From Bacteroidaceae bacterium (GTDB lineage Bacteria > Bacteroidota > Bacteroidia > Bacteroidales > Bacteroidaceae): a stretch of DNA of 64,000 nucleotides. Shown here piece by piece: positions 1-64,000 of this stretch (within the stretch, counting starts at the first letter, position 1; every line of letters begins with the position of its first letter). The position numbers and the translations under genes are program-made. The stretch spans positions 18,201-82,200 of the forward strand of contig JAFUYT010000020.1 of NCBI GenBank assembly GCA_017470425.1, read 5' to 3'. The notes under the pieces were generated by a model. The model ran no database searches and was not told the origin of the DNA. It saw nothing but the letters and a program-made list of their open reading frames with translations.

Positions 1-639
1 CGCGCCTACAAGACGCTCACCACCGAGGCCTATACCCTCGACATCGAGAAGGGCAAGGGCGGGAGCTCCGCCTCGACGGCCGGGCTCTCCAAGGAGGAGA
101 TCGAGCTGCTGGGCAGCGATATCCGCTTCATCAAGCTCGGGGAACCCACCTTCCAGACGGGCGACAGCGCCTTCTTCGGCTCACGCCGCTACTGGCTGTC
201 CTACGTCGTCGCGCTGCTCGTCTTCCTGGGGCTGGCCGTCGCCTTCCGCCGCTATGCCGTGGCCAGTGCCGACCTCGTCGGTCGTCGCGGTCGGGGTGCC
301 AGCAAAGCCGCTACGAAGCGCCTGAAGGCTGCCCGAGGGCTGATGAGCCAGGGCGCCGCTGCTGCCTTCTACGAGGAGACGATGAAAGCACTCTGGGGCT
401 ATGTCGGCGACAAGCTGAACATCCCCGTCAGCGAGCTCTCCAAGGAGAATGTCCGCGAGCGGCTCGCCGCCCGCCAGGCCTCCGACGACCTCGTCAGCCA
501 GTTCATCGCCACGCTCGACGAGTGTGAGTTCGCCCGCTTCGCCCCCGGCGACCCCGCTGCCACGATGGACAAGATCTACGCCTCCGCCGAGGAGGTCATC
601 AACAAGATGGAGGGGGAACTGAAAAGGAATCATAAATAA
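1..639 (+). CDS. batD: BatD-like protein, C-terminal part (5' end outside window)
   Basis: The frame is open from base 1 and gives the last 212 residues of a membrane protein. A single hydrophobic helix lies at about residues 63-81 of the visible part (WLSYVVALLVFLGLAVAF). It is followed by a basic, helical tail of about 130 residues with little other hydrophobic character. This is the C-terminal layout of BatD from the Bacteroides aerotolerance (bat) operon, where the bulk of the protein is extracytoplasmic and anchored by this helix. The next gene is a TPR-SH3 protein like BatE, which supports the assignment. The true start lies upstream of the window. An ATG at 259 in the same frame is internal and not a start. 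Confidence 0.78.
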   Translation, partial: RAYKTLTTEAYTLDIEKGKGGSSASTAGLSKEEIELLGSDIRFIKLGEPTFQTGDSAFFGSRRYWLSYVVALLVFLGLAVAFRRYAVASADLVGRRGRGASKAATKRLKAARGLMSQGAAAAFYEETMKALWGYVGDKLNIPVSELSKENVRERLAARQASDDLVSQFIATLDECEFARFAPGDPAATMDKIYASAEEVINKMEGELKRNHK

Positions 640-683
640 TAAATGATAAATAAAAAATAAGAAATAATAAATAAGAATTTAGA

Positions 684-1481
684 ATGAATATGATTGGCAA
701 CATAGATATCAAAGGAATGAGAGCCGTCGCACGGTTATCATTTATTATTTATTATTTATTATTTGTTATTTCGCCGTCCTGTGCTCAGGGCGGCAGGTCT
801 GCTCTTGCCGACAGCGCCTACACCCACGAACGCTACGCGGAGGCGGCCGTCCTCTATCAACAGCTGGTGGATTCGCTGGGCGAGAGCGCACAGCTCTACT
901 ACAACCTCGGCAACTGCTACTATCGCCGCGACTCCATCGCGCGCGCCATCCTCTACTACGAACGCGCGCGCCTGCTCGACCCCTCCGACGATGACATCCG
1001 CTTCAACCTCGACATGGCACGCGCCAAGACGGTCGATAAAGTCGTGCCCGCGTCGGAGATGTTCTTCGTCTCGGCATACCGCCAGCTGGTGCTCTCGCTG
1101 AGCATCCATGAGTGGGCGTGGCTCGCCGTCGTGCTCTTCGTGGTGGCGCTGCTCGCCTTCGGCGTCTATCTCTTCGTGCCCCACCTGCTGTCGAAGAAGA
1201 TAGGCTTCACGGTCGCTGTCCTGGCGCTCCTCGTCTGCGTCTTCGCCAACGTGGCCGCCGTGCGCCAGCGCTCGCATATCGAGCACCGCACGAGCGCCAT
1301 CATCATGGCCCCCTCCGCCGTCGTCAAGAGCACCCCCAGCGCCTCCGGCACCGACCTATTCATCCTCCACGAGGGCACCTACGTCCGCCTCATCGACGAC
1401 TCTATGCGCGATTGGGTGGAGATCCACATGACCGACGGCAAGGAGGGCTGGCTCCCCCGCACCGCCCTCGAAGTGATCTGA
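684..1481 (+). CDS. batE: BatE-like TPR and SH3 domain protein
   Basis: A 265-residue protein. It has an N-terminal signal peptide (hydrophobic core about residues 18-33), TPR helices at about 40-115 (YYNLGNCYYRRDSIARAILY), two membrane helices at about 143-165 and 173-190, and a C-terminal SH3-like domain ending GWLPRTALEVI. This is the BatE arrangement: a periplasmic TPR protein of the bat operon linked to aerotolerance and envelope stress in Bacteroides. It follows batD by 44 bases. The signal-peptide core is encoded by an ATT-rich repeat that also occurs, inverted, just upstream of the gene. An alternative ATG at 717 would give a conventional signal peptide (MRAVARLSF). The next gene starts inside its stop codon (TGATG). 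Confidence 0.78.
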   Translation: MNMIGNIDIKGMRAVARLSFIIYYLLFVISPSCAQGGRSALADSAYTHERYAEAAVLYQQLVDSLGESAQLYYNLGNCYYRRDSIARAILYYERARLLDPSDDDIRFNLDMARAKTVDKVVPASEMFFVSAYRQLVLSLSIHEWAWLAVVLFVVALLAFGVYLFVPHLLSKKIGFTVAVLALLVCVFANVAAVRQRSHIEHRTSAIIMAPSAVVKSTPSASGTDLFILHEGTYVRLIDDSMRDWVEIHMTDGKEGWLPRTALEVI

Positions 1482-2185
1482 TGGATGAGGTTATCAATTT
1501 TGATCAGCAATTGCTGCTGACGCTGAACGGCAGCGAGAGCACCTACCTGGACAACATCTTCACGATGGTGACCCGCACCGGCACGTGGATACCCCTCGTC
1601 CTGGTGCTGCTCTACATCCTGCTGAAGAACCGTCCGTGGCGCGAGGTGGTGCTGTTCGTCCTCTGCCTGGCGCTCGTCATCCTCGTCGCCGACCGCGTCT
1701 CCAGCGGCCTGGCGAAACCCCTCTTCCACCGCTTCCGCCCCAGCCATGAGCCCGCTCTGGAAGGCCTCGTAGATCTCGTGGGCGGTCGCCGCGGCGGCCT
1801 CTACGGCTTCTTCTCCAGCCATGCCGCCAACACCTTCGGCGCGTGGGCATTCATCGCGTTGTATCTCCGTCGCCGTCCCGTCACGTGGACGCTGCTCCTC
1901 TGGGCGTGCCTCTCCAGCTACTCCCGCATCTATCTCGGTCTCCACTATCCCGGCGACATCCTCTGCGGTGCCCTCTTCGGCTCGCTCACGGGTCTGTGCG
2001 TCTATGCCCTGATGCTATGGGCGTCAGCCCGCTGGCTGGAGCCCCTGCGCCCCGACTGGCCCGTAGCGCCCACCGTCCTCGGCTACCGCTCCAACCCCGA
2101 GGGCATCGAGCCGCGCGACGCCCTCCTCTTCGCCCTCGCCTTCCTCGTGACCCTCGCCGTCATCGCCCTGCTGGCGCTTGGGTGA
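1481..2185 (+). CDS. PAP2-family membrane phosphatase
   Basis: A 234-residue integral membrane protein. The three PAP2 (phosphatidic acid phosphatase 2) motifs are visible: K-P-L-F-H-R-F-R-P near residue 75, SSHAANTFG near 107 (the PSGH-like block), and SRIYLGLHYPGD near 147 with the catalytic His and Asp. Such enzymes remove phosphate from lipid phosphates, including undecaprenyl pyrophosphate or lipid A, at the outer face of the inner membrane. The ATG at 1481 overlaps the batE stop by one base, so translation is probably coupled. The frame is open further upstream inside batE, but the overlapping ATG fits the family start. The substrate cannot be told from sequence. Confidence 0.85.
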   Translation: MDEVINFDQQLLLTLNGSESTYLDNIFTMVTRTGTWIPLVLVLLYILLKNRPWREVVLFVLCLALVILVADRVSSGLAKPLFHRFRPSHEPALEGLVDLVGGRRGGLYGFFSSHAANTFGAWAFIALYLRRRPVTWTLLLWACLSSYSRIYLGLHYPGDILCGALFGSLTGLCVYALMLWASARWLEPLRPDWPVAPTVLGYRSNPEGIEPRDALLFALAFLVTLAVIALLALG

Positions 2186-2271
2186 CTACCCACGCACTCT
2201 TTCCCGCCACGTGTAGAAACAAGAAAAGAGGGTCTGTCAAAACGCAAAATATTATCTTCTCTCAATAGAAA

Positions 2272-2306
2272 AGAGGCTGCATCAAAGTGATTTTGACGCA
2301 GCCTCT
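2272..2306. terminator. hairpin after the bat/PAP2 operon
   Basis: A 14-base stem with one mismatch (GAGGCTGC plus ATCAAA against TTTTGAC plus GCAGCCTC) with a short loop. It sits between the end of the PAP2 gene and the end of the convergent smalltalk gene. There is no strong T tract on either side, so it may act as a bidirectional terminator or be a remnant repeat. Confidence 0.5.
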
Positions 2307-2329
2307 CATACTCAATAGTCAGTCGTTCG

Positions 2330-2434
2330 TTAGCAAATTGCCGCATGTGCTCCCAGCGTGGTGAGCAGTGCCGTGAGGATGGTGACGATGATCTCGGCAA
2401 TCCTCTTCAGTGTCTTCTTAGTCGATTCTTTCAT
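2330..2434 (-). CDS. smalltalk-like small protein
   Basis: A 34-residue peptide: MKESTKKTLKRIAEIIVTIL followed by TALLTTLGAHAAIC. The basic N-terminus, one hydrophobic helix and a short tail match the Bacteroidales smalltalk proteins, tiny peptides found beside HU-related DNA-binding proteins. That is the context here: the HU-like gene lies upstream on the same strand. The function is unknown. The gene ends just before the 2272-2306 hairpin. About 400 bases of GC-rich palindromic repeats separate it from the HU-like gene, which is unusually far for this pairing and suggests the repeats were inserted later. Confidence 0.65.
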   Translation of the reverse strand: MKESTKKTLKRIAEIIVTILTALLTTLGAHAAIC

Positions 2435-2830
2435 GGTAGGGACCCCTTATAACCTAAGACCCCCTCCTAACCTCCCCGAGGGGAGGAACGCCTGGCGGGG
2501 TGTAGGGATCTGGGCGTTTGTGGTGTGTGGTGTGGAGGTGTGGTGTGGAGGTGTGGAGATGTTGGGGCATTTTTTAAGGTTAAAGAATTTAGTTTTTTTA
2601 AATCCCCCCCCCTGCGTATCCCTCAGCCTATCCCCCTCGCGCAGCCCTCTCCTCCCCTCGGGGAGGTCGGGAGGGGGTCTTAGGCTCTTTAGTTTTCAAA
2701 GCCCCCCTCGCGCAGCCCTCTCCTCCCCTCGGGGAGGTCGGGAGGGGGTCTTAGGTCGGGAGGGGGTCTTAGGCTGGGGGCCTCTCCTCCCCTCGGGGAG
2801 GTCGGGAGGGGGTCTTAGGTCGGGAGGGGA
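2435..2830. repeat. GC-rich palindromic repeat block between smalltalk and HU-like genes
   Basis: No gene is visible in these 396 bases. They hold at least four copies of a palindromic unit with the core CTCCCCTCGGGGAGG, followed by GGAGGGGGTCTTAGG. Two nearly identical 53-base copies start near 2632 and 2702, a partial third near 2774, and an inverted copy lies at about 2447-2487. A GTGTGGAGGTGTGG minisatellite lies at about 2518-2560. The unit is related to the palindromes found inside coding genes elsewhere in the window. Confidence 0.75.
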
Positions 2831-3346
2831 TCACTCGTCCCCCTCTTCCTCGGGTTCGCTCCAGTCGGCGGACTGCTGCCCCTTCTTCTGAGCTTTCTTG
2901 GCGGCCGCCTGCGCCTTGCGGCTGGTGGTGTACTCGAAGTCGAAGTCGTCGCGGCGGAAGTCGAGGCCGGCGCCCAGCTCGTAGTTCACGTTGACCTGCT
3001 TGATGTTCGCCTCCGTGAACGCCTCCATGGCGGTGACGGGGTTGCCGTCCTGGTCGGTGGTGGGCAGTGCACCTTCGCAGGTGATGGAGGGCGTGAAGCG
3101 ACCCAGGTCGCCCAGCTCGATGGCGTTGCCCTCGGTGATGGCCTCCTTGATGCAGGCGCACATGTCGGTGATGATGCCTACGATGGTGCCCTTGGAGTAG
3201 ATGCTGTTGTGGGCGGACATGTGCGCGGCGAGGGCGTTGATGTCGAGTACGCCGTTGAGCTGGAGGCGTGCGTACGCCTTCTCGGGCTCGTCGGGGTGTG
3301 CGGGGTTCTTCTGCATGTGCAGGGAGTACTTTAGGGTGTTTTTCAT
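2831..3346 (-). CDS. HU-like DNA-binding protein
   Basis: A 171-residue protein of the Bacteroidales HU-related family. It begins MKNTLKYSLHMQKNPAHP, has the block GTIVGIITDMCACIKEAI around residues 53-70 and GNAIELGDLGRFTPSI around 74-89, the HU-type beta-arm region. It ends in a lysine/alanine stretch and an acidic tail. These proteins often accompany VirE-N primase proteins and smalltalk peptides, and both are present in this region. A minus-strand TACCTTTG promoter element lies about 230 bases upstream. The stop codon is the first bases after a repeat copy, so the 3' end abuts the repeat block directly. The role is probably nucleoid or element-associated DNA binding. Confidence 0.75.
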   Translation of the reverse strand: MKNTLKYSLHMQKNPAHPDEPEKAYARLQLNGVLDINALAAHMSAHNSIYSKGTIVGIITDMCACIKEAITEGNAIELGDLGRFTPSITCEGALPTTDQDGNPVTAMEAFTEANIKQVNVNYELGAGLDFRRDDFDFEYTTSRKAQAAAKKAQKKGQQSADWSEPEEEGDE

Positions 3347-3578
3347 GGTGGTGTGAGACCCCCCTCTAACTCCCCCGGGGGGGAGGACTCTTTGCTATTG
3401 GGGGCGTTGGAGTCAAGGTTAATGATTAAGGTTGGTTAAGGTCGTCAATTTCCATTGTCCATTGACTATATCATCTGGCCGGATGTGTCTTTCAAGGTTT
3501 CCAACGCAGCACGCTGTGAAGGCCGTTGCAGCGCGGTGTGAAGGCCGTTGCAGCGCGGTGCGTTGATTTTTGATGCTG

Positions 3579-3586
3579 CAAAGGTA
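3579..3586 (-). promoter_or_regulatory. Bacteroidetes -7 element (TACCTTTG), reading toward the HU-like gene
   Basis: CAAAGGTA on the plus strand reads TACCTTTG on the minus strand, matching TAnnTTTG. No clear -33 TTTG is seen at the expected spacing, so this is a moderate call. Confidence 0.45.
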
Positions 3587-3658
3587 CGACACGCGCGTTG
3601 CGGTTTTCGAATGTCCCTGCCGTTTTTTCATTTTTTTCTGCATCCTCTCCTTTCGTGG

Positions 3659-3832
3659 GCGGTCGTGTGGTGCGGTCAAGTGGTCATTTGGTCATTTGGT
3701 CAAAATCGTTTCGGGATTGTCAAAATCCGCCACTATAATATAAATATTTATATTTATTATTATAGTGAGCAAATGACCGAATGTGAAAACGATTTTGACC
3801 AAATGACCAAATGACCAAATGACCACGACCGC
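3659..3832. repeat. large inverted repeat with CATTTGGT iterons and an AT-rich centre
   Basis: The left arm at 3659-3711 contains GCGGTCGTG, then GGTCATTTGGTCATTTGGTC and AAAATCGTTTC. The right arm at 3785-3832 is the reverse complement, with one extra CAAATGAC unit. The centre at 3731-3767 is itself a near-palindrome (CACTATAATATAAATATT and its complement, ending TTATAGTG). The same iteron array recurs after the primase gene at 11142-11192. Confidence 0.8.
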
Positions 3833-3966
3833 TTTGTTCGTGTTCTATTAAATTATGTGTAAAAATGGAGTGGTATAACGGGTGTGTCGGAAAATAATTG
3901 TAGATTTGCAGGCGAAATAATCAGAAATCGGTGTAATCATTAAGATTTGCATAGACGACCGCAAGA

Positions 3967-4314
3967 ATGTTTGGCATAGACATCAAGGAAGACGAACTGC
4001 TGGCGCTGGGTGGTGGCATCCTGGAAACACTGCTCTCGGACAGGACCACAGGTGAGAACATCATCTGGGCAACGGATGACTATGCTGAGAAAGGGGATGG
4101 TTACACTTTCCATCAGCATATCTTGCCGGAACTGATAACGGGAAAGAATAAGGACGTTATACAGCCACGTGTAGCAAAGAAAGAGGAGGAACGCCGTTCT
4201 CGCTCCCGCAAGATGGCAGAGGTGTTCACCCCGTCGTGGGTGTGCAACAAGATGAACAACGGCGTTGACGAGAAATGGTTTGGACGCATCCCTGTATTCA
4301 ATGTTGGCAGATAA
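3967..4314 (+). pseudogene. N-terminal fragment of a restriction-modification DNA methyltransferase
   Basis: 115 residues. The pattern TTGENIIWATDDY, an ITGKNKDVIQPR block, RKMAEVFTPSWVCNKMNN and EKWFGRIPVFN resembles the start of large Eco57I-like or type II methyltransferases, where AEVFTP(S)WxCNxM precedes the SAM-binding region. The reading frame ends shortly after this point, so the catalytic motifs (FxGxG and NPPY) are missing. The base composition is lower in GC than the flanking core genes. This is best read as a decayed remnant rather than a functional enzyme. A standalone small protein is less likely. Confidence 0.55.
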
Positions 4315-4325
4315 ACTTTAACACA

Positions 4326-4721
4326 ATGGATAGAATCACGATAACAAACCCGCCTATTGTCAGCTCTCATGTGCTTGAAACAATTGCAAGCCAACAGAAT
4401 CTGACAAAGCCAAAAGCAAGAACTTGGCTAAAACATCACATTTTCGATGTGGTCAAATCAAGTTTTATGTATATAGATGGCATACCTCATACATATAAGA
4501 ATTCTGACTACAAGTTCGTAACCGCCGCTCTCCTTTCCACAGGCGTTTCTGTAGAAGAGGCAGACATGTTCTTTAATGCTAATTTTAAATACTCGGAGCA
4601 AGTTTCTTCTTCTGGCAAGATAGAATTTGCCGAAACCGTAATGGATTTCTCCAAAAGATTTGCCAAACAAACAATGAAAGAAAGTCCTGAATTAGCAGAG
4701 ATTTTAAGAAATAATGTGTAG
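4326..4721 (+). CDS. hypothetical protein in R-M remnant island
   Basis: 131 residues starting at ATG 4326 (MDRITITNPPIVSSHVLET). Soluble, mainly helical by eye, with no signal peptide or membrane segment. KPKARTWLKHHIFDVVKSSF could form a helix-turn-helix-like stretch, but I do not recognise a family. It starts 11 bases after the methyltransferase fragment and ends 25 bases before an Eco47II-like nuclease gene, so it may be a third component of that restriction locus. The composition is AT-rich like its neighbours, pointing to shared transfer. Confidence 0.5.
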   Translation: MDRITITNPPIVSSHVLETIASQQNLTKPKARTWLKHHIFDVVKSSFMYIDGIPHTYKNSDYKFVTAALLSTGVSVEEADMFFNANFKYSEQVSSSGKIEFAETVMDFSKRFAKQTMKESPELAEILRNNV

Positions 4722-4746
4722 CTTTGCAAACAAAAACAAAAGAAAT

Positions 4747-5373
4747 ATGAAACAATACAACTTAGGCTTCGTTTCGGACGAGGAAATATACAATCACGTC
4801 AAATCGACGGTTTTGCAATACCGGCGTAGTATCAACCTGAAGGAATTTAATAAGAACATTATCGACCCCATTAAACTGACCTTCGACTCGAAAATTTATG
4901 GTCAGACGATGGCACAAACGATAGAGTCTGAGTGTATCCGTCAGATAGACAAGACCAATAACAACCGTATCGGATATTTCCATCAGTACCTTTTCAAACT
5001 GGCGGGGAATGGTTGGGAAGTGCCTGCCAATGGTGACAAAGGAGGCTTTGACGTGGTGAACGAAGAACGGCATATATTCGTCGAGATGAAGAATAAACCA
5101 AGTAAGATGAAACACTCCGCAAAAAGAGCCCTGGCGATAAAGGCTTATGATAAATTGCTGCATGATAAAGATGCTACAGTGATGATTGTTGATATGCAGA
5201 ATCTTTCTGGAATAAATGTACCTTGGATTATTCGGATGGATGATATGTCTTTTGTCAATGAGCGTTTGCGGATAGTCTCAATTGACAAGTTCTATGATTT
5301 GATTTTCTCACATGATGGAGCCTATTCGCAAATCTGCAACGCATTACCCACAATTCTGTCAGACATCAATTAA
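4747..5373 (+). CDS. Eco47II-like type II restriction endonuclease
   Basis: 208 residues from ATG 4747. The N-terminus (YNLGFVSDEEIYNHVKSTV), KEFNKNIIDPIKLTFDSKIY, RIGYFHQYLFK and GWEVP match what I recall of the Eco47II family. The block GGFDVVNEERHIFVEMKNK fits a PD-(D/E)xK nuclease core: the D of GFDVV, then E and K of VEMKNK near residues 103-119. Eco47II itself cuts GGWCC. Whether this protein shares that site is inference. No intact cytosine methyltransferase is visible within several kb, which is unusual for an active type II nuclease. It may be inactive, protected elsewhere, or a leftover of a decayed system. Confidence 0.65.
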   Translation: MKQYNLGFVSDEEIYNHVKSTVLQYRRSINLKEFNKNIIDPIKLTFDSKIYGQTMAQTIESECIRQIDKTNNNRIGYFHQYLFKLAGNGWEVPANGDKGGFDVVNEERHIFVEMKNKPSKMKHSAKRALAIKAYDKLLHDKDATVMIVDMQNLSGINVPWIIRMDDMSFVNERLRIVSIDKFYDLIFSHDGAYSQICNALPTILSDIN

Positions 5374-5380
5374 GAGTTTT

Positions 5381-5638
5381 ATGGACAATAAATGGAACGA
5401 CATAGTACTGACTCTCCTGAAGCTGAAAGAGGCGGGTGTTGACGAGGCCACCTATCAAGAGAGTATTAAGGAGCAGTTCAAGTTCCTTGGCTGGAGTATC
5501 TCCAAGGGGTGCGTTGAGTCAAAGCCTGTCTTGCCGGAAGGGAATGCCAAATCCCTGATCCCTGAGATAGCTGATAAATATAATATACCAAAGCTTCCAA
5601 ACAACGTTATACTGTCAGCAGGTCTTATCTTACGCTGA
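5381..5638 (+). pseudogene. N-terminal fragment of a restriction-type protein
   Basis: 85 residues starting at ATG 5381, seven bases after the nuclease gene. The beginning (MDNKWNDIVLTLLKLKEAG, then FKFLGWSISKGCVESKPVLP and EGNAKSLIPEI) resembles the N-terminal R-protein segment of large restriction or helicase proteins that specify LGW...K...P.G....I.PDI. The frame then runs into unrelated residues and stops, so it looks like a deletion remnant. The call is by pattern only, and the family is uncertain. Confidence 0.4.
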
Positions 5639-5643
5639 ATCGT

Positions 5644-5841
5644 ATGGATGGTAATTGGGACGAATCAATACGCATTCATGGCAAGAAGAATGCCGTAGCC
5701 CTATTTAAGGAATGGCGTGAAGAATGCCTGAACCAGCTGAAGAAGGCTGGACATCGCTACGAAATAATCAATGACGATGAAAACTTGTTTAAGATTACTT
5801 GGGGCAATTGCAAGGAGCAAATGGGTATTTTAATATATTGA
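5644..5841 (+). CDS. small hypothetical protein or gene remnant
   Basis: 65 residues from ATG 5644 (MDGNWDESIRIHGKKNAVAL). Charged and soluble, with no motif I recognise. It lies between a decayed restriction gene and the DUF4160/DUF2442 pair in AT-rich DNA. The bases just upstream, read in another frame, give a short peptide (QQVLSYAESYGW) suggestive of a broken gene. It could therefore be the tail of a degraded gene rather than a real product. Confidence 0.3.
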   Translation: MDGNWDESIRIHGKKNAVALFKEWREECLNQLKKAGHRYEIINDDENLFKITWGNCKEQMGILIY

Positions 5842-5857
5842 TTTTAAGCACAATGAT

Positions 5858-6154
5858 ATGCCAAAGATACTACTATACATAACAGCCAAGGTTATCTGGA
5901 ACTTTCTGTTCTGGAACACCGACTACTACGAAAACCGCGCACATGTGCATGTGGGTAAGCGCAGCACTGAGCACTTGTGTAAGATATGGCTTGAGCCAGT
6001 TGTGGAGGTAGAAGATAAAGGCGATCTTACAGACGCGCAAGTTAAAGAAGTCCTTAAGATTGTCACCGACTATCGTGAAAAGCTTCTCCGCCAGTGGGAG
6101 CAGTTCAAGCAGGGCAAGCCCATTAGAATTATTAAAATCAAAAAAACAAAATAG
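5858..6154 (+). CDS. DUF4160-family protein
   Basis: 98 residues. The pattern ENRAHVHVGKRSTEHLCKIWLEP followed by LTDAQVKEVLKIVTDYREKL and LLRQWEQFKQGK is that of DUF4160: a (P/R)xHxH block, a WLEP block and a C-terminal helix. The family is usually encoded next to a DUF2442 gene, as here, with a three-base gap. The pair is widely suspected to be a toxin-antitoxin-like or stress module, but the biochemical role is not established. It sits in the AT-rich island with restriction remnants. Confidence 0.75.
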   Translation: MPKILLYITAKVIWNFLFWNTDYYENRAHVHVGKRSTEHLCKIWLEPVVEVEDKGDLTDAQVKEVLKIVTDYREKLLRQWEQFKQGKPIRIIKIKKTK

Positions 6155-6157
6155 CTT

Positions 6158-6445
6158 ATGTACAAAACAGAAGGATATTGGAACGTGACACCACGCATCA
6201 AGCGGTTGTCATTCCCTCGTAGAGGGAAGTTCCAGGTTGACCTGCAAGACGGTCGTTCTATTATGATGCCTATCTCGGCATTTCCATCGCTAAAACGTGT
6301 ACCCGTCAAGGAACGCGAAAAGTGGTATTTGATGGGCGGCGGTGTGACATGGGATTCTTGTTCAGAAGTCATCCACATTGAGCAGATTCTGGGCAATTTC
6401 CAGAACTATTCACATGATATGGCTGAGGTCGGATCTTCTCAATGA
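6158..6445 (+). CDS. DUF2442-family protein
   Basis: 95 residues. FQVDLQDGRSIMMPISAFPS followed by L, then REKWYLMGGGVTWDSCSEVI, match DUF2442: a D.GR...P...FP.L block, then W.L.GGG..W...D/E....E. It follows the DUF4160 gene by three bases, a standard pairing. Its stop overlaps the ATG of the next gene (ATGA), so the three genes are probably cotranslated. The function is unproven and the pair is usually discussed as toxin-antitoxin-like. Confidence 0.75.
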   Translation: MYKTEGYWNVTPRIKRLSFPRRGKFQVDLQDGRSIMMPISAFPSLKRVPVKEREKWYLMGGGVTWDSCSEVIHIEQILGNFQNYSHDMAEVGSSQ

Positions 6446-6690
6446 AACTTAACAAACTCTACTACTTCATGCCTTATACAAAAGGGAAGGGCATCCGTGA
6501 CTTGTATCAGATAGAGGTGGCTCGTGTCGGAACAAAACATGAGTTTGTTGAGACAGCAGACGAGAACGACTTCCGCCTGGTGTTCGAGATTAAGTTTGTC
6601 AAGCAGCTGTTCGATGACTACAAGCCCGTCAAGCTGATGATCTGGCGCACGTTTACGGATACGAATCTGAGGGCAATTATGACTTTATAA
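6442..6690 (+). CDS. hypothetical protein coupled to the DUF4160/DUF2442 pair
   Basis: 82 residues starting in the ATGA overlap with DUF2442. The sequence is soluble and mixed alpha/beta: KGKGIRDLYQIEVARVG, then FRLVFEIKFVKQLFDDY and VKLMIWRTFTD. I do not recognise a named family. It ends about 45 bases before GC-rich DNA resumes, so its end may mark the right edge of the AT-rich island, and the protein may be truncated there. Confidence 0.5.
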   Translation: MKLNKLYYFMPYTKGKGIRDLYQIEVARVGTKHEFVETADENDFRLVFEIKFVKQLFDDYKPVKLMIWRTFTDTNLRAIMTL

Positions 6691-6734
6691 TATGATACGC
6701 TTCACGATATATACCCAAATACGATAAGGAAAAA

Positions 6735-7520
6735 ATGATACAGACACAACTGCTGCAATTGCAGCCGCCATACCAGGTGATCTACTGCGGCGGCGAAGTG
6801 GGATTGCACGTGGGCACGCTCATCGTCGCCTGTGAGCAACTCGACGAGCGTGGCCTCTATCTGGGCATCGAGACGCACAGCTACCCGGTGGTGAGCTACA
6901 CGAACAAAGCACGGAGCGCGGGCTTCCGGACGCACCGCTTCGCCCCTTATGCCGAGACGGGCGAGGAGGGGGTGGTGTGGAACCGGGCAGAGCTGAGGGA
7001 TGTCTATCCGCTATGTCTGGGCACGGACGAGCGGGTGGCGCTGCAGCGTATCGACTGGCTGCGCTATGAGTTCTCCATTCCCGCGGGCGGTGCCGGGGAT
7101 TTGCCGTCGCTGTACCACATTGCCGCGCGGCTCTCGGAGCTGGGCATCGCCATCGAACTACCTGAGAAGGAGGAGATGGAGGTGCCGCAGGTGCTGGTGT
7201 ATGTGCAGGGCGAGGCTGGTGAACCGTCGTATGTCTATGGGATGTCGAAGACAGCGGTGTTCTATACGCCATGGGCATCGGTAGCGGAGATGGCCGACAG
7301 GATTGGCCGCCAGAGCCGGGATTACGAACAGCTTTACCTCGGAGATGATCAGCCGCACATCACCTTCTGCCTCGACAAGGAGTTAAGCTACAGCGATTTC
7401 TGCAGTGCTGAGGGGGAAGGAACACTGGACGAGCAGTACATGGCCATCGACCCTGAAATCCGCGAGGGGATGGAGCAGCTGGTGCAGCGGCTGAACAGCG
7501 GCGACGTATTCCCCTTCTGA
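6735..7520 (+). CDS. hypothetical protein, 261 aa
   Basis: Soluble 261-residue protein with GC-rich codon use like the core genome. The N-terminal half contains VIYCGGEVGLHVGTLIVACE and THSYPVVSYTNKARSAGF. The C-terminal half is acidic and ends GDVFPF. No signal peptide, membrane helix or catalytic motif is evident and I do not recognise a family. It is followed 19 bases later by another unknown gene, then a terminator and the primase cassette. The pair may be part of the same accessory module, as both lie between the two CATTTGGT repeat sites. Confidence 0.6.
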   Translation: MIQTQLLQLQPPYQVIYCGGEVGLHVGTLIVACEQLDERGLYLGIETHSYPVVSYTNKARSAGFRTHRFAPYAETGEEGVVWNRAELRDVYPLCLGTDERVALQRIDWLRYEFSIPAGGAGDLPSLYHIAARLSELGIAIELPEKEEMEVPQVLVYVQGEAGEPSYVYGMSKTAVFYTPWASVAEMADRIGRQSRDYEQLYLGDDQPHITFCLDKELSYSDFCSAEGEGTLDEQYMAIDPEIREGMEQLVQRLNSGDVFPF

Positions 7521-7539
7521 CCCACTTTTAGAGAATACG

Positions 7540-8070
7540 ATGGCCGAATATGTGCAGGAGATGATGTACTTCGGCACGCGCATCCGCCCTGTGGCGGACG
7601 TGGTGGCGGAGGCGATGGAGGCGGAGGATGCCTCCGTCGTGAACAACTATGTCACGTTTCTGCTGGCTCACGCCTTCGACACGCAGGACGCTGTGCTGCG
7701 CCGCCAGTGCAACGAGATCCGCCGCGCCCATGGCTGGCGACCGTTCGCAGGGCCGCCTGCCTCGGAGAACAACCTGCCGCGACCTGGACGGGGCGAGGGC
7801 GTGCCCACATGTCTGGCCACGCCCGAGGCCCGGGAGCTGTGGCGCAAGGCGCAGGTAGCGGGATGGGTGGACGAGCAGCTGCAGCCGAGGCTCTCGCGCT
7901 CGGATGCCGCGCTGCTGGCGGGAAGGATGGCCGAACTGCTGGGCATTGAGGGGTGGCGCCCCTTCGAACAGCTGTGGAGACGGCAGAACATGCGCGTGGA
8001 TTACAGCAAGGGCAACGGCAAGCAGTCGGCGTCTGACTTCATCGGCGCGCTGAACAAGAAGTTGAGGTAA
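7540..8070 (+). CDS. hypothetical protein, 176 aa
   Basis: 176 residues, mostly helical and charged, ending NGKQSASDFIGALNKKLR. The stretch ENNLPRPGRGEGVPTC in the middle is Gly/Pro-rich and looks like translated repeat DNA, as in other genes of this window. Two WRPF motifs (HGWRPFAG near residue 65 and EGWRPFEQLW near 145) suggest a duplicated helical unit. No family recognised. A strong terminator begins about 33 bases after the stop, so this gene and the previous one form a two-gene unit. Confidence 0.6.
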   Translation: MAEYVQEMMYFGTRIRPVADVVAEAMEAEDASVVNNYVTFLLAHAFDTQDAVLRRQCNEIRRAHGWRPFAGPPASENNLPRPGRGEGVPTCLATPEARELWRKAQVAGWVDEQLQPRLSRSDAALLAGRMAELLGIEGWRPFEQLWRRQNMRVDYSKGNGKQSASDFIGALNKKLR

Positions 8071-8102
8071 TCGTTTAAGAATTATTCTGATACACAAGGT
8101 GT

Positions 8103-8145
8103 ACCTGCTACGTGTAACGGCTACGTAGCAGGTATATTCTTTTTT
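8103..8145 (+). terminator. rho-independent terminator
   Basis: A perfect 11-base stem (ACCTGCTACGT at 8103-8113 with ACGTAGCAGGT at 8123-8133), a 9-base loop, and a T-rich tail (TATATTCTTTTTT). It closes the unit of the two hypothetical genes. Confidence 0.85.
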
Positions 8146-8152
8146 ATGTCCC

Positions 8153-8160
8153 TACCTTTG
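8153..8160 (+). promoter_or_regulatory. Bacteroidetes -7 element TACCTTTG for the primase cassette
   Basis: TACCTTTG, immediately after the terminator and about 130 bases before the first gene of the primase unit. The leader in between contains a small hairpin (CCCGCTG...CAGCGGG near 8180-8200) and a palindrome (TCTCGCGAGA). Confidence 0.6.
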
Positions 8161-8292
8161 CAGCGTCAAACCACTTAAAGCCCGCTGAAAAGGCAGCGGG
8201 ATGTCGGGGCGAAGCGGAGGAGGTCTCGCGAGATTTCACGAAGAAAGGTGGCCACCCTTCCCTACATTCTCCTCGCTGAACAACGACAAGAA

Positions 8293-8679
8293 ATGAAGAA
8301 TCAAGTTTTTATCGGCAATCTCCAGATGGAGACACAGACGGTTTTCACCGAGAATGGCAACATCAACATCTATCCTTGCAACTTTGAGCTTGGGCAGCAC
8401 ATCGTCAGCGGTGGCGGCGAGGCGAGTCAGAAGGGCCGCATGGTGACCGATGGGTCGGGGACCTCACACTTCACGCCCTACGCCAAGGACAGCGGCAGCC
8501 GCTATCTTCAGCTCTTCCGCACGGCGCACGGCGAGGTGAAGGAGACGCGCCAAAGCGTCATCTTCCAACTGCGATTCCCCAAACGACTGGGCAAGGCGCT
8601 CATCGAGGCGCTCTACCGCGAAGAGGCGGACGAGCAGGCAGCGTTTATCAAGACAAGACGAGAGGAGACGCATTGGTAA
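8293..8679 (+). CDS. hypothetical protein upstream of primase
   Basis: 128 residues from ATG 8293 (MKNQVFIGNLQMETQTVFTE). An upstream in-frame codon at 8248 would add 15 residues, but the ATG gives the better N-terminus. The protein is soluble, with VIFQLRFPKRLGKALIEALY near its end and a charged C-terminus. The family is not recognised. It is the first gene after the 8153 promoter and precedes the VirE-N primase by 36 bases, so it is probably cotranscribed with it. Confidence 0.55.
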   Translation: MKNQVFIGNLQMETQTVFTENGNINIYPCNFELGQHIVSGGGEASQKGRMVTDGSGTSHFTPYAKDSGSRYLQLFRTAHGEVKETRQSVIFQLRFPKRLGKALIEALYREEADEQAAFIKTRREETHW

Positions 8680-8715
8680 AATAAATCGTAAATCGTAAAA
8701 TCGCAAATTAACAAG

Positions 8716-11142
8716 ATGAGCGTACACATGATTTATTACAAGGATGGGGCGAAGCGGATGCGCCCCGTCCTCTCGCGCCCGGAGTACCTGGCGCTGAGGA
8801 ACAGCGGCGAACAGATAGCGAACGTGGCGGCGGCACGCGAGGGCGACGGGGTGGCGAAGCGGCGGCTGGTGCAGATGAACTACTCGTGTCTGCCAAATGA
8901 GGACGGCTCGCTGAAGGGGGCGAACAAGATGAGCACCTCGGTGGGCATGGACATCGACCATATCCCTGCCGAAGAGATGCAACCGCTGCGTGAGCGCATT
9001 CTCGCCAAGAAGAATGAGTTGGGGCTGCTGATGCTGGAGGTGAGCGCCCGCAGGGCGGGTTACCACCTGGTGTTCCGCCGCCGCCCGGAGTTGACGCAGG
9101 AGGAGAACCTGCGCTGGGCGAGCGAAGTGCTCGGCGTGGCCTACGATTCTTCCGCAAAGGACATCACGCGCGTGTTCTACACCACGACGGCGAGCGCGGA
9201 GGATTTGCTGTTCCTGGATGATGAGATCTTTGACCCCTCTCCCTGCTCCCCCGAGGGGGAGGGCAGTCACCATCAAGACGTGGCATCATCTCAGGCGAAA
9301 GCTGTTGAAAACACAACTTCTCATGCACAAGATGTTGAAAGCACAGCCGCGCATGCACAAGCATCGAAAAGCACAGCCGCTCTAACACATTCTGCTCCCT
9401 CCCTTGTAGGGAGGGCGGGGGGAGTGTCTGGGTCCTCTTTTCTTCTTTCCTTCAAAGGCATCCCCTACGCCTCGATCATCGCCGAGTTCTGGCGCCGCAC
9501 GGGTGGTGAACCCAGCGAGGGTGAGCGCAATAAGCGGCTGCATCAGCTGGCGGCGAATCTCCGTGCGATCTGCGACAACTCAGAGGAGTGGCTGCTGGAG
9601 CTGATGCCTCGCTACGGGCTTTCCCTTCAGGAGATGAGGAGTATCATCCATTCGGCTTGCAAGGAGCCCACGAAGGGTTCGCGTCTGATGGACCAGATCG
9701 TGACGGAGCTGGCCTCTCCGTCGGCCCCCGAAGGGGACACGGTAGAGGGCGAGGACGAAGGGATGGAAGCCCCCTCGGGGGCAGTATGGGGAGGCCGGAA
9801 GCTCCCGCAGGGCATCCGCGACAGCATCGATGCCGTAGGTCCGCAGCTGGCGATGCCGGTGGTGACGGCTGTCTGCCCCTGCATCGGGGCGCTGGCGACG
9901 GGCGTGACGCTGGACGTGCACGGGCAGAAGAGGGGGCTCAATCTGATTGCTTACATCGCCGGTGACTTCGCCAGCGGCAAGGGAAACATCGACCCCGTGG
10001 TGGATGCCTGGATGAGCGAGGTGAAGGCGCTGGATGCAATGTACCAGATGCAGGAGGACGAGTGGCGACAGAAGAAGCGCGCCGCCAAGAACAAGAAGGA
10101 GCAGCCCGAGGAGCCGAAGCTGCCCGTGCGCTGCCTGACGCTGAACAACACGGTGGCGAACCTGGCCGAGCGACTGGCGAACACCGAGGGGCGGCACGCC
10201 TTCTCGTTCACGCCCGAGGCGGACACGGTGGCGCAGAAGTGGAAGTCGGCGATGAGCGACTTCTCGGTGATGCTGCGCCAGAGCTACGACGGCACCAAGT
10301 ATGAGCGCGAGGCACGCTCGGCGGAGGCCGTGAACGTACACATCAACCGGCTGCTGTGGAACGTGGTCATGTGCGGAACGCCCGATGCCCTCTACCGTGT
10401 CGTGAACAACTACACGGATGGCTTTCAGAGCCGTATCGCCGTGGCACGCACGCCCGACAACACTTTTGCACCGCTCGAAGAGAAGCCCCATGTGCTCACC
10501 GCGCGGCAGGCGGAACGCATCCAGCAGGTGGCACATCTGCTCCCGCTGATGCAGGGCGAGGTGGTGCTGCCGAAGCTGGAAGCCAAGGGGCGCGAGTGGC
10601 TGGAGCGCATCCGCCTGGAGACGATGAAGAACGACGACAAGGTGCGCGCCCGCCAGCGCTTCCGCGTCTGCGTGACGGCACAGCGCATGACCTGCTGCCT
10701 GATGCTCTGCAAGGTCTGCGAGAGTCTCCTTCAGAAGCACGGCGTGAACGGCGCTGAAGCACACCTGAAGCAGTTCCCCAACCGCTGGAAGGAGCTCCTC
10801 CTGAAAGCGCAGACGGCGCCGCTGCTGGAGACCTTCGACATCATCGCCGACTCGCTCATGGAGAACGCCCTCCACTTCTTCCGCGACCGCATCGAGAACG
10901 CCTTCGGCAGCCGTGACTATGCGGGGTCGCAGAGTGGCGAGCGCGTGAAGCGGGGCAAGAACGACTCGATCTACGAGCGCCTGGACCCGCAGTTCACCTT
11001 CGAGCAGGCCATGCAGCAATCGGTGGCCGTCAAGGGAGCTGGCGCTGGCCGCAACACCGTGCGGCAGATGCTGAAGAACTGGCGAGGGCAGGGGCTCGTC
11101 GTCAAGACCAGCGAGGGGCAGTACCGGAAGATTCATGGTTAG
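8716..11142 (+). CDS. VirE-N / DUF3987-type primase-helicase-like protein
   Basis: 808 residues. The N-terminal third has the VirE-N (BT4734-like) pattern, with VGMDIDHIPAEEMQPLRERI near residue 78 and a YHLVFRRRPELTQEENLRW block near 115. The C-terminal two thirds resemble the DUF3987 helicase-like region (YIAGDFASGKGN near 414 as a degenerate P-loop) and end in a winged-helix-like stretch (RNTVRQMLKNWRGQGLVV). Such proteins are common in Bacteroidales beside HU-like and smalltalk genes and are thought to belong to mobile or formerly mobile modules. Two in-frame GC-rich insertions are visible, at about residues 172-237 (Ala/Ser/His-rich, with a palindrome at each end) and 333-360. A Kelch-free, enzyme-only reading is preferred, but no activity is proven. 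Confidence 0.65.
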   Translation: MSVHMIYYKDGAKRMRPVLSRPEYLALRNSGEQIANVAAAREGDGVAKRRLVQMNYSCLPNEDGSLKGANKMSTSVGMDIDHIPAEEMQPLRERILAKKNELGLLMLEVSARRAGYHLVFRRRPELTQEENLRWASEVLGVAYDSSAKDITRVFYTTTASAEDLLFLDDEIFDPSPCSPEGEGSHHQDVASSQAKAVENTTSHAQDVESTAAHAQASKSTAALTHSAPSLVGRAGGVSGSSFLLSFKGIPYASIIAEFWRRTGGEPSEGERNKRLHQLAANLRAICDNSEEWLLELMPRYGLSLQEMRSIIHSACKEPTKGSRLMDQIVTELASPSAPEGDTVEGEDEGMEAPSGAVWGGRKLPQGIRDSIDAVGPQLAMPVVTAVCPCIGALATGVTLDVHGQKRGLNLIAYIAGDFASGKGNIDPVVDAWMSEVKALDAMYQMQEDEWRQKKRAAKNKKEQPEEPKLPVRCLTLNNTVANLAERLANTEGRHAFSFTPEADTVAQKWKSAMSDFSVMLRQSYDGTKYEREARSAEAVNVHINRLLWNVVMCGTPDALYRVVNNYTDGFQSRIAVARTPDNTFAPLEEKPHVLTARQAERIQQVAHLLPLMQGEVVLPKLEAKGREWLERIRLETMKNDDKVRARQRFRVCVTAQRMTCCLMLCKVCESLLQKHGVNGAEAHLKQFPNRWKELLLKAQTAPLLETFDIIADSLMENALHFFRDRIENAFGSRDYAGSQSGERVKRGKNDSIYERLDPQFTFEQAMQQSVAVKGAGAGRNTVRQMLKNWRGQGLVVKTSEGQYRKIHG
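9231..9428. repeat. in-frame insertion in primase gene, bounded by inverted palindromes
   Basis: Left end 9231-9266 (GACCCCTCTCCCTGCTCCCC then CGAGGGGGAGGGCAG) and right end 9391-9428 (CTGCTCCCTCCCTTGTAGGG then AGGGCGGGGGGAGTGTC) are inverted relative to each other. Between them, three degenerate repeats encode Ala/Ser/His-rich residues. The whole is translated without a stop and separates two conserved domains. Confidence 0.7.
9716..9796. repeat. second in-frame twin palindrome in primase gene
   Basis: GGCCCCCGAAGGGGACAC near 9723 and GCCCCCTCGGGGGC near 9769 form two palindromes with complementary outer sequence. The arrangement is the same as the insertion at 12466-12562 in ileS, including the GAAGCC...CTCGGGGGC core. 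Confidence 0.6.
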
Positions 11143-11192
11143 GTGGTCAAAGTGGTCATTTGGTCATTTGGTCATTTGTCAAAATCAATTTT
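11142..11192. repeat. CATTTGGT iteron array after the primase gene
   Basis: GGTGGTCAAAGTGGTCATTT, then GGTCATTTGGTCATTTGTCA and AAATC. This is the same iteration as the arms of the inverted repeat at 3659-3832, with three to four CATTTGGT units in the same direction as the left arm. It starts at the primase stop codon. Confidence 0.75.
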
Positions 11193-11210
11193 GAACTTGA
11201 AACCTTAACC

Positions 11211-11636
11211 ATGCATATCGAAAACAACCAAGAATGTTTCGTGGAGCTCTGGCTGCGGCTGGAGCACACGAGGCTCCTGCTCGCCGGGCAGTGCAAGCGG
11301 TTCTGCGCGCGTCGTGTGCTGAAGATGTGGTTCGGGCTGCGCGCCAGCGACGACTTCATCTGGGACGTGTGCCACCGCGCCACGCTGACCCTCAGCGACG
11401 AACGCGAAGACCCCATCCTCGGGTGGGACATCCTGCCGCCGCCGTCGCGCTACCCGCGCAAGCACCGCGAACTGCTCCGTGCCATCGTGGCGGTGCGGCT
11501 GGACATCACGATGTGCCAGGTGAACCTGCGCGCCCTGGACAGAGCCTACAGCGTGGCGTTCCCGCACTCGACACCGGTGAATGTGAACAAGAAGGCGAAA
11601 CTTCGCGGAGTAGCACACGGTCACATTCCTGCATAG
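11211..11636 (+). CDS. hypothetical protein downstream of primase
   Basis: 141 residues from ATG 11211 (MHIENNQECFVELWLRLEHT). Helical, rich in Arg, Leu and Cys, with WFGLRASDDFIWDVCHRATL in the first half. No family recognised and no membrane segment. An upstream frame extension to 11160 would run into the iteron array and is less likely. It is probably the last gene of the primase unit, because a terminator follows directly. Confidence 0.5.
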   Translation: MHIENNQECFVELWLRLEHTRLLLAGQCKRFCARRVLKMWFGLRASDDFIWDVCHRATLTLSDEREDPILGWDILPPPSRYPRKHRELLRAIVAVRLDITMCQVNLRALDRAYSVAFPHSTPVNVNKKAKLRGVAHGHIPA

Positions 11637-11642
11637 GAAGTG

Positions 11643-11678
11643 GGCGGTCAGAGAGATTCTGGCCGCCTGTTTCTTTTT
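11643..11678 (+). terminator. rho-independent terminator of the primase cassette
   Basis: Stem GGCGGTCAGA / TCTGGCCGCC (10 pairs, one G-T) with a 5-base loop, then TGTTTCTTTTT. It separates the accessory region from the ileS operon. Confidence 0.85.
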
Positions 11679-11726
11679 GTTAAGCGGGCGAAATAGCGGG
11701 CGCAAGCGTTGAAAAATAATAAATTA

Positions 11727-11758
11727 TTTTGCCGTTCGGCATGATTTTACTACTTTTG
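11727..11758 (+). promoter_or_regulatory. promoter of the ileS operon
   Basis: TTTTG at 11727-11731 and TACTTTTG at 11751-11758, 19 bases apart, match the Bacteroidetes TTTG-N19-20-TAnnTTTG promoter. Its position rules out ileS starting at 11729 and supports ATG 11801. Confidence 0.75.
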
Positions 11759-11800
11759 CGCCGTTTTTTACAGATAGAGTTTATTGTAGATTTCAAAGAT

Positions 11801-14800
11801 ATGGCAAAGAAGTTTCCGGAATACTCCAAATTCAACCTCACAGAGGTCAATCACGAAATACTGAGCCGATGGGACGAGGAAGACCTGTTCCACCGCAGCA
11901 TCAGCGAGCGCGAGGGCTGTCCCTCCTTCGTCTTCTTCGAGGGTCCGCCCTCGGCCAACGGACACCCCGGCATCCACCACGTCCTGGCGCGCTCCATCAA
12001 GGACACCTTCTGCCGCTTCAAGACCATGAAGGGCTATCAGGTCCACCGCAAGGCGGGCTGGGACACCCACGGACTGCCCGTGGAGCTCGGCGTGGAGAAG
12101 GAGCTCGGCATCACCAAGGAGGACATCGGCAATAAGGCATCAAAGAAGTATATTTCTATTGAGAAATACAACGACAGATGTCGAAAGAACGTGATGATGT
12201 ACACCGAGGAGTGGACCGACCTCAGCCGCCGCATGGGCTACTGGGTCGATATGGAGCACCCCTACATCACCTACGACAACAAGTACATCGAGACCCTCTG
12301 GTGGCTCCTGAAGCAGCTCTACCAGAAAGGGCTCCTCTACAAGGGCTACACCATCCAGCCTTATTCGCCTGCCGCCGGCACCGGCCTCTCCAGCCACGAG
12401 CTCAACCAGCCCGGCTGCTACCGCGACGTGAAGGACACGACGGTGACGGCACAGTTCCGTGTCAAAGCCCCCCTTTCGTCCCCCGAGGGGGACACAGCAC
12501 CTCTGTCCATCATTAAGAAAGCATTAGAAGCCTCCTCGGGGGCCGTAGGGGGGGCCGCTCTCCCTATCTATATTTTGGCTTGGACCACCACGCCCTGGAC
12601 ACTGCCCTCGAACACTGCCCTCTGCGTAGGCCCCAAGATCAAGTACGTGGCTGTCAAGGGACAGAACCCATATACGAAGGAGGAGGCCATCTACATCGTC
12701 GCCGACAGCCGCAAGGATGTCTATTTCCCATGCTCTGTGTCCGGCGGTTCGTCCGCCGGAAAAGAAGACGCCGCAGCTCCCGAAATCGTCTGGGAAGGCA
12801 TGGGCACTGACCTCCTCGGCCTCCACTACGAGCAGCTCTTCCCCTGGGTGAAGCCCTGCGCACTGGAGGACGGCAAGGCCGTCGATAAGAGCGCCGATGC
12901 CTTCCGCGTCATCCCCGGCGACTACGTGACCACCGAGGACGGTACGGGCATCGTACACATCGCACCCACCTTCGGTGCCGACGATGCCAAGGTGGCCAAG
13001 GACGCCGGCATCCCCTCGCTCTTCGTCATCGACAAGGCTGGCGACACGCGACCCATGGTCGATTTCACGGGTAAGTACTTCGTGAAGGACGACATGGACG
13101 CCGCGTTCGTAGAGACCTGCGTCAACGACAGCTACTGGCACCACGCAGGCGACTTCGTCAAGAACGCCTACGACCCCAAGTACGCCGGCCTCGATGAGAA
13201 AGCACTCGCCAAGACCGAGGACCTCAACATCGTCCTCTGCATGGAGATGAAGCAGGAGGGCACCGCCTTCAAGATCGAGAAGCATGTCCACAACTATCCC
13301 CACTGCTGGCGCACCGACAAACCCGTGCTCTACTATCCCCTTGACTCGTGGTTCATCCGCAGCACAGCCGCCAAGGAGCGCATGATGGAACTCAACAAGA
13401 CCATCCTCTGGAAGCCCGAATCCACGGGCACAGGACGCTTCGGCAAATGGCTGGAGAACCTCAACGACTGGAACCTCAGCCGCAGCCGCTACTGGGGCAC
13501 ACCGCTGCCCATCTGGCGCAACAAGGAGACGCGCGAGGAGATCTGCATCGGCTCCGTGGAAGAGCTCTACAACGAGATAGAGAAGAGCGTGCGCGCAGGC
13601 GTGATGGCCTACAACCCGCTGAAGGATAAGGGCTTCGTGCCCGGTGATATGTCGCAGGAGAACTACGACCGCATCGACCTACACCGCCCCTACGTCGATG
13701 ACATCATCCTCGTAGGCGAGAGCGGACAGCCCCTGAAGCGCGAGCTCGACCTCATCGACGTGTGGTTCGACAGCGGCGCCATGCCCTACGCACAGATTCA
13801 CTATCCCTTCGAGAACAAAGATAAAGGCCCCTCTCTAACTCCCCCCGTGGGGGGGAGGACTGCATATCCTCTGGATAGCCAAGCGGAAACGAGGCTCTCC
13901 CCCCAACGGGGGGAGCGGGGAGAGGGGCGTGCCTTCCCCGCCGACTTCATCGCCGAAGGTGTCGATCAGACACGCGGTTGGTTCTTCACGCTCCACGCCA
14001 TCGCCACGATGGTCTTCGACAGCGTGTCGTACAAAGCCGTCATCTCCAACGGCCTCGTTCTCGACAAGAACGGGCTGAAGATGTCCAAGCGCCTCGGCAA
14101 TGCCATCAACCCCTTCGACAACATCGAGAAGTTCGGTAGCGACGCCGTGCGCTGGTATATGTTAACAAACTCACAACCATGGGATAATCTGAAATACGAT
14201 GAAGCAGGGGTTCAAGAGGTGAGCCGCGCCTTCTTCGGCAAGCTCTACCAGACCTATTCCTTCCTGGCGATGTACGCCAACGTCGATGGCTGGCACTTCG
14301 AGGAGCCGGAGGTTCCCATGAGTCAGCGCCCGGAGATGGACCGCTGGATCCTCTCGTCGCTCAACTCCCTCATCCGCGAGGTGGAGCAGAGCTATGAGAA
14401 CTATGAGCCCACGCGCGCCGGACGCCTCATCCAGTCGTTCGTCATCGACAACGTCTCCAACTGGTTCGTGCGCCTCTCCCGCAAGCGTTTCTGGGGTGGC
14501 GAGATGACCATCGACAAGCTCAGCGCCTACCAGACACTCTACACCTGCCTGGAGACCGTCAGCCGCCTGATGGCTCCCATCGCACCCTTCTACGCCGACC
14601 AGCTCTATAGGGATTTGCATAGCGTGCAGAGCCCCTCTCTAACTCCCCCCGAGTGTTCGGTGCTCGGCGGCTCTGCCGCCGAGGGGCTTCTCTCCGTCCA
14701 CCTCGCCACCTTCCCCGTGGCCGACGATGCCCTCATCGACAAGGAGCAGGAGTCCCGCATGGCGCTCGCACAGCAGATCACCTCGATGGTGCTCTCCCTG

Positions 14801-15481
14801 CGCAAGAAGGAGCAGATCATCGTGCGTCAGCCCCTGGCGCGCATCGCCATCCCCGCCATCGACCGCGAGCAGCAGCTCCGCATCGAAGCCGTGAAGCAGC
14901 TCATCCTCGACGAGGTCAACGTGAAGACGCTCGAATTTGTCGAGGGCGCTGGCTTGCTCACGAAGAAAGTCAAGTGCAACTTCCGCACGATGGGCAAGAA
15001 ATTCGGTAAGCTGATGAAGGACGTCAACGCCGCCGTCACAGCCCTCTCGCAGGAGCAGATCGCAGAGCTCGAGACCGGACACCTGCCCCTGACGCTCGCC
15101 ACCGGCGACGCTGTCACCATCGACCTCGAGGACGTCGAGATCTTCTCCGAGGACATCCCCGGATGGACCGTCGCCAACGAAGGCGCCCTGACCGTAGCCC
15201 TCGACATCACCGTGACCGATGAGCTCCGCAACGAAGGCTACGCCCGTGAACTGGTCAAGCGCATCCAGAACCTCCGCAAGGAGAGCGGCTTCGAGATCAC
15301 CGACCGCATCACCATCCGCCTGGCACATCATGAGCTGACAGACCGCGCCGTAGCTACCTTTGGCGACTACATCCGTGCGCAGGTCCTCGCCGAGGACATT
15401 GCCGTCGTCGATGTCGTAGAGAACCCGGTGACGCTCGACTTTGAGGACTTCAAACTCGACGTGAACATACAGAAACAATAG
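11801..15481 (+). CDS. ileS: isoleucyl-tRNA synthetase with in-frame insertions
   Basis: 1226 residues from ATG 11801. Class I aminoacyl-tRNA synthetase charging tRNA-Ile. The HIGH-type motif is GHPGIHH at residues 54-60 and the KMSKS-type motif is LKMSKRLGN near 762. The editing (CP1) landmark AWTTTPWTLPSNTALCVGP is at about 263. The C-terminal anticodon-binding region is present. The protein is longer than usual because of at least four insertions made of GC-rich palindromic DNA: about residues 222-254 (just before the editing-domain block), 312-320, 675-709 (inside the catalytic half, between YPFENKDK and FPADFIAEGVDQTRGWF) and 943-963. All keep frame and the surrounding conserved blocks are intact, so the enzyme is probably functional. 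It heads a conserved operon with dksA-like, lspA and DUF4296 genes. Confidence 0.97.
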   Translation: MAKKFPEYSKFNLTEVNHEILSRWDEEDLFHRSISEREGCPSFVFFEGPPSANGHPGIHHVLARSIKDTFCRFKTMKGYQVHRKAGWDTHGLPVELGVEKELGITKEDIGNKASKKYISIEKYNDRCRKNVMMYTEEWTDLSRRMGYWVDMEHPYITYDNKYIETLWWLLKQLYQKGLLYKGYTIQPYSPAAGTGLSSHELNQPGCYRDVKDTTVTAQFRVKAPLSSPEGDTAPLSIIKKALEASSGAVGGAALPIYILAWTTTPWTLPSNTALCVGPKIKYVAVKGQNPYTKEEAIYIVADSRKDVYFPCSVSGGSSAGKEDAAAPEIVWEGMGTDLLGLHYEQLFPWVKPCALEDGKAVDKSADAFRVIPGDYVTTEDGTGIVHIAPTFGADDAKVAKDAGIPSLFVIDKAGDTRPMVDFTGKYFVKDDMDAAFVETCVNDSYWHHAGDFVKNAYDPKYAGLDEKALAKTEDLNIVLCMEMKQEGTAFKIEKHVHNYPHCWRTDKPVLYYPLDSWFIRSTAAKERMMELNKTILWKPESTGTGRFGKWLENLNDWNLSRSRYWGTPLPIWRNKETREEICIGSVEELYNEIEKSVRAGVMAYNPLKDKGFVPGDMSQENYDRIDLHRPYVDDIILVGESGQPLKRELDLIDVWFDSGAMPYAQIHYPFENKDKGPSLTPPVGGRTAYPLDSQAETRLSPQRGERGEGRAFPADFIAEGVDQTRGWFFTLHAIATMVFDSVSYKAVISNGLVLDKNGLKMSKRLGNAINPFDNIEKFGSDAVRWYMLTNSQPWDNLKYDEAGVQEVSRAFFGKLYQTYSFLAMYANVDGWHFEEPEVPMSQRPEMDRWILSSLNSLIREVEQSYENYEPTRAGRLIQSFVIDNVSNWFVRLSRKRFWGGEMTIDKLSAYQTLYTCLETVSRLMAPIAPFYADQLYRDLHSVQSPSLTPPECSVLGGSAAEGLLSVHLATFPVADDALIDKEQESRMALAQQITSMVLSLRKKEQIIVRQPLARIAIPAIDREQQLRIEAVKQLILDEVNVKTLEFVEGAGLLTKKVKCNFRTMGKKFGKLMKDVNAAVTALSQEQIAELETGHLPLTLATGDAVTIDLEDVEIFSEDIPGWTVANEGALTVALDITVTDELRNEGYARELVKRIQNLRKESGFEITDRITIRLAHHELTDRAVATFGDYIRAQVLAEDIAVVDVVENPVTLDFEDFKLDVNIQKQ
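12466..12562. repeat. twin palindrome insertion 1 in ileS
   Basis: AGCCCCCCTTTCGTCCCCCG then AGGGGGACAC on the left and GAAGCCTCCTCGGGGGCCGT then AGGGGGGGC on the right. The outer GCCCCCC/GGGGGGGC arms pair and each half is palindromic. In frame, about 32 codons. Confidence 0.7.
12738..12760. repeat. small GC palindrome in ileS
   Basis: Core TCCGGCGGTTCGTCCGCCGG, encoding SGGSSAG. The same core occurs in metH, nudC, the mutarotase-symporter gene and the terminator-like hairpin at 29570. Confidence 0.65.
13826..13928. repeat. twin palindrome insertion (PLSNSP type) in ileS
   Basis: About 103 bases. The left half is GGCCCCTCTCTAACTCCCCC then CGTGGGGGGGAGGACT. The right half GAGGCTCTCCCCCCAACGGG then GGGAG ends GAGAGGGGC. 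The halves are inverted copies. Near-identical elements lie at 25983-26088 and 28630-28736. In ileS the element is read in a different frame (SLTPPVGGRT) from the other two (PLSNSPRGGED). Confidence 0.85.
14629..14690. repeat. half element plus small palindrome in ileS
   Basis: AGCCCCTCTCTAACTCCCCC, the left half of the twin element, followed by the palindrome CTCGGCGGCTCTGCCGCCGA. In frame near the C-terminal domain. Confidence 0.65.
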
Positions 15482-15523
15482 GAACACTCACAAACTATCT
15501 CACACAACAGCTCTATCATTATC

Positions 15524-15910
15524 ATGGAAGAGAAAACTCGCTACACCGATGAGGAACTCGAGGAGTTCCGCGTCCTGATCAATGAGAAACTCGCCGTAGC
15601 GCAGAGCGACTACGAGAAGACCATGGACCGCATCATGAACCGCGACAGCAACGAGGCTGACGACACTGCGCCCACCTACCACGCACTCGAAGAGGGCAGC
15701 GAGACGCAGACCAAGGAGCAGCTCATGGCAATGGCGATGCGCCAGCAGAAGTTCATCACGGGACTCAAGGCAGCCCTCGTGCGCATCGATAACAAGACCT
15801 ATGGCATCTGCCGCGAGACAGGAAAGCTCATACCCAAGGAGCGCCTGCGCGCTGTGCCTCATGCCACACTCAGCATCGAGGTCAAGAACGACAAGAAACG
15901 TAAACACTGA
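15524..15910 (+). CDS. DksA/TraR-family protein
   Basis: 128 residues. The N-terminal half is a helical, acidic coiled coil (YTDEELEEFRVLINEKLAVA) and the C-terminal half carries the DksA/TraR fold signature YGICRETGKLIPKERLRAVP then HAT. Classical DksA has four zinc-binding cysteines. Here only one Cys remains, as in many Bacteroidetes homologues that fold without zinc. DksA-type proteins bind the RNA polymerase secondary channel and modulate transcription. The gene lies 42 bases after ileS and 13 bases before the likely start of lspA, an arrangement common in Bacteroidetes. Confidence 0.85.
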   Translation: MEEKTRYTDEELEEFRVLINEKLAVAQSDYEKTMDRIMNRDSNEADDTAPTYHALEEGSETQTKEQLMAMAMRQQKFITGLKAALVRIDNKTYGICRETGKLIPKERLRAVPHATLSIEVKNDKKRKH

Positions 15911-15923
15911 TTCTCCCGCCACT

Positions 15924-16571
15924 TTGAGCACGCTGACCACCAACAATAAACGATGGCAGGCGGCAACCGTCGCCGCCATCTTTATCGGATTCCTCGCCAT
16001 TGACCAGATCGTCAAGGTGTGGGTGAAGACGCACATGGCGCTCCACGAGAGCCGTCGCGTCACCGACTGGTTCTACATCACCTTCATCGAGAACAACGGC
16101 ATGGCCTTCGGCATGGAGTTCTTCGACAAGCTCTTCCTCACGGGCTTCCGCCTCGTGGCGACCTGTTTCGTCGGCTACTACATGGCGCGGCTCATCCGGC
16201 GCGGCGTCTCGTGGGGCTATCTCATCTGCCTCGCCTTCATCATGACCGGCGCCGCAGGCAACATCATCGACTGCCTCTTCTACGGTCTCATCTTCGACAA
16301 CCCCGCCTGGCCGCAGGTGGCGCAGTTCGTGCCCTTTGGCGAAGGCTACAGCACGTGGTTCTACGGTCGGGTCGTAGATATGTTCTACTTCCCCCTCTGT
16401 GAGTGGGATTGGCCCGCGTGGGTTCCCTTCGTGGGCGGTAGCCACTACGTCTTCTTCTCCTATATCTTCAACGTCGCCGATGCCTGCATCTCCTGCGGCG
16501 TCATCGCCCTCCTCCTCTTCTACCGCCGCACGCTCAGCGAGGAACTGAAAGTGGAGAAAGGGGAGAGTTGA
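15924..16571 (+). CDS. lspA: lipoprotein signal peptidase (prolipoprotein signal peptidase II)
   Basis: About 215 residues if started at TTG 15924. The frame has no ATG between the end of the dksA-like gene and the first membrane helix, so a TTG (15924) or CTG (15933) start is likely; the ATG at 15861 would overlap the upstream gene. Four membrane helices are visible. The catalytic aspartates lie in the conserved blocks GRVVDMFYF and FNVADACIS, and FIENNGMAFGM matches the N-terminal signature. It cleaves lipoprotein signal peptides at the inner membrane. The next gene is itself a lipoprotein. Confidence 0.9.
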   Translation: MSTLTTNNKRWQAATVAAIFIGFLAIDQIVKVWVKTHMALHESRRVTDWFYITFIENNGMAFGMEFFDKLFLTGFRLVATCFVGYYMARLIRRGVSWGYLICLAFIMTGAAGNIIDCLFYGLIFDNPAWPQVAQFVPFGEGYSTWFYGRVVDMFYFPLCEWDWPAWVPFVGGSHYVFFSYIFNVADACISCGVIALLLFYRRTLSEELKVEKGES

Positions 16572-16640
16572 CAGTTGAAAGTTGAAAGTTGACAGTTGAC
16601 AGTTGACAATTGACAGTTGAAAGTTGATAGTTGACAATTG
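16567..16640. repeat. TTGACAGTTGA simple repeat
   Basis: Tandem, imperfect TTGACAGTTGAAAG units after lspA. Shorter copies occur at 18331-18367, and inverted copies at about 45819-45853. Confidence 0.85.
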
Positions 16641-17765
16641 AAAAACATCCCTTCCCTCAAACGCATTTTACTCCCCTCCCTACCGCTCGGCGCTCTGCGA
16701 CGCTTGACGCTTCAAGAAGGGAGGGGCAGGGGGGTGGGTCCTCAGTGGATGGGTCTTCTCCTCCTCTTTCTCCTCCTCTCCTGCAAGCCCCAGCTCCCCG
16801 AAGGTGTCCTCTCCGAAGGAAAGATGGAGCGCGTGCTCTACGACTACCACATCGCACAGGTCATCGCTGAGTCCGACGCCTACTCTGACCAACCCCTCGA
16901 CGTTCGCCGCTACGAGCTCCAGCAGGCTGTCCTCCGCAAGCATGGCATCACACAGGCGGAGTTCGACAGCTCGATGGTCTTCTATTGTAGCGACATCCCC
17001 CGCCTGAACGCCATCTACAACCGCGTCGCACAGCGCTTCGAGCGCGAGGCAGAGGCGTTGGGAGCTGTCCTCGATGCGGCAGACCTCTATGCCCGCCTCA
17101 CTGCGGATGGCGACACGGCGAATGTATGGGTGGGGCGCAAGGTCTTTGCCGTCCGCAACCGTCTGGGCGAGAACCTGCACGCGTGGCGCATCGCCTGCGA
17201 CTCCACCTGGTTGGAGGGCGACGACCTCCTCTGGCGCTTCCAGACGCAGACCTTCTCGCGCGAGGGCTACTACCAGAGCATCTACGCCCTCCTCGTCATC
17301 ACCTATACCAACGACTCCGTTCGTGCGCGAACCGTGCAGCTGAACGACCGCGCCTCCGGTGAGCTCCGCATCGATAACCCCGAGGGGTGGGTGCCCAGCA
17401 CCGTCGCCGGACAGCTCTTCCTCCCTGTCGAGGAAGACCCGCAGCGCTCACGGCTCTACATCGTCAACCATCCCTCCCTCATCCGCTTCCATAAGAGTCC
17501 CGAGTGGCGCGCACGCCTCCACGTTCCTGACACCCTCGCGACCGATACCCTCGTGGCGGACACCCTCGCCGCAGACACCCTCGCCGATCGCCACAGCTCA
17601 CGCAGCGACAAGTCCGATGCCGATGCGCCCCAGCATCGGCGCACGCCCACTGAGTTCCGCGAGCAGCAGTCAGTAGATAAGAAAATTGAAATCGTCAAGG
17701 AGAAACCTTACCAGATTCGCCGCGGCAAGAACACGAAGCGGCGTCAGCAAGGCAGCAGGCGTTGA
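16638..17765 (+). CDS. DUF4296-family lipoprotein
   Basis: 375 residues if the TTG at 16638 is used, 338 if ATG 16749 is used. The lipobox is LLFLLLSC followed by KPQLPEGVLSEGKMERVLYD, typical of DUF4296. The family is encoded downstream of lspA in many Bacteroidetes; its role is unknown and it is probably an outer-membrane-associated lipoprotein. The first 37 codons of the longer version are translated palindromic element (LPSLPLGALRRLTLQEGRG), giving the signal peptide an unusual N-region; the shorter version lacks any positive charge before the hydrophobic core. Near residues 295-315 a run of TLATDTLVADTLAADTLAD shows a tandem repeat. The C-terminus is strongly basic. Confidence 0.75.
   Translation: MKNIPSLKRILLPSLPLGALRRLTLQEGRGRGVGPQWMGLLLLFLLLSCKPQLPEGVLSEGKMERVLYDYHIAQVIAESDAYSDQPLDVRRYELQQAVLRKHGITQAEFDSSMVFYCSDIPRLNAIYNRVAQRFEREAEALGAVLDAADLYARLTADGDTANVWVGRKVFAVRNRLGENLHAWRIACDSTWLEGDDLLWRFQTQTFSREGYYQSIYALLVITYTNDSVRARTVQLNDRASGELRIDNPEGWVPSTVAGQLFLPVEEDPQRSRLYIVNHPSLIRFHKSPEWRARLHVPDTLATDTLVADTLAADTLADRHSSRSDKSDADAPQHRRTPTEFREQQSVDKKIEIVKEKPYQIRRGKNTKRRQQGSRR
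16670..16741. repeat. palindromic element (CTACCGCTCGG type) at the start of the DUF4296 gene
   Basis: ACTCCCCTCCCTACCGCTCG through GCTTCAAGAAGGGAGGGG and CAGGGGGGTGGGTC. The same element recurs at 25115-25191 and, inverted, at 24887-24972. Confidence 0.8.
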
Positions 17766-17812
17766 CCATCCTTGTACGTAACGCCCACCATCTCAGTATT
17801 CCCGTCTGCCCC

Positions 17813-18082
17813 ATGACCCGTAAAGCTTACCACCGTCTCCTGTTCCCCGATGGCTCCGTGCTCCCGATGCAAGTCGTCGAATGGGATGCCGCCGGACATC
17901 TCGTTGGCTACCACACCCTCCGCGCTGAAGAGCCCTTCGTGGAGTGGGTAGGCGGAACGCTCAGCCTACTTGAAGACGAAATAAACGGCAAGAACCAGGC
18001 AGATGAAGGCGGCGACGTGGTTCCAGTGGAGGGACTGACCCTGAAACAGGAAACCGATGATGACAGTGAAGATGGTCAATGA
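17813..18082 (+). CDS. small conserved-type hypothetical protein
   Basis: 89 residues from ATG 17813 (MTRKAYHRLLFPDGSVLPMQ then VVEWDAAGHLVGYHTL). A TTG at 17762 overlapping the DUF4296 stop would add 17 residues. Residues 1-55 look like a real small domain with a LFPDGSVL...VVE...G...Y..L...EPF.EW pattern. The acidic tail is read from the strand opposite the end of the DUF486 gene and overlaps it by 117 bases, so the tail may be fortuitous. It is the last gene of the ileS-lspA unit. Function unknown. Confidence 0.5.
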   Translation: MTRKAYHRLLFPDGSVLPMQVVEWDAAGHLVGYHTLRAEEPFVEWVGGTLSLLEDEINGKNQADEGGDVVPVEGLTLKQETDDDSEDGQ

Positions 18083-18331
18083 GATCACCTCCTGAATGAC
18101 CTTCAGCTGCACCAGGGTGAACGGACCGCCATTGCCGATGAAGCCGATGCGGTTGGCGGGCACGGCAAAGCAGTATTCGATGAAGGCGATGCTCCACGAG
18201 AAGGCGATGACGGCAATCAGCGGCCAGTGGCTGCTCACGCCCGCTTCCTGCAGGCGAAGGTGCCCGTACCAGGCGAAAGTCATGAAAACGTTGCTCGCGA
18301 GCAACAGGAGAATGGTCTGTAAAGCTGGCAT
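17966..18331 (-). CDS. DUF486-family small membrane protein (DMT-like)
   Basis: 121 residues with four hydrophobic helices. Conserved-looking blocks are NVFMTFAWYGHL near residue 14, SWSIAFIEYCFAVPANRIGF near 46 and FTLVQLKVIQEVISLTIF near 70, ending YFVFK. This fits the DUF486 / small DMT-type transporter family; the substrate is unknown. Convergent with, and overlapping, the preceding small gene. It is monocistronic as far as visible. The upstream bases (18331-18367) hold a TTGACAGTTGATAG repeat. Confidence 0.8.
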   Translation of the reverse strand: MPALQTILLLLASNVFMTFAWYGHLRLQEAGVSSHWPLIAVIAFSWSIAFIEYCFAVPANRIGFIGNGGPFTLVQLKVIQEVISLTIFTVIIGFLFQGQSLHWNHVAAFICLVLAVYFVFK

Positions 18332-18367
18332 GATGATTTAGTTGACAGTTGATAGTTGACAGTTGGA
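18331..18367. repeat. TTGACAGTTGATAG repeat upstream of the DUF486 gene
   Basis: Three units of the same simple repeat as 16567-16640. Confidence 0.75.
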
Positions 18368-18413
18368 TATCAAATTTTGACCGCAAAGTTACGGCTTTTT
18401 CGTGAAAAGGTGG

Positions 18414-18421
18414 TATCTTTG
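18414..18421 (+). promoter_or_regulatory. -7 element TATCTTTG of the ECF sigma operon
   Basis: TATCTTTG about 64 bases before the sigma gene. Between them lies the palindromic motif GGTACGCGCGTACGCGTG just before the start codon. Confidence 0.6.
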
Positions 18422-18484
18422 CAGCGATAATTACTCATCAACCCCAGAATAATCATAAAAAAGGTACGCGCGTACGCGTGAGAA

Positions 18485-19036
18485 ATGAGCACGAAATGGA
18501 ATGAACAGCAAGTCGTAGAGCAGCTGCGCCAACCGGCACAGCGCACACAGGCGTTCACGCTGGTCGTGGAGCATTTCAAGGAACAGCTCTACTGGCAGAT
18601 CCGGCGAATGGTGCTCTCCCACGATGACGCTGACGACGTGCTCCAGAACACGTTCATCAAGGCGTGGACGGGGCTCGACGGATTCCGGGGCGATGCCAAG
18701 CTCTCGACGTGGCTCTTCCGCATCGCCAACAATGAGACGCTCAACTTCCTGGAGCGACGCCGACAGGCTTTGAGCATCGATGATGAGGCGGCGGTGGGCG
18801 TGGCAGCACGCTTGGAGAGCGACCCTTACTTCGATGGCGACGAGACCGCGCGACAGCTACAGGAGGCCATCGCGACACTGCCCGACAAGCAGCGGCAAGT
18901 CTTCAACCTCAAGTACTTCGACGAGATGAAGTACGAGGAGATGAGCGAGATGCTCGGTACCAGCGTAGGAGCCCTGAAGGCATCCTATCATCATGCCGTG
19001 AAGAAAATCTCCGATTTTTTCCATTCGCTCGATTAA
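18485..19036 (+). CDS. ECF-type RNA polymerase sigma factor
   Basis: 183 residues. Region 2 is present (LSHDDADDVLQNTFIKAWTG then FRGDAKLSTWLFRIANNETL), and so is region 4 (ATLPDKQRQVFNLKYFDEMK then YEEMSEMLGTSVGALKASYH), so this is an extracytoplasmic-function sigma-70 factor. The gene that follows encodes a small single-helix membrane protein, the usual place for an anti-sigma-like partner in Bacteroidetes, and then a periplasmic protein. The regulon cannot be told. The TATCTTTG promoter upstream is the housekeeping type. Confidence 0.93.
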   Translation: MSTKWNEQQVVEQLRQPAQRTQAFTLVVEHFKEQLYWQIRRMVLSHDDADDVLQNTFIKAWTGLDGFRGDAKLSTWLFRIANNETLNFLERRRQALSIDDEAAVGVAARLESDPYFDGDETARQLQEAIATLPDKQRQVFNLKYFDEMKYEEMSEMLGTSVGALKASYHHAVKKISDFFHSLD

Positions 19037-19087
19037 ACCTTTTCAATAAGACCTTGTCCAAGAACCAAACTGAACCAAAAAGACAAC

Positions 19088-19489
19088 ATGACACACGAAG
19101 AAACTTTCACTCATGAAGAGGCTTTCATCCGGGAGCACGACAGCGGACGGAGCCCGTTTCAGACGCCCGACGGCTACTTCGAGGGCTTCACGGAGCGTCT
19201 GATGGCGCGGATCGCGGAGGAGCAACCGGTGGCAGAGGCATCTCAGAAGGCGCGTATCGTGCAGATTCCGCTGTGGCGTCGGTCGCTGCGCTATGCTGCT
19301 GCGATCGCGGTGGCAGCGGTGGCGTTGGGCGGCGGGGCATTGCTCTACGACCGCTTGCAGACGCCCGAGCAGGCATGGGAGGTGGACGCCGCAGAATATG
19401 CCTGGGACACTGGTGAGCTGGATGAAGTCATCGACTACGAGATGCTCGACAATCAGCAGATTGCCTATTACTTGACGGAAGCTTATTAA
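19088..19489 (+). CDS. single-pass membrane protein, candidate anti-sigma-like partner
   Basis: 133 residues. An N-terminal soluble part contains PFQTPDGYFEGFTERLMARI, a pattern common in Bacteroidetes proteins that follow ECF sigma genes. One membrane helix lies at about residues 67-82 (YAAAIAVAAVALGGGALL), and a short acidic periplasmic tail follows. It lacks a recognisable zinc-binding anti-sigma motif. It sits 51 bases after the sigma gene and 17 bases before a periplasmic protein gene. The role as a sigma regulator is inferred from position only. Confidence 0.6.
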   Translation: MTHEETFTHEEAFIREHDSGRSPFQTPDGYFEGFTERLMARIAEEQPVAEASQKARIVQIPLWRRSLRYAAAIAVAAVALGGGALLYDRLQTPEQAWEVDAAEYAWDTGELDEVIDYEMLDNQQIAYYLTEAY

Positions 19490-19506
19490 CAAAAAAGGAA
19501 CAGAAT

Positions 19507-19977
19507 ATGATGAAAAGATGGTTGACAATGGCACTGATGGTGTGCTTCACGCTCGGTGCCGCAGCACAGGAGCCTGCACAAGGCGAGCGGAAGTTCGACC
19601 CGCAGAAGTTCCAGCAGATGGTGGAGGAGCAGCTGACGAAGGCCGCCGAGCTGACGACGGACGAGGCCAAGGCTTTCTTCCCGCTCTACAATGAGATGCG
19701 CGAGAAACAGCGCGCCATCGGCCAGCAGATCCATCGGCTGAAGAAGGAACAGACCGCCGACGAGAAAGCCTGCGCGGAGAAGGTCACGCGCATCAAACAG
19801 CTCCAAGTGGATATGGCCAAGCTGGAGCAGGACTACTATAAACGGATCCTGAAGGTGATCCCCGCAGAGAAGGTGCTCAAGGTCATGAAGGCTGAGGATG
19901 ACTTCCACCGCCGAATGGTGCAGGGATCGCGCCGCAGAGGGAAACCGGGAGAGAATCCCGAAGGTCGGCGCCCTTAA
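19507..19977 (+). CDS. periplasmic helical protein, Spy/CpxP-like in layout
   Basis: 156 residues with a signal peptide (cleavage probably after GAAA-QE near residue 20) and a long charged helical region. The helical region includes LTTDEAKAFFPLYNEMREKQ, reminiscent of the LTxxQ-type periplasmic proteins, and ends in a basic tail. It is probably the last gene of the sigma operon. A chaperone-like or envelope-stress sensor role is plausible but not shown. After the stop a run of CGCCCTTAACG repeats begins. Confidence 0.55.
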   Translation: MMKRWLTMALMVCFTLGAAAQEPAQGERKFDPQKFQQMVEEQLTKAAELTTDEAKAFFPLYNEMREKQRAIGQQIHRLKKEQTADEKACAEKVTRIKQLQVDMAKLEQDYYKRILKVIPAEKVLKVMKAEDDFHRRMVQGSRRRGKPGENPEGRRP

Positions 19978-20040
19978 CGCCCTTAACGCCCAACGCCCTT
20001 AACGCCCTTAACGCCCTTAACACCCTCAACGCCCTCAGTA
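19973..20040. repeat. CGCCCTTAA tandem repeat
   Basis: Six to seven imperfect copies of a 9-10-base unit (AACGCCCTT) directly after the Spy-like gene. Confidence 0.85.
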
Positions 20041-20060
20041 ACAAGTACAATCATATCGGT

Positions 20061-20100
20061 ATCGCCCCCTCATGGCTTCTGCATGAAGGGGCGATGCTTT
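20061..20100 (+). terminator. hairpin after the sigma operon
   Basis: ATCGCCCC at 20061 pairs with GGGGCGAT at 20087-20094, with an imperfect inner stem, followed by GCTTT. Probably terminates the ECF sigma operon. Confidence 0.65.
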
Positions 20101-20167
20101 ATGGGGTGATTGCTGTATGGGTTCGTGTGCTGTATGGTCCGCGTGCGGTAAAGCATCCGGGAGACGC

Positions 20168-20605
20168 TTAGTCTTTCAGCAGCTCCTCCAGGAAGCTGTC
20201 GAGCTCTTCGTCGAGCCCCTTCAGGAGCTCTGTGTCCAGCATAATCGCATCGTCATCGACGATGTACAGATCCGAGATCGTCTCGCCGTCCTCACCCATG
20301 AGCACGAAGGAGAAGGGATGCAGGATGCTCATCCGCTCGACCTCTGAGCGCAGGCTGTTGATGCACTGGCGGATGATGGCGGGCGCCACCTCGTAGAGGT
20401 CTTCCTCCGTGGGCTCCAGCCACTGATCCACGACGATGCGCATCAGCTCTTCCATATCATCGTTGAAAATGCGAAGCTCGCCGCTCTCGGGCTTCACTTG
20501 CATGTGAAGGTCGGTGAGCACTGCGTCAGCCGTGGGTGGGTATTTCTCGGCGACTTTACGGAGGGCACGCTGGATTTGCTGGAGGGTCTGTGGGGTGGCT
20601 TTCAT
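20168..20605 (-). CDS. conserved-type hypothetical protein
   Basis: 145 residues, acidic and soluble, with no signal peptide. Blocks such as LRIFNDDMEELMRIVVDQWL and FSFVLMGEDGETISDLYIVD, then a very acidic C-terminus (LLKGLDEELDSFLEELLKD), give it a distinctive look, but I do not recognise a named family. It is a single gene, separated from the next by a strong bidirectional terminator (20645-20677). Confidence 0.6.
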   Translation of the reverse strand: MKATPQTLQQIQRALRKVAEKYPPTADAVLTDLHMQVKPESGELRIFNDDMEELMRIVVDQWLEPTEEDLYEVAPAIIRQCINSLRSEVERMSILHPFSFVLMGEDGETISDLYIVDDDAIMLDTELLKGLDEELDSFLEELLKD

Positions 20606-20644
20606 TGCAGAGTATGCTGGCGGGGTGAATGAGGATTTCTTGTG

Positions 20645-20677
20645 AAAAAAGGTCGGAACAGGAGTCCGACCTTTTTT
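20645..20677. terminator. bidirectional terminator
   Basis: AAAAAAGGTCGGA / TCCGACCTTTTTT with loop ACAGGAG. A-tract and T-tract on the two sides make it usable in both directions, ending the minus-strand gene at 20735-21109. Confidence 0.85.
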
Positions 20678-20734
20678 GTGATTCCTTGCAGATGTGAGGA
20701 ATGGATTTGAGTTAGTTAGTTGTAGTGGTAATGC

Positions 20735-21109
20735 TTATTTGAGGGAAACCTTTCGGACTACTTTATCGACCTTCAGGATGTAGCAGCCTTTGGGGAGGTT
20801 GATGCTGACGGTCTTGTCATCGCTGTCAATCTTGAAGCTCGCTACGCGCACGCCGGCGAGATTGTAAATCTCAAGGGCTTTCCCGGCGGCGTTGGCCACG
20901 TGGACCTGTGTGCCGCTGATGTTGATGGTGATGGGCGTCAGCTCGCTCTCGGGATCGCTGATGGCGGTGGCATCGAAGTCCTGCTCAGGGACGGGCGCTT
21001 CGAGCTCGATATCATAGTCCGGTGCCTCGACTTCGACGGCGTTCTCTGTAGCCATCGTAGGCAGGCAGCAGGAGGCTGCAAAGAGGAGAAAAAGGTAGTA
21101 TTTCTTCAT
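20735..21109 (-). CDS. small secreted protein with a C-terminal sorting-domain-like beta module
   Basis: 124 residues from ATG at 21109 (MKKYYLFLLFAASCCLPTMA), a clear signal peptide. The promoter position excludes a longer start. An acidic middle is followed by a short beta domain, IYNLAGVRVASFKIDS then INLPKGCYILKVDKVVRKVS, which resembles type-A C-terminal sorting domains of the type IX secretion system or their orphan relatives. With almost no passenger domain, its purpose is unclear. The CotH-family protein at 49462 ends with a similar module. Confidence 0.6.
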   Translation of the reverse strand: MKKYYLFLLFAASCCLPTMATENAVEVEAPDYDIELEAPVPEQDFDATAISDPESELTPITINISGTQVHVANAAGKALEIYNLAGVRVASFKIDSDDKTVSINLPKGCYILKVDKVVRKVSLK

Positions 21110-21140
21110 GCGAAATGCGATTTTCGTAGTTTTATCGGGG

Positions 21141-21172
21141 CAAATGTAGCCCTTTTCTGCGTTCCGTGCAAA
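21141..21172 (-). promoter_or_regulatory. promoter of the small secreted protein
   Basis: Minus-strand TACATTTG (21141-21148) with TTTG at 21169-21172, 20 bases upstream. A full match to the Bacteroidetes promoter. Confidence 0.75.
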
Positions 21173-21310
21173 TTTTTTCAAGGAAAAACACAATAAAACG
21201 GCAAATTAAGTGTTGTAGGCTCCCGTTCTGGGGAGGATTCGGGGCGCTCAAGGAATGATTTGGGGCGCTCCAGGGTAGCTTCGGGGCACCCTGAGGTAGC
21301 TTCGGGGCAC

Positions 21311-22225
21311 TTAGGGGGTGATGCGCAGTCCCTCGTGCGCCAAAAGGGTAGGGGAGAACACCTCTTGGGCTTCCCGCAGCAGGACGCTCTCGTCGTCATA
21401 GCGCGAGGAGAAATGTCCGAGCAGCAGTTTCCCCACGTGCGCCTCGCGTGCCAGGAGAGCCGCCTGACGGGCGGTGGAATGGTGATAACGTTCGGCGAGG
21501 GCGGCTTCTGCCTCGGCATAGGTGCCCTCGTGGTAGAGTAGATCCACGCCTTGGAGCCATTCTGCCAGTGGGGGCGAGGGCATCGTATCGGTGCAGTAGG
21601 CGTAGCTGCGGACGCGGTCGGGCGGGGTAGTGAGGCGCGAGCAGGGGATGACCTCGCCCTCGGGCGTCGTCCAGTCCTGACCGGCTTTGATACGGTTGAT
21701 GGCCCAGTTGGGAATCTGGTAGAAATCAATCATCTCGCGGCGGATGTGCGGCTGACCAGGCTTCTCCTTGATGAGATAGCCGCAGCAGGGCACGCGATGC
21801 TGGAGCGGTAGCGACCATACCTCCATCGAACGGTCCTCGAAGAGGAGTTGATGGCGCGTCGTATCGACGGCCTCGAAGTGAATCTCATAGTCCAGGTCGC
21901 TGCAGAACTGAGCCACCACGCACTGCACGAAGGGGCGCAGCGACGAGGGACCGTGCACGTAGAGCGGAGCCGTGCGCCCCAGCAGACCCATCGACGACAG
22001 GAAACCGGGGAGACCGAAGACGTGGTCGCCGTGGGCATGGGTGAGGAGGATATGGCTGATCTTCTGCCAGCTCAGCCCCGTCTTGCGCCACGCCAGCTGA
22101 GCACCCTCGCCGCAGTCGAGCAACAGGAGCTTGTCGCGCACATCTACGACTTGGCACGACGGGAGATGCTTCGGCGTAGGGAGCGCAGAACCGCATCCAA
22201 TAATATGTATCTCAAACTTTTGCAT
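21311..22225 (-). CDS. rnz: ribonuclease Z
   Basis: 304 residues of the metallo-beta-lactamase superfamily. The zinc-binding motif THAHGDHVFGLPGF lies at about residues 62-75, with downstream ligands in CTDTMPSPPL, HEGTYAEAEA and LLGHFSSRY. These are the landmarks of RNase Z, which cleaves the 3' trailer of tRNA precursors. It lies 64 bases after queC on the same strand and may be cotranscribed with the queuosine genes. The spacer holds CCTAG-type repeats (22226-22289) and no promoter was seen. Confidence 0.93.
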   Translation of the reverse strand: MQKFEIHIIGCGSALPTPKHLPSCQVVDVRDKLLLLDCGEGAQLAWRKTGLSWQKISHILLTHAHGDHVFGLPGFLSSMGLLGRTAPLYVHGPSSLRPFVQCVVAQFCSDLDYEIHFEAVDTTRHQLLFEDRSMEVWSLPLQHRVPCCGYLIKEKPGQPHIRREMIDFYQIPNWAINRIKAGQDWTTPEGEVIPCSRLTTPPDRVRSYAYCTDTMPSPPLAEWLQGVDLLYHEGTYAEAEAALAERYHHSTARQAALLAREAHVGKLLLGHFSSRYDDESVLLREAQEVFSPTLLAHEGLRITP

Positions 22226-22289
22226 ACTTCTTCTCTCTAAACAGCTATCCTAGATTCTCCTAGGATCTCCTACTTTTTCCTAGGCTCTC

Positions 22290-22997
22290 CTAGCCCCTAT
22301 TTCTCAAATATTTCTCCAATCCTTCCCTGCGCAGCTTGCACGCCGGACACTCGCCGCAGCCGTCGCCAGGGATGCCATTGTAACAAGTTAAGGTACGCGT
22401 GCGCACGAGATCCAGGACCTTCAGCTTGTCGGCCTTCTCCCATGTCTGCGCCTTGTCGATCCACATGAGGGGCGTGTGAATCACGAACTGCTCGTCCATA
22501 CCCAGGTTCAGCGTGACGTTCAGCGACTTGATGAACGCGTCGCGGCAGTCGGGGTAGCCGCTGTAATCCGTCTGCGAGACGCCTGTCACAAGGTGGTTGA
22601 TGCCGTGCTCACGGGCAAAGACTGCGGCCACGCTTAGGAAGAAGAGGTTGCGACCGGGCACGAACGTGTTGGGAGGACCGTCGGCGGGCTTCTCCTGATC
22701 CATCGTGATGCTGCTGTCGGTGAGTGAGTTGTGGGAGAGCTGGCTGATGAACGACACATCCATCTGGTGCCATTCCACCTCCTCGCCGCCTTCGTTCAAT
22801 CCGTTCTCGCGGGCGATGCGCCCGGCGTCGTCGGCAATCTCGCGCGCCTTCTCGACTTCCAGTACGTGCTTCTGCCCGTAGGTGAAGGTCAGTGCCACCA
22901 CACGGCGGAAGTGCTTCAGCGCCCAGAACAGGCATGTCGTGGAGTCCTGACCGCCACTGAAAACCACCAGCGCGGTCTCTTTATTCATTGGTTTCAT
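22290..22997 (-). CDS. queC: 7-cyano-7-deazaguanine synthase
   Basis: 235 residues. The P-loop [15 protein letters not shown] is near residue 13, and the C-terminal zinc site [17 protein letters not shown] is near 210. QueC converts 7-carboxy-7-deazaguanine to preQ0 in queuosine tRNA modification. It is preceded on the same strand by the VUT-family queuosine-precursor transporter. In many Bacteroidetes queF follows; here rnz follows instead. Codons near residue 199 (RTRTL) contain the GGTACGCGTGCGC motif that recurs in this window. Confidence 0.95.
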
Positions 22998-23110
22998 ATC
23001 TCTAATCTCTCATCTCTAATCTTTAATCTCTAATCCCTAATCTCTAATCTCTCCTAAGAGTCTCGCCTTACCCTCCTAAGAGGGTTATGTTAGCATTTTT
23101 TTTAAAGTCA
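22998..23110. repeat. TCTAATCTC simple repeat between queC and transporter
   Basis: About seven imperfect copies of TCTAATC(T/C)C at 22999-23053, then two CTCCTAAGAG palindromic units. No gene. Confidence 0.8.
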
Positions 23111-23782
23111 TCAGAGCACGCTGTAGCGCACGCCCTCATCATAGACGTCCACGCCCTCCGTGCGCTTCAGCCAGGCGACGATACGGGTGGTGATGGGTAG
23201 GAGAATGATTTCGTATAGTGTCTTGATAGCCACTTGGCTAACCATCATAATTAAAAGGTTTTCTTTAGGAACGATGCCGCCCAGCGCAACGGGGAAGAAC
23301 ACCATCGAATCCGCCAGCTCACCGACCACCGTGGAGGCGATGGCGCGCAGCGAGAAGCGGCGCCCCTTGTCGCGAATCTTCATCACGCTCATCACGTAGG
23401 CGTTCAGAAACGATCCTATGAGGAAGGCAGCGAAGGAGGCCAGCGCCACGCGCGGAGCCAGACCGAACAATGCGTGGAACCCTTCCTGGTTCGTCCAGTA
23501 GGGTGCGCCGGGAATCATGTCGGCCAGCCATGCCAGCAGTACGAAGGCAAAGTTCATGAAGAAACCCGTCCAGATGATGAGCTTCGCGCGTCGATACCCC
23601 CACACCTCTGTGATGCAGTCGTTGACGACGTAGGAGACCGGAAACACGAGCACGCCGGTTGTCAGGTTCAGGGGACCGAGCAGGAATTGTTTGGTTGCAA
23701 GCAGGTTCGCCAGAATCAGGCAAACGCAAAACGTGACGCCGAGCAACATGAACGTCACGCTGACTGGTTCTTGTCTTTTCAT
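23111..23782 (-). CDS. yhhQ: queuosine precursor transporter (VUT/YhhQ family)
   Basis: 223 residues with about six membrane helices. The YhhQ pattern is visible: NLLATKQFLLGPLNLTTGVL, VFPVSYVVNDCITEVWGYRR and FSLRAIASTVVGELADSMVF. The family imports preQ0/preQ1 or queuosine bases. The downstream queC supports this. It has its own minus-strand promoter (23838-23869) in the divergent region shared with the sialic acid operon. Confidence 0.92.
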   Translation of the reverse strand: MKRQEPVSVTFMLLGVTFCVCLILANLLATKQFLLGPLNLTTGVLVFPVSYVVNDCITEVWGYRRAKLIIWTGFFMNFAFVLLAWLADMIPGAPYWTNQEGFHALFGLAPRVALASFAAFLIGSFLNAYVMSVMKIRDKGRRFSLRAIASTVVGELADSMVFFPVALGGIVPKENLLIMMVSQVAIKTLYEIILLPITTRIVAWLKRTEGVDVYDEGVRYSVL

Positions 23783-23837
23783 CTTTCTTGTTTTGTTAAA
23801 GGGGGTTGAGCAAGTACCCCTGTGCGGTTTTGCGGCG

Positions 23838-23869
23838 CAAAGGTACGCTTTTTCCGCGAAGCAGCCAAA
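23838..23869 (-). promoter_or_regulatory. promoter of yhhQ-queC
   Basis: Minus-strand TACCTTTG (23838-23845) with TTTG at 23866-23869, 20 bases upstream. Confidence 0.75.
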
Positions 23870-23884
23870 TTAGCGGCTGAGAAA

Positions 23885-23916
23885 TTTGGCACATTCATGA
23901 AATGACCTTATCTTTG
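23885..23916 (+). promoter_or_regulatory. promoter of the sialic acid operon
   Basis: TTTG at 23885-23888 and TATCTTTG at 23909-23916, 20 bases apart. Divergent from and close to the yhhQ promoter, with the two -33 boxes only 15 bases apart. Confidence 0.78.
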
Positions 23917-23958
23917 TCCCGCAAAATAACTTGAACGACTAACTTCAAAGAAAAACCT

Positions 23959-24885
23959 ATGAAATTTGAGAAGATCAAAGGGCTCATTGACGCCCCCTTC
24001 ACCCCCATGTATGCTGACGGCAGCATCAACCTCTCCATTATCCCCGAGTATGCTGCCCTCTTGCAGCGCAACGGCCTCAAAGGCGTCTTCATCAACGGCT
24101 CCAGCGGTGAGGGCTATATGCTCACCGAGGACGAGCGTAAGCAGATTGCCGAAGCCTGGATGGATGCCACAAAGGATTTTGAGGACTTCAAAGTCATCGT
24201 CCACGTCGGTAGCACCTGTGTGAAATCCAGCCGTGCCCTCGCCGAGCACGCGCAGGCCATCGGAGCCTTCGGCATCGGCGCCATGGCACCTCCCTTCCCC
24301 AAGGTGGGCCGCATCGAAGAGCTGGTGAAGTACTGCGAGGAAATCGCCTGTGGAGCTCCTGAGCTGCCCTTCTACTTCTACCACATCCCCGCCTTCAACG
24401 GCGCTTTCCTCTCCATGTACGACTTCCTGCAGGCCGTGGATGGCCGCATCCCCAACTTCGCAGGCATCAAATACACCTTCGAGAGCCTCTACGAGTATAA
24501 CCGCTGCCGCCGCTATAAGGACGGTAAGTTCGACATGCTCCACGGCCAGGACGAGACCATCCTTCCCTGCCTCGCCATGGGCGGCGCACAGGGCGGCATC
24601 GGCGGCACCACGAACTACAACGGACGCTGTCTCACCGGCATCATCAAGGCCTGGCAGGAGGGCGACCTCGAGAAAGCCCGCCAGCTGCAGAACTACGCTC
24701 AGGACGTCATCGACGTCATCTGCCACTTCCGCGGCAACATCGTCGGCGGCAAGCGCATCATGAAGCTCATCGGCCTCGACCTCGGTCCCAACCGCACTCC
24801 CTTCCAGAACGTCACTCCCGAGGAGGAAGTCCGTCTGAAAGCCGAACTTGAAGCCATCGACTTCTTTAATCATTGCAATAAGTAA
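23959..24885 (+). CDS. nanA: N-acetylneuraminate lyase
   Basis: 308 residues of the DHDPS/NAL TIM-barrel family. It cleaves sialic acid to ManNAc and pyruvate. The GxSGE block is INGSSGEGYM near residue 47, the active-site Tyr is in FYFYHIPAFNG near 136, and the Schiff-base Lys is in FAGIKYTFESL near 165. The downstream genes encode a sialic acid mutarotase/transporter and an epimerase, so this is the first step of a NanLET-type catabolic route known from Bacteroides. It has a good promoter. Confidence 0.93.
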   Translation: MKFEKIKGLIDAPFTPMYADGSINLSIIPEYAALLQRNGLKGVFINGSSGEGYMLTEDERKQIAEAWMDATKDFEDFKVIVHVGSTCVKSSRALAEHAQAIGAFGIGAMAPPFPKVGRIEELVKYCEEIACGAPELPFYFYHIPAFNGAFLSMYDFLQAVDGRIPNFAGIKYTFESLYEYNRCRRYKDGKFDMLHGQDETILPCLAMGGAQGGIGGTTNYNGRCLTGIIKAWQEGDLEKARQLQNYAQDVIDVICHFRGNIVGGKRIMKLIGLDLGPNRTPFQNVTPEEEVRLKAELEAIDFFNHCNK

Positions 24886-24886
24886 G

Positions 24887-24972
24887 AAGACCCACCCCTC
24901 ACCCTCCCTTCTTGAAGCGTCAAGCGTCGAAGAGCGCCGAGCGGCAGGGAGGGAGTAGTTATCTTTCAAGAA
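24887..24972. repeat. palindromic element after nanA (CTACCGCTCGG type, inverted)
   Basis: GACCCACCCCTCACCCTCCC, then TTCTTGAAGCGTCAAGCGTC, ending GGCAGGGAGGGAGTAGTTAT then CTTTCAAGAA. It is the inverted partner of the copy at 25115-25191 inside the next gene. The GGGAGT...CTTTCAAG tail also occurs at 28066, 58008 and 59473. Confidence 0.8.
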
Positions 24973-25033
24973 CAGTGTCCGCTATTCACAAGAAAAGCTA
25001 TAGAATCTGTCACTTTTAACAATCTTTGCCTAT

Positions 25034-28000
25034 ATGAAGACAACCCGCAAATTATTCATATCGCTTGCTCTCCTTATTGCACAGGTATTTGCACCTTCCC
25101 TATTTGCACAGGATTCTACTCCCCTCCCTACCGCTCGGCCCAAAGGGACGCTTGACACTTCAAGAAGGGAGGGGCAGGGGGGAGGGTCTGAGACTGTGAC
25201 TCCCTCCCACCGCTTCAACACCGCCTCCTTCTTGCCCGTCCCCTCCCTTGCAGCCTTTGGCGGTCAAGGCGTTAGCGGTGCCTTCGCAGGCGTAGCGGGT
25301 GATTACGTCCTCGTGGCCGGTGGCTGCAACTTCCCCGATACCCCTGCTGCCGAAGGCGGTCAGAAAGCCTTCTACACCGACATCTATGCCCTCAATATCG
25401 CCGCCGCTGTGCCCGAGGTTTCCCCCTCGGGCTCTGCTTCCCCCTCGGGCTCTGCTTCCTCCTCTTCTTCCTGGCAGCGCGTCGGTTCCCTCCCCTGCGG
25501 CCTCGCCTACGGTGCCAGCGTCACCACCCCCGAGGGCGTCGTCTGCCTCGGTGGTACTGCCGACGGCCAGAAGAGCGAGGACTTCGCAGTCCTCCTTACC
25601 CTTGGTTCGAGCGGCGAGGCCGTCAGCCGTGACCTCCCGCCGCTGCCCGTGACCCTCGACAACTTTGCCGCCGCATACGGCGATGGCTACATCTACGTCG
25701 CTGGCGGTCAGCACAATGGCATCCCCAACCGCAAGGCCTACCGCCTGAAGTGGCCCTTGCCCGCCTCGTGGTTCGAAGCCCAGACAGGTGCCGCCTGGGA
25801 GCAGCTCCCCGACCTCATCGGCCCCGCCCGCGTGCAGCCCGCTGCCGCCGTCCAGAAAGGTGCCATCGGCTCCAACTTCTATCTCCTCGGTGGCTATGAT
25901 CCCCGCTACGGCAAGGCCGTCTCCAATGGTGTTTATTATGACCCGAGGAAGAAGGAATGGCTGGCTACTTCCTTGATACAAAAGCCCCTCTCTAACTCCC
26001 CCCGTGGGGGGGAGGACTTAGTGTCCTCTGATAGGCTTTCTAACGGAAACGAGGCTCTCCCCCCCACGGGGGGAGTTGGAGAGGGGCTCGCCCTCGTCGG
26101 TGCCTCTGCCATCCCCTCCGGTGCAGCCCACATCCTCTGCTTCGGTGGCGTCAACAAAGACATCTTCGAGAGCGCCTTGGAGCGCAATGCCCTCATGGCC
26201 GACACCGCCACCACAGCCGATCGTCTCGCACAACTCCGTGCTGAAGCCTACGCCTACATGACGCAAAACCCCGCCTGGTATCAGTTCCGCCGCTCGATCC
26301 TCGTCTATCACACCGTCACCGACTCCTGGGCAGAGCTCTTCGACTCGCCCCTCATCGCCCGTGCCGGTGCAGCCGTGGTGCCCGTGCCGTCCGGCACGGG
26401 TTCTGCCTCCCTCTCCGCCCTCCTCATCGACGGCGAGGAGAAGCCTGGCGTCCGCTCTTCCGACGTCACCCGCGTCGATATAGCCTACAACGCCCACTTC
26501 GGCTGGCTCAACTGGACGGTCCTCATCCTCTACCTCCTCGGCATGGTCTATCTCGGCTACTACTTCATGAAGCGCGCCTCGAACTCCTCCGAGGACTTCT
26601 TCAAGGGCGGTGGCCGCATCCCCTGGTGGGCAGCAGGCATCAGCATCTTCGCCACCATGCTCTCGGCCATCACCTATATGAGCATCCCCGCCAAAGCCTA
26701 TGCCACCGACTGGACCTACTACCCCATGCAGATCTGCATCCTCGTGGTGTCCTTCCCCGTCATCAAGTACTATCTGCCATTCTTCCGTCGCCTGAACGTC
26801 ACCACGGCTTATGAGTACCTCGAGCGTCGCTTCAACTCGGCCACGCGCCTCATGGCCTCCATCCTCTTCATCGTCTTCATGGTGGCACGCACAGCCCTCG
26901 TGCTCTTCCTGCCGTCGTTGGCCATGACCGCCGTCACGGGCATCAACATATATATATGTATAGCCCTGATGGCCCTCATCACCATCCTCTACTGCACTAT
27001 GGGCGGTGTCGAAGCCGTCGTCTGGGGCGATGTCATCCAGGGCATCATTCTCGTGGGCGGTGCCATCCTCGCCGCCGTCTATCTTATCGTCAACACGGGC
27101 GACAACGGCGCCAGCGACTTCTGGCAGATAGCCACCGACCACGACAAGTTCCGCCTCTTCCTCTTCGACCCCGAGCATCCGTTCGACTTCGTCAACGCCA
27201 CCTGGTGGGTCGTCATCCTCGGAGGCCTTGCCAACAACCTCATCAGCTACACCTCTGACCAGACCGTCATCCAGCGCTACCTCACCACCTCCGACGAGAA
27301 GAGCGCTGCCCGCGGCATCCTCACCAACGGCCTCATGTCCGTCGTCGTAACCATCGCCTTCTTCACCATCGGCACAGGTCTCTACACCTTCTTCAAGACC
27401 CATCCCGCCGAGCTCGACATCACCATGGCCAAGGGCGACGCCATCTTCCCCTTCTTCATGATGAGCCAGCTCCCCGCAGGTCTCGCCGGCCTCCTCATCG
27501 CCGCCGTCTTCGCCGCCACCATGTCCACCATCGCCTCCAACATCAACAGCATCAGCACGGCGTTTACGGTGGATTTCTGGTCGAAATGGAAAGCCCCCTA
27601 TAATCCCCCGGTGGGGGATAAACAGGCAGGCAGTGTGCCCGGCGGTTCTCCCACGGATGATGGCAAGGAACCAACGCCCCCCACCGGGGGGCCACGGGGG
27701 GCTGTATATGTCGCCCGCATCGCAGGCATCTGTGCCGGTCTCCTCGGCATGGCCATCGCCTGGCTCATGGCCACCGTTGACATCCAGTCGCTCCTCGACT
27801 ATTTCAACACCATCCTCGGCCTCCTGAGCGGTGCCATTGGTGGTCTGTTCCTGATGGGCATCTTCTTCCCCCGCATCGGTTCCCGTGCCGCCATCATCGG
27901 CTTCCTCTGTGGCACCGCCACCGTCCTCTACATGAACTTCTTCACCCAAGCCAACTTCCTCCTCTTCGGTTTCGTCTCCATGCTCGTCAGCGTCCTCGTC

Positions 28001-28093
28001 GCCCTCCTCCTCAGCATCTTCATGCCGCAGAAGGAAGAACAGAAAGGGCTGACGTGGAAGACATTGGGACCCACCCCCAACCCCTCCTGTTAG
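25034..28093 (+). CDS. NanM-like sialic acid mutarotase fused to a sodium:solute symporter
   Basis: 1019 residues. A signal peptide (LFISLALLIAQVFAPSLFAQ) is followed by a Kelch-type beta-propeller at about 60-480 (YVLVAGGCNFPD, DGYIYVAGGQHNGIP, NFYLLGGYDP), matching cyclically permuted mutarotase/NanM. A sodium:solute symporter of about 13 helices runs from about 490 to 1005 (YYFMKRASNSSEDFFKGGGR then IPWWAAGISIF, a typical SSS start). The fusion would spin beta- and alpha-sialic acid at the site of uptake. In-frame palindromic insertions lie at about residues 27-52, 316-351 and 853-890, plus PSGSASPSGSAS near 132. The last residues and stop codon come from another element (28066-28119). A mutarotase-symporter fusion may be ancestral; the insertions are not. 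Confidence 0.85.
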   Translation: MKTTRKLFISLALLIAQVFAPSLFAQDSTPLPTARPKGTLDTSRREGQGGGSETVTPSHRFNTASFLPVPSLAAFGGQGVSGAFAGVAGDYVLVAGGCNFPDTPAAEGGQKAFYTDIYALNIAAAVPEVSPSGSASPSGSASSSSSWQRVGSLPCGLAYGASVTTPEGVVCLGGTADGQKSEDFAVLLTLGSSGEAVSRDLPPLPVTLDNFAAAYGDGYIYVAGGQHNGIPNRKAYRLKWPLPASWFEAQTGAAWEQLPDLIGPARVQPAAAVQKGAIGSNFYLLGGYDPRYGKAVSNGVYYDPRKKEWLATSLIQKPLSNSPRGGEDLVSSDRLSNGNEALPPTGGVGEGLALVGASAIPSGAAHILCFGGVNKDIFESALERNALMADTATTADRLAQLRAEAYAYMTQNPAWYQFRRSILVYHTVTDSWAELFDSPLIARAGAAVVPVPSGTGSASLSALLIDGEEKPGVRSSDVTRVDIAYNAHFGWLNWTVLILYLLGMVYLGYYFMKRASNSSEDFFKGGGRIPWWAAGISIFATMLSAITYMSIPAKAYATDWTYYPMQICILVVSFPVIKYYLPFFRRLNVTTAYEYLERRFNSATRLMASILFIVFMVARTALVLFLPSLAMTAVTGINIYICIALMALITILYCTMGGVEAVVWGDVIQGIILVGGAILAAVYLIVNTGDNGASDFWQIATDHDKFRLFLFDPEHPFDFVNATWWVVILGGLANNLISYTSDQTVIQRYLTTSDEKSAARGILTNGLMSVVVTIAFFTIGTGLYTFFKTHPAELDITMAKGDAIFPFFMMSQLPAGLAGLLIAAVFAATMSTIASNINSISTAFTVDFWSKWKAPYNPPVGDKQAGSVPGGSPTDDGKEPTPPTGGPRGAVYVARIAGICAGLLGMAIAWLMATVDIQSLLDYFNTILGLLSGAIGGLFLMGIFFPRIGSRAAIIGFLCGTATVLYMNFFTQANFLLFGFVSMLVSVLVALLLSIFMPQKEEQKGLTWKTLGPTPNPSC
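25115..25191. repeat. palindromic element near the N-terminus of the mutarotase-symporter gene
   Basis: CTACTCCCCTCCCTACCGCT then CGGCCCAAAGGGACGCTTGA, ending AGGGAGGGGCAGGGGGGAGG then GTCTG. Translated in frame directly after the signal peptide. Pairs with 24887-24972. Confidence 0.8.
25983..26088. repeat. twin palindrome insertion (PLSNSP type) in the mutarotase domain
   Basis: About 106 bases: AGCCCCTCTCTAACTCCCCC then CGTGGGGGGGAGGACT, a 36-base spacer, then GAGGCTCTCCCCCCCACGGG then GGGAGTTGGAGAGGGGCT. It encodes PLSNSPRGGED and ALPPTGGVGEGLAL between two propeller strands. Confidence 0.87.
27592..27703. repeat. twin palindrome with nested small palindrome in the symporter domain
   Basis: Left AGCCCCCTATAATCCCCCGG then TGGGGGATAAA. 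Right ACGCCCCCCACCGGGGGGCC then ACGGGGGGCT. A GTGCCCGGCGGTTCTCC core is nested in the spacer at about 27633. In frame between two membrane helices, in a loop. Confidence 0.78.
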
Positions 28094-28119
28094 GGAGGGA
28101 GTGGTCACCTTTCAAGGAG
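28066..28119. repeat. palindromic element containing the symporter stop codon
   Basis: GGGACCCACCCCCAACCCCT then CCTGTTAGGGAGGGAGTGGT then CACCTTTCAAGGAG. The TAG in the palindrome loop is the stop codon of the upstream gene. Inverted relative to the element at 28200-28240. Confidence 0.8.
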
Positions 28120-28172
28120 AGAATCCAAAATGGTGGTATATTTTTAAGTAACAATTATAAACAACAATAATA

Positions 28173-29558
28173 ATGCAAGAAAACAAATCAGCAAATGTAA
28201 CTGCTCCCTCCCTCATAGGGAGGGCGGGGGGAGAGTCCTCTTTTTCATCATTAGCCCAGCTCTATAAGTCCGAACTCCTTGACCGCGTCGTCCCCTTCTG
28301 GCTCAACAAAAGCCAGGACAAGGACTTCGGCGGCTACTTCACCTGCCTCGACCGCGATGGCAGCGTCTATGACACCGACAAGTTCATCTGGCTGCAAGGC
28401 CGCGAAGTGTGGATGTTCGCCAAGCTCTACAACACCGTCGAGCCCCGTCAGGAATGGCTCGATGCCGCCATCCAGGGTGCCGAGTTCCTGAAGAAGCACG
28501 GCCACGACGGCAACCTCAACTGGTACTTCGCCCTCGACCGCGAAGGCCACCCCCTCGTGGAGCCCTACAACATCTTCTCCTACACCTTCGCCACCATCGC
28601 CTTCGGCCAACTGAGCATCGCCTTGAGCAAGCCCCTCTCTAACTCCCCCCGTGGGGGGGAGGACTCCTTATCCTCTGAGGGGCAATCAAGCGGAAACGGG
28701 GCTCTCCCCCCCACGGGGGGAGCAGGGAGAGGGGCTTTGGCTGCCGAGTACGCCTCCATCGCCCGCCGCACCTTTGACATCGTCCTCTCCAAGACCGACA
28801 ACCCCAAAGGCCGCTGGAACAAAGCCGCCGCAGGTGCCCGATCCCTCAAGACCTTCGACCTGCCCATGATCCTCTGTAATGTCGTTCTGGAGATAGAACC
28901 TTTATTGAAGGCAAGTGGAAACGAATCCCCCTCCCTTGGGGAGGGGTTAGGGGTGGGCTCCTATATCGACACCTGCCTCCACGAAGTCATGGACGTCTTC
29001 TACCGTCCCGAGCTCGGCCTCATCGTCGAAGCCCTGGGCAAGGACGGCAACCTCGTTGACTGCTTCGACGGCCGCAAGCTCAACCCCGGCCACGCCATCG
29101 AGGCTATGTGGTTTGTCATGGACCTCGGCAAGCGCCTCGGCCGTCCCGAACTCATCCAGCAGGCTGTTGATATCTGCCTCCAGGAAGTAGAGTACGGCTG
29201 GGACAAGGAGTTCGGCGGCATCTTCTACTTCATGGACCGCCTCGGCCATCCCCGCCACGAACTCGAATGGGACCAGAAACTCTGGTGGGTACACCTCGAG
29301 ACCCTCATCTCCCTCATCAAGGGCTACCAGCTCACCGGCGACCAGCGTTGCCTCGACTGGTTCCAGCGCGTCCACGACTACACCTGGAGCCACTTCCGCG
29401 ACCCCGAATACCCCGAGTGGTACGGCTACCTCAACCGCCAGGGTGAAGTCCTCCTGCCCCTCAAGGGCGGCAAGTGGAAAGGCTGCTTCCACGTACCCCG
29501 CGGACTCCTCAACGTCTGGAAGATCCTCGAAGACCTCAGCAGCAGACAAGACCAATAA
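28173..29558 (+). CDS. nanE: N-acylglucosamine 2-epimerase family protein (sialic acid catabolism)
   Basis: 461 residues, longer than the usual 390-400. Family landmarks are FGGYFTCLDRDGSVYDTDKF near 49, WLQGREVWMFAKLYN near 71, HAIEAMWFVMDLGKRLGR near 309 and YGWDKEFGGIFYFMDRLG near 342. It should convert ManNAc to GlcNAc, after the lyase step. Three in-frame element insertions account for the extra length: residues 10-22 (APSLIGRAGGES), 153-188 (the twin element PLSNSPRGGED...LPPTGG) and 252-262 (SPSLGEGLGVGS). The catalytic (alpha/alpha)6 barrel blocks are otherwise intact. A small GC hairpin after the stop may terminate the operon. Confidence 0.9.
   Translation: MQENKSANVTAPSLIGRAGGESSFSSLAQLYKSELLDRVVPFWLNKSQDKDFGGYFTCLDRDGSVYDTDKFIWLQGREVWMFAKLYNTVEPRQEWLDAAIQGAEFLKKHGHDGNLNWYFALDREGHPLVEPYNIFSYTFATIAFGQLSIALSKPLSNSPRGGEDSLSSEGQSSGNGALPPTGGAGRGALAAEYASIARRTFDIVLSKTDNPKGRWNKAAAGARSLKTFDLPMILCNVVLEIEPLLKASGNESPSLGEGLGVGSYIDTCLHEVMDVFYRPELGLIVEALGKDGNLVDCFDGRKLNPGHAIEAMWFVMDLGKRLGRPELIQQAVDICLQEVEYGWDKEFGGIFYFMDRLGHPRHELEWDQKLWWVHLETLISLIKGYQLTGDQRCLDWFQRVHDYTWSHFRDPEYPEWYGYLNRQGEVLLPLKGGKWKGCFHVPRGLLNVWKILEDLSSRQDQ
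28200..28240. repeat. palindromic element at the start of nanE
   Basis: ACTGCTCCCTCCCTCATAGG then GAGGGCGGGGGGAGAGTCCT. In frame as APSLIGRAGGESS. Inverted partner of 28066-28119. The same sequence type is at 9391 and 58112. Confidence 0.8.
28630..28736. repeat. twin palindrome insertion (PLSNSP type) in nanE
   Basis: About 107 bases with the same halves as 25983-26088 and read in the same frame. The spacer differs in sequence and length. Confidence 0.87.
28926..28960. repeat. single palindromic element in nanE
   Basis: TCCCCCTCCCTTGGGGAGGG then GTTAGGGGTGGGCTC, in frame (SPSLGEGLGVGS). Confidence 0.7.
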
Positions 29559-29569
29559 CCCCCTTTAGT

Positions 29570-29598
29570 GTGCCCGTCGGTTTCCCCGACGGGCTTTC
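29570..29598 (+). terminator. GC hairpin after the nan genes
   Basis: GTGCCCGTCGG TTTC CCCGACGGGC followed by TTTCT. Terminator-like, but also a copy of the small GC palindrome family found inside coding genes. Confidence 0.6.
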
Positions 29599-29607
29599 TC
29601 TCTCATC

Positions 29608-30819
29608 ATGCAGGAACGACTCTGGAACCGCAACTACTGCCGGGTGATGGCAGCGAATTTCTCCCTGTTCTTCGCTTTCTACCTGCTGACACCCCTCCTG
29701 CCGCTGTACCTTGTGGAGCGCTTCGATGCCACGAAGGATGTGGTGGGGCTGGTGCTGAGTGGCTACACGCTGACGGCGCTGCTGGCGCGCCCTTTCAGCG
29801 GCTTCCTCGTGGATAGCTTTCCGCGTAAGAAGGTGCTGATGGTGTGCTTCTTCCTGTTCTTCATCTTCTTCGGCGGCTATCTGGGTGCCTCCTCGCTCCT
29901 CCTGTTCACGATCGTCAGAACCCTCCACGGCGCTCCCTTCGGCGCCCTGACCGTGGCCAACTCCACCGTGGCCATCGACGTCCTGCCCTCCTCGCGCCGC
30001 AATGAGGGCATCGGCTACTACGGCCTGTCGAACAACCTGGCGATGGCCATTGCACCGACGGTGGCCATCTACCTCTATCGTCTGACCGGCAACTTCGAGC
30101 TCCTCTTCTGGCTCGCCTTGATCATCGCGGGCGCAGGGATGGCAGTGGACAGCCGGGTGAAGCTTCAGCCCCCCAGACGCGCCCCCCAGCCCTCTTGTAA
30201 GGAGGGGCACGAGGGAAAGCCTGCTCGGCGCCCTCTTCTTCGCCTCGACCGCTTCTTCCTCGTCCGTGGCTGGCTGTTAGCGGTGAACATGGTCTTCTTC
30301 GGCTTCTGTTTCGGGGTTGTCAGCAACTATCTGGCGATCTACAGCAAGGAAGTCATGGGCATCACAGGCGGCACGGGCACATGGTTCCTGCTTGTGTCCG
30401 TGGGGCTTGTCGCTTCCCGCTTGCAGGGCGCACGTGCGCTGCGGGAGGGCAAGCTGGTGCTGAACGCCACCGAGGGCGTGCTCATCTCGTCGGTGGCATA
30501 CACGTTGTTCGTCCTGTGTCCCAATGAGTTCGGCTACTACGGCTCCGCCCTCTTGCTCGGCCTCGGCAACGGCCACCTCTGGCCCGCCTTCCAGAATATG
30601 ATCATCTCGATGGCGCACCACAACGAGCGCGGCACAGCCAATTCCACACTGCTGATCTCATGGGACGTCGGCATCGGCCTCGGCGTGCTCTGCGGCGGCT
30701 TCATCAGCGAGCACTTTGGCTACACCCCCGCCTTCTGGGTCGTCGCCGCCTCGCAACTCACCGGCACCGCCCTCTTCCTCCTCGCCACCCGCCCCTTCTT
30801 CCAGAAAGGGCAGCTATAA
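29608..30819 (+). CDS. MFS transporter
   Basis: 403 residues with 12 predicted helices. The MFS loop signature is LARPFSGFLVDSFPRKKVLM near residue 61. GAPFGALTVANSTVAIDVLP and NDNxx-free central loop features are typical of small drug/sugar efflux MFS proteins. The central cytoplasmic loop (about 186-210) carries a palindromic insertion (KLQPPRRAPQPSCKEGHEGK). It follows the sialic acid genes in the same direction, but a hairpin separates them, so a role in sialic acid or sugar efflux is only suggested. Substrate unknown. Confidence 0.85.
   Translation: MQERLWNRNYCRVMAANFSLFFAFYLLTPLLPLYLVERFDATKDVVGLVLSGYTLTALLARPFSGFLVDSFPRKKVLMVCFFLFFIFFGGYLGASSLLLFTIVRTLHGAPFGALTVANSTVAIDVLPSSRRNEGIGYYGLSNNLAMAIAPTVAIYLYRLTGNFELLFWLALIIAGAGMAVDSRVKLQPPRRAPQPSCKEGHEGKPARRPLLRLDRFFLVRGWLLAVNMVFFGFCFGVVSNYLAIYSKEVMGITGGTGTWFLLVSVGLVASRLQGARALREGKLVLNATEGVLISSVAYTLFVLCPNEFGYYGSALLLGLGNGHLWPAFQNMIISMAHHNERGTANSTLLISWDVGIGLGVLCGGFISEHFGYTPAFWVVAASQLTGTALFLLATRPFFQKGQL
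30166..30214. repeat. palindromic element in the central loop of the MFS gene
   Basis: CAGCCCCCCAGACGCGCCCC then CCAGCCCTCTTGTAAGGAGG then GGCACGAGG. In frame and in a loop where extra residues are tolerable. Confidence 0.65.
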
Positions 30820-31159
30820 TCCACACTTCCCCCTCCTCTCAAAACTTCCCCTCCTTTCACTATGCAAAGAGGAGGCCCCCTCTCTACAGAGACCTGCCAA
30901 CCCTCTACAGAGTCTAACGAAACCCTCTATAGAGACCCATGCAACCCTCTATAGAGACCTGCCTCACCCTCTATAGAGGGTTATGCTGTAGTCTATGAAG
31001 GAAGGACGCGTCCCTCACGAAAGAAGGATGCATCCTTCGTGGCTGAAGGACGCATCCTTATCTGTTTTCTCACGCGTGAGAAAAACCAACACACTGCACT
31101 GTGAAGACCAACACACTGCACTGCAAAGGTCAAGCCCCTGCACTGTGTCTTCACTCAGC
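30820..31159. repeat. 340-base intergenic block of three unrelated short repeats
   Basis: No gene seen. It holds five ACCCTCTATAGAGA-type units (30890-30980), four GAAGGACGCATCCTT palindromic units (30998-31060), a TTTTCTCACGCGTGAGAAAA palindrome (31064-31083) and three ACCAACACACTGCACTG units (31084-31150). It separates the convergent MFS and guaA genes. Confidence 0.8.
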
Positions 31160-32815
<1,656 letters not shown>

Positions 32816-32819
32816 AGGG

Positions 32820-33566
32820 TTACTGAGGGGAGATTTGTCGTAGGAAGGTTTCGGCCTCGGCGAGGGAGTCGAGCTTGCCGACGTCGATGAGGCGGAAGTG
32901 GTCGAGGTGGCCGCCGATGACGTGGTCGCGGCAGATGCTCAGGTAGAAGTCGATGATGGAGAAGCGCTCGGGCCACGCGTCCATCAGCGGGAACAGCGAG
33001 GGGTGGAAGGCGTGGATGCCGGCGAAGGGGGCGCGCAGGGCGGTGCGCGCGAGGGCATCGTCGTAGGGGGAGCGCACCTCGCCCGTGCACTCGCTGGTCC
33101 ATCCGATGAGGTGGCGGTCCGCGTCGAAGAGGAGGTAGCGGCCGCTCGCGCTCTCGCGCCGTGAGATGGCCAGTGCTGCGGAGCCCAGCGCCCCGGCGGC
33201 GCCGTAGAGCGCGGCGAGGTCGAGGTCGGAGAGGATATCGACGTTGTGGATGAGGATGGGGCTCGACGGGTCGAAGAGCGCCCGCGCGTGCTTCAGGCCG
33301 CCGCCCGTCTCGAGCAGCTCCGCACGCTCGTCGCTGATGCGGATGTCGAGACCGAAGTGGTCGTGGGCCGCGAGGTAGTCGATGATCTGCTGGCCGAAGT
33401 GGTGGACGTTGATGACGATGCGCTCGAAGCCCGCCGCCTTCAGTTTCAGTATGATGTGCTCCAGCAGAGGCTGCCCGCCGACCGGTACGAGCGCCTTCGG
33501 CATCGTGTCGGTGAGGGGCTTGAGGCGTGTGCCCAGGCCTGCGGCGAAGATCATGGCTTGTTTCAT
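32820..33566 (-). CDS. sugar-1-phosphate nucleotidyltransferase (MurU-like)
   Basis: 248 residues of the nucleotidyltransferase family. The signature [20 protein letters not shown] then KAL is at residues 4-26, and [13 protein letters not shown] near 107 carries the metal-binding Asp. Size and pattern fit MurNAc-1-phosphate uridylyltransferase (MurU) used in cell-wall recycling. In many Bacteroidetes this gene neighbours an AmgK-like kinase, which is not seen here, so the substrate remains open. The minus-strand promoter TATCTTTG lies only five bases before the ATG, so the transcript is probably leaderless. Confidence 0.75.
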
Positions 33567-33571
33567 GGCGA

Positions 33572-33579
33572 CAAAGATA
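33572..33579 (-). promoter_or_regulatory. -7 element TATCTTTG adjacent to the start codon (leaderless)
   Basis: The element ends five bases before the ATG of the nucleotidyltransferase gene. Transcription would start at or next to the start codon. Confidence 0.6.
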
Positions 33580-33675
33580 CGAAGAAAGTACGAGAAAGCG
33601 ATTGCTTCCGCACTCTTTTTTTGCTCCCGACGATGATTCTTTGCAAAATGTAGTGATGATTCAAAAAAATGTTCG

Positions 33676-33683
33676 TACCTTTG
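33676..33683 (+). promoter_or_regulatory. -7 element TACCTTTG for the CapD-like gene
   Basis: TACCTTTG about 60 bases before the ATG. The leader contains a CT/TA microsatellite (CTCTCTCTCTCTATATATAT). Confidence 0.6.
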
Positions 33684-33742
33684 CGCAGGAAAACTACTAA
33701 CAGGAGAATCCTCTCTCTCTCTCTATATATATATAGTCGAAA

Positions 33743-35659
33743 ATGATGGATTTTATCAGAAAGATTGCAAGCTGGTATTTCTCCAAGCAGGCATTGCCTT
33801 ATTGGTGTGTGCTGGTTTATGATACGCTGGTCGTGCTCATCTCCGGCCTTGTGTGCCTCACGCTCGACCACGGCGTTCATGCTACATTGTCGCATTTCCT
33901 CCCCGTCGTCTGCACGCTCGGCGTGTATCTGCTCTTCTTCCTGGTGGGCTTCCGCGTGATGCGGACCTATTCGGGTGTGCTGCGCTACTCGTCGTTCGCC
34001 GATGTCTATCGTATCGGGGTGGCCAACCTGATCGGCATCACGGGCATCCTCATTGCCCGCTGGTTCCTGGCCTTCGACAAGGTCTTCGTGCCCATCCGCT
34101 CGAAGGAGCTGATCTTCATCTTCCTCATGGCCACCGCCATCATGGTCGCCACGCGCGTGCTGATGAAGGTCATCTTCGAGAAGGTGATCGAGGACAAGAA
34201 CGTGCGCCGCGCGTTCATCTACGGCGTCAAGGAGGGCGGCATCGCCCTGGCCAAGACCATCCGGATGGAGATGCCCACGCGCTTCTCCCTCCAGGGCTTC
34301 GTCAGCGACGAGAGCGACATGATCGGCCACGTTCTCCAGGGCGTGGATGTCTATCGCAACGATGAGCACCTGCAGAAGCACATGGAGGCCAAGCACGTGA
34401 AGACGCTCCTCGTCTCCCCCCTGAAGCAGGACGACTTCTTCCGCAACCAGAAGATGGTCGATGCACTGCTGGAGGCGGGCGTGGGTATCTACACCTTCGA
34501 CCTCGGGCAGAAATGGGACGGCCACAGCGACATCAACGCTTCACAGCTCAAGGAGGTGCAGATTGAAGACCTCCTGCCACGCAACGAGATTGAGGTCGAT
34601 CTGAAGGCTGTCGAGGCGCTGCTCTCCGGCGCCGACATCCTCATCACTGGCTCCGCTGGCAGCATCGGTTCCGAGATGGTGCACCAGATCGCGCAGTTCG
34701 CGCCAGCGCGCCTCATACTGGTCGATGAGGCAGAGACGCCGCAGCACGATGTGCGACTGATGCTCAAGCGGGAGTTCCCCGAGGTGGAGGCCGTGACCAT
34801 CGTCACGAGCATCACCAACGAGAGCCGCATGGAGAACATCTTCCGCACCTACCGCCCAAAGTATGTCTTCCACGCTGCCGCCTACAAGCATGTGCCCATG
34901 ATGGAGGACAACCCCAGCGAGGCTGTCCTGAACAACATACAGGGAACGCGCGTCATCGCCGACCTCTCGGTGAAGTACGGCGTGAAGAAGTTCGTGATGG
35001 TATCGACCGACAAGGCCGTGAACCCCACGAACGTCATGGGATGCTCCAAGCGCATCTGCGAGATCTATTGTCAGTCGCTGAATAAGGCTATCGTGGAGGG
35101 CGCCGTCACGGGCGAGACACAGTTCGTGACCACCCGCTTCGGCAACGTCCTGGGCTCCAACGGCTCCGTCATCCCCCTCTTCCGCGAACAGATCAAGAAC
35201 GGCGGCCCCGTCACGGTCACGCACCCCGACATCATCCGCTACTTCATGCTCATCCCCGAGGCATGTAAGCTCGTGCTCGAAGCAGGCACGATGGGCAAGG
35301 GCGGTGAGATTTTTGTCTTCGACATGGGGCAGCCCGTGAAGATTGCTGAGCTCGCCCGCCGCATGATCCGCCTGAGCGGCGCCACGGGAGTGGATATCCA
35401 GTTCACCGGTCTGCGCGACGGCGAGAAGCTCTACGAGGAAGTCCTCAACGACGAGGAGATCACCAAGCCCACGTTCAACAAGAAAATCAAGATTGCGCAG
35501 GTGCGCGAGTACGACTACGCCGATGTTTGCCGCGACATTGACGCCCTCGTCGCCACCAGCCTCCACTACGATAATATGGAGACCGTGCGCCAGATGAAGC
35601 AGATCGTGCCCGAATACAAAAGCCAGCACTCCGTCTATGAAGTGCTGGACAAGAAGTAG
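33743..35659 (+). CDS. nucleoside-diphosphate sugar 4,6-dehydratase/epimerase, CapD/WbpM type
   Basis: 638 residues. Four membrane helices lie in the first 130 residues. A flavodoxin-like region precedes the short-chain dehydrogenase domain, whose Rossmann motif is ILITGSAGSIGSEM near 301. VFHAAAYKHVPMMEDNPSEA lies near 375 and STDKAVNPTNVMGCSKRICE near 420; the Met-x-x-x-Lys form (MGCSK) replaces the usual Tyr-x-x-x-Lys, as in WbpM/FlaA1-type enzymes. It makes 4-keto-6-deoxy sugar nucleotides for surface polysaccharides. No other polysaccharide genes adjoin it, so it is probably a housekeeping copy. Confidence 0.93.
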   Translation: MMDFIRKIASWYFSKQALPYWCVLVYDTLVVLISGLVCLTLDHGVHATLSHFLPVVCTLGVYLLFFLVGFRVMRTYSGVLRYSSFADVYRIGVANLIGITGILIARWFLAFDKVFVPIRSKELIFIFLMATAIMVATRVLMKVIFEKVIEDKNVRRAFIYGVKEGGIALAKTIRMEMPTRFSLQGFVSDESDMIGHVLQGVDVYRNDEHLQKHMEAKHVKTLLVSPLKQDDFFRNQKMVDALLEAGVGIYTFDLGQKWDGHSDINASQLKEVQIEDLLPRNEIEVDLKAVEALLSGADILITGSAGSIGSEMVHQIAQFAPARLILVDEAETPQHDVRLMLKREFPEVEAVTIVTSITNESRMENIFRTYRPKYVFHAAAYKHVPMMEDNPSEAVLNNIQGTRVIADLSVKYGVKKFVMVSTDKAVNPTNVMGCSKRICEIYCQSLNKAIVEGAVTGETQFVTTRFGNVLGSNGSVIPLFREQIKNGGPVTVTHPDIIRYFMLIPEACKLVLEAGTMGKGGEIFVFDMGQPVKIAELARRMIRLSGATGVDIQFTGLRDGEKLYEEVLNDEEITKPTFNKKIKIAQVREYDYADVCRDIDALVATSLHYDNMETVRQMKQIVPEYKSQHSVYEVLDKK

Positions 35660-35710
35660 GCAGTGCCTGTCATTTCGACGCTGCCTCAAGTGTAGCGGGG
35701 ACGTCTCCCC

Positions 35711-36247
35711 TTATTTCCTGATCTCTACGAACTGATCCAGATGCTCATCGACATAGTGCGCGATGAGCATTTGTATTTCTTCTTCGGCTTCCACGAAGGT
35801 GTCGTCGAGGTCGTCGAAAGCGGGGTACTGCTCGAAGAGAGCCATGAACTCTTCGTCGGTGCAAGGCTGTGTGAGCGCTTCGCCGTACTGCTCGAAGAGC
35901 TTGCGGCCTTTGTAGATGAGCTTGGAGAAGTCGTGGAGGATGGCGGTGCCGCTGTCGCCCTCGACGGCTTCGCCCCACAGGCGCATCGCCTTGGCGAAGG
36001 GGTTCAGGAAGATGAAGGGTCCCAGACCGTTGTGGATGAGTTGGATGAAGCCGCCGTCCATCACTTCGTCGTGGAGCATACGGTAGGCGAGGAGCGTGAT
36101 CTGTTCGCCGTTGAGGCGGCTCATCGTGTCGGCGTTGAGCTCGCCGCCGATGCTGTCCAGCACGGTGTCGGCAATCAGAGCGAGGAACGCGTCGTGGCCT
36201 TCAGAGGCGGCGCGGATGATATCTTGTTCAGAGAGGGTAGGGAGCAT
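35711..36247 (-). CDS. DMP19/DUF4375-family protein
   Basis: 178 residues, acidic and helical. The blocks LLAYRMLHDEVMDGGFIQLI, HNGLG and FLNPFAKAMRLWG near residues 50-90 match DUF4375 (DMP19-like), whose members bind or mimic DNA-binding surfaces; the role is not well defined. It is on the same strand and 65 bases after metH, separated by AATGGACAATTGAG repeats, and may be the tail of the ribH-smpB-metH unit. Confidence 0.7.
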   Translation of the reverse strand: MLPTLSEQDIIRAASEGHDAFLALIADTVLDSIGGELNADTMSRLNGEQITLLAYRMLHDEVMDGGFIQLIHNGLGPFIFLNPFAKAMRLWGEAVEGDSGTAILHDFSKLIYKGRKLFEQYGEALTQPCTDEEFMALFEQYPAFDDLDDTFVEAEEEIQMLIAHYVDEHLDQFVEIRK

Positions 36248-36261
36248 GGGGAGAAGGGGAT

Positions 36262-36308
36262 AATGAATAATTGAGAATGGACAATGGACAATTGAGAATG
36301 GACAATGG
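36262..36308. repeat. GAGAATGGACAATT simple repeat
   Basis: Three imperfect AATTGAGAATGGACAATGGA units between metH and the DUF4375 gene. Confidence 0.8.
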
Positions 36309-36312
36309 GGGC

Positions 36313-39603
<3,291 letters not shown>

Positions 39604-39635
39604 ACTAATAATTGTGAGGGGAACTATTGGGCACT

Positions 39636-40103
39636 TTAGTAGTTGTGCTTGAATTGTCGGTCGATGGCGCGGCGGTCCTCTTTTTCCTTGAGGGTCTCGC
39701 GCTTGTCGTAGGCGTGCTTACCGCGTGCGAGGTGGATGTCGAGCTTGGCGCGCCCGTTCTCGTCGATGAAGAGGAGGGTGGGGACGATGGTGAAGCCGGG
39801 GCTCTTGATGGCGTTCTGCATGCGGTGGATCTCGCGGCGGTTTAGCAGGAGCTTTCGGTCACGGCGCGCGGCGTGGTTGTTGTAGGTGCCGTAGAAGTAC
39901 TGGGCGATGTTCATGTTCTTGACCCACACCTCGCCTTGAATGATGACGCAGTAGGTGTCAACCAAGCTTGCCTTGCCGAGGCGGATGCTCTTGATCTCCG
40001 TGCCGGTAAGGACGAGGCCTGCGGTGTATTTCTCCATCAGGTAGTAATCAAACTCCGCTTTGCGGTTTTTGATGTTGATGGTCTTCTGTTTCTCTTTTGC
40101 CAT
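39636..40103 (-). CDS. smpB: SsrA-binding protein
   Basis: 155 residues. Conserved SmpB blocks are [20 protein letters not shown] then TEIKSIR, followed by [20 protein letters not shown] and a basic tail with [18 protein letters not shown]. It delivers tmRNA to stalled ribosomes. It lies upstream of metH and downstream of ribH on the same strand, an order seen in other Bacteroidetes. The 200 bases between ribH and smpB are filled with palindromic repeat DNA. Confidence 0.96.
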
Positions 40104-40301
40104 TGTTGTAGGGAAGGTTTCCGGGGGAGCGCGATGAAATCGCGCAGGAAAAGACGGGACGAGGGGAAGTTCTCGAAGGACTGGGCTGGGGGGAAGTTCT
40201 CGAAGGGAGGGACGGGTTTGAAAAGTTCTCCCCCAAGGGGGAGGGGCTTCAAGGGAAATGCGAAACCCCTCCCCCTTGGGGGAGGCGGGAGGGGACTTCG
40301 G
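40104..40301. repeat. repeat spacer between ribH and smpB with a twin palindrome
   Basis: GGGGAAGTTCTCGAAGG repeats at 40155-40215, then a twin palindrome at 40221-40297: AAGTTCTCCCCCAAGGGGGA then GGGGCTT on the left, AACCCCTCCCCCTTGGGGGA then GG on the right, ending GGGAGGGGACTT. Confidence 0.78.
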
Positions 40302-40787
40302 CTATTTCTCGCCGTAGGCGACCATCTTGATGGCCGTGACGGCACACTCCGTTCCTTTGTTGCCGAGCACACCTCCTGTCCGGGCTTCTGCCTGCTCGGC
40401 ATTGTTGCAGGTGAGCAGTCCGTAGATGACGGGGATGTCTCCGTTGGCGTTCAGCTGTGCCAGCCCTTGCGTAGTGCCCTGGCAGATGTAGTCGAAGTGG
40501 GGGGTGTCGCCGCGGATGACGCAGCCGATGGCGATGACGGCATCGACGTGCATATTGCGAATCATCCACGCGCTGCCATAGACGAGCTCGAAGCTGCCGG
40601 GCACGTGCTTGATGTCGATGTCCTCGTCGCTAACCCCATGCTTGCGCAGGGTCTCGACGGCGGCTTCGGCCATCGCATAGGTGTAGCGGTCGTTCCAATC
40701 GGCCACGACGATGCCGAAGCGCATCCCTTTCGTTGAGGGGATGGTGGCGGGGTCGTAGTCCGAGAGATGATGGAGTGCGGTTGCCAT
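40302..40787 (-). CDS. ribH: 6,7-dimethyl-8-ribityllumazine synthase
   Basis: 161 residues. Lumazine synthase blocks are [16 protein letters not shown] near 24, [14 protein letters not shown] near 62, [20 protein letters not shown] near 84 and [15 protein letters not shown] near 120. It catalyses the penultimate step of riboflavin synthesis. It is 21 bases after the TPR gene on the same strand, a common Bacteroidetes pair. Confidence 0.96.
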
Positions 40788-40808
40788 AGACGTTCCGGGC
40801 TGTGAGGC

Positions 40809-41486
40809 TTACTTGCTGACGCGCTCGATGTACTTGTCGATCTCCTGATAGACAAAGCTGTTGACGTACTCCTTCTTGATCTGCTGGTAGAGTGCCAGTG
40901 CCTTCTCGGGCTGCCCTTCAGCCTCGTAGAGCTCGCCGGCTTGGATGAGGAACGTCGGGGTGAGGCTGTTGCTGTCGGCCAGCTTGGCAGCCTTCAGGAG
41001 AGTCTTGATGGCCTTGTCGTTCTGTCCGAGCTGTGCATAGACATTGCCGAGTGCGCCGAGTGCAGCGGGCGAGATGATGGCATCGTCCTGGAGGTCGTAG
41101 TCCTCGAGCATCTTGGCTGCCTCTTCGTACTTGTCGGTCTGTGCGTAGCAGATGCCGGCATAGAGCTTGGCGAGGTTGGCGGCGTCGGTGCAGCCGTAGT
41201 CGTCGATGAGCTGGAGCAGGCCGATGCAGCCCTGTCCGTCGCCGTTGAGGGCTTTGTCGTAGTTGTCAGCCTGGAAGTAGGACTCGCAGCGGAAGAGGGC
41301 CTCGTTGGCCTTCTGTGCACGGGGCTTGCTGATGAACTGCGCATAGCAGATGATGATAGCAGCTACGACGATTACGCCGCAGACGCAATACACGATGTGC
41401 TTCTTGTACTTGTCGATGAATGCTTCGGTCTTGGTGACGGCCTCGATGTTCTCGGGAGCCACGTTCTTTTGTGCTTTCTTAGCCAT
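40809..41486 (-). CDS. membrane-anchored TPR protein
   Basis: 225 residues. A short cytoplasmic N-terminus is followed by a membrane helix at about 32-52 (VYCVCGVIVVAAIIICYAQF), then TPR repeats (LAKLYAGICYAQTDKYEEAA, LGALGNVYAQLGQNDKAIKT, AGELYEAEGQPEKALALYQQ). It resembles YfgM-like single-pass TPR proteins that assist periplasmic or membrane protein assembly. It is encoded upstream of ribH with its own minus-strand promoter (41551-41558). Confidence 0.8.
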   Translation of the reverse strand: MAKKAQKNVAPENIEAVTKTEAFIDKYKKHIVYCVCGVIVVAAIIICYAQFISKPRAQKANEALFRCESYFQADNYDKALNGDGQGCIGLLQLIDDYGCTDAANLAKLYAGICYAQTDKYEEAAKMLEDYDLQDDAIISPAALGALGNVYAQLGQNDKAIKTLLKAAKLADSNSLTPTFLIQAGELYEAEGQPEKALALYQQIKKEYVNSFVYQEIDKYIERVSK

Positions 41487-41550
41487 TGTTGAGATATGTT
41501 TTTGTTATTGTTTCACGTACGCGCACCCGCAGGTGCTGCAAAAAGCGCGA

Positions 41551-41558
41551 CAAAAGTA
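41551..41558 (-). promoter_or_regulatory. -7 element TACTTTTG for the TPR-ribH-smpB-metH unit
   Basis: CAAAAGTA on the plus strand. Close to a GTACGCGCACCCGC motif at 41516 that resembles the GGTACGCG palindromes elsewhere. Confidence 0.55.
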
Positions 41559-41622
41559 GTTAAATTCTTCGGGACACTCAACTTTTTGGGAGATTATTTC
41601 GTGTTTTACGCCATTATTTAAC

Positions 41623-41630
41623 TACCTTTG
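41623..41630 (+). promoter_or_regulatory. -7 element TACCTTTG for recF
   Basis: TACCTTTG 30 bases before the recF ATG at 41661. It excludes an earlier in-frame start at 41628. Confidence 0.65.
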
Positions 41631-41660
41631 TGGCGCTTTTCCCGAAAAACTGGTAGATTC

Positions 41661-42761
41661 ATGGTGCTTCGACAGCTTTCCATCCTGCATTATAGGAACA
41701 TCCAACAGGCCGATCTCACGTTCTCTCCGAAGATGAATTGTTTCATCGGACAGAACGGCGAGGGGAAGACCAATCTGCTGGATGCAATCTACTTCCTGTC
41801 GCTCTGCAAGAGCTCGACGGGGGCGGCGGACAGCATCTGCATTGAGCACGATGCGGACTTCATGGTGCTGCAGGGGCAGTACGAACATGAGGACGGCACG
41901 CCGGAGGAGATCTACCTCGGGATGAAGCGCGGCGTGAAGAAGCAGCTCAAGCGCAACAAGAAACCCTACAAGCGGCTGGCGGAGCACATCGGTCTGCTGC
42001 CCCTCGTGATGGTCTCGCCGCTGGACAGCCAGCTCATCAGCGGCGGCAGCGAGGAGCGTCGCCGCTTCATGGATGTGGTCATCTCGCAGACCGACCGCCG
42101 CTATCTCGATGCCCTGATGAGCTACAACAAAGCCCTCCAGCAGCGCAACGCCCTTCTGAAGATGGAGGAACCGGGACCCGATATGGATCTGCTGGCGCTG
42201 TGGGAAGAGGAGATGGCGCGCCACGGGCAGTTGGTCTTCGAGGCACGGACGCGCTATGTAGAGGCGTTCACGCCCATCTTCCAGCAGATCTATGCCCACG
42301 TGAGCCAGGAGAAAGAACAGGTAGGCCTGCAGTACGTCTCCCACGCCCAGCGCGGCCCGCTGCTCGATGTCATTCAGCGCGACCGCGCCAAGGATCTCGT
42401 GATGGGCTACTCCCTGCATGGCATCCACAAGGACGAACTGGAGATGACGCTCGGCGGCTTCCCTATCAAGCGGGAGGGGTCGCAGGGGCAGAACAAGACC
42501 TATCTGATTGCCCTGAAGCTGGCGCAGTTCGATTTCCTGCGGCGCACCGGCAGCCAGACGACACCCCTGCTCCTTCTCGACGACATCTTCGACAAGCTCG
42601 ACGCTGACCGCGTCGAACAGATTGTGCGCCTCGTCTCGGGTGACAGCTTCGGACAGATCTTCATCACCGACACCAACCGCGACCATCTCGACCAGATCCT
42701 GGCGAGGATGGGCAGCGACTACCGTTTGTTCCACGTCAGCGAAGGGAGGATTGAGGGATGA
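41661..42761 (+). CDS. recF: DNA replication and repair protein RecF
   Basis: 366 residues from ATG 41661. The Walker A motif is FIGQNGEGKTNLLDAIYFLS near 27, the ABC signature KREGSQGQNKTYLIALKLAQ near 272, and Walker B LLLLDDIFDKLD near 304. RecF loads RecA at gaps through RecOR. The start is set by the promoter, which lies inside the longer frame. Its stop overlaps the DUF721 start (ATGA), as usual in Bacteroidetes. Confidence 0.96.
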   Translation: MVLRQLSILHYRNIQQADLTFSPKMNCFIGQNGEGKTNLLDAIYFLSLCKSSTGAADSICIEHDADFMVLQGQYEHEDGTPEEIYLGMKRGVKKQLKRNKKPYKRLAEHIGLLPLVMVSPLDSQLISGGSEERRRFMDVVISQTDRRYLDALMSYNKALQQRNALLKMEEPGPDMDLLALWEEEMARHGQLVFEARTRYVEAFTPIFQQIYAHVSQEKEQVGLQYVSHAQRGPLLDVIQRDRAKDLVMGYSLHGIHKDELEMTLGGFPIKREGSQGQNKTYLIALKLAQFDFLRRTGSQTTPLLLLDDIFDKLDADRVEQIVRLVSGDSFGQIFITDTNRDHLDQILARMGSDYRLFHVSEGRIEG

Positions 42762-43048
42762 GGAAGCAGAAGGCTGAGGCTGTGGGGACGCTCCTGCATC
42801 AGTTCCTGCGGGAGGAGGGGCTGGAGACACCCTACAATGAGTACCTGCTCGTGCAGTCGTGGCCCGAGGTGATGGGGCAGGGGATTGCACGCTACACCGC
42901 CGACGTGCAGATCCGCAACCGCGTGCTCTACGTCCGCCTAACCTCTTCCGTGGTTCGTGCCGAACTGATGGCCGGCCGCACGCAGCTCGTCCATCGCCTC
43001 AACAATCACGTCGGTGCGCAGGTCATCGAACGTATCATTTTCTCATGA
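42758..43048 (+). CDS. DUF721/DciA-like protein
   Basis: 96 residues. AVGTLLHQFLREEGLETPYN and VQSWPEVMGQGIARYTADVQ then RVLYVRLTSSVVRAELM match DUF721. Some members (DciA) load replicative helicase, but Bacteroidetes copies next to recF are not characterised. Translation is coupled to recF through a four-base overlap. Confidence 0.85.
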   Translation: MRKQKAEAVGTLLHQFLREEGLETPYNEYLLVQSWPEVMGQGIARYTADVQIRNRVLYVRLTSSVVRAELMAGRTQLVHRLNNHVGAQVIERIIFS

Positions 43049-43068
43049 ATCATTAACGGAAAGACAAT

Positions 43069-43563
43069 ATGGAAGTTATACAGAGTTTCACCATCGACCA
43101 CACCCACTTGAAACCGGGGATCTATGTCTCGCGTGAGGACCGGGGCTTCACGACCTTCGACCTGCGCATCACCGAGCCCAACAAGGAACCTGCTGTTGCG
43201 CCGGCGGCCATGCATAGCATGGAGCACCTGATGGCGACCTGGTTCCGCAACTCTGCGGTGAAGGACGATGTGGTGTATGTGGGGCCGATGGGTTGTCTCA
43301 CGGGAATGTACATCATCATGACGGGGACGTATAGCGTGGAGGAGATGCGGCGGCTGACGATAGAATGTCTCCAGTGGATCCTCACGCAGACGGAGGTGCC
43401 CGCCACGACGCCCGAGACCTGCGGCAACTGTCTGCTCCATGATCTGCCGATGTGTAAGTGGGAGAGTGCCCGCTACCTCGACCGCCTGCAGAATGACTTC
43501 CACAGCGAATACACGAAACTCCGGGTCACCCTCGACAGCGGAATGGTGTTTGCCGACGCTTAG
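43069..43563 (+). CDS. luxS: S-ribosylhomocysteine lyase
   Basis: 164 residues. The metal-binding HSMEHLMATW motif lies near 49, and the downstream ligand Cys is in TCGNCLLHDLPMCKWES near 122. LuxS cleaves S-ribosylhomocysteine to homocysteine and DPD, the AI-2 precursor, feeding homocysteine to MetH. It ends with a four-base convergent overlap with the formyl-THF cyclo-ligase gene. Confidence 0.96.
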   Translation: MEVIQSFTIDHTHLKPGIYVSREDRGFTTFDLRITEPNKEPAVAPAAMHSMEHLMATWFRNSAVKDDVVYVGPMGCLTGMYIIMTGTYSVEEMRRLTIECLQWILTQTEVPATTPETCGNCLLHDLPMCKWESARYLDRLQNDFHSEYTKLRVTLDSGMVFADA

Positions 43564-44093
43564 GACGTGATGACCCTGTCCACGAGGATGTCATGGAGCT
43601 CGGTGGGAATCTCCCCGACGAGCTGGAAGGGCCAGCAAAGTCCCAGCTTATAGGTGTTGCGGAGGCGGGGCAGGAGGCGGTCGTAGTAGCCGCGGCCACG
43701 GCCGAGACGGTGACCGTCGCGCGTGAAGGCTACGCCCGGGACGACGGCAAGGTCGATGGCGGCGTAGTCAGTGAAAGGCGCTCCCTGCGGCTCCTGAATG
43801 TGGAAGGCTCCTTCGGCAAGACAGCCCTCGCCGCGATATTCTCGGAGTTCCAGGTCGTTGCCCACGACCACGGGCAACAGCACGCGCTTGCCTTCGTCTG
43901 TCGCCTGGCGGATGAGGGCAAGCGTATCTACTTCATCGGGCAACGCATGATAGAGCAGCACGGTGTGAGCCGCTTTCCACTGCGGTGCATCGGCCAACGC
44001 CGCGATGACCTCTCGCGACAAGGCTGCCCGCTCCTCTGCGGGGCAGGCGGCCTTGCGGCGGCGGATTTCCTGGCGAAGGTCAGACTTTGTCAT
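43560..44093 (-). CDS. 5-formyltetrahydrofolate cyclo-ligase
   Basis: 177 residues. LRQEIRRRKAACPAEERAAL at the start and GVAFTRDGHRLGRGRGYYDR then LLPRL near 119 are hallmarks of the family (ATP-binding G-x-G-x-G-x-Y-D). It recycles 5-formyl-THF to methenyl-THF. It follows the S41 peptidase gene by 39 bases on the same strand. Confidence 0.93.
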   Translation of the reverse strand: MTKSDLRQEIRRRKAACPAEERAALSREVIAALADAPQWKAAHTVLLYHALPDEVDTLALIRQATDEGKRVLLPVVVGNDLELREYRGEGCLAEGAFHIQEPQGAPFTDYAAIDLAVVPGVAFTRDGHRLGRGRGYYDRLLPRLRNTYKLGLCWPFQLVGEIPTELHDILVDRVITS

Positions 44094-44132
44094 TTCGGCA
44101 TTTCGATATGTCGTTATTTCGATTTGCTGATG

Positions 44133-45755
44133 TTATTCCACTTCGCTGAGCAACTCGGGCACGGAGCGGCCTTCGTCGAAGAGCTGGATGGCGCGCTGGA
44201 TGGTCGGGTCGCCCTTGCTGAGGTACTGCAGGCGCCACTGCTGGTCTTGCGCGTTGTAGATGATGTTGGAGATGAGCGAGCGCTCGAAGAGGGGAGCGCT
44301 GCGCTGCAGCATTAGGTTGCGGCGCTTCAGACCGTGCTCCTCGCCGAAGCGGGCGAACTGCTCGAGGAGGTTCTGGCGCTTGAGCCATGCCTCTATCTCG
44401 CCGACGCTCTTCATGCGCATGAGCTGTGCGCGGTTCTGGTCGGTGAAGAGGAAGGCATACTGGATGGTGAGGCCGCTGAACTGCGCTTCCTTGTAGTAGG
44501 AGGTGTAGAGGGTGGTGTCCTCGGGGATGAAGATGTCGGGCATAATGCCGCCACCGCCATAGACGGTGCGGCCGATGCGCGTCTTGTACTCGGGGCCGTC
44601 CTGGTGGATGCTGTCGGCCGAGAAGAACTCGCCGCGCTCGTAGCGGGCCATCAGGTCGTTCTCGTACTCCTCGCCCTTGCCCTTCTCGTAGGGCTTCTGA
44701 ATGCAGCGGCCGGAGGGCGTGTAGTAGCGGGCGACGGTGAGGCGGACGACGCTGCCGTCCTTGAACTCGATGGGCTGTTGCACCAGACCTTTGCCGAAGC
44801 TGCGACGCCCGATGATGGTGCCGCGGTCGTTGTCCTGGATGGCGCCCGCGAAGATCTCGGCGGCCGAGGCGGAGCCTTCATCCACGAGCACGATGAGGGG
44901 GAGATGCTGGAACGAGCCGCGGCCGTCGGTGCGGTATTCCTCGCGCGGCGACTTGCGCCCTTCGGTATATACTACGAGCTGTCCGCCGGGCAGGAACTCG
45001 TTGACCATCATGATGGCCGTCTGCATGTAGCCACCGCGGTTGCCGCGCAGGTCGATGACGAGGTTCCTCATGCCCTGCATGTTCAGCTGTGCCAGGGCGG
45101 TGAGCATCTCTGGGTATGTGTTCTCGCCGAAGCTCTCGATGGAGATGTAGCCGGTCGTGGCGTTCAGCATGAAGTAGCAATCGACGCTCTCCACGGGCAC
45201 GTCGCCGCGCACGACGGTGATGTCGATGGGTTTCTTGTGGCCGTTGCGGACGATGGTGAGCTTCACCTTGGAGTTCTTCGGCCCGCGCAGGCGCTTCATG
45301 ATGTCGCGGTTCTCCAAACCTACGAGGGTGCTGTCATCGGCTGCGACGATGCGGTCTCCGGCGAGCACGCCGACTTTCTCGGAGGGGCCGCCCTTGATGA
45401 CGTTCATCACGTTGACGGTGTCCTTCTGCACGGTGAAGCGCACGCCGATGCCAGAGAAGCTGCCTTTCAGCTCCTCGGTGCTCTCCTCAGCGTCCTCGGC
45501 GCGGATGTAGCTGGAGTGGGGATCCAGCTCTGAGAGGATGGTAGGCATGGCATCCTCCACGAGGTCGTTGACGTTGATGGTATCGACGTAGTTGTTGTCG
45601 ATGATCTGCAACAGGTAGTTCAGCTTGTTGCTGCCTGTGTTGATGATGCTGAGGCGGTTGCCGGAGAAGTGGTTGGCATAGAACAGGCCGATGCCAATGC
45701 CCAGGATGACGGCGAGGGCCAACAGGAGCGGGACGAGGCGGGAGCGGGTATTCAT
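44133..45755 (-). CDS. S41-family C-terminal processing peptidase
   Basis: 540 residues. An N-terminal membrane helix/signal (LVPLLLALAVILGIGIGLFY) is followed by a PDZ domain at about 90-180 (GIGVRFTVQKDTVNVMNVIK) and the S41 catalytic core. The nucleophile Ser is in LVDEGSASAAEIFAGAIQDN near 289, and the Lys is in GRRSFGKGLVQQP near 313. It degrades or trims periplasmic proteins. The Bacteroidetes order peptidase/deaminase, CtpA, formyl-THF cyclo-ligase is kept here. Confidence 0.93.
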   Translation of the reverse strand: MNTRSRLVPLLLALAVILGIGIGLFYANHFSGNRLSIINTGSNKLNYLLQIIDNNYVDTINVNDLVEDAMPTILSELDPHSSYIRAEDAEESTEELKGSFSGIGVRFTVQKDTVNVMNVIKGGPSEKVGVLAGDRIVAADDSTLVGLENRDIMKRLRGPKNSKVKLTIVRNGHKKPIDITVVRGDVPVESVDCYFMLNATTGYISIESFGENTYPEMLTALAQLNMQGMRNLVIDLRGNRGGYMQTAIMMVNEFLPGGQLVVYTEGRKSPREEYRTDGRGSFQHLPLIVLVDEGSASAAEIFAGAIQDNDRGTIIGRRSFGKGLVQQPIEFKDGSVVRLTVARYYTPSGRCIQKPYEKGKGEEYENDLMARYERGEFFSADSIHQDGPEYKTRIGRTVYGGGGIMPDIFIPEDTTLYTSYYKEAQFSGLTIQYAFLFTDQNRAQLMRMKSVGEIEAWLKRQNLLEQFARFGEEHGLKRRNLMLQRSAPLFERSLISNIIYNAQDQQWRLQYLSKGDPTIQRAIQLFDEGRSVPELLSEVE

Positions 45756-45853
45756 TAATGAATGAAGAATGAAAAATGAAGGATGAAAGATTCTTTGTTT
45801 TTTTGAACTCTTATACTATCAACTTGTCAACTATCAACTGTCAACTATCAACT
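45756..45853. repeat. two simple repeats between ctp and the fusion gene
   Basis: GAATGAAGAATGAAAAATGA-type units at 45757-45790 and CAACTATCAACTGTCAACTA units at 45819-45853, the latter the inverse of the TTGACAGTTGA repeat at 16567. Confidence 0.8.
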
Positions 45854-48632
45854 ACTCAAACCCCTCAATGGTCAGGTGCTCGACTTCGATGCCAGCGCGG
45901 CGCAGGAGGTCGATGCCATCGGTGAGGCGGTAGTCGCGGGCATAGACCACGCGGCGGATGCCGGACTGGATGATGAGCTTGGAACATTCGATGCAGGGCG
46001 AGTCGGTGACGTAGAGCGTGGCGCCCTCGGAGTTGTTGCCGGAGCGCGCGATCTTCGTGATGGCATTCGCCTCGGCGTGCAGGACGTAGGGCTTGGTGAC
46101 GCCGTCTTCCTCACAGATGTTCTCGAAACCCGAGGGTGTGCCGTTGTAGCCGTCGCTGATGATCATCTTGTCCTTGACGATGAGGGCTCCGACCTGTCGT
46201 CGGACGCAGTAGCTGTTCTCGCTCCAGATGCGAGCCATACGCAAGTAGCGGCGGTCGAGGATAGAAGACCCGGCAGACCCAACAGACCCACCCCCAACCC
46301 CTCCCGTCAGGGAGGGGAGTGGCTGGCGCGTAGTATCGTTATGGAGTGGTTGGGGGTGGGGCTTGATCCCATTCCTTTCAAGCAATGCCTCAATGGTTGG
46401 CTCTTGTCCGCGGAAGCGTTTGTAGAGCGTCATGGGATGCTCGGTGCCGCCGCGCGAAAGGATGCAGTCGCGGAAGCGCTGGGCGGTGGCGCGGTCGAAG
46501 ATGCCGTTCTGCTTGAAGACCGAGAAGGCGTCGGCGTCCAGCACCTCGGCCCACTTGTAGCTGTAGTAACCGGCGGCGTAGCCTCCGGACATGATGTGGC
46601 CGAACTGCACGGTCATGCATGTTCCGGGAATCTCCTTGAAGAGCCGTGCGCGCTGCCAGGCGTTGCGCTCGAAGGTCTGGACGTCATCCTCGAAGGGCTC
46701 GCTGAGCGTGTAGTAGGCCATGTCGAGGAGCCCGAAGCTCACTTGGCGGATGCAGGCGTAGGCCACGTTGAAGTTGCGGCTGTCGATGATGCGCTGGATG
46801 AGGTCGGCGGGGAGTGGCTCGCCCGTCTCGTAGTGGCGCGCGAAAGTGTTGAGGAAGTCCGGCTCCACGGCGAAGTTCTCCATCAGCTGCGACGGCAGCT
46901 CCACGAAGTCCCAATATACATTGGTGCCCGAGAGCGAGGCGAAGCGCGTGTTGGCGAAGATGCCGTGCAGGGCGTGGCCGAATTCGTGCAGGAAGGTCTC
47001 TACCTCGCCGAGCGTCAGCAGCGCGGGCTTCGTCTCGGTGGGCTTGGTGAAGTTCATCACGAGCGAGACGTGCGGGCGGCTGTTCTTCCAGGTGGAGGGG
47101 GCGGTGGGGGGAAGGAGGAGGGGGGGATTCTTAGCGATAGAATCGCTAAGCGCTGTCTTATCGGGTGCTGTCTTATTGAGCGCTGTTTTATTGGGTGCTG
47201 TCTTATTGAGCGCTGCTTCACCAAGCGTGGACTCGTCGAGGTCGGGGCCGATCCACTGGTCCTTGAAGGATGTCATCCAGGCGCCGCTCTGCTTGCCCTT
47301 GCGGGGGTAGAAGTCGGTGTAGAGCACGGCCAGAAAGCTGCCGTCGCTGTCGAGGACCTCGTAGGCTGTCACGTCGGGGTGATAGACGGGGATGTCCGGG
47401 TTCTCGCGGAAGGTGATGCCGTAGAGGCGGGTGGCGAGTCCGAAGACGCCCTCCTTCACGCGCGCGAGTTCTAAATAAGGTCTGAGCATTTCAGCGTCGA
47501 TGTTGAAGCGCTCCATCTTCAGCTTGTGGCCGTAGTAGGAGAAGTCCCAGGGTTCCAGCACGAAGGCGTCGCCCTCGGCGCGCCGTGCCACGTCCTCGAT
47601 CTCCTGCACCTCCTTGCGGGCGGGCTGCATGTAGGCGTCGATGAGCTGGTCGAGGAGATGATAGACGTTGTCGGCCGTCTCAGCCATGCGCTCTTTCAGC
47701 ACCAGGTCGGCGTAGGTGCGGTAGCCCAGCATCTGTGCGCGCTCACGGCGCAGGTTGACGATGCGGCGCACAATCTCCTCGTTGCTCTGGTCGTTCTGCC
47801 CGATGCAGATGGTGTTCTTGGCCATGTACATCTGTCGGCGCAACTCGCGGTTGTCGGCGTAGGTGAGGAAGGGACCGTAGGAGGGCGCGTGGAGCGTAAA
47901 TACCCATCCTTCCTTGCCGTGCTCCTTGGCTGCGAGGGCTGCGGCATCGCGGGCCGAGTCGGGCAGGCCGCTGAGGTCTGCCTCGTCGGTGATGTGGAGC
48001 TCGTAGGCGTTGGTGGCCTTGAGGTTGTTTTGGGAGAACTGGAGGGTGAGCAGGCTCATCTCGTTGTTGATCTCCCGCAGCCGTGCCTGCTGCGCCTCGT
48101 CGAGGGCGGCGCCGGCACGGATGAAGCCCTCGTAGGACTTCTCCAGCAGCATTGCTTCCTCGGGGGTGAGGGGGCGGGGGGAGGGAGTGCTCGCGGGGAA
48201 ACCGCTCGCGGCGGGCGAGGGGGAAGCGGCGGGGGAAACGGCGGGGGAAACGGCGGGGGAGGGGTGATATTGGTCATAGACCGCTTTCACGCGAGCGAAG
48301 TAGCGCTTGTTGAAGAGGAGGTTGTTGGCATGCTCCGTGAGGATGGGGGCCATCTTCTGGGCGAGGGCGTCCATCTCGTCGCTGGTCTCGGCGGAGAGGA
48401 GGTTGTAGAACACCTTCGTGACGCGTTCCAGCATGTCGTCGAGGCTCGTGACGGCGATGGTGTTGTCGAAGGTCGGTGCCTCGGGATTGTCGATGATGCA
48501 CTGGATGAAGGCATCGTCCTGGCGGATGCCTTCGAGCATCGCCGGCTCATAGTCCTCCAGCTGGATGCAGTTAAAGGGCGCTGTGTTGTGCGGTGTCTTG
48601 TAGTCTCTGTGAAAGAATGGGTTATCTCTCAT
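45852..48632 (-). CDS. M3-family oligopeptidase fused in frame to dCMP deaminase
   Basis: 926 residues. Residues 1 to about 754 are an M3 zinc metallopeptidase (Dcp/oligopeptidase A type), with HEFGHALHGIFA near 547 and RNAWQRARLFKEIPG near 665. Residues about 790-926 are a complete deoxycytidylate deaminase: SILDRRYLRMARIWSENSYC, then LHAEANAITKIARSG and TDSPCIECSKLIIQSG with the zinc ligands His, Cys, Cys. The linker, PHPQPLHNDTTRQPLPSLTG then GVGGGSVGSAG, is translated palindromic element DNA (46266-46361). In related genomes these appear as adjacent separate genes, so the element seems to have removed a stop/start junction. Two further tandem tracts lie at about 124-154 and 467-512 (NKTAPNKTALNKTAPDKTA). 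Confidence 0.9.
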   Translation of the reverse strand: MRDNPFFHRDYKTPHNTAPFNCIQLEDYEPAMLEGIRQDDAFIQCIIDNPEAPTFDNTIAVTSLDDMLERVTKVFYNLLSAETSDEMDALAQKMAPILTEHANNLLFNKRYFARVKAVYDQYHPSPAVSPAVSPAASPSPAASGFPASTPSPRPLTPEEAMLLEKSYEGFIRAGAALDEAQQARLREINNEMSLLTLQFSQNNLKATNAYELHITDEADLSGLPDSARDAAALAAKEHGKEGWVFTLHAPSYGPFLTYADNRELRRQMYMAKNTICIGQNDQSNEEIVRRIVNLRRERAQMLGYRTYADLVLKERMAETADNVYHLLDQLIDAYMQPARKEVQEIEDVARRAEGDAFVLEPWDFSYYGHKLKMERFNIDAEMLRPYLELARVKEGVFGLATRLYGITFRENPDIPVYHPDVTAYEVLDSDGSFLAVLYTDFYPRKGKQSGAWMTSFKDQWIGPDLDESTLGEAALNKTAPNKTALNKTAPDKTALSDSIAKNPPLLLPPTAPSTWKNSRPHVSLVMNFTKPTETKPALLTLGEVETFLHEFGHALHGIFANTRFASLSGTNVYWDFVELPSQLMENFAVEPDFLNTFARHYETGEPLPADLIQRIIDSRNFNVAYACIRQVSFGLLDMAYYTLSEPFEDDVQTFERNAWQRARLFKEIPGTCMTVQFGHIMSGGYAAGYYSYKWAEVLDADAFSVFKQNGIFDRATAQRFRDCILSRGGTEHPMTLYKRFRGQEPTIEALLERNGIKPHPQPLHNDTTRQPLPSLTGGVGGGSVGSAGSSILDRRYLRMARIWSENSYCVRRQVGALIVKDKMIISDGYNGTPSGFENICEEDGVTKPYVLHAEANAITKIARSGNNSEGATLYVTDSPCIECSKLIIQSGIRRVVYARDYRLTDGIDLLRRAGIEVEHLTIEGFE
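46266..46361. repeat. twin palindrome forming the peptidase-deaminase linker
   Basis: CCCACCCCCAACCCCTCCCG then TCAGGGAGGGGAGTGG, a spacer, then TGGTTGGGGGTGGGG, flanked by AGACCCAACAGACCC units. The outer arms are inverted copies. The 9-base GGGTCTGTT-type units match the GSVGSA tract at the start of yigZ. Confidence 0.82.
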
Positions 48633-48635
48633 TGC

Positions 48636-49313
48636 TTAAAGTTTTTCTTGTATAATGTTCTCGAAGGCGGGCACCTCAATGTTGCGGCGTTCCAACCGGA
48701 TGAGCTGGCGCTGCTGCAGCTCGTGCAGGGCCTTGGAGATATAGCGTTTGTCTTCTCCCAGATACGCTCCCAACTGTCGCATAGAGATGTGGAAGGTCTT
48801 TCTGCCGGCAGGCCGGGCCACGTGCTGACGCATGAACTGGACGATGCGGCCTGGAAGGGTTGCTGGGGCGGGGAGCCACAGCGGTTGTCGCTGGCGGGCG
48901 GTGAGCGCCGAGAGCGTGTTGAGCACATTGATGCGGAAGACCTCGAAGTAGCGGGTCAGCGCGGCTATTGTGCGCTTATCGATGCGCAGGACGCGAACCT
49001 CCGAGAGCGCCTCGTAGCTGCTATGGAACACGCGCGAGCTGCCGTACAGGGATTCCAGGCCGATGACCATGGGGGAGGGGAGCTGCTCAGTGACGCTCCA
49101 GGCATGGTCCGCTGACAGCGTCGTGGCGGCCACGGTGCCCTGCATGACGAAGGTGAGGTCGTTGCAGAGGTCGTCCTGGCGCACGAACTGTGTTCCCGGG
49201 AGCAGGCTCTGGAACTCCAGATGCGTGGATTCGATGATGCGCGTGAGGTCATCGTGCCCCAGTCCTTGGAAGAGGGGCAGCGACAGCAGTGTATCGAACA
49301 TCGTTTGTTCCAT
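48636..49313 (-). CDS. Crp/Fnr-family transcriptional regulator
   Basis: 225 residues from ATG 49313; the promoter lies upstream of this and excludes a start at 49361. The cyclic-nucleotide-binding-like domain spans about 1-130 (FVRQDDLCNDLTFVMQGTVA). The Crp-type helix-turn-helix is at about 170-205 (HISMRQLGAYLGEDKRYISK then ALHEL). No cysteine cluster of the FNR type is seen. It starts the operon with the peptidase-deaminase fusion, ctp and cyclo-ligase, only three bases before the fusion gene. The ligand and targets are unknown. Confidence 0.85.
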   Translation of the reverse strand: MEQTMFDTLLSLPLFQGLGHDDLTRIIESTHLEFQSLLPGTQFVRQDDLCNDLTFVMQGTVAATTLSADHAWSVTEQLPSPMVIGLESLYGSSRVFHSSYEALSEVRVLRIDKRTIAALTRYFEVFRINVLNTLSALTARQRQPLWLPAPATLPGRIVQFMRQHVARPAGRKTFHISMRQLGAYLGEDKRYISKALHELQQRQLIRLERRNIEVPAFENIIQEKL

Positions 49314-49330
49314 GCGATTGAAAGAGCGTG

Positions 49331-49362
49331 CAAAAGTACTACGAAAACACATGATACGCAAA
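49331..49362 (-). promoter_or_regulatory. promoter of the Crp-like regulator operon
   Basis: Minus-strand TACTTTTG (49331-49338) with TTTG at 49359-49362, 20 bases upstream. Confidence 0.75.
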
Positions 49363-49422
49363 AAAATGAAGAGCTTTTGACATTATTTTAGAGGAAAAGA
49401 TGGCTATTCATGGAAAACTTCA

Positions 49423-49430
49423 TAACTTTG
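49423..49430 (+). promoter_or_regulatory. -7 element TAACTTTG for the CotH-family gene
   Basis: TAACTTTG 32 bases before the likely ATG at 49462. No clear -33 box. Confidence 0.5.
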
Positions 49431-49461
49431 CAGCGCACTTCTGAAGGAAGTGATGATCTAT

Positions 49462-52083
49462 ATGAACAAGTTTCGCAGAATCTCTTTCACGGGTTTGGCG
49501 GTATGCATGATGGCGTGCTGCCCGATGACGTTGTTGGCCTCCGTGCCGGATGTGCAGCCGTCGGATACGGTATATGTCTATCTCTCGGCGGAGCGGCTGG
49601 ACGTCTATCCGCCCCAGTACATTCAAGACTATCAGGAGACAGGGCGCCGCGTCATCCTGACGACGACGGACGGCGTGGAACACCGCTACCGCACGAGTCT
49701 CATCGACTCCGTCTCCAATTGTGCGCCGGACAGCCTGCCGCGCTTGGCGTCGTTTAAGTTCAACAACAAGTTCAACGACCAGGTCTTCACTGATGTCATT
49801 GCCGACATCGAGGGCGACAGCCTGATTACGGCGTCGGTCGGCGCCATCGGCAAGTATCTGACGCCCTCGTTCCAGCTCTACGACTCGCTGGCCTGCGTCT
49901 ATGTGGATGGGGTGCGTCAGCAGAGCAAGCACACGCGTCGCGACTTCCGCGAGCCGCTCAATTACACCGTGGCGCGTCCCGGCTGGCAGGTCATCGGGCC
50001 TGCATCCTCTGCGGATGACAACGGCGGCGATGACGACGATCCGGGCATTGATGACCCGAGCGACACGTCGGGGACAGAGGTCGTCACGCAGGTGACCCTC
50101 ACCGCCGATATGCTTTCCACGAATGCTCCCTCGAACTATCCCGGCACGGAGGACCTGGATAAATTGCTGGACGGCGACCTCTATACCATCTTCCATAGCA
50201 CGTGGGGCACAGGCGCTTACGAAAAGCTTCCAATCGATGAATCTCCTTATATTGATGTGGCGCTCCCGGAAGCGCTGCACCGTTTGCAGTTTAGCTACAC
50301 CACGCGCAACAGCGCGGGGCGCCATCCGCTGTCCCTGCGCCTGTATGCCAGCCACGATGGCAATGCGTGGAAGGCCGTCCGCGACTTCACCGTGGAGGAT
50401 GACGGCCTGCCGACTGGGACGCTGGAGACCTACCGTTCGCCGACCGTTGACTTGGGCGATGATTACGAATACCTGCGCGTGGAGCAGACGGCGTGTGCCT
50501 ACAAGAACTATCTTGCCTGGGCGGAGTTCTCGCTCTATCGCGTGACGCTCGTGGAACCGGAGGAGCCCGCCCCCGATCCCGACCCGGAACCCACGCCCGA
50601 GCCTGCGGAGACGGAATCCCTACAGTGGACTCCCTACGGTCGCACCTACCGCGTGAGCATCGACTGGCCTACGGACCGCGCCGTCATGACGCCGACCATC
50701 TACATCGACATTGAGAACGGCGCGATGGTCAGCAGCAAGGAATATTACCTCGAAGCCACGATTTCCATCGACGGCGCCGGTGTCTTCCCGGATATGGAAG
50801 AGACGCCTGTACAGATCAAGGGGCGCGGCAACAGCAGCTGGAACGCCTACAACGCGTATGACAAGAACCCGTACCGCCTGAAGTTCAGCACGAAGCAGAA
50901 GCCCTTCGGCCTCACCAAGGGCAAGAGCTGGGTGCTGCAGGCCAATAAGCAGACGGGCTCTATGATGGTGAACGGAATCGGCATGAAAGCGGCGCATCTG
51001 ATGGGTGCGGTGGCTGCCAACCACGTGGTGCCTGTGGAGCTCTACATGAACGGCGAGTACCGCGGCAGCTACATCTTCAATGAGAAGCTCGGATTCTCCA
51101 ACAACAGCATCGATCTGGAGGACGAGAGCGCAGCGACCTTCATTGAGCTGGACACCTACTCCGAGACGGGACAGTTCCGCACGACCTACTACTATATGCC
51201 CGTGAACATCAAGGAGCCGGACTTCAGCGATGAGACGACCGTCACACAGCTGACGCGCGACGACATCGTCACGGACATGAATGCCTTCATGAAGGCGGTG
51301 CTCAACTCGGAGAATATCTCGTCGTGGGTGGATGTCGATTACCTGGCGTCGTTCCTCTCGGTGAACGAGCTGGTGGGCAACTATGAGCTGATGCACCCCA
51401 AGAGCACGTTCCTCTACAAGGAGAACCTCTTCGGTGACAGCAAGTACATCTTCGGCCCCGTCTGGGACCTCGACTGGGCCTACGGCTACGAGGGCAACAG
51501 CCGCTACTGCACCTATGGTGCCACGGATAACTTCTACTCCTCGCCGGCTCACACCTTCAGTGGCGGCAGCAATGCCAACCGTGCGGAAGACTTCTGGAAG
51601 AACCTGCGCTACAGCGACGAGGCCGTGGATCGTGCCTACTACAAGCTGTGGACGAAGTTCATGACGCAGGGCGGCATCGATGAGCTGCTTGCCTTCTGCG
51701 ATGACTACTATGAGTATGCGAATCCGTCGTTCCTGCACAATGCGCAGAAGTGGAATGACGGCTATAACTACTCCACCAACAGGACGAATGCCAAGAGCTG
51801 GCTGCAGCGTCGCGCGCAATATATATATAGTAAGCTGACGCCCTACGACCTCACGGGTGAACTGGATGAGGTCGAGACGTGGAGCCCGACGGCTGCAGAG
51901 CGGGACAACGACGACCCGGAGGATGACGTGGCGGTGGAGCGCGTCACAGCGGAACCGACGCGCTTCAGGGTGTATGACCTGCGCGGCATACTCCTGAAGG
52001 GCAATGCCACGTTCAACACCTGGCGCGATGGGCTGGCCCCGGGCATCTACATTGTCAATGGAAAGAAGGTACTCGTGCAATAA
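49462..52083 (+). CDS. secreted CotH-family protein with F5/8-type C domain and C-terminal sorting-like module
   Basis: About 873 residues from ATG 49462 (MNKFRRISFTGLAVCMMACC), a signal peptide; an ATG at 49450 would add four residues. A discoidin-like (F5/8 type C) domain lies at about 205-360. A Pro/Glu/Asp-rich linker (PEEPAPDPDPEPTPEPAE) follows, then a CotH-like kinase domain at about 400-790. CotH landmarks are QIKGRGNSSWNAY, NPYRLKFSTKQKPFGL, YRGSYIFNEKLG and FGPVWDLDWAYG. The end (FRVYDLRGILLKGN, then LAPGIYIVNGKKVLVQ) is a sorting-type beta module of the type IX secretion system. CotH proteins can phosphorylate proteins or link to spore/cellulosome structures; here a surface or exported role is likely. 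Confidence 0.83.
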   Translation: MNKFRRISFTGLAVCMMACCPMTLLASVPDVQPSDTVYVYLSAERLDVYPPQYIQDYQETGRRVILTTTDGVEHRYRTSLIDSVSNCAPDSLPRLASFKFNNKFNDQVFTDVIADIEGDSLITASVGAIGKYLTPSFQLYDSLACVYVDGVRQQSKHTRRDFREPLNYTVARPGWQVIGPASSADDNGGDDDDPGIDDPSDTSGTEVVTQVTLTADMLSTNAPSNYPGTEDLDKLLDGDLYTIFHSTWGTGAYEKLPIDESPYIDVALPEALHRLQFSYTTRNSAGRHPLSLRLYASHDGNAWKAVRDFTVEDDGLPTGTLETYRSPTVDLGDDYEYLRVEQTACAYKNYLAWAEFSLYRVTLVEPEEPAPDPDPEPTPEPAETESLQWTPYGRTYRVSIDWPTDRAVMTPTIYIDIENGAMVSSKEYYLEATISIDGAGVFPDMEETPVQIKGRGNSSWNAYNAYDKNPYRLKFSTKQKPFGLTKGKSWVLQANKQTGSMMVNGIGMKAAHLMGAVAANHVVPVELYMNGEYRGSYIFNEKLGFSNNSIDLEDESAATFIELDTYSETGQFRTTYYYMPVNIKEPDFSDETTVTQLTRDDIVTDMNAFMKAVLNSENISSWVDVDYLASFLSVNELVGNYELMHPKSTFLYKENLFGDSKYIFGPVWDLDWAYGYEGNSRYCTYGATDNFYSSPAHTFSGGSNANRAEDFWKNLRYSDEAVDRAYYKLWTKFMTQGGIDELLAFCDDYYEYANPSFLHNAQKWNDGYNYSTNRTNAKSWLQRRAQYIYSKLTPYDLTGELDEVETWSPTAAERDNDDPEDDVAVERVTAEPTRFRVYDLRGILLKGNATFNTWRDGLAPGIYIVNGKKVLVQ

Positions 52084-52100
52084 CGAGTACCTTCTTTTCG
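52063..52100 (+). terminator. terminator overlapping the CotH gene stop codon
   Basis: AGAAGGTACTCGT / ACGAGTACCTTCTTTT with the TAA stop inside the loop, followed by a T-rich tail. Compact termination with no 3' spacer. Confidence 0.85.
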
Positions 52101-52158
52101 CTGAATGCCTTGTCTCTTTGCTGCCAGCGATTGATCATGTTGTGGGGCGTGTTGTGCG

Positions 52159-53217
52159 CTATCTTTGCTCAAGCCAGTCGTCGATGAGGCGGCGGGCGAT
52201 GGAGGCTTTGCCGGGGATGGGCGGGAGTTGGTCACGCGTGAACCAGTCGCCGGCAGAGAGCTCGGAGCGCTGGAGGCGGATGTCGCCGGAGACGTAGTCG
52301 GCGGTGAAGCCTACCATGAGGCCGCAGGGGTAGGGCCAGGGCTGTGATCCGAAGTAGCGGATGTTCGCAATCTCGATGCCCGTCTCCTCGCGCACCTCGC
52401 GCCGCACGGCTTCCTCCAGCGTCTCGCCGGTCTCCACGAAGCCGGCGACGAGGCCGTAATGCGGGCCGCGGAAGTTGTGAGCGCGGACGAGGAGGACTTC
52501 CTCGGGGGACAAACCGCCGAGCACACTGTCCCGACCGGGCTCGCTGCTTTTGCTGCTGGGCACACTGCCTTGACCGGGCACGCAGCTTTTGCTGCTGGGC
52601 ACGCTGCCTTGACCGGGCACACTGCCTTGACCGGGCACGCTGCTTTTGCCGGGCACGCTGTATCTTGTCACTCTCACAATCACGGCAGTAGCGAGCTGTG
52701 GCCAGAGCTCCTTGCCGCAGTTGGTGCAGCGCTTGGAAATCTCGGTCTCAAACTTCATCGGTGCGCCGCAGCAGCCGCAGAACTTGCTGTTCTGGTCCCA
52801 GTAGATGAGCTCGGCGGCTTTTCCTGCCAGGGCGTACTCTTCAGCGGAGAGGACGTCGAACGAGGCACGGAGGTTCATCATCTCGAAGCCTTCTACGCCG
52901 GTGACGGGGCGGTCCAGACGGACGACTTGGAGGGAACCCGACGGGGAACTGTCGGGCACTGCGGCTGTTGCGGAGGCGGGAGCGGTGGCGGAGGCGGGAG
53001 CGGTGGCGGAGAAGGCGGGAGTGGCGGGAGCGGTGGCGGAGAAGGCGGGAGTGGCGGGAGAGGGGACGGCGGGGAGGGTTGCGAGGGTGGTGACGCGGTT
53101 CCAGGGGCGGAGGGGCACGGGGGGCTCCTCACCTACGGGAAGAGAGAAGGCGCCGTCAGCGCCCTCTCTCCGTAGTAATATGTCGCCTGCACAGAGGCAA
53201 GCCCAAACCTTATTCAT
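52159..53217 (-). CDS. nudC: NADH pyrophosphatase-type Nudix hydrolase with repeat insertions
   Basis: 352 residues; NudC proteins are usually about 260. A zinc ribbon lies at about 147-167 (CGCCGAPMKFETEISKRCTN then CG), and the Nudix box is GFVETGETLEEAVRREVREE then TGIE near 263-286. The NudC-type block SQPWPYPCGLMVGFTADY follows. It hydrolyses NAD(H) or decaps NAD-RNA. Two insertions are evident: residues 43-98 (ATPAFSATAPATPAFSATAP... then SPSGS) and 185-238 (SVPGQGSVPGQGSVPSSKS...). Both lie outside catalytic blocks. The second is a tandem of GTGCCCGGTCAAGGCA-type units. Confidence 0.88.
   Translation of the reverse strand: MNKVWACLCAGDILLRREGADGAFSLPVGEEPPVPLRPWNRVTTLATLPAVPSPATPAFSATAPATPAFSATAPASATAPASATAAVPDSSPSGSLQVVRLDRPVTGVEGFEMMNLRASFDVLSAEEYALAGKAAELIYWDQNSKFCGCCGAPMKFETEISKRCTNCGKELWPQLATAVIVRVTRYSVPGKSSVPGQGSVPGQGSVPSSKSCVPGQGSVPSSKSSEPGRDSVLGGLSPEEVLLVRAHNFRGPHYGLVAGFVETGETLEEAVRREVREETGIEIANIRYFGSQPWPYPCGLMVGFTADYVSGDIRLQRSELSAGDWFTRDQLPPIPGKASIARRLIDDWLEQR
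52507..52660. repeat. in-frame tandem repeat in nudC
   Basis: About eight copies of an 18-base-type unit (GTGCCCGGTCAAGGCAGT and GTGCCCAGCAGCAAAAGC), encoding VPGQGS and VPSSKS on the minus strand. The end at 52507-52530 resembles the small GC palindrome family. Confidence 0.82.
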
Positions 53218-53229
53218 AGTAGTGTGTTG

Positions 53230-53297
53230 ATTATTCCATCATGATTGAACGATCATTCCATCATGATTGAACAATCATTCTATCATGATGGAATAAT
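53230..53297. repeat. ATCATGATTGAAC tandem/palindromic repeat between pgm and nudC
   Basis: Three units of ATTCCATCATGATTGAAC(G/A)ATC, each containing the palindrome TCATGA, closed by ATCATGATGGAATAA that pairs with the first ATTCCATCATGAT. Confidence 0.82.
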
Positions 53298-53302
53298 AAT
53301 CA

Positions 53303-55048
53303 CTATATGCCGAGGTCGGCGCAGACAGCCTTGACCTTGCCCATCGCTTCCTCACAGGCGGCGGTGTAGCACTTGGGGCACTCCATCGTGGCAGGCGCCT
53401 CGATGTAGAACTTGATCTTCGGTTCGGTGCCGGAGGGACGCACGCTGACCTTGGTGCCGTCCTCGGTGAACCACTGGAGGACGTTGGAGGTGGCGGGCAT
53501 GTCGAGCTTCACGGCCTTGCCCTCGGCGTCGGTGGCGGTGAGGGCTTGGTAGTCCTTCGTACAGACGACCTTGGAGCCGCCGAGCGTCTTGGGAGCCTTG
53601 GCGCCGCGGAAGTCCACCATCATCTGCTTGATCTCGTCGGCACCCGTCTTTCCCGGGCGCACCACGTTGACGGTGTGGTTGAGCGTAAAGCCATATTCGA
53701 GGTAGATGTCCATGAGGAGGTCATAGAGCGTCTTGCCGTTGTCCTTGGCCCAGGCGGCAATCTCGCAGATGAGGCAGATGCTGGCGGGGCTGTCCTTGTC
53801 GCGCACCTTGTCGAAGGGCAGGAAGCCGAAGCTCTCCTCGCCGCCGCCGATGTACTTCTTCACGCCCTCGTTCTCGCGGATGAGGGCAGCAATCCACTTG
53901 AAGCCCGTGTAGCAGTCCATCATCTCCACGCCGTTCTTGTCGGCGATGCGCTTGATGAGCTCTGTGGTCACGATGGTCTTCACGAGGAACTCGTTGCCCT
54001 TCAGCTGTCCGAGCTTCTTCTTGTTGGCGATGATGTACCATGCGAACATCATGCAGGTCTGGTTGCCGTTGAGGATTTCCCATTCGCCCTTCGGGTTGCG
54101 GCATACGATGGCGAGGCGGTCAGCATCGGGGTCGCTGGCGATGACGAGGTCAGCGTTGAGCTTCGTGCCGAGCTTCATGCCGAGGGTCATGGCCTCGGAG
54201 TTCTCGGGATTGGGGCTGACGACGGTGGGGAAGTTGCCGTCGATGACCATCTGCTCGGGTACGACGTGGATGTTCTGGAAGCCCCATGAGCGCAGTGCTT
54301 CGGGGATGATGACGCGGCCGGTGCCGTGCAGCGGGGTATAGACGATGTTGAGGTCCTTCTGGCGGTTGATGACTTCCTGATCGACCATCGCTTCCTTGAC
54401 GGCCTGCAGGTAGTCCCAGTCCATCTCGCCGCCGATGATCTGGATGAGGTCGGGGTTGCCCGTCCACTTCACGTCCTCGACCTGGACTTTGTTCACCTCG
54501 TCGATGATGCCCGTGTCGTGCGGGGAGAGCACCTGTGCGCCGTCCTCCCAGTAAGCCTTGTAGCCGTTGTACTCCTTGGGGTTATGGCTGGCGGTGACGT
54601 TCACGCCGGCCTGTGCCTTGAGCTGTCGGATGGCGAAGGAGATCTCCGGGGTGGGGCGGAGGCTCTCGAAGAGATAGACCTTGATGCCGTTGGCCGAGAA
54701 GATGTTGGCCACGGTCTCGGCGAACTCACGGCCGTGGTTGCGGCAGTCGTGGCCTACGACCACGCTGAGGTCCGTGCGGCCAGGGAAGGCCTTGAGGATA
54801 TAGTTGGCGAAGCCCTGCGTGGCAGCGCCCACGATGTAGCGGTTCATGCGGTTGGTGCCAGCGCCCATGATGCCGCGCAGGCCGCCGGTGCCGAATTCGA
54901 GGCTCTGGTAGAATGCATCTACGAGCGCCGTCTTGTCCTCGGCGTCGAGGAGCGCGCGCACCTCGGCCTTCGTCTGCTCATCATATACGGGTGAGTTGAG
55001 CCATTCGTTGGCTTTCGCTTCACATGACTTAATCAGTTCGTTGTCCAT
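53303..55048 (-). CDS. phospho-sugar mutase (phosphoglucomutase/phosphomannomutase family)
   Basis: 581 residues of the alpha-D-phosphohexomutase family. The phosphoserine loop is VNVTASHNPKEYNGYKAYW near 150, the metal-binding loop IASDPDADRLAIV near 303, and the sugar-binding loop GGGEESFGFL near 398, with a C-terminal phosphate-binding stretch SVRPSGTEPKIKFY near 540. It interconverts hexose-1- and 6-phosphates. The repeats in the spacer separate it from the downstream nudC on the same strand. Confidence 0.94.
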   Translation of the reverse strand: MDNELIKSCEAKANEWLNSPVYDEQTKAEVRALLDAEDKTALVDAFYQSLEFGTGGLRGIMGAGTNRMNRYIVGAATQGFANYILKAFPGRTDLSVVVGHDCRNHGREFAETVANIFSANGIKVYLFESLRPTPEISFAIRQLKAQAGVNVTASHNPKEYNGYKAYWEDGAQVLSPHDTGIIDEVNKVQVEDVKWTGNPDLIQIIGGEMDWDYLQAVKEAMVDQEVINRQKDLNIVYTPLHGTGRVIIPEALRSWGFQNIHVVPEQMVIDGNFPTVVSPNPENSEAMTLGMKLGTKLNADLVIASDPDADRLAIVCRNPKGEWEILNGNQTCMMFAWYIIANKKKLGQLKGNEFLVKTIVTTELIKRIADKNGVEMMDCYTGFKWIAALIRENEGVKKYIGGGEESFGFLPFDKVRDKDSPASICLICEIAAWAKDNGKTLYDLLMDIYLEYGFTLNHTVNVVRPGKTGADEIKQMMVDFRGAKAPKTLGGSKVVCTKDYQALTATDAEGKAVKLDMPATSNVLQWFTEDGTKVSVRPSGTEPKIKFYIEAPATMECPKCYTAACEEAMGKVKAVCADLGI

Positions 55049-55103
55049 AATGATTTGTGTATTAAGGAATCAAAAATAAGTTATCACTTCGTGTGCTGCC
55101 AGG

Positions 55104-55640
55104 TTACTTCACCTTGGCAGCCGCCTTCTGTGCGGCCTGTTCCGCTTTCTCGGCCTTGATGCGTGCCTTTTCGGCTTTCTCCTGTGCCTTCACGCGCTTG
55201 GCTTCTTCCTTGGCAGCCTTTTGTGCATCGCTGGCCTCCTTCTTGGCCTGCTTGATGGCCTTCTGCATCTCCTTCTGCTGTGCCTTGATGTCCTTTACCT
55301 TCTGCTTGGCAGCCTTCTCGTCGGCCTGTGCTTTCTTGACGGCTTCCTTGGCATCCTTGACGCCCTGTGTAGCCTCCTTCTGAGCCTGCTGTGCGGCCTT
55401 GAGTTCCTGCTTCAGAGCCTCGGCATCCTTCTGAGCATCCTTGGTTGCCTGCTTGGCCTGTGCGGCATTGTCCTTCGCCGCAGCGGCGCTGGCGCGGAGG
55501 TCAGCGGTGGTCTGCTGTGCGGACTCCACGGTCGCATTCTGTATCACGGGATTCATCGGTGTGGGGTCTGTGACGACCTGTGCGTTTGCCATGATGGGCA
55601 TACAGGCAGCGATGGCTGCCATCATCCAAAATCTTTTCAT
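55104..55640 (-). CDS. secreted Ala/Lys-rich coiled-coil protein
   Basis: 178 residues with a signal peptide (MKRFWMMAAIAACMPIMANA, then Q). The mature part is an almost uninterrupted charged helix from about residue 45 to the end (KQATKDAQKDAEALKQELKA and similar), i.e. a long coiled coil. No other domain. Similar small helical periplasmic proteins occur in Bacteroidetes, but no function is known. It has its own promoter. Confidence 0.65.
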   Translation of the reverse strand: MKRFWMMAAIAACMPIMANAQVVTDPTPMNPVIQNATVESAQQTTADLRASAAAAKDNAAQAKQATKDAQKDAEALKQELKAAQQAQKEATQGVKDAKEAVKKAQADEKAAKQKVKDIKAQQKEMQKAIKQAKKEASDAQKAAKEEAKRVKAQEKAEKARIKAEKAEQAAQKAAAKVK

Positions 55641-55693
55641 AGTTCGATCGTTTTAATGAATATAAATAATGTATATTTGCTACTTTGCAGTTG

Positions 55694-55701
55694 CAAAGAT
55701 A
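55694..55701 (-). promoter_or_regulatory. -7 element TATCTTTG for the coiled-coil protein
   Basis: CAAAGATA on the plus strand, about 54 bases before the ATG. Confidence 0.6.
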
Positions 55702-55795
55702 GGCAACCTATTTGTTTTTACAAAATTTTCTTTGCTTTTTATTTGGTAGAATGGCGGAAAAGGCGTATTTTCGCGGCATCAAATTCGAAACCACT

Positions 55796-55803
55796 TATCT
55801 TTA
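55796..55803 (+). promoter_or_regulatory. -7-like element TATCTTTA next to the serC start
   Basis: It ends six bases before the serC ATG, differing from the consensus only in the last base. It would give a leaderless transcript. Confidence 0.4.
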
Positions 55804-55809
55804 TCGATT

Positions 55810-56877
55810 ATGAAGAAGTATAATTTCAATGCCGGCCCCAGCAAACTTCCCCGCGAAGTGATGGAGGCTACTGCTGCTGCGTGCCTCGATTTTGAGGGCA
55901 GCGGCCTTTCGCTCATGGAAATGAGTCATCGTGCCAAGAACTTCCAGCCCGTCGTCGATGAGACCGTGGCTCTCTTCAAGGAGCTGCTCGACATCCCCGA
56001 GGGCTACAGCGTGCTCTTCCTCGGAGGCGGTGCCAGCCTGCAGTTCTGCATGGTGCCCTATAACCTTCTGGAGAAAAAGGCCGCCTATCTGAATACCGGC
56101 GTCTGGGCCACCAAGGCCGAGAAGGAGGCCAAGCTCTTCGGCGAGGTCGTGGAGGTCGCTTCCAGCAAGGACAAGAACTTCACCTACATCCCCAAGGGCT
56201 TCACCATCCCCACGGATGCCGACTACTTCCACATCACCACGAACAACACCATCTATGGCACCGAGATCCTGAAGGACTACGACAGCCCCGTGCCCATGGT
56301 GGCTGACATGAGCTCCGACATCTTCTCCCGTCCCATCGACGTCTCGAAGTACGCCCTCATCTACGGCGGTGCACAGAAGAACCTCTCGATGGCAGGTGTG
56401 ACCTTCGTCATCGTCAAGGAGGACATCCTGGGTAAGGTCAGCCGTCCCATCCCCACGATGCTCAACTACCAGACGCATGTCAGCAAGGGCAGTATGTTCA
56501 ACACGCCTCCCACCGTGCCCATCTACTGCGCGCTGCAGAACCTCAAGTGGATCAAGAAGCAGGGTGGCGTAGAGGCTATGGAACGCCGTGCCATCGAGCG
56601 TGCCGACATCGTCTATGGCGAGATCGACCGCAACAAGCTCTTCGTAGGCACCGCCGAGGAGGACAGCCGCTCCCGCATGAACATCACCTTCGTGCTGAAG
56701 CCCGAATACCAGGAGCTGCAGGATGAGTTCATGGCCTTCGCCACCAGCAAGGGTATGGTCGGCGTGAAGGGTCACCGCGACGTCGGCGGCTTCCGCGCCA
56801 GCTGCTACAATGCCATGGACCTCGAAGGCGTCAACGCACTCGTGGCTTGCATGAAGGAGTTCGAAGCTAAACATTAA
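55810..56877 (+). CDS. serC: phosphoserine aminotransferase
   Basis: 355 residues of the class V aminotransferase fold. It starts [38 protein letters not shown] lies near 72. The PLP lysine is in [20 protein letters not shown] near 190. [20 protein letters not shown] closes the protein. It makes 3-phosphoserine, and also acts in pyridoxal phosphate synthesis in some bacteria. It is followed by serA and DUF1015, a conserved serine operon order in Bacteroidetes. Confidence 0.96.
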
Positions 56878-57084
56878 TTCGAAGGAATAGGCTTTACACC
56901 AATTCGCAGGAATTAGATGGAAACGAATTATCGTAATTGACATAATTTCCTCGGCAAACGACTTCGTATGCTCAGAGAGACCTGTCACAAGCGGACATGA
57001 ATTAAGATAATTACGCTAATTCGTTTCCTTATAAAAGATATTCGTGTATATTAGTGTCCAAGTCTTAACTTAATTTGATTTCTA
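56878..57084. repeat. AT-rich spacer with an inverted AATTCG repeat between serC and serA
   Basis: GGAAACGAATTATCGTAATT near 56929 and its imperfect reverse complement GCTAATTCGTTTCC near 57015. Short AATTCG(A/C)AGGAAT units lie at 56877-56916. No gene. Confidence 0.65.
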
Positions 57085-58005
57085 ATGGCAAAAGTACTAA
57101 TTGCAACCGAAAAGCCTTTCAGCGGCGTGGCCGTGAAGGGCATCAAGGAGGTCTTTGACGCTGCCGGCTACGAGACCGTCCTGTTAGAGAAATATACCGA
57201 GAAGGCACAGCTGCTGGAGGCTGTGAAGGACGTAGATGCGATGATCATCCGTTCCGATAAGGTCGATGCCGAAGTGCTCGATGCAGCCAAGCAGCTGAAG
57301 ATTGTCGTGCGCGCCGGTGCCGGTTATGACAACATCGACCTCGACGCCGCCACGGCTCACAAGGTGGTGGCCATGAACACGCCCGGTCAGAACGCCAACA
57401 GCGTGGCTGAGCTGGTCTTCGGTCTGCTCGTCTATGCCAAGCGTAACTTCTTCAACGGCACCAGTGGTACCGAGCTGAAGGATAAGCGCCTGGGTATCCT
57501 CGCCTTCGGCAACGTGGGCCGCAACGTGGCACGCATCGCCAAGGGCTTCGACATGCAGGTGCTGGCCTACGACGCCTACTGCCCCGCAGAGGTCATCGAG
57601 GCTGCCGGCGTGAAGGCCGTGGCTTCGCAGGACGAGCTCTTCGAGCAGAGCGACATCGTGAGCCTCCACATCCCCGCCACCGCTGAGACCAAGCAGAGCA
57701 TCAACCGCGCACTCGTCAACAAGCTGCCGAAGGGCGGCATCCTCGTCAACACCGCACGCAAGGAGGTCATCAACGAGCCCGAGCTGCTCGCCCTCCTCGC
57801 TGAGCGCGAAGACCTGAAGTACGTCACCGACATCAAGCCCGATGCCGACGCCGACTTCGCCAAGTTCGAGGGTCGCTACTTCACCACGCCCAAGAAGATG
57901 GGTGCCCAGACCGCCGAGGCCAACGTCAACGCCGGCATCGCCGCCGCCCATCAGATCGTCGGGTTCCTGGAGAAAGGCATCACCAAGTTCCAGGTGAATA
58001 AATAG
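57085..58005 (+). CDS. serA: D-3-phosphoglycerate dehydrogenase-like protein
   Basis: 306 residues, a short form without an ACT domain. The NAD-binding motif is LAFGNVGRNVARIAK near 141 (AFGNVG in place of GxGxxG). The catalytic Arg and Glu lie in NTARKEVINEPELL near 232. At the position where the family normally has His (PHIG or similar), this protein reads TTPKKMGAQTAEAN near 273, so the usual His-Glu pair is replaced by Lys, a variant I associate with Bacteroidetes SerA. It oxidises 3-phosphoglycerate in serine synthesis. It lies between serC and DUF1015. Confidence 0.9.
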   Translation: MAKVLIATEKPFSGVAVKGIKEVFDAAGYETVLLEKYTEKAQLLEAVKDVDAMIIRSDKVDAEVLDAAKQLKIVVRAGAGYDNIDLDAATAHKVVAMNTPGQNANSVAELVFGLLVYAKRNFFNGTSGTELKDKRLGILAFGNVGRNVARIAKGFDMQVLAYDAYCPAEVIEAAGVKAVASQDELFEQSDIVSLHIPATAETKQSINRALVNKLPKGGILVNTARKEVINEPELLALLAEREDLKYVTDIKPDADADFAKFEGRYFTTPKKMGAQTAEANVNAGIAAAHQIVGFLEKGITKFQVNK

Positions 58006-58007
58006 AA

Positions 58008-58057
58008 GACTCTCCCCCCGCCCTCCCTATAAGGGAGGGAGTAATTACCTTTCAAGA
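58008..58057. repeat. palindromic element after serA
   Basis: GACTCTCCCCCCGCCCTCCC then TATAAGGGAGGGAGTAATTA then CCTTTCAAGA. Long inverted partner of 58112-58147. Confidence 0.85.
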
Positions 58058-58111
58058 AGAGATTTTTCAATTTACAATTAAATGACTCCAACCTTCCAAT
58101 AGCAGTACATT

Positions 58112-58147
58112 CTGCTCCCTCCCTTATAGGGAGGGCGGGGGAGAGTC
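58112..58147. repeat. inverted partner element before DUF1015
   Basis: CTGCTCCCTCCCTTATAGGG then AGGGCGGGGGAGAGTC. Reverse complement of 58008-58039, so serA and DUF1015 are separated by a potential hairpin with arms over 30 bases. It ends 11 bases before the start codon. Confidence 0.85.
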
Positions 58148-58157
58148 TTGTTTTGTT

Positions 58158-59429
58158 ATGGCTAAGATAAAACCTTTCCGTGGCTTGCGCCCGCCGAAGG
58201 AGCTGGTGGAGCAGGTGGAGAGCCGCCCGTATGACGTCCTCGAGAGCGAGGAGGCACGCGTGGAGGCGGGTGACAACGAGAAGTCGCTCTACCACATCAT
58301 CAAGCCCGAGATTAATTTCCCCGAAGGGACGAGTGAGTACGACCCGCGCGTCTATGAAGAGGCGGCGCGGCAGTTCCAGAAGTTCCAGGACAACGGCTGG
58401 CTCGTGCAGGACAAGGACGAGCACTACTACATCTACGCCCAGACGATGTTCCCCACCTGCGAGGCTTCCGGCGGTGTCACGAAGACGCAGTACGGCCTCG
58501 TCATCGGTGCCTACGTCGATGACTACATGAACGGCACCATCAAGAAGCACGAGCTGACGCGCCGCGACAAGGAGGAGGACCGCATGAAGCATGTCCGCGT
58601 GAACGACGCCAACATGGAGCCCGTCTTCTTCGCCTATCCCGACAACGCCGTGCTGGACAAGCTCATCATGCGCTATGCCGCCACGGAGCCGGAGTATGAC
58701 TTCATCGCGCCCATCGACGGCTTCGGCCATAAGTTCTGGGTCGTGAGCGATGCCGAGGACATCAGGACCATCACCGAAGAGTTCCGTAAGATGCCGGCCC
58801 TGTACATCGCCGACGGGCACCACCGCTCTGCCGCCGCAGCCCTTGTGGGAGCAGAGAAGGCACAGCAGAACCCCAACCACCGCGGCGACGAGGAGTACAA
58901 CTACTTCATGGCCGTGGCGTTCCAGGCGTCGCAGCTCACCATCCTCGACTACAACCGCGTGCTGAAGGACCTGAACGGCCTCACCTCCGAGCAGTTCCTT
59001 GATGCCATCCGCAAGAACTTCACCGTGGAGGACAAGGGCACGGAGATCTACAAGCCGGCGAAGCTGCATGAGTTCTCGCTCTATCTGGACGGCCACTGGT
59101 TCTCGCTCGTGGCCAAGCCGGGCACCTACAACGAGAGCGACCCCATCGGCGTACTCGATGTCGATATCTCCTCGCGCCTCATCCTCGAGGACATCCTGCA
59201 GCTGGGCGACCTGCGCTCCTCGAAGCGCATCGACTTCGTGGGTGGCCTGCGCGGCCTCGGCGAGCTGAAGCGCCGCGTGGATAGCGGCGAGATGCGTGCC
59301 GCCCTGGCCCTCTATCCCGTCTCTATGCAGCAGATCATGGACATCGCCGACAGCGGCAAGATCATGCCCCCGAAGGCTACGTGGTTCGAGCCTAAGCTCC
59401 GCAGCGGGTTGGTTATTCACAAACTATAG
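58158..59429 (+). CDS. DUF1015-family protein
   Basis: 423 residues. It begins MAKIKPFRGLRPPKELVEQV. DUF1015 landmarks are SRPYDVLESEEAR near 22, FPEGTSEYDPRVYEEAARQF near 54, and ALYIADGHHRSAAA near 214, with the conserved DGHHR. The gene follows serC-serA in many Bacteroidetes and is a candidate for a serine-pathway enzyme, since no SerB is seen here; that is inference from context only. A leader of under 11 bases separates the start from the palindromic element. Confidence 0.8.
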   Translation: MAKIKPFRGLRPPKELVEQVESRPYDVLESEEARVEAGDNEKSLYHIIKPEINFPEGTSEYDPRVYEEAARQFQKFQDNGWLVQDKDEHYYIYAQTMFPTCEASGGVTKTQYGLVIGAYVDDYMNGTIKKHELTRRDKEEDRMKHVRVNDANMEPVFFAYPDNAVLDKLIMRYAATEPEYDFIAPIDGFGHKFWVVSDAEDIRTITEEFRKMPALYIADGHHRSAAAALVGAEKAQQNPNHRGDEEYNYFMAVAFQASQLTILDYNRVLKDLNGLTSEQFLDAIRKNFTVEDKGTEIYKPAKLHEFSLYLDGHWFSLVAKPGTYNESDPIGVLDVDISSRLILEDILQLGDLRSSKRIDFVGGLRGLGELKRRVDSGEMRAALALYPVSMQQIMDIADSGKIMPPKATWFEPKLRSGLVIHKL

Positions 59430-59531
59430 ACCCCACCCCCAACCCCTCCCGGGGGAGGGGAGTGAAAACAGCGACCCCACCCCCCAACCCCTCCCGGGGG
59501 AGGGGAGTGAAAACAGTTACCTTTCAAGATT
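59429..59531. repeat. tandem palindromic elements after DUF1015
   Basis: Two copies of GACCCCACCCCCAACCCCTC then CCGGGGGAGGGGAGTGAAAA then CAG at 59429-59470 and 59473-59515, the second followed by TTACCTTTCAAGA. Inverted relative to the copy inside yigZ at 59580-59620. Confidence 0.82.
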
Positions 59532-59554
59532 TGTATTCAGATTTGTATTCAATC

Positions 59555-60280
59555 ATGGGTGAAAGCCATCAGTCCAAAGTAACTACGCCCCTCCCTCGGG
59601 AGGGGTTGGGAGTGGGGTCGGTTGGGTCCGCAGGCTCGGTTGGGTCCGTAGGCTCGGTTGGCTCCGCTGGGTCGGTTGGCTCGGTTGGGTCTGATTGCTA
59701 TTTAACAATCCTCTCCCCTTCCTCTGCCCAATATACGGAGAAGCGAAGCAAGTTTCTTGCGTTCGCTTTTCCGGTTTCCACGGTGGAGGAGGTGAAGGAG
59801 TTGGTGGAGGCGCACGCCAAGAAGTACTACGATGCGCGGCACGTCTGCTACGCCTATATGCTGGGGCATGAGCGATTAGTGTTCAGGGCTAACGACAATG
59901 GCGAGCCGAGCGGGACGGCTGGGAAGCCTATCCTCGGGCAGATCAATAGTAATGAGCTGACAGACGTTCTCATCATCGTGGTTCGCTACTTCGGCGGTGT
60001 GAAGCTGGGCACGAGCGGTCTTATCCAGGCTTACAAGACAGCCGCCGCAGAGGCTATAGCAGCAGCTACTATCATAGAGAAGACCGTTGATGAGCGGATC
60101 ATCGTCGCCTTCGAGTACACGCTGATGAACCAGGTGATGCGCATCGTGAAGGAGGAAGAGCCCGCCATCCTCTCGCAGGAGTTCGACAACGACTGCCAGA
60201 TGACGCTCGCCATCCGTGCCTCGCTGATGCCCCGCCTGCGCGACAGGCTGGAGAAGGTCGATGGCCTGCGCATCCTCTGA
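59555..60280 (+). CDS. yigZ: YigZ/IMPACT-family protein with repeat-derived N-terminus
   Basis: 241 residues from ATG 59555. The first 47 are translated repeat DNA (TTPLPREGLGVG, then GSVGSAGSVGSVGSVGSAGS and VGSVGSD). The YigZ/IMPACT domain follows, with KRSKFLAFAFPVSTVEEVKE near 63, YAYMLGHERLVFRANDNGEP near 104, then SGTAGKPILG and VVRYFGGVKLGTSGLIQAY. In other genomes the protein begins close to the YigZ domain, so the added N-terminus is a gain. The function in bacteria is unclear, with RNA- or translation-related suggestions. A longer frame to 59462 would include element DNA and is less likely. Confidence 0.9.
   Translation: MGESHQSKVTTPLPREGLGVGSVGSAGSVGSVGSVGSAGSVGSVGSDCYLTILSPSSAQYTEKRSKFLAFAFPVSTVEEVKELVEAHAKKYYDARHVCYAYMLGHERLVFRANDNGEPSGTAGKPILGQINSNELTDVLIIVVRYFGGVKLGTSGLIQAYKTAAAEAIAAATIIEKTVDERIIVAFEYTLMNQVMRIVKEEEPAILSQEFDNDCQMTLAIRASLMPRLRDRLEKVDGLRIL
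59580..59694. repeat. palindromic element plus GGGTCNGTT tandem in yigZ
   Basis: CGCCCCTCCCTCGGGAGGGG then TTGGGAGTGGGGTCG, followed by about eight 9-base units (GGTTGGGTC, GCAGGCTCG and variants). The same element-plus-tandem structure forms the peptidase-deaminase linker. Confidence 0.83.
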
Positions 60281-60399
60281 TCCCCGCTACACCATATTAT
60301 ATATAGAAGGTGCTGTTGCCAATGGCTGCCGTGCAAAGAAATACCAAAACTGCAAACCAGCAATAATAGAATACTTGATGAAACGTCCTGTGTTTGCCA

Positions 60400-60972
60400 T
60401 TATTCTACGTCGTTTTCGAGCTTCTTAATCAGTTTGGCAGGAACACCGCCAACGAGAGAATTGTCAGGGACGTCCTTTGTCACAACAGCACCTGCTGCTA
60501 TCACTACATTATTGCCGATAGTGATTCCGGGCAGGATGGTAACGTTGCCGCCAATCCACACGTCGTTGCCGATCCGAACAGGTTCCGCATGTGCCATATA
60601 GCCACGGCGAGCCTTGGGTGAAAGCGGATGTCCAACGGTTGTAATCAGTGTATTCGGCCCGATCATCACATGGTTGCCGATATACACCTCACGGATGTCG
60701 AGGATGGTCAGGTTGAAATTGCCTGTAAAGTCATTACCTATGTGGATATTCTTGCCGCAGTCGCAACAGAATGTCTTGGCAATCCAAACTCTTTCGCCAA
60801 CGCTACCCAGCATCTTCTTCAGGTAGGCGTACTGTGCTTCAAAATCCCTGCCGTCAATGGCATTGTATTCCTCACACCAGAGTATGGCCTGAGTCTTGCG
60901 GGCAATAAGTTCTTGGTCGGCATAGCTATATTCCAAGCCAGCCTTCATTTTCTCCATCTCTGTCATCATCAT
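60400..60972 (-). CDS. maltose/galactoside-type O-acetyltransferase (hexapeptide repeat)
   Basis: 190 residues. The N-terminal helical part (EKMKAGLEYSYADQELIARK) and the left-handed beta-helix hexapeptide repeats match the maa/lacA family: IHIGNDFTGNFNLTILDIRE, VYIGNHVMIGPNTLITTVGH with the catalytic His, and VRIGNDVWIGGNVTILPG. It transfers acetyl from acetyl-CoA to sugars. The ATG overlaps the stop of an upstream acetyltransferase remnant (ATGA-type), linking it to the RtcB cassette in lower-GC DNA. Confidence 0.9.
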   Translation of the reverse strand: MMMTEMEKMKAGLEYSYADQELIARKTQAILWCEEYNAIDGRDFEAQYAYLKKMLGSVGERVWIAKTFCCDCGKNIHIGNDFTGNFNLTILDIREVYIGNHVMIGPNTLITTVGHPLSPKARRGYMAHAEPVRIGNDVWIGGNVTILPGITIGNNVVIAAGAVVTKDVPDNSLVGGVPAKLIKKLENDVE

Positions 60973-61094
60973 AATCGTTTAATGAGTTTTGCGGGAATAC
61001 CACCCACAACTGTATTGGGTTCTACGTCTTTGGTCACTACAGCACCGGCACCGCCAACCAGCGAACCTCTTATTCTGTCTTGAAATGTATTCAT
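60969..61094 (-). pseudogene. acetyltransferase remnant (fused ends)
   Basis: 41 residues: MNTFQDRIRGSLVGGAGAVV then TKDVEPNTVVGGIPAKLIKR then L. The GAVVTKDV...VVGGIPAKLIK part is the end of a hexapeptide acetyltransferase, and MNTFQDRIRGSL looks like a start. The whole middle is missing, so an in-frame deletion is likely. It overlaps the upstream phosphatase stop (ATGA) and the downstream acetyltransferase start, so it may still be translated. Confidence 0.7.
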
Positions 61095-61660
61095 TGTTCT
61101 CTATTTTTACTTAATTCGTTAATTACTTTCTTACGTTCCTTGAACACCTCAATAGGCATCGGTTCTTTGCCATCCATCTCCGTCATATACTGATAAAAGG
61201 CATTGAGCACACGCATGATCTTGTTTGTGTTATGACCTTCTGCCTGTCTGTAACCTCTGATGGGAGGTGGAGCAATACCCTTATCCGCTGCATAGAACAT
61301 CCAATAGGTACAGAGTGCAATGTCTGTCCGATGAAGTCCCATGGCACAGGCAATATAGAAATCGCCCTTATCTATCTGTTCACAGAATTTGGGGAAGAGT
61401 TCCACCATCTGTGCAATCGTCCGGGCGTGATTGTCTAAAGGATAATGGAAATACTCCAGTCCATGATATTGGCAGAGATAAGGAAGCTTGTCTGACTTGT
61501 CCATCTCGCGGAGGTCGATGATGGTCTTCACTCCAGCCTCCTTGATGGCTGGCCAAGCGTATGCCTGATGTCTTGATGACATCGTTCGCCCTCTGACGCC
61601 ATCATATACAGGTGCTATATCAGGTATGCCTGTCTCCATGATTCTTTCTATGTTGAGCAT
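61091..61660 (-). CDS. dual-specificity/tyrosine-type phosphatase (Cx5R)
   Basis: 189 residues. The phosphatase loop is ACAMGLHRTDIAL near 105 (C-A-M-G-L-H-R, i.e. Cx5R). An upstream acidic block contains IIDLREMDKSDKLPYLCQYH near 47, with an Asp that may act as general acid. MSSRHQAYAWPAIKEAGV at the start resembles the usual SSQP-type entry. Substrate unknown: protein, phosphoinositide or RNA 5' phosphate are all possible for this fold. It lies 14 bases after the Zn-ribbon gene in the RtcB cassette. Confidence 0.75.
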   Translation of the reverse strand: MLNIERIMETGIPDIAPVYDGVRGRTMSSRHQAYAWPAIKEAGVKTIIDLREMDKSDKLPYLCQYHGLEYFHYPLDNHARTIAQMVELFPKFCEQIDKGDFYIACAMGLHRTDIALCTYWMFYAADKGIAPPPIRGYRQAEGHNTNKIMRVLNAFYQYMTEMDGKEPMPIEVFKERKKVINELSKNREQ

Positions 61661-61674
61661 TTTACCAACCTCCT

Positions 61675-62007
61675 TTATGTTTCATCTTTTTCATTAACAA
61701 TTTGGATTATCAAGTTGTCTATCCCTTCACCAAAGAATTGGAGATTCATCAATTCAAGTAAAGAAGGGGTGATTTTCATACCACAAGCATCCCCGATAAC
61801 AGAATCTGTACCACAGTGGGGGCATAGTGCTGTAGGTTCTCCTCGTCCGTCATTGTCACACCACTGAACAACATCATCAGGGTTGAAGATGCTTTTACAA
61901 TAGAAACATCCACATATCTGGCTACTCTTAATCTGTGTCTCATTACGGAAGGTGCTGTGGTGCAGTCCATAAAGAATTTCTTTTATCTCGTCTATCATCA
62001 TATTCAT
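61675..62007 (-). CDS. small Zn-ribbon protein
   Basis: 110 residues. Cysteine pairs in SSQICGCFYCKSIFNP near 31 and ALCPHCGTDSVIGDACG near 61 form a zinc ribbon, and a helical tail follows. Such proteins are usually annotated only as cytoplasmic protein. It sits between RtcB and the phosphatase, separated from rtcB by a strong 13-pair hairpin (62032-62071). RNA or protein binding is plausible but not shown. Confidence 0.65.
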   Translation of the reverse strand: MNMMIDEIKEILYGLHHSTFRNETQIKSSQICGCFYCKSIFNPDDVVQWCDNDGRGEPTALCPHCGTDSVIGDACGMKITPSLLELMNLQFFGEGIDNLIIQIVNEKDET

Positions 62008-62031
62008 ATTGTATCTCCTTTCTTTATTAAG

Positions 62032-62071
62032 AGGCTTGCCTGAGCAGGCTTCCCAAACTCAGGACAAGCCT
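62032..62071 (-). other. hairpin between rtcB and the Zn-ribbon gene
   Basis: AGGCTTG-CCTGAG pairs with CTCAGG-CAAGCCT across one bulge, loop of 13 bases. It is followed on the minus strand by AAAGGAG before the Zn-ribbon start. It could be an attenuator, an RNase-stabilising structure or a processed site. Confidence 0.6.
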
Positions 62072-62108
62072 ATGATCACATTGTTTAGTCTTTTCTCAGA
62101 ATCAAGAT

Positions 62109-63347
62109 TCAATCTTGTTCTTCGTTCACATCAATCTCCACACTGGAGTCGTAAGAGTTGGTGGCCTTCAAGTTGATGACAGGACGGATGAAGTACTCAA
62201 CCTCCACTGTGTCCTCAATCAGACGCAGAATCTCCTTCGGGTCCTTATAGGCCATCGGACTTTCATCAATGGTGCCAGTTCCTACCGATGTAGAATAGAT
62301 GCCCTTCATTGACTCCCTGAATTCTTCGAGGTCAATGAGTTCTTTTGCATCCGAACGTGAAAGCAATCTTCCTGCACCATGAGGAGCACTTTGGTTCCAG
62401 TCTTCGTTACCCTTGCCACGGGCAATAATCAGACCATCGCGCATGTTGAACGGAATGACCAGCTTCCTGCCTGCTGGAGCAGCCACGGCACCCTTGCGCA
62501 TCATCTTCATCGAGAAGTCGATGTAGTTATGGGTGGTATAGATTTGCTCCACGATGTGGGCTTGACGTCCACTGCCCTCGCAGATAGCCTCCAATACCAG
62601 ACGGTCGATAATCTGATGGTTGAACTCGGCATATGCCTGAGCAACAACCATATCGGTGATATAGCCCTTCATGGCATCTTCAACCAGGAATCCGTTTGTC
62701 ACACCTGTCAGCTTACCTGCTTCCATCTTCCAGTATTTCCAGACCTTCTGACCGAGGTTACGGCTGCCGCAGTGTACGGTGAAGGCGTAGTTCCCTTCTG
62801 GCGTCACACCGACTTCGACGAAGTGGTTGCCGCCTCCAACAGTTCCGATGCTGTTGTAGAACATGTGTTCCTTCTGGTCAATGCGCTTCAACAGGGCGGT
62901 GATACCTTTTTCCGATACATCCATGGCGCCCACCATTTCCGGCCACTGTTGGCGAGCCTGCTGCAAACGCAGTTGCAGGTGCTTGTACAGGTCGGCAACC
63001 GGATAGACTGGCTTCTGCTGTATGCTCATGCCAAATTTTACACTCTCACGAATCATCTTCTCAATCATCGGATAGTCCTCTGCATTGATGGGCATGTCGG
63101 TGATGGCCGTCGATACTGAGCAACCGATGTCACCACCCACATGATCCGGGTTCACATGGTCGGTGAATGGAACCGTGAACCCAACCACGATGTCCTTACC
63201 GGCATGTACGTCGGGCATGATCCTGATTTTGGCACCCTCAAACATGGGATTATCGAGGAAACGATACACCATCGAGAGGGCTTCCTGTTCTATGTTGTCT
63301 GTGAAGATCTTGCAATCCTTGCAATACTTTCCTTTTAATTCTAACAT
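62109..63347 (-). CDS. rtcB: RNA-splicing ligase RtcB family protein
   Basis: 412 residues. Conserved RtcB blocks with metal-binding and guanylylated His are visible: MPDVHAGKDIVVGFTVPF near 44, PDHVGGDIGCSVSTAI near 67, SIGTVGGGNHFVEVG near 166, HCGSRNLGQKVW near 191 and QSAPHGAGRLLSR near 326. RtcB joins 3' phosphate or cyclic phosphate RNA to 5' hydroxyl RNA. No archease or RtcA/PrfH gene is seen within the window. It is preceded by about 425 bases of non-coding, structured leader with a minus-strand TAATTTTG promoter (63775-63782). It heads the cassette of Zn-ribbon, phosphatase and acetyltransferase genes. Confidence 0.92.
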   Translation of the reverse strand: MLELKGKYCKDCKIFTDNIEQEALSMVYRFLDNPMFEGAKIRIMPDVHAGKDIVVGFTVPFTDHVNPDHVGGDIGCSVSTAITDMPINAEDYPMIEKMIRESVKFGMSIQQKPVYPVADLYKHLQLRLQQARQQWPEMVGAMDVSEKGITALLKRIDQKEHMFYNSIGTVGGGNHFVEVGVTPEGNYAFTVHCGSRNLGQKVWKYWKMEAGKLTGVTNGFLVEDAMKGYITDMVVAQAYAEFNHQIIDRLVLEAICEGSGRQAHIVEQIYTTHNYIDFSMKMMRKGAVAAPAGRKLVIPFNMRDGLIIARGKGNEDWNQSAPHGAGRLLSRSDAKELIDLEEFRESMKGIYSTSVGTGTIDESPMAYKDPKEILRLIEDTVEVEYFIRPVINLKATNSYDSSVEIDVNEEQD

Positions 63348-63431
63348 TGTCGTATCTTCTTTTTTTGACAGGTACCTTATTATATATTATATAGGTATAG
63401 CTGTCTGATTAATGAAAAATCGGTTTACTCA

Positions 63432-63490
63432 TGTCATGTCCTTCTGTGCTACGACCTGCACCTGTACCTTCTTCTCGGTGCGACATGACA
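63432..63490 (-). ncRNA. candidate structured RNA in the rtcB leader
   Basis: A 9-base closing stem (TGTCATGTC with GACATGACA) encloses an adjacent 5-base stem (GCACC with GGTGC) and an unpaired segment, 59 bases in all. It has some tRNA-like or Y-RNA-like flavour but no T arm. It is read in the same direction as rtcB, within the predicted leader. Hypothesis only. Confidence 0.35.
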
Positions 63491-63774
63491 ATAAAATGTG
63501 TCTGCGAAGGAAGAGAATGAACCTCTGCTGACGGCTGCTTTTTATTCAGCCATGAGACCAGTCCGTACGCTTGTTACCTTTTCTCTTTGTGTGGTTAATT
63601 ACATGATTTCGTATGAGTCTGCTTACTCGTCATTTCGGGCTCCTGATTGTTTGTTTACTGAAGAAAATGAGCCGAAACCCTACAAACTCATTTCTCAGTG
63701 TTGCGTGCCTTCTGAGGCCGCCGTTGTTTACTGATGGTAATCATGTTTAGAACATTGTGTCAAAATTCTGGCCG

Positions 63775-63782
63775 CAAAATTA
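63775..63782 (-). promoter_or_regulatory. -7 element TAATTTTG for the rtcB unit
   Basis: CAAAATTA on the plus strand. No -33 box at the expected place. It would give a leader of about 425 bases. Confidence 0.4.
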
Positions 63783-64000
63783 CGGAGTTTTCTTCAGAAT
63801 CATGCCGTTTTATGCAATTTTCTTTTACTTTAGATTGATAATTTGTTGTCTTTACCTCAAGAAACTAAGGATTTTATGGCTTTTTAGGAGAATTGCGGTA
63901 AAATAGTTGCAGTACAAGGGGTTTCGAGATGTTCTGGAAGAGAATGAGAACAGTGGATGACAGATTGAATACGGTATGAAGGAAAGATTTGCGTCCCTAA

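Follow-up and report, generated by a model that had tools for sequence, protein, structure and literature searches.

In-frame palindromic elements in conserved genes of a rumen Bacteroidaceae-like genus and their turnover at shared loops

Short palindromic elements of several families lie in frame within conserved genes of a rumen Bacteroidaceae-like genus, one genome of which carries about 40 copies of a single family in such genes. We interpret these elements, with moderate confidence, as non-autonomous palindromic cassettes that would survive as translated peptides in tolerant loops. A preliminary description of three elements in the window (the whole stretch of 64,000 nucleotides that was analysed) was right, and the phenomenon is larger than it stated: in addition, other palindromic families occupy the same loops, each family has a preferred frame and a few codons are replaced. 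Coding palindromes have been known chiefly from Rickettsia and from scattered intragenic REPs. The family names (A, C, D and E) were coined in this analysis, and the features of the window are as follows.

9712–9791, + strand: family C element, diverged, in the 8692–11139 ORF; ASPSAPEGDTVEGEDEGMEAPSGAVWG
11723–15478, + strand: stop-to-stop host ORF for isoleucyl-tRNA synthetase (ileS); PF00133, PF08264
12467–12556, + strand: two-arm palindromic element of family C, within ileS; APLSSPEGDTAPLSIIKKALEASSGAVGGA
13826–13929, + strand: two-arm palindromic element of family A, within ileS, 104 nt; reads PSLTPPVGGRT...LSPQRGERGEGR
14630–14690, + strand: family A left arm and short palindromic remnant in ileS, in frame; SPSLTPPECSVLGGSAAEGLL
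25004–28090, + strand: stop-to-stop host ORF for a fusion of a NANM domain and an SSF symporter
25983–26088, + strand: family A element at site 1 of the NANM/SSF gene, 106 nt; reads KPLSNSPRGGEDLVSS...NEALPPTGGVGEGL
27593–27702, + strand: family E palindromic element at symporter site 2; reads APYNPPVGD...TPPTGGPRGA
28161–29555, + strand: stop-to-stop host ORF for N-acylglucosamine 2-epimerase (nanE); PF07221
28630–28736, + strand: family A element in nanE, 107 nt; reads KPLSNSPRGGEDSLSS...NGALPPTGGAGRGA

The near-identical elements described earlier in ileS, the symporter gene and nanE are all present, and each consists of two inverted arms of ∼34 nt, themselves palindromic, flanking a variable spacer. 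Terminal inverted repeats, a feature of MITEs, are found in family A. The host frame is open through all three elements, in agreement with the claim that the enzymes are interrupted without a break in frame, and two different frames are indeed in use: PSLTPPVGG in the ileS copy and PLSNSPRGGE in the nanE and symporter copies. The RNA fold energies are −73 (ileS), −86 (symporter) and −83 kcal/mol (nanE), with z-scores of −6.0, −9.2 and −7.3, respectively; none of 200 shuffles reached such an energy in any of the three cases. A known structured RNA was rejected, as Rfam gave no match at the gathering threshold within positions 11000–31000 of the window. The 10-mer end is not significant alone (11 matches in the window with one mismatch versus 6.9 expected; six of 100 shuffles had as many). 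In 2gz6, a solved NanE homologue, six residues separate the matched stretches, compared with 43 in this protein; a NanE structure model built without an alignment had a mean pLDDT of 45 and was not used.

The source genome is a 72%-complete MAG. Searching all of it for the halves, as the preliminary description had suggested, gave 64 sites for the 18-mer CCCCTCTCTAACTCCCCC with up to two mismatches and none for the reversed control. This led to 39 distinct two-arm copies of family A, a count that omits copies with a left half differing by more than two letters; 40 of 74 candidates from the BLAST search were scored and, in one later search, at most eight candidates per genome. Of the 39 copies, 38 are genic and in frame (36 by the codon-model script without a stop and two by eye), which supports the resemblance to Rickettsia palindromic elements (RPEs) noted earlier. 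The hosts include six aminoacyl-tRNA synthetases, ClpB and TruB. Six of 34 located inserts fall inside a best Pfam stretch, but the insert itself breaks the profile match and such spans therefore say nothing firm about domain borders. The coding density of the window is at most 0.87, and the genic bias by itself (one non-coding copy of 39 at p = 0.126, P = 0.035) is modest; the preference for genes becomes strong only if loss of out-of-frame copies is assumed. Insertion followed by selection predicts many intergenic copies, and the single non-coding two-arm copy consequently counts against the cassette model. That unprotected two-arm copies collapse to single arms, leaving few intergenic doublets, is only a guess, and it is not favoured by the rows without a right arm in this genome, 17 of 23 of which are likewise in frame and stop-free. 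Non-coding copies exist in genome G015 and some other MAGs.

Family A is read in one forward frame 31 times and in the other three times, with five further copies antisense; both forward frames are stop-free in 85–87% of 52 rows. Element lengths (n = 36) leave a remainder of one on division by three in 23 cases, zero in 13 and two in none, and no in-frame two-arm row contains a host-frame stop. Judged by a table built from a gene set that includes these host genes, rare codons are fewest in the used frame of the six: 3/35 versus 6–10 elsewhere for the nanE copy, 3/34 versus 8–14 for the symporter copy and 2/30 versus 5–13 for the family C copy in ileS. An excess of A upstream of family A, at −8 and −5, coincides with second codon positions of the main frame. 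All 11 family C copies of this genome are genic and share a single reading frame; in the genus as a whole, 24 of 30 copies inspected have the same frame on both sides, four have it on one side and two are antisense. In this family, CCGTAGG adjoins a hairpin. Strong hairpins within the messages of conserved enzymes might suggest that ribosomes skip the inserts or that these are excised from the RNA or the protein, but skipping would need neither the lack of host-frame stops nor the avoidance of one length class, and we regard it as highly improbable. The inserts are probably translated.

In relatives, four loops (one in ileS, one in nanE and two in the symporter) are either free of palindromes or occupied by unrelated palindromic families, among the 30 best-scoring loci per host gene (for ileS, the best-scoring of 101 genomes). 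The ileS loop has 11 residues and no insert in 24 of 30 loci and is long in six, including our own. The alignment of orthologues thus bore out the insert-free sites anticipated in the preliminary description, but not a precise insertion of element length: compared with relatives that have the short loop, the net gain amounts to 30 (ileS), 30 (nanE) and 27 (symporter) codons, less than the element because part of the loop is replaced, and near-empty sites in relatives show this replacement of sequence. All length differences in 12 comparisons with relatives are multiples of three. Repeat-free orthologues with the same extra residues had been named as counter-evidence; those seen lack the insert or carry something else. 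The symporter tree requires at least 11, 13 and 10 state changes. Two nanE rows labelled IR (L158 and L164) were counted as chance. The inserts might instead have been selected for function, as an mRNA hairpin, a flexible linker peptide or a means of enzyme control, given that the arms in coding DNA are conserved at the letter level and that genes and one frame are preferred. We consider this improbable, since the hosts are unrelated to each other, many relatives have no insert, families swap at one loop and the sisters G088 and G003 are not alike at symporter site 2.

The arms are kept nearly letter for letter, whereas the spacers drift. In ten same-site pairs from different genomes, the left arms agree at 30–33 of 33 letters and the right arms at 29–33 of 33, with one exception at 19, compared with 71–86% for the flanks; the spacers of eight pairs are within the ordinary cross-genome range. 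In the pair L114/L145, the spacers match at 45 of 46 letters, and the element is 98% and the flanks are 80% identical; drift does not give such a pattern, which counts against it. Copying of spacers from host flanks was rejected (longest shared words of 6.22 versus 6.17 permuted; 75 of 200 permutations as high). Where copies are nested, the inner one replaces the spacer of the outer. This nesting, the replacement in place of clean insertion and the like arms with swapped spacers would fit a process without a transposase, in which G-rich palindromes switch templates and undergo ectopic gene conversion, so that arms arise, spread and overwrite the contents of an indel-prone loop; the available text of PMC6649704 proposes template switching for coding palindromes in Nematomorpha mitochondria. 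Conversion needs homology, however, yet the unrelated-looking families A, C and D and AT-rich repeats share one loop, and the arms are only ∼34 nt long. We hold this explanation to be possible but rather doubtful.

Two inverted REP-like arms, better kept than the variable spacer between them, also recall REPINs moved by a RAYT (a Y1 HUH transposase), which could be missing from a MAG that is 72% complete, the genic copies being survivors. Y1_Tnp matches (E ≤ 0.001) occur in 40 of 101 genus genomes, in eight of 15 with at least ten family A matches versus 32 of 86 others (P = 0.26), and strong matches (E < 1e-15) in three of 15 versus 13 of 86 (P = 0.70). The PF01797 profile has no match in our genome at its 72% completeness, nor in G015, G020, G005 and G097, all of which are element-rich. 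The genic placement is also unlike that of REPINs; in SBW25, according to the available text of PMC3116915, 14 of 1,067 16-mers overlap genes. With no PF01797 match in our incomplete genome and no significant association over the 101 genomes, we set RAYT mobilization aside as unlikely. No target-site duplication was noticed by eye. Carriage by phages or plasmids was rejected, as exact A and C patterns gave 0 matches in viral contigs; a blastn search of plasmids and phages with a single copy of family A was also negative. The genus genomes have the appearance of metagenome assemblies, and two contigs (C26 and C34) contain an identical copy, as might arise from faulty assembly or binning, an objection also foreseen in the preliminary description. 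Several MAGs nevertheless have elements at the same sites, in one case with a shared spacer, elements of ∼105 nt are presumably shorter than an ordinary short read, and a scan of one genome collection with one exact 35-mer found it in 17 contigs of other MAGs with titles of Bacteroidaceae, Prevotellaceae or Bacteroidales, mostly from rumen by title. The probability of an artefact is close to negligible.

Under the cassette interpretation, twin-arm cassettes with two conserved inverted arms and a free spacer would multiply in genomes of this genus, and a copy would take the place of a few codons in a hydrophilic, probably exposed loop of the encoded protein. To persist, it would have to change the length by a multiple of three and encode a harmless peptide. 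Survivors of this putative selection would lie mostly in the mildest frame of each family, rich in Pro, Gly and Ser with few rare codons, and would be translated as some 27–40 extra residues. Unrelated families would reoccupy the same loops across species because few loops tolerate inserts, and ongoing copying or arm-to-arm conversion may keep the arms alike and leave the spacers to drift in frame. The earlier suggestion of a mobile or copied element tolerated as protein is supported, with movement and translation as its probable components. A broader and tentative reading, possible although we would not rely on it, is that proteins form a niche of mobile cassettes, with unrelated palindromic families existing almost wholly as frame-specific translated peptides that swap at docking loops of essential enzymes by replacement without a known transposase, and that possibly pass from one species to another at a given site (L114/L145). 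A genome with about 40 copies of one family, together with natural replicates at shared loops across many species, makes directly testable how small repeats enter essential genes, how they are filtered by frame and codon choice, and whether new protein loops can originate from such inserts. For annotation, it matters that these residues probably do not represent functional domains.

Among the open-licence PMC papers searched, none was found on elements of this kind within genes of Bacteroidales. As described in the available text of PMC10969869 and PMC2229807, RPEs are palindromic stem-loops of 105–150 bp that lie in frame within conserved protein genes, with several families per genome; 19 of 44 in R. 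conorii fall within ORFs, and Gmk that carries an RPE is both translated and active. Family A is likewise a palindromic stem-loop of RPE size with ORFs running through it in conserved genes, a comparison that rests on descriptions of RPEs rather than on their sequences. It differs in belonging to another phylum (in the one collection scanned, the exact 35-mer is in Bacteroidales-type MAGs and not in Rickettsia), in its GC-rich twin arms and free spacer, in the genic share of two-arm copies (38 of 39 versus nearly half for RPEs as described) and in the swapping of several families at one loop. Intragenic GTAG/CGTC REPs are described from R. conorii, O. terrae, Thauera and Thioalkalivibrio, REPs and REP dimers being found within uvrA, uvrB and other genes and the dimers or groups often encoding 20–30 residues; CGTC repeats are also known in Bacteroidetes (PMC3733652). 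Most such REPs are, however, intergenic, family A arms carry neither tag by eye, and the available text of that paper reports no family swapping at fixed loops. The long inverted repeats of Nematomorpha mitochondria are translated within conserved genes at the same positions in several species, but are described as forming no dispersed family, and both arms code for conserved residues (PMC6649704). PARCELs, as far as PMC2996958 is available, share dyad-symmetric DNA that codes for protein repeats, but are tandem arrays of 25 residues, often in membrane proteins, rather than single inserts in enzymes. REPINs have two inverted palindromic arms around a variable spacer and can form a hairpin; by the available account they are almost wholly extragenic (PMC3116915), whereas the elements here lie in frame within genes and show no significant association with a RAYT. 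The element works like an RPE and is built like a REPIN, and fits neither definition fully.

The three near-identical palindromic elements of the preliminary description lie at the positions assigned to them, to within a nucleotide:

13826–13929, in ileS (IleRS)
25983–26088, in the gene for the NANM-SSF fusion (a sialate epimerase-like domain plus a sodium:solute symporter)
28630–28736, in nanE (N-acylglucosamine 2-epimerase)

Each consists of an inverted repeat of two self-palindromic arms around a spacer of mostly 35–50 nt (family A; letters A–G denote distinct palindromic families). The predicted RNA folds are far more stable than those of shuffled sequences (z of −6.0 to −9.2), as are both strands of the nanE copy folded as single-stranded DNA. 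The insert region comprises 43 residues in NanE compared with six in the solved homologue 2gz6, and 35 residues lie between the matched stretches in the window IleRS compared with three in 8c8u; thus, the solved homologues do not contain the insert residues.

Initially proposed to be copied on the basis of the three window cases, the element was indeed found to be dispersed: an 18-mer with up to two mismatches matched 64 places in the whole MAG (probably of a rumen Bacteroidaceae-like bacterium; 36 contigs totaling 2 415 637 bases, completeness 72%, contamination 3%), with none for the reversed control. Copies were collected from stretches fetched around BLAST and pattern matches. A total of 75 half-site matches merged into 63 places, 40 of which contain both arms; 39 of these are distinct, owing to an identical copy in contigs C26 and C34. 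Under a codon model for which 11 window genes, with their inserts, served as the training set, the flanks agree in strand and frame at 37 of the 40 places (36 of the 39 distinct), none with stops, with weak calls for three rows (C4:46121, C36:1815 and C36:4683). By eye, two further copies are also in frame, one in PheT (C29; Pfam match) and the other in a biotin-carrier protein (C10), so 38 of the 39 distinct two-arm copies are in frame within genes; the copy at C18:147838 has stops on either side. Of the 23 rows lacking a right arm, 17 are likewise in frame without a stop; among the remaining six are single arms in intergenic DNA (C17:21559 and C30:35175) and probable chance matches. In nested copies the inner copy replaces the spacer of the outer one and the frame is kept.

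A Pfam family was assigned at E = 1e-5 or better to 35 of the 36 scanned host ORFs (none for locus L050); where the names below are finer than those of Pfam families, we infer them.

Family A hosts (Pfam scan)
Aminoacyl-tRNA synthetases: IleRS, ValRS, MetRS, ArgRS, CysRS, PheT
Others, among them: ClpB, TruB, TsaD, FeoB, FGAR amidotransferase, OMP decarboxylase, a carbamoyltransferase, methylmalonyl-CoA mutase, shikimate dehydrogenase, dihydroorotate dehydrogenase, glycosidases

The window itself contains 16 inverted repeats, compared with 0–2 in ten local shuffles. Other features observed are as follows.

632–764, 3680–3826, 58006–58149 and 59438–59610: inverted repeats, some AT-rich, in stretches called noncoding by script
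2632–2819: a 53-nt repeat with CCCTC...GAGGG arms, in three near-tandem copies spaced 71 and 64 nt
16665–16740 and 25113–25188: a pair of 76-nt copies (89% alike), close to the N-terminal coding ends of two ORFs
23959–30819: likely sialate cluster (DHDPS-family lyase, probably nanA-like; NANM-SSF fusion; nanE; MFS transporter), two genes of which together carry three or more palindromic inserts
28203–28238 (APSLIGRAGGES, near the N-terminus) and 28926–28961 (SPSLGEGLGVGS): repeat-like stretches in nanE, of the type CCCTCCCT...AGGGAGGG
46287–46360: CCCACCCCCAACCCCTCCC-type palindrome, in frame in the minus-strand ORF 45855–48635

Family A is read predominantly in one frame. In canonical orientation, 39 rows (nested copies counted separately) divide into 31 in one forward frame, three in the second open forward frame and five antisense, although either forward frame is stop-free in 85–87% of 52 rows. 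Lengths of mod-3 class 2 are absent (0/36; (2/3)^36 = 5e-7) and, in the three copies tested, rare codons are fewer in the frame in use than in any of the other five. The frame bias and codon bias, together with the hydrophilic residues upstream (nucleotide A is in excess at −8 and −5), point to selection on the peptide. Family C behaves similarly, with 11 matches in the window genome (reversed control 0), all within coding DNA and in a single frame encoding an ...APSGAVGG-like peptide; the left arm is recognizable in eight. Its 33 exact matches are spread over 12 of 101 searched genomes of the genus group (G numbers), and among 30 copies examined across genomes the frame agrees on both flanks in 24 and on one flank in four (possibly gene borders), with two antisense. 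For families D and F, visual inspection shows the same peptide recurring, either at two loops or across several genomes.

Placement in other genomes is more mixed. Two-arm copies are in frame at ten of 12 fetched loci of G088 (L136 and L140 are not). In G015, complete copies are in frame by script at L110, L113 (weak), L114 and L124 and by PheT homology at L123, and numerous single-arm copies lie amid stops. Among 17 element-bearing contigs of other MAGs, 12 have a copy scored as in frame and free of stops (weakly for L036), noncoding copies are present in L034, L038, L041 and L043, and L044 is ambiguous. Near-total genic placement is therefore a property of the window genome and is weaker elsewhere.

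With at most one mismatch, family A has 14 matches in G088 and none in its sister G003. Joined flanks of 11 G088 sites gave 12 comparisons with G003 or G075, in all of which the length difference is divisible by three. In the clearest (L138 versus both, L131 and L133 versus one each) it amounts to 93, 93, 111 and 114 nt and, by eye, ∼5–18 nt of loop has been replaced; the L131 site in G003 is occupied by a different palindrome, and the others are too divergent for the junction to be read.

Loops in ileS, nanE and the symporter gene were compared in the best-scoring 30 loci per gene of the 101 genomes, a choice favoring long alignments. The ileS loop has a significant inverted repeat in five (family A in the window genome, A-like in G053, AT-rich in G014, G028 and G065), is long without a repeat in one and is short in 24. 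For nanE, seven are labeled as inverted repeats (two taken as chance), six as long and 17 as short, with families A (window genome), B (G048), C (G015) and D (G076 and G077). At symporter site 1, for which 25 of the best 30 have data, the numbers are eight, seven and ten, respectively, with families A, C, F and G. Those at site 2 are four, 11 and 15, with families E (window genome), A (G088), C (G055) and D (G076); by eye, the long loops there include degenerate forms of A, C and F. Site 2 differs between the sisters G088 and G003. On a quick symporter tree with loops left out, the minimum number of state changes is 11 for site 1, 13 for site 2 and ten for nanE, with states labeled by eye and including 'none' and 'other'.

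In ten same-site cross-genome pairs (three have members in common), flank identity is 71–86%. Of the 33 letters in each arm, 30–33 match on the left and 29–33 on the right, where window/L213 is the exception (19 in an ungapped comparison). Spacers in eight of the ten fall inside the range of ordinary cross-genome pairs; thus, most same-site elements are not simple descendants of a single insertion. The exceptions are the PheT pair (1 of 82 higher) and L114 (G015)/L145 (G016), whose spacers agree at 45 of 46 letters. The latter elements, spacer included, are 98% identical, the flanking genes 80% identical, and the next best match is 85% identical (101 genomes, best eight or fewer candidates each), which hints that the element alone may have been transferred between species. 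The arms stay uniform at synonymous sites, which points to ongoing copying or conversion that would keep them alike. PF01797 (Y1_Tnp, RAYT-type transposase) was not found in the 72% complete window MAG and has no significant association with the element over the genus genomes; exact patterns of families A and C had no match in viral contigs, and a blastn search of plasmids and phages with one family A copy gave none.

Rickettsia palindromic elements and intragenic REPs have already been described (PMC10969869, PMC2229807, PMC3733652). As far as our literature search shows, the Bacteroidales setting of in-frame palindromes, their near-exclusive genic placement within one genome, a frame specific to each family and the way unrelated families replace one another at fixed loops are apparently new.
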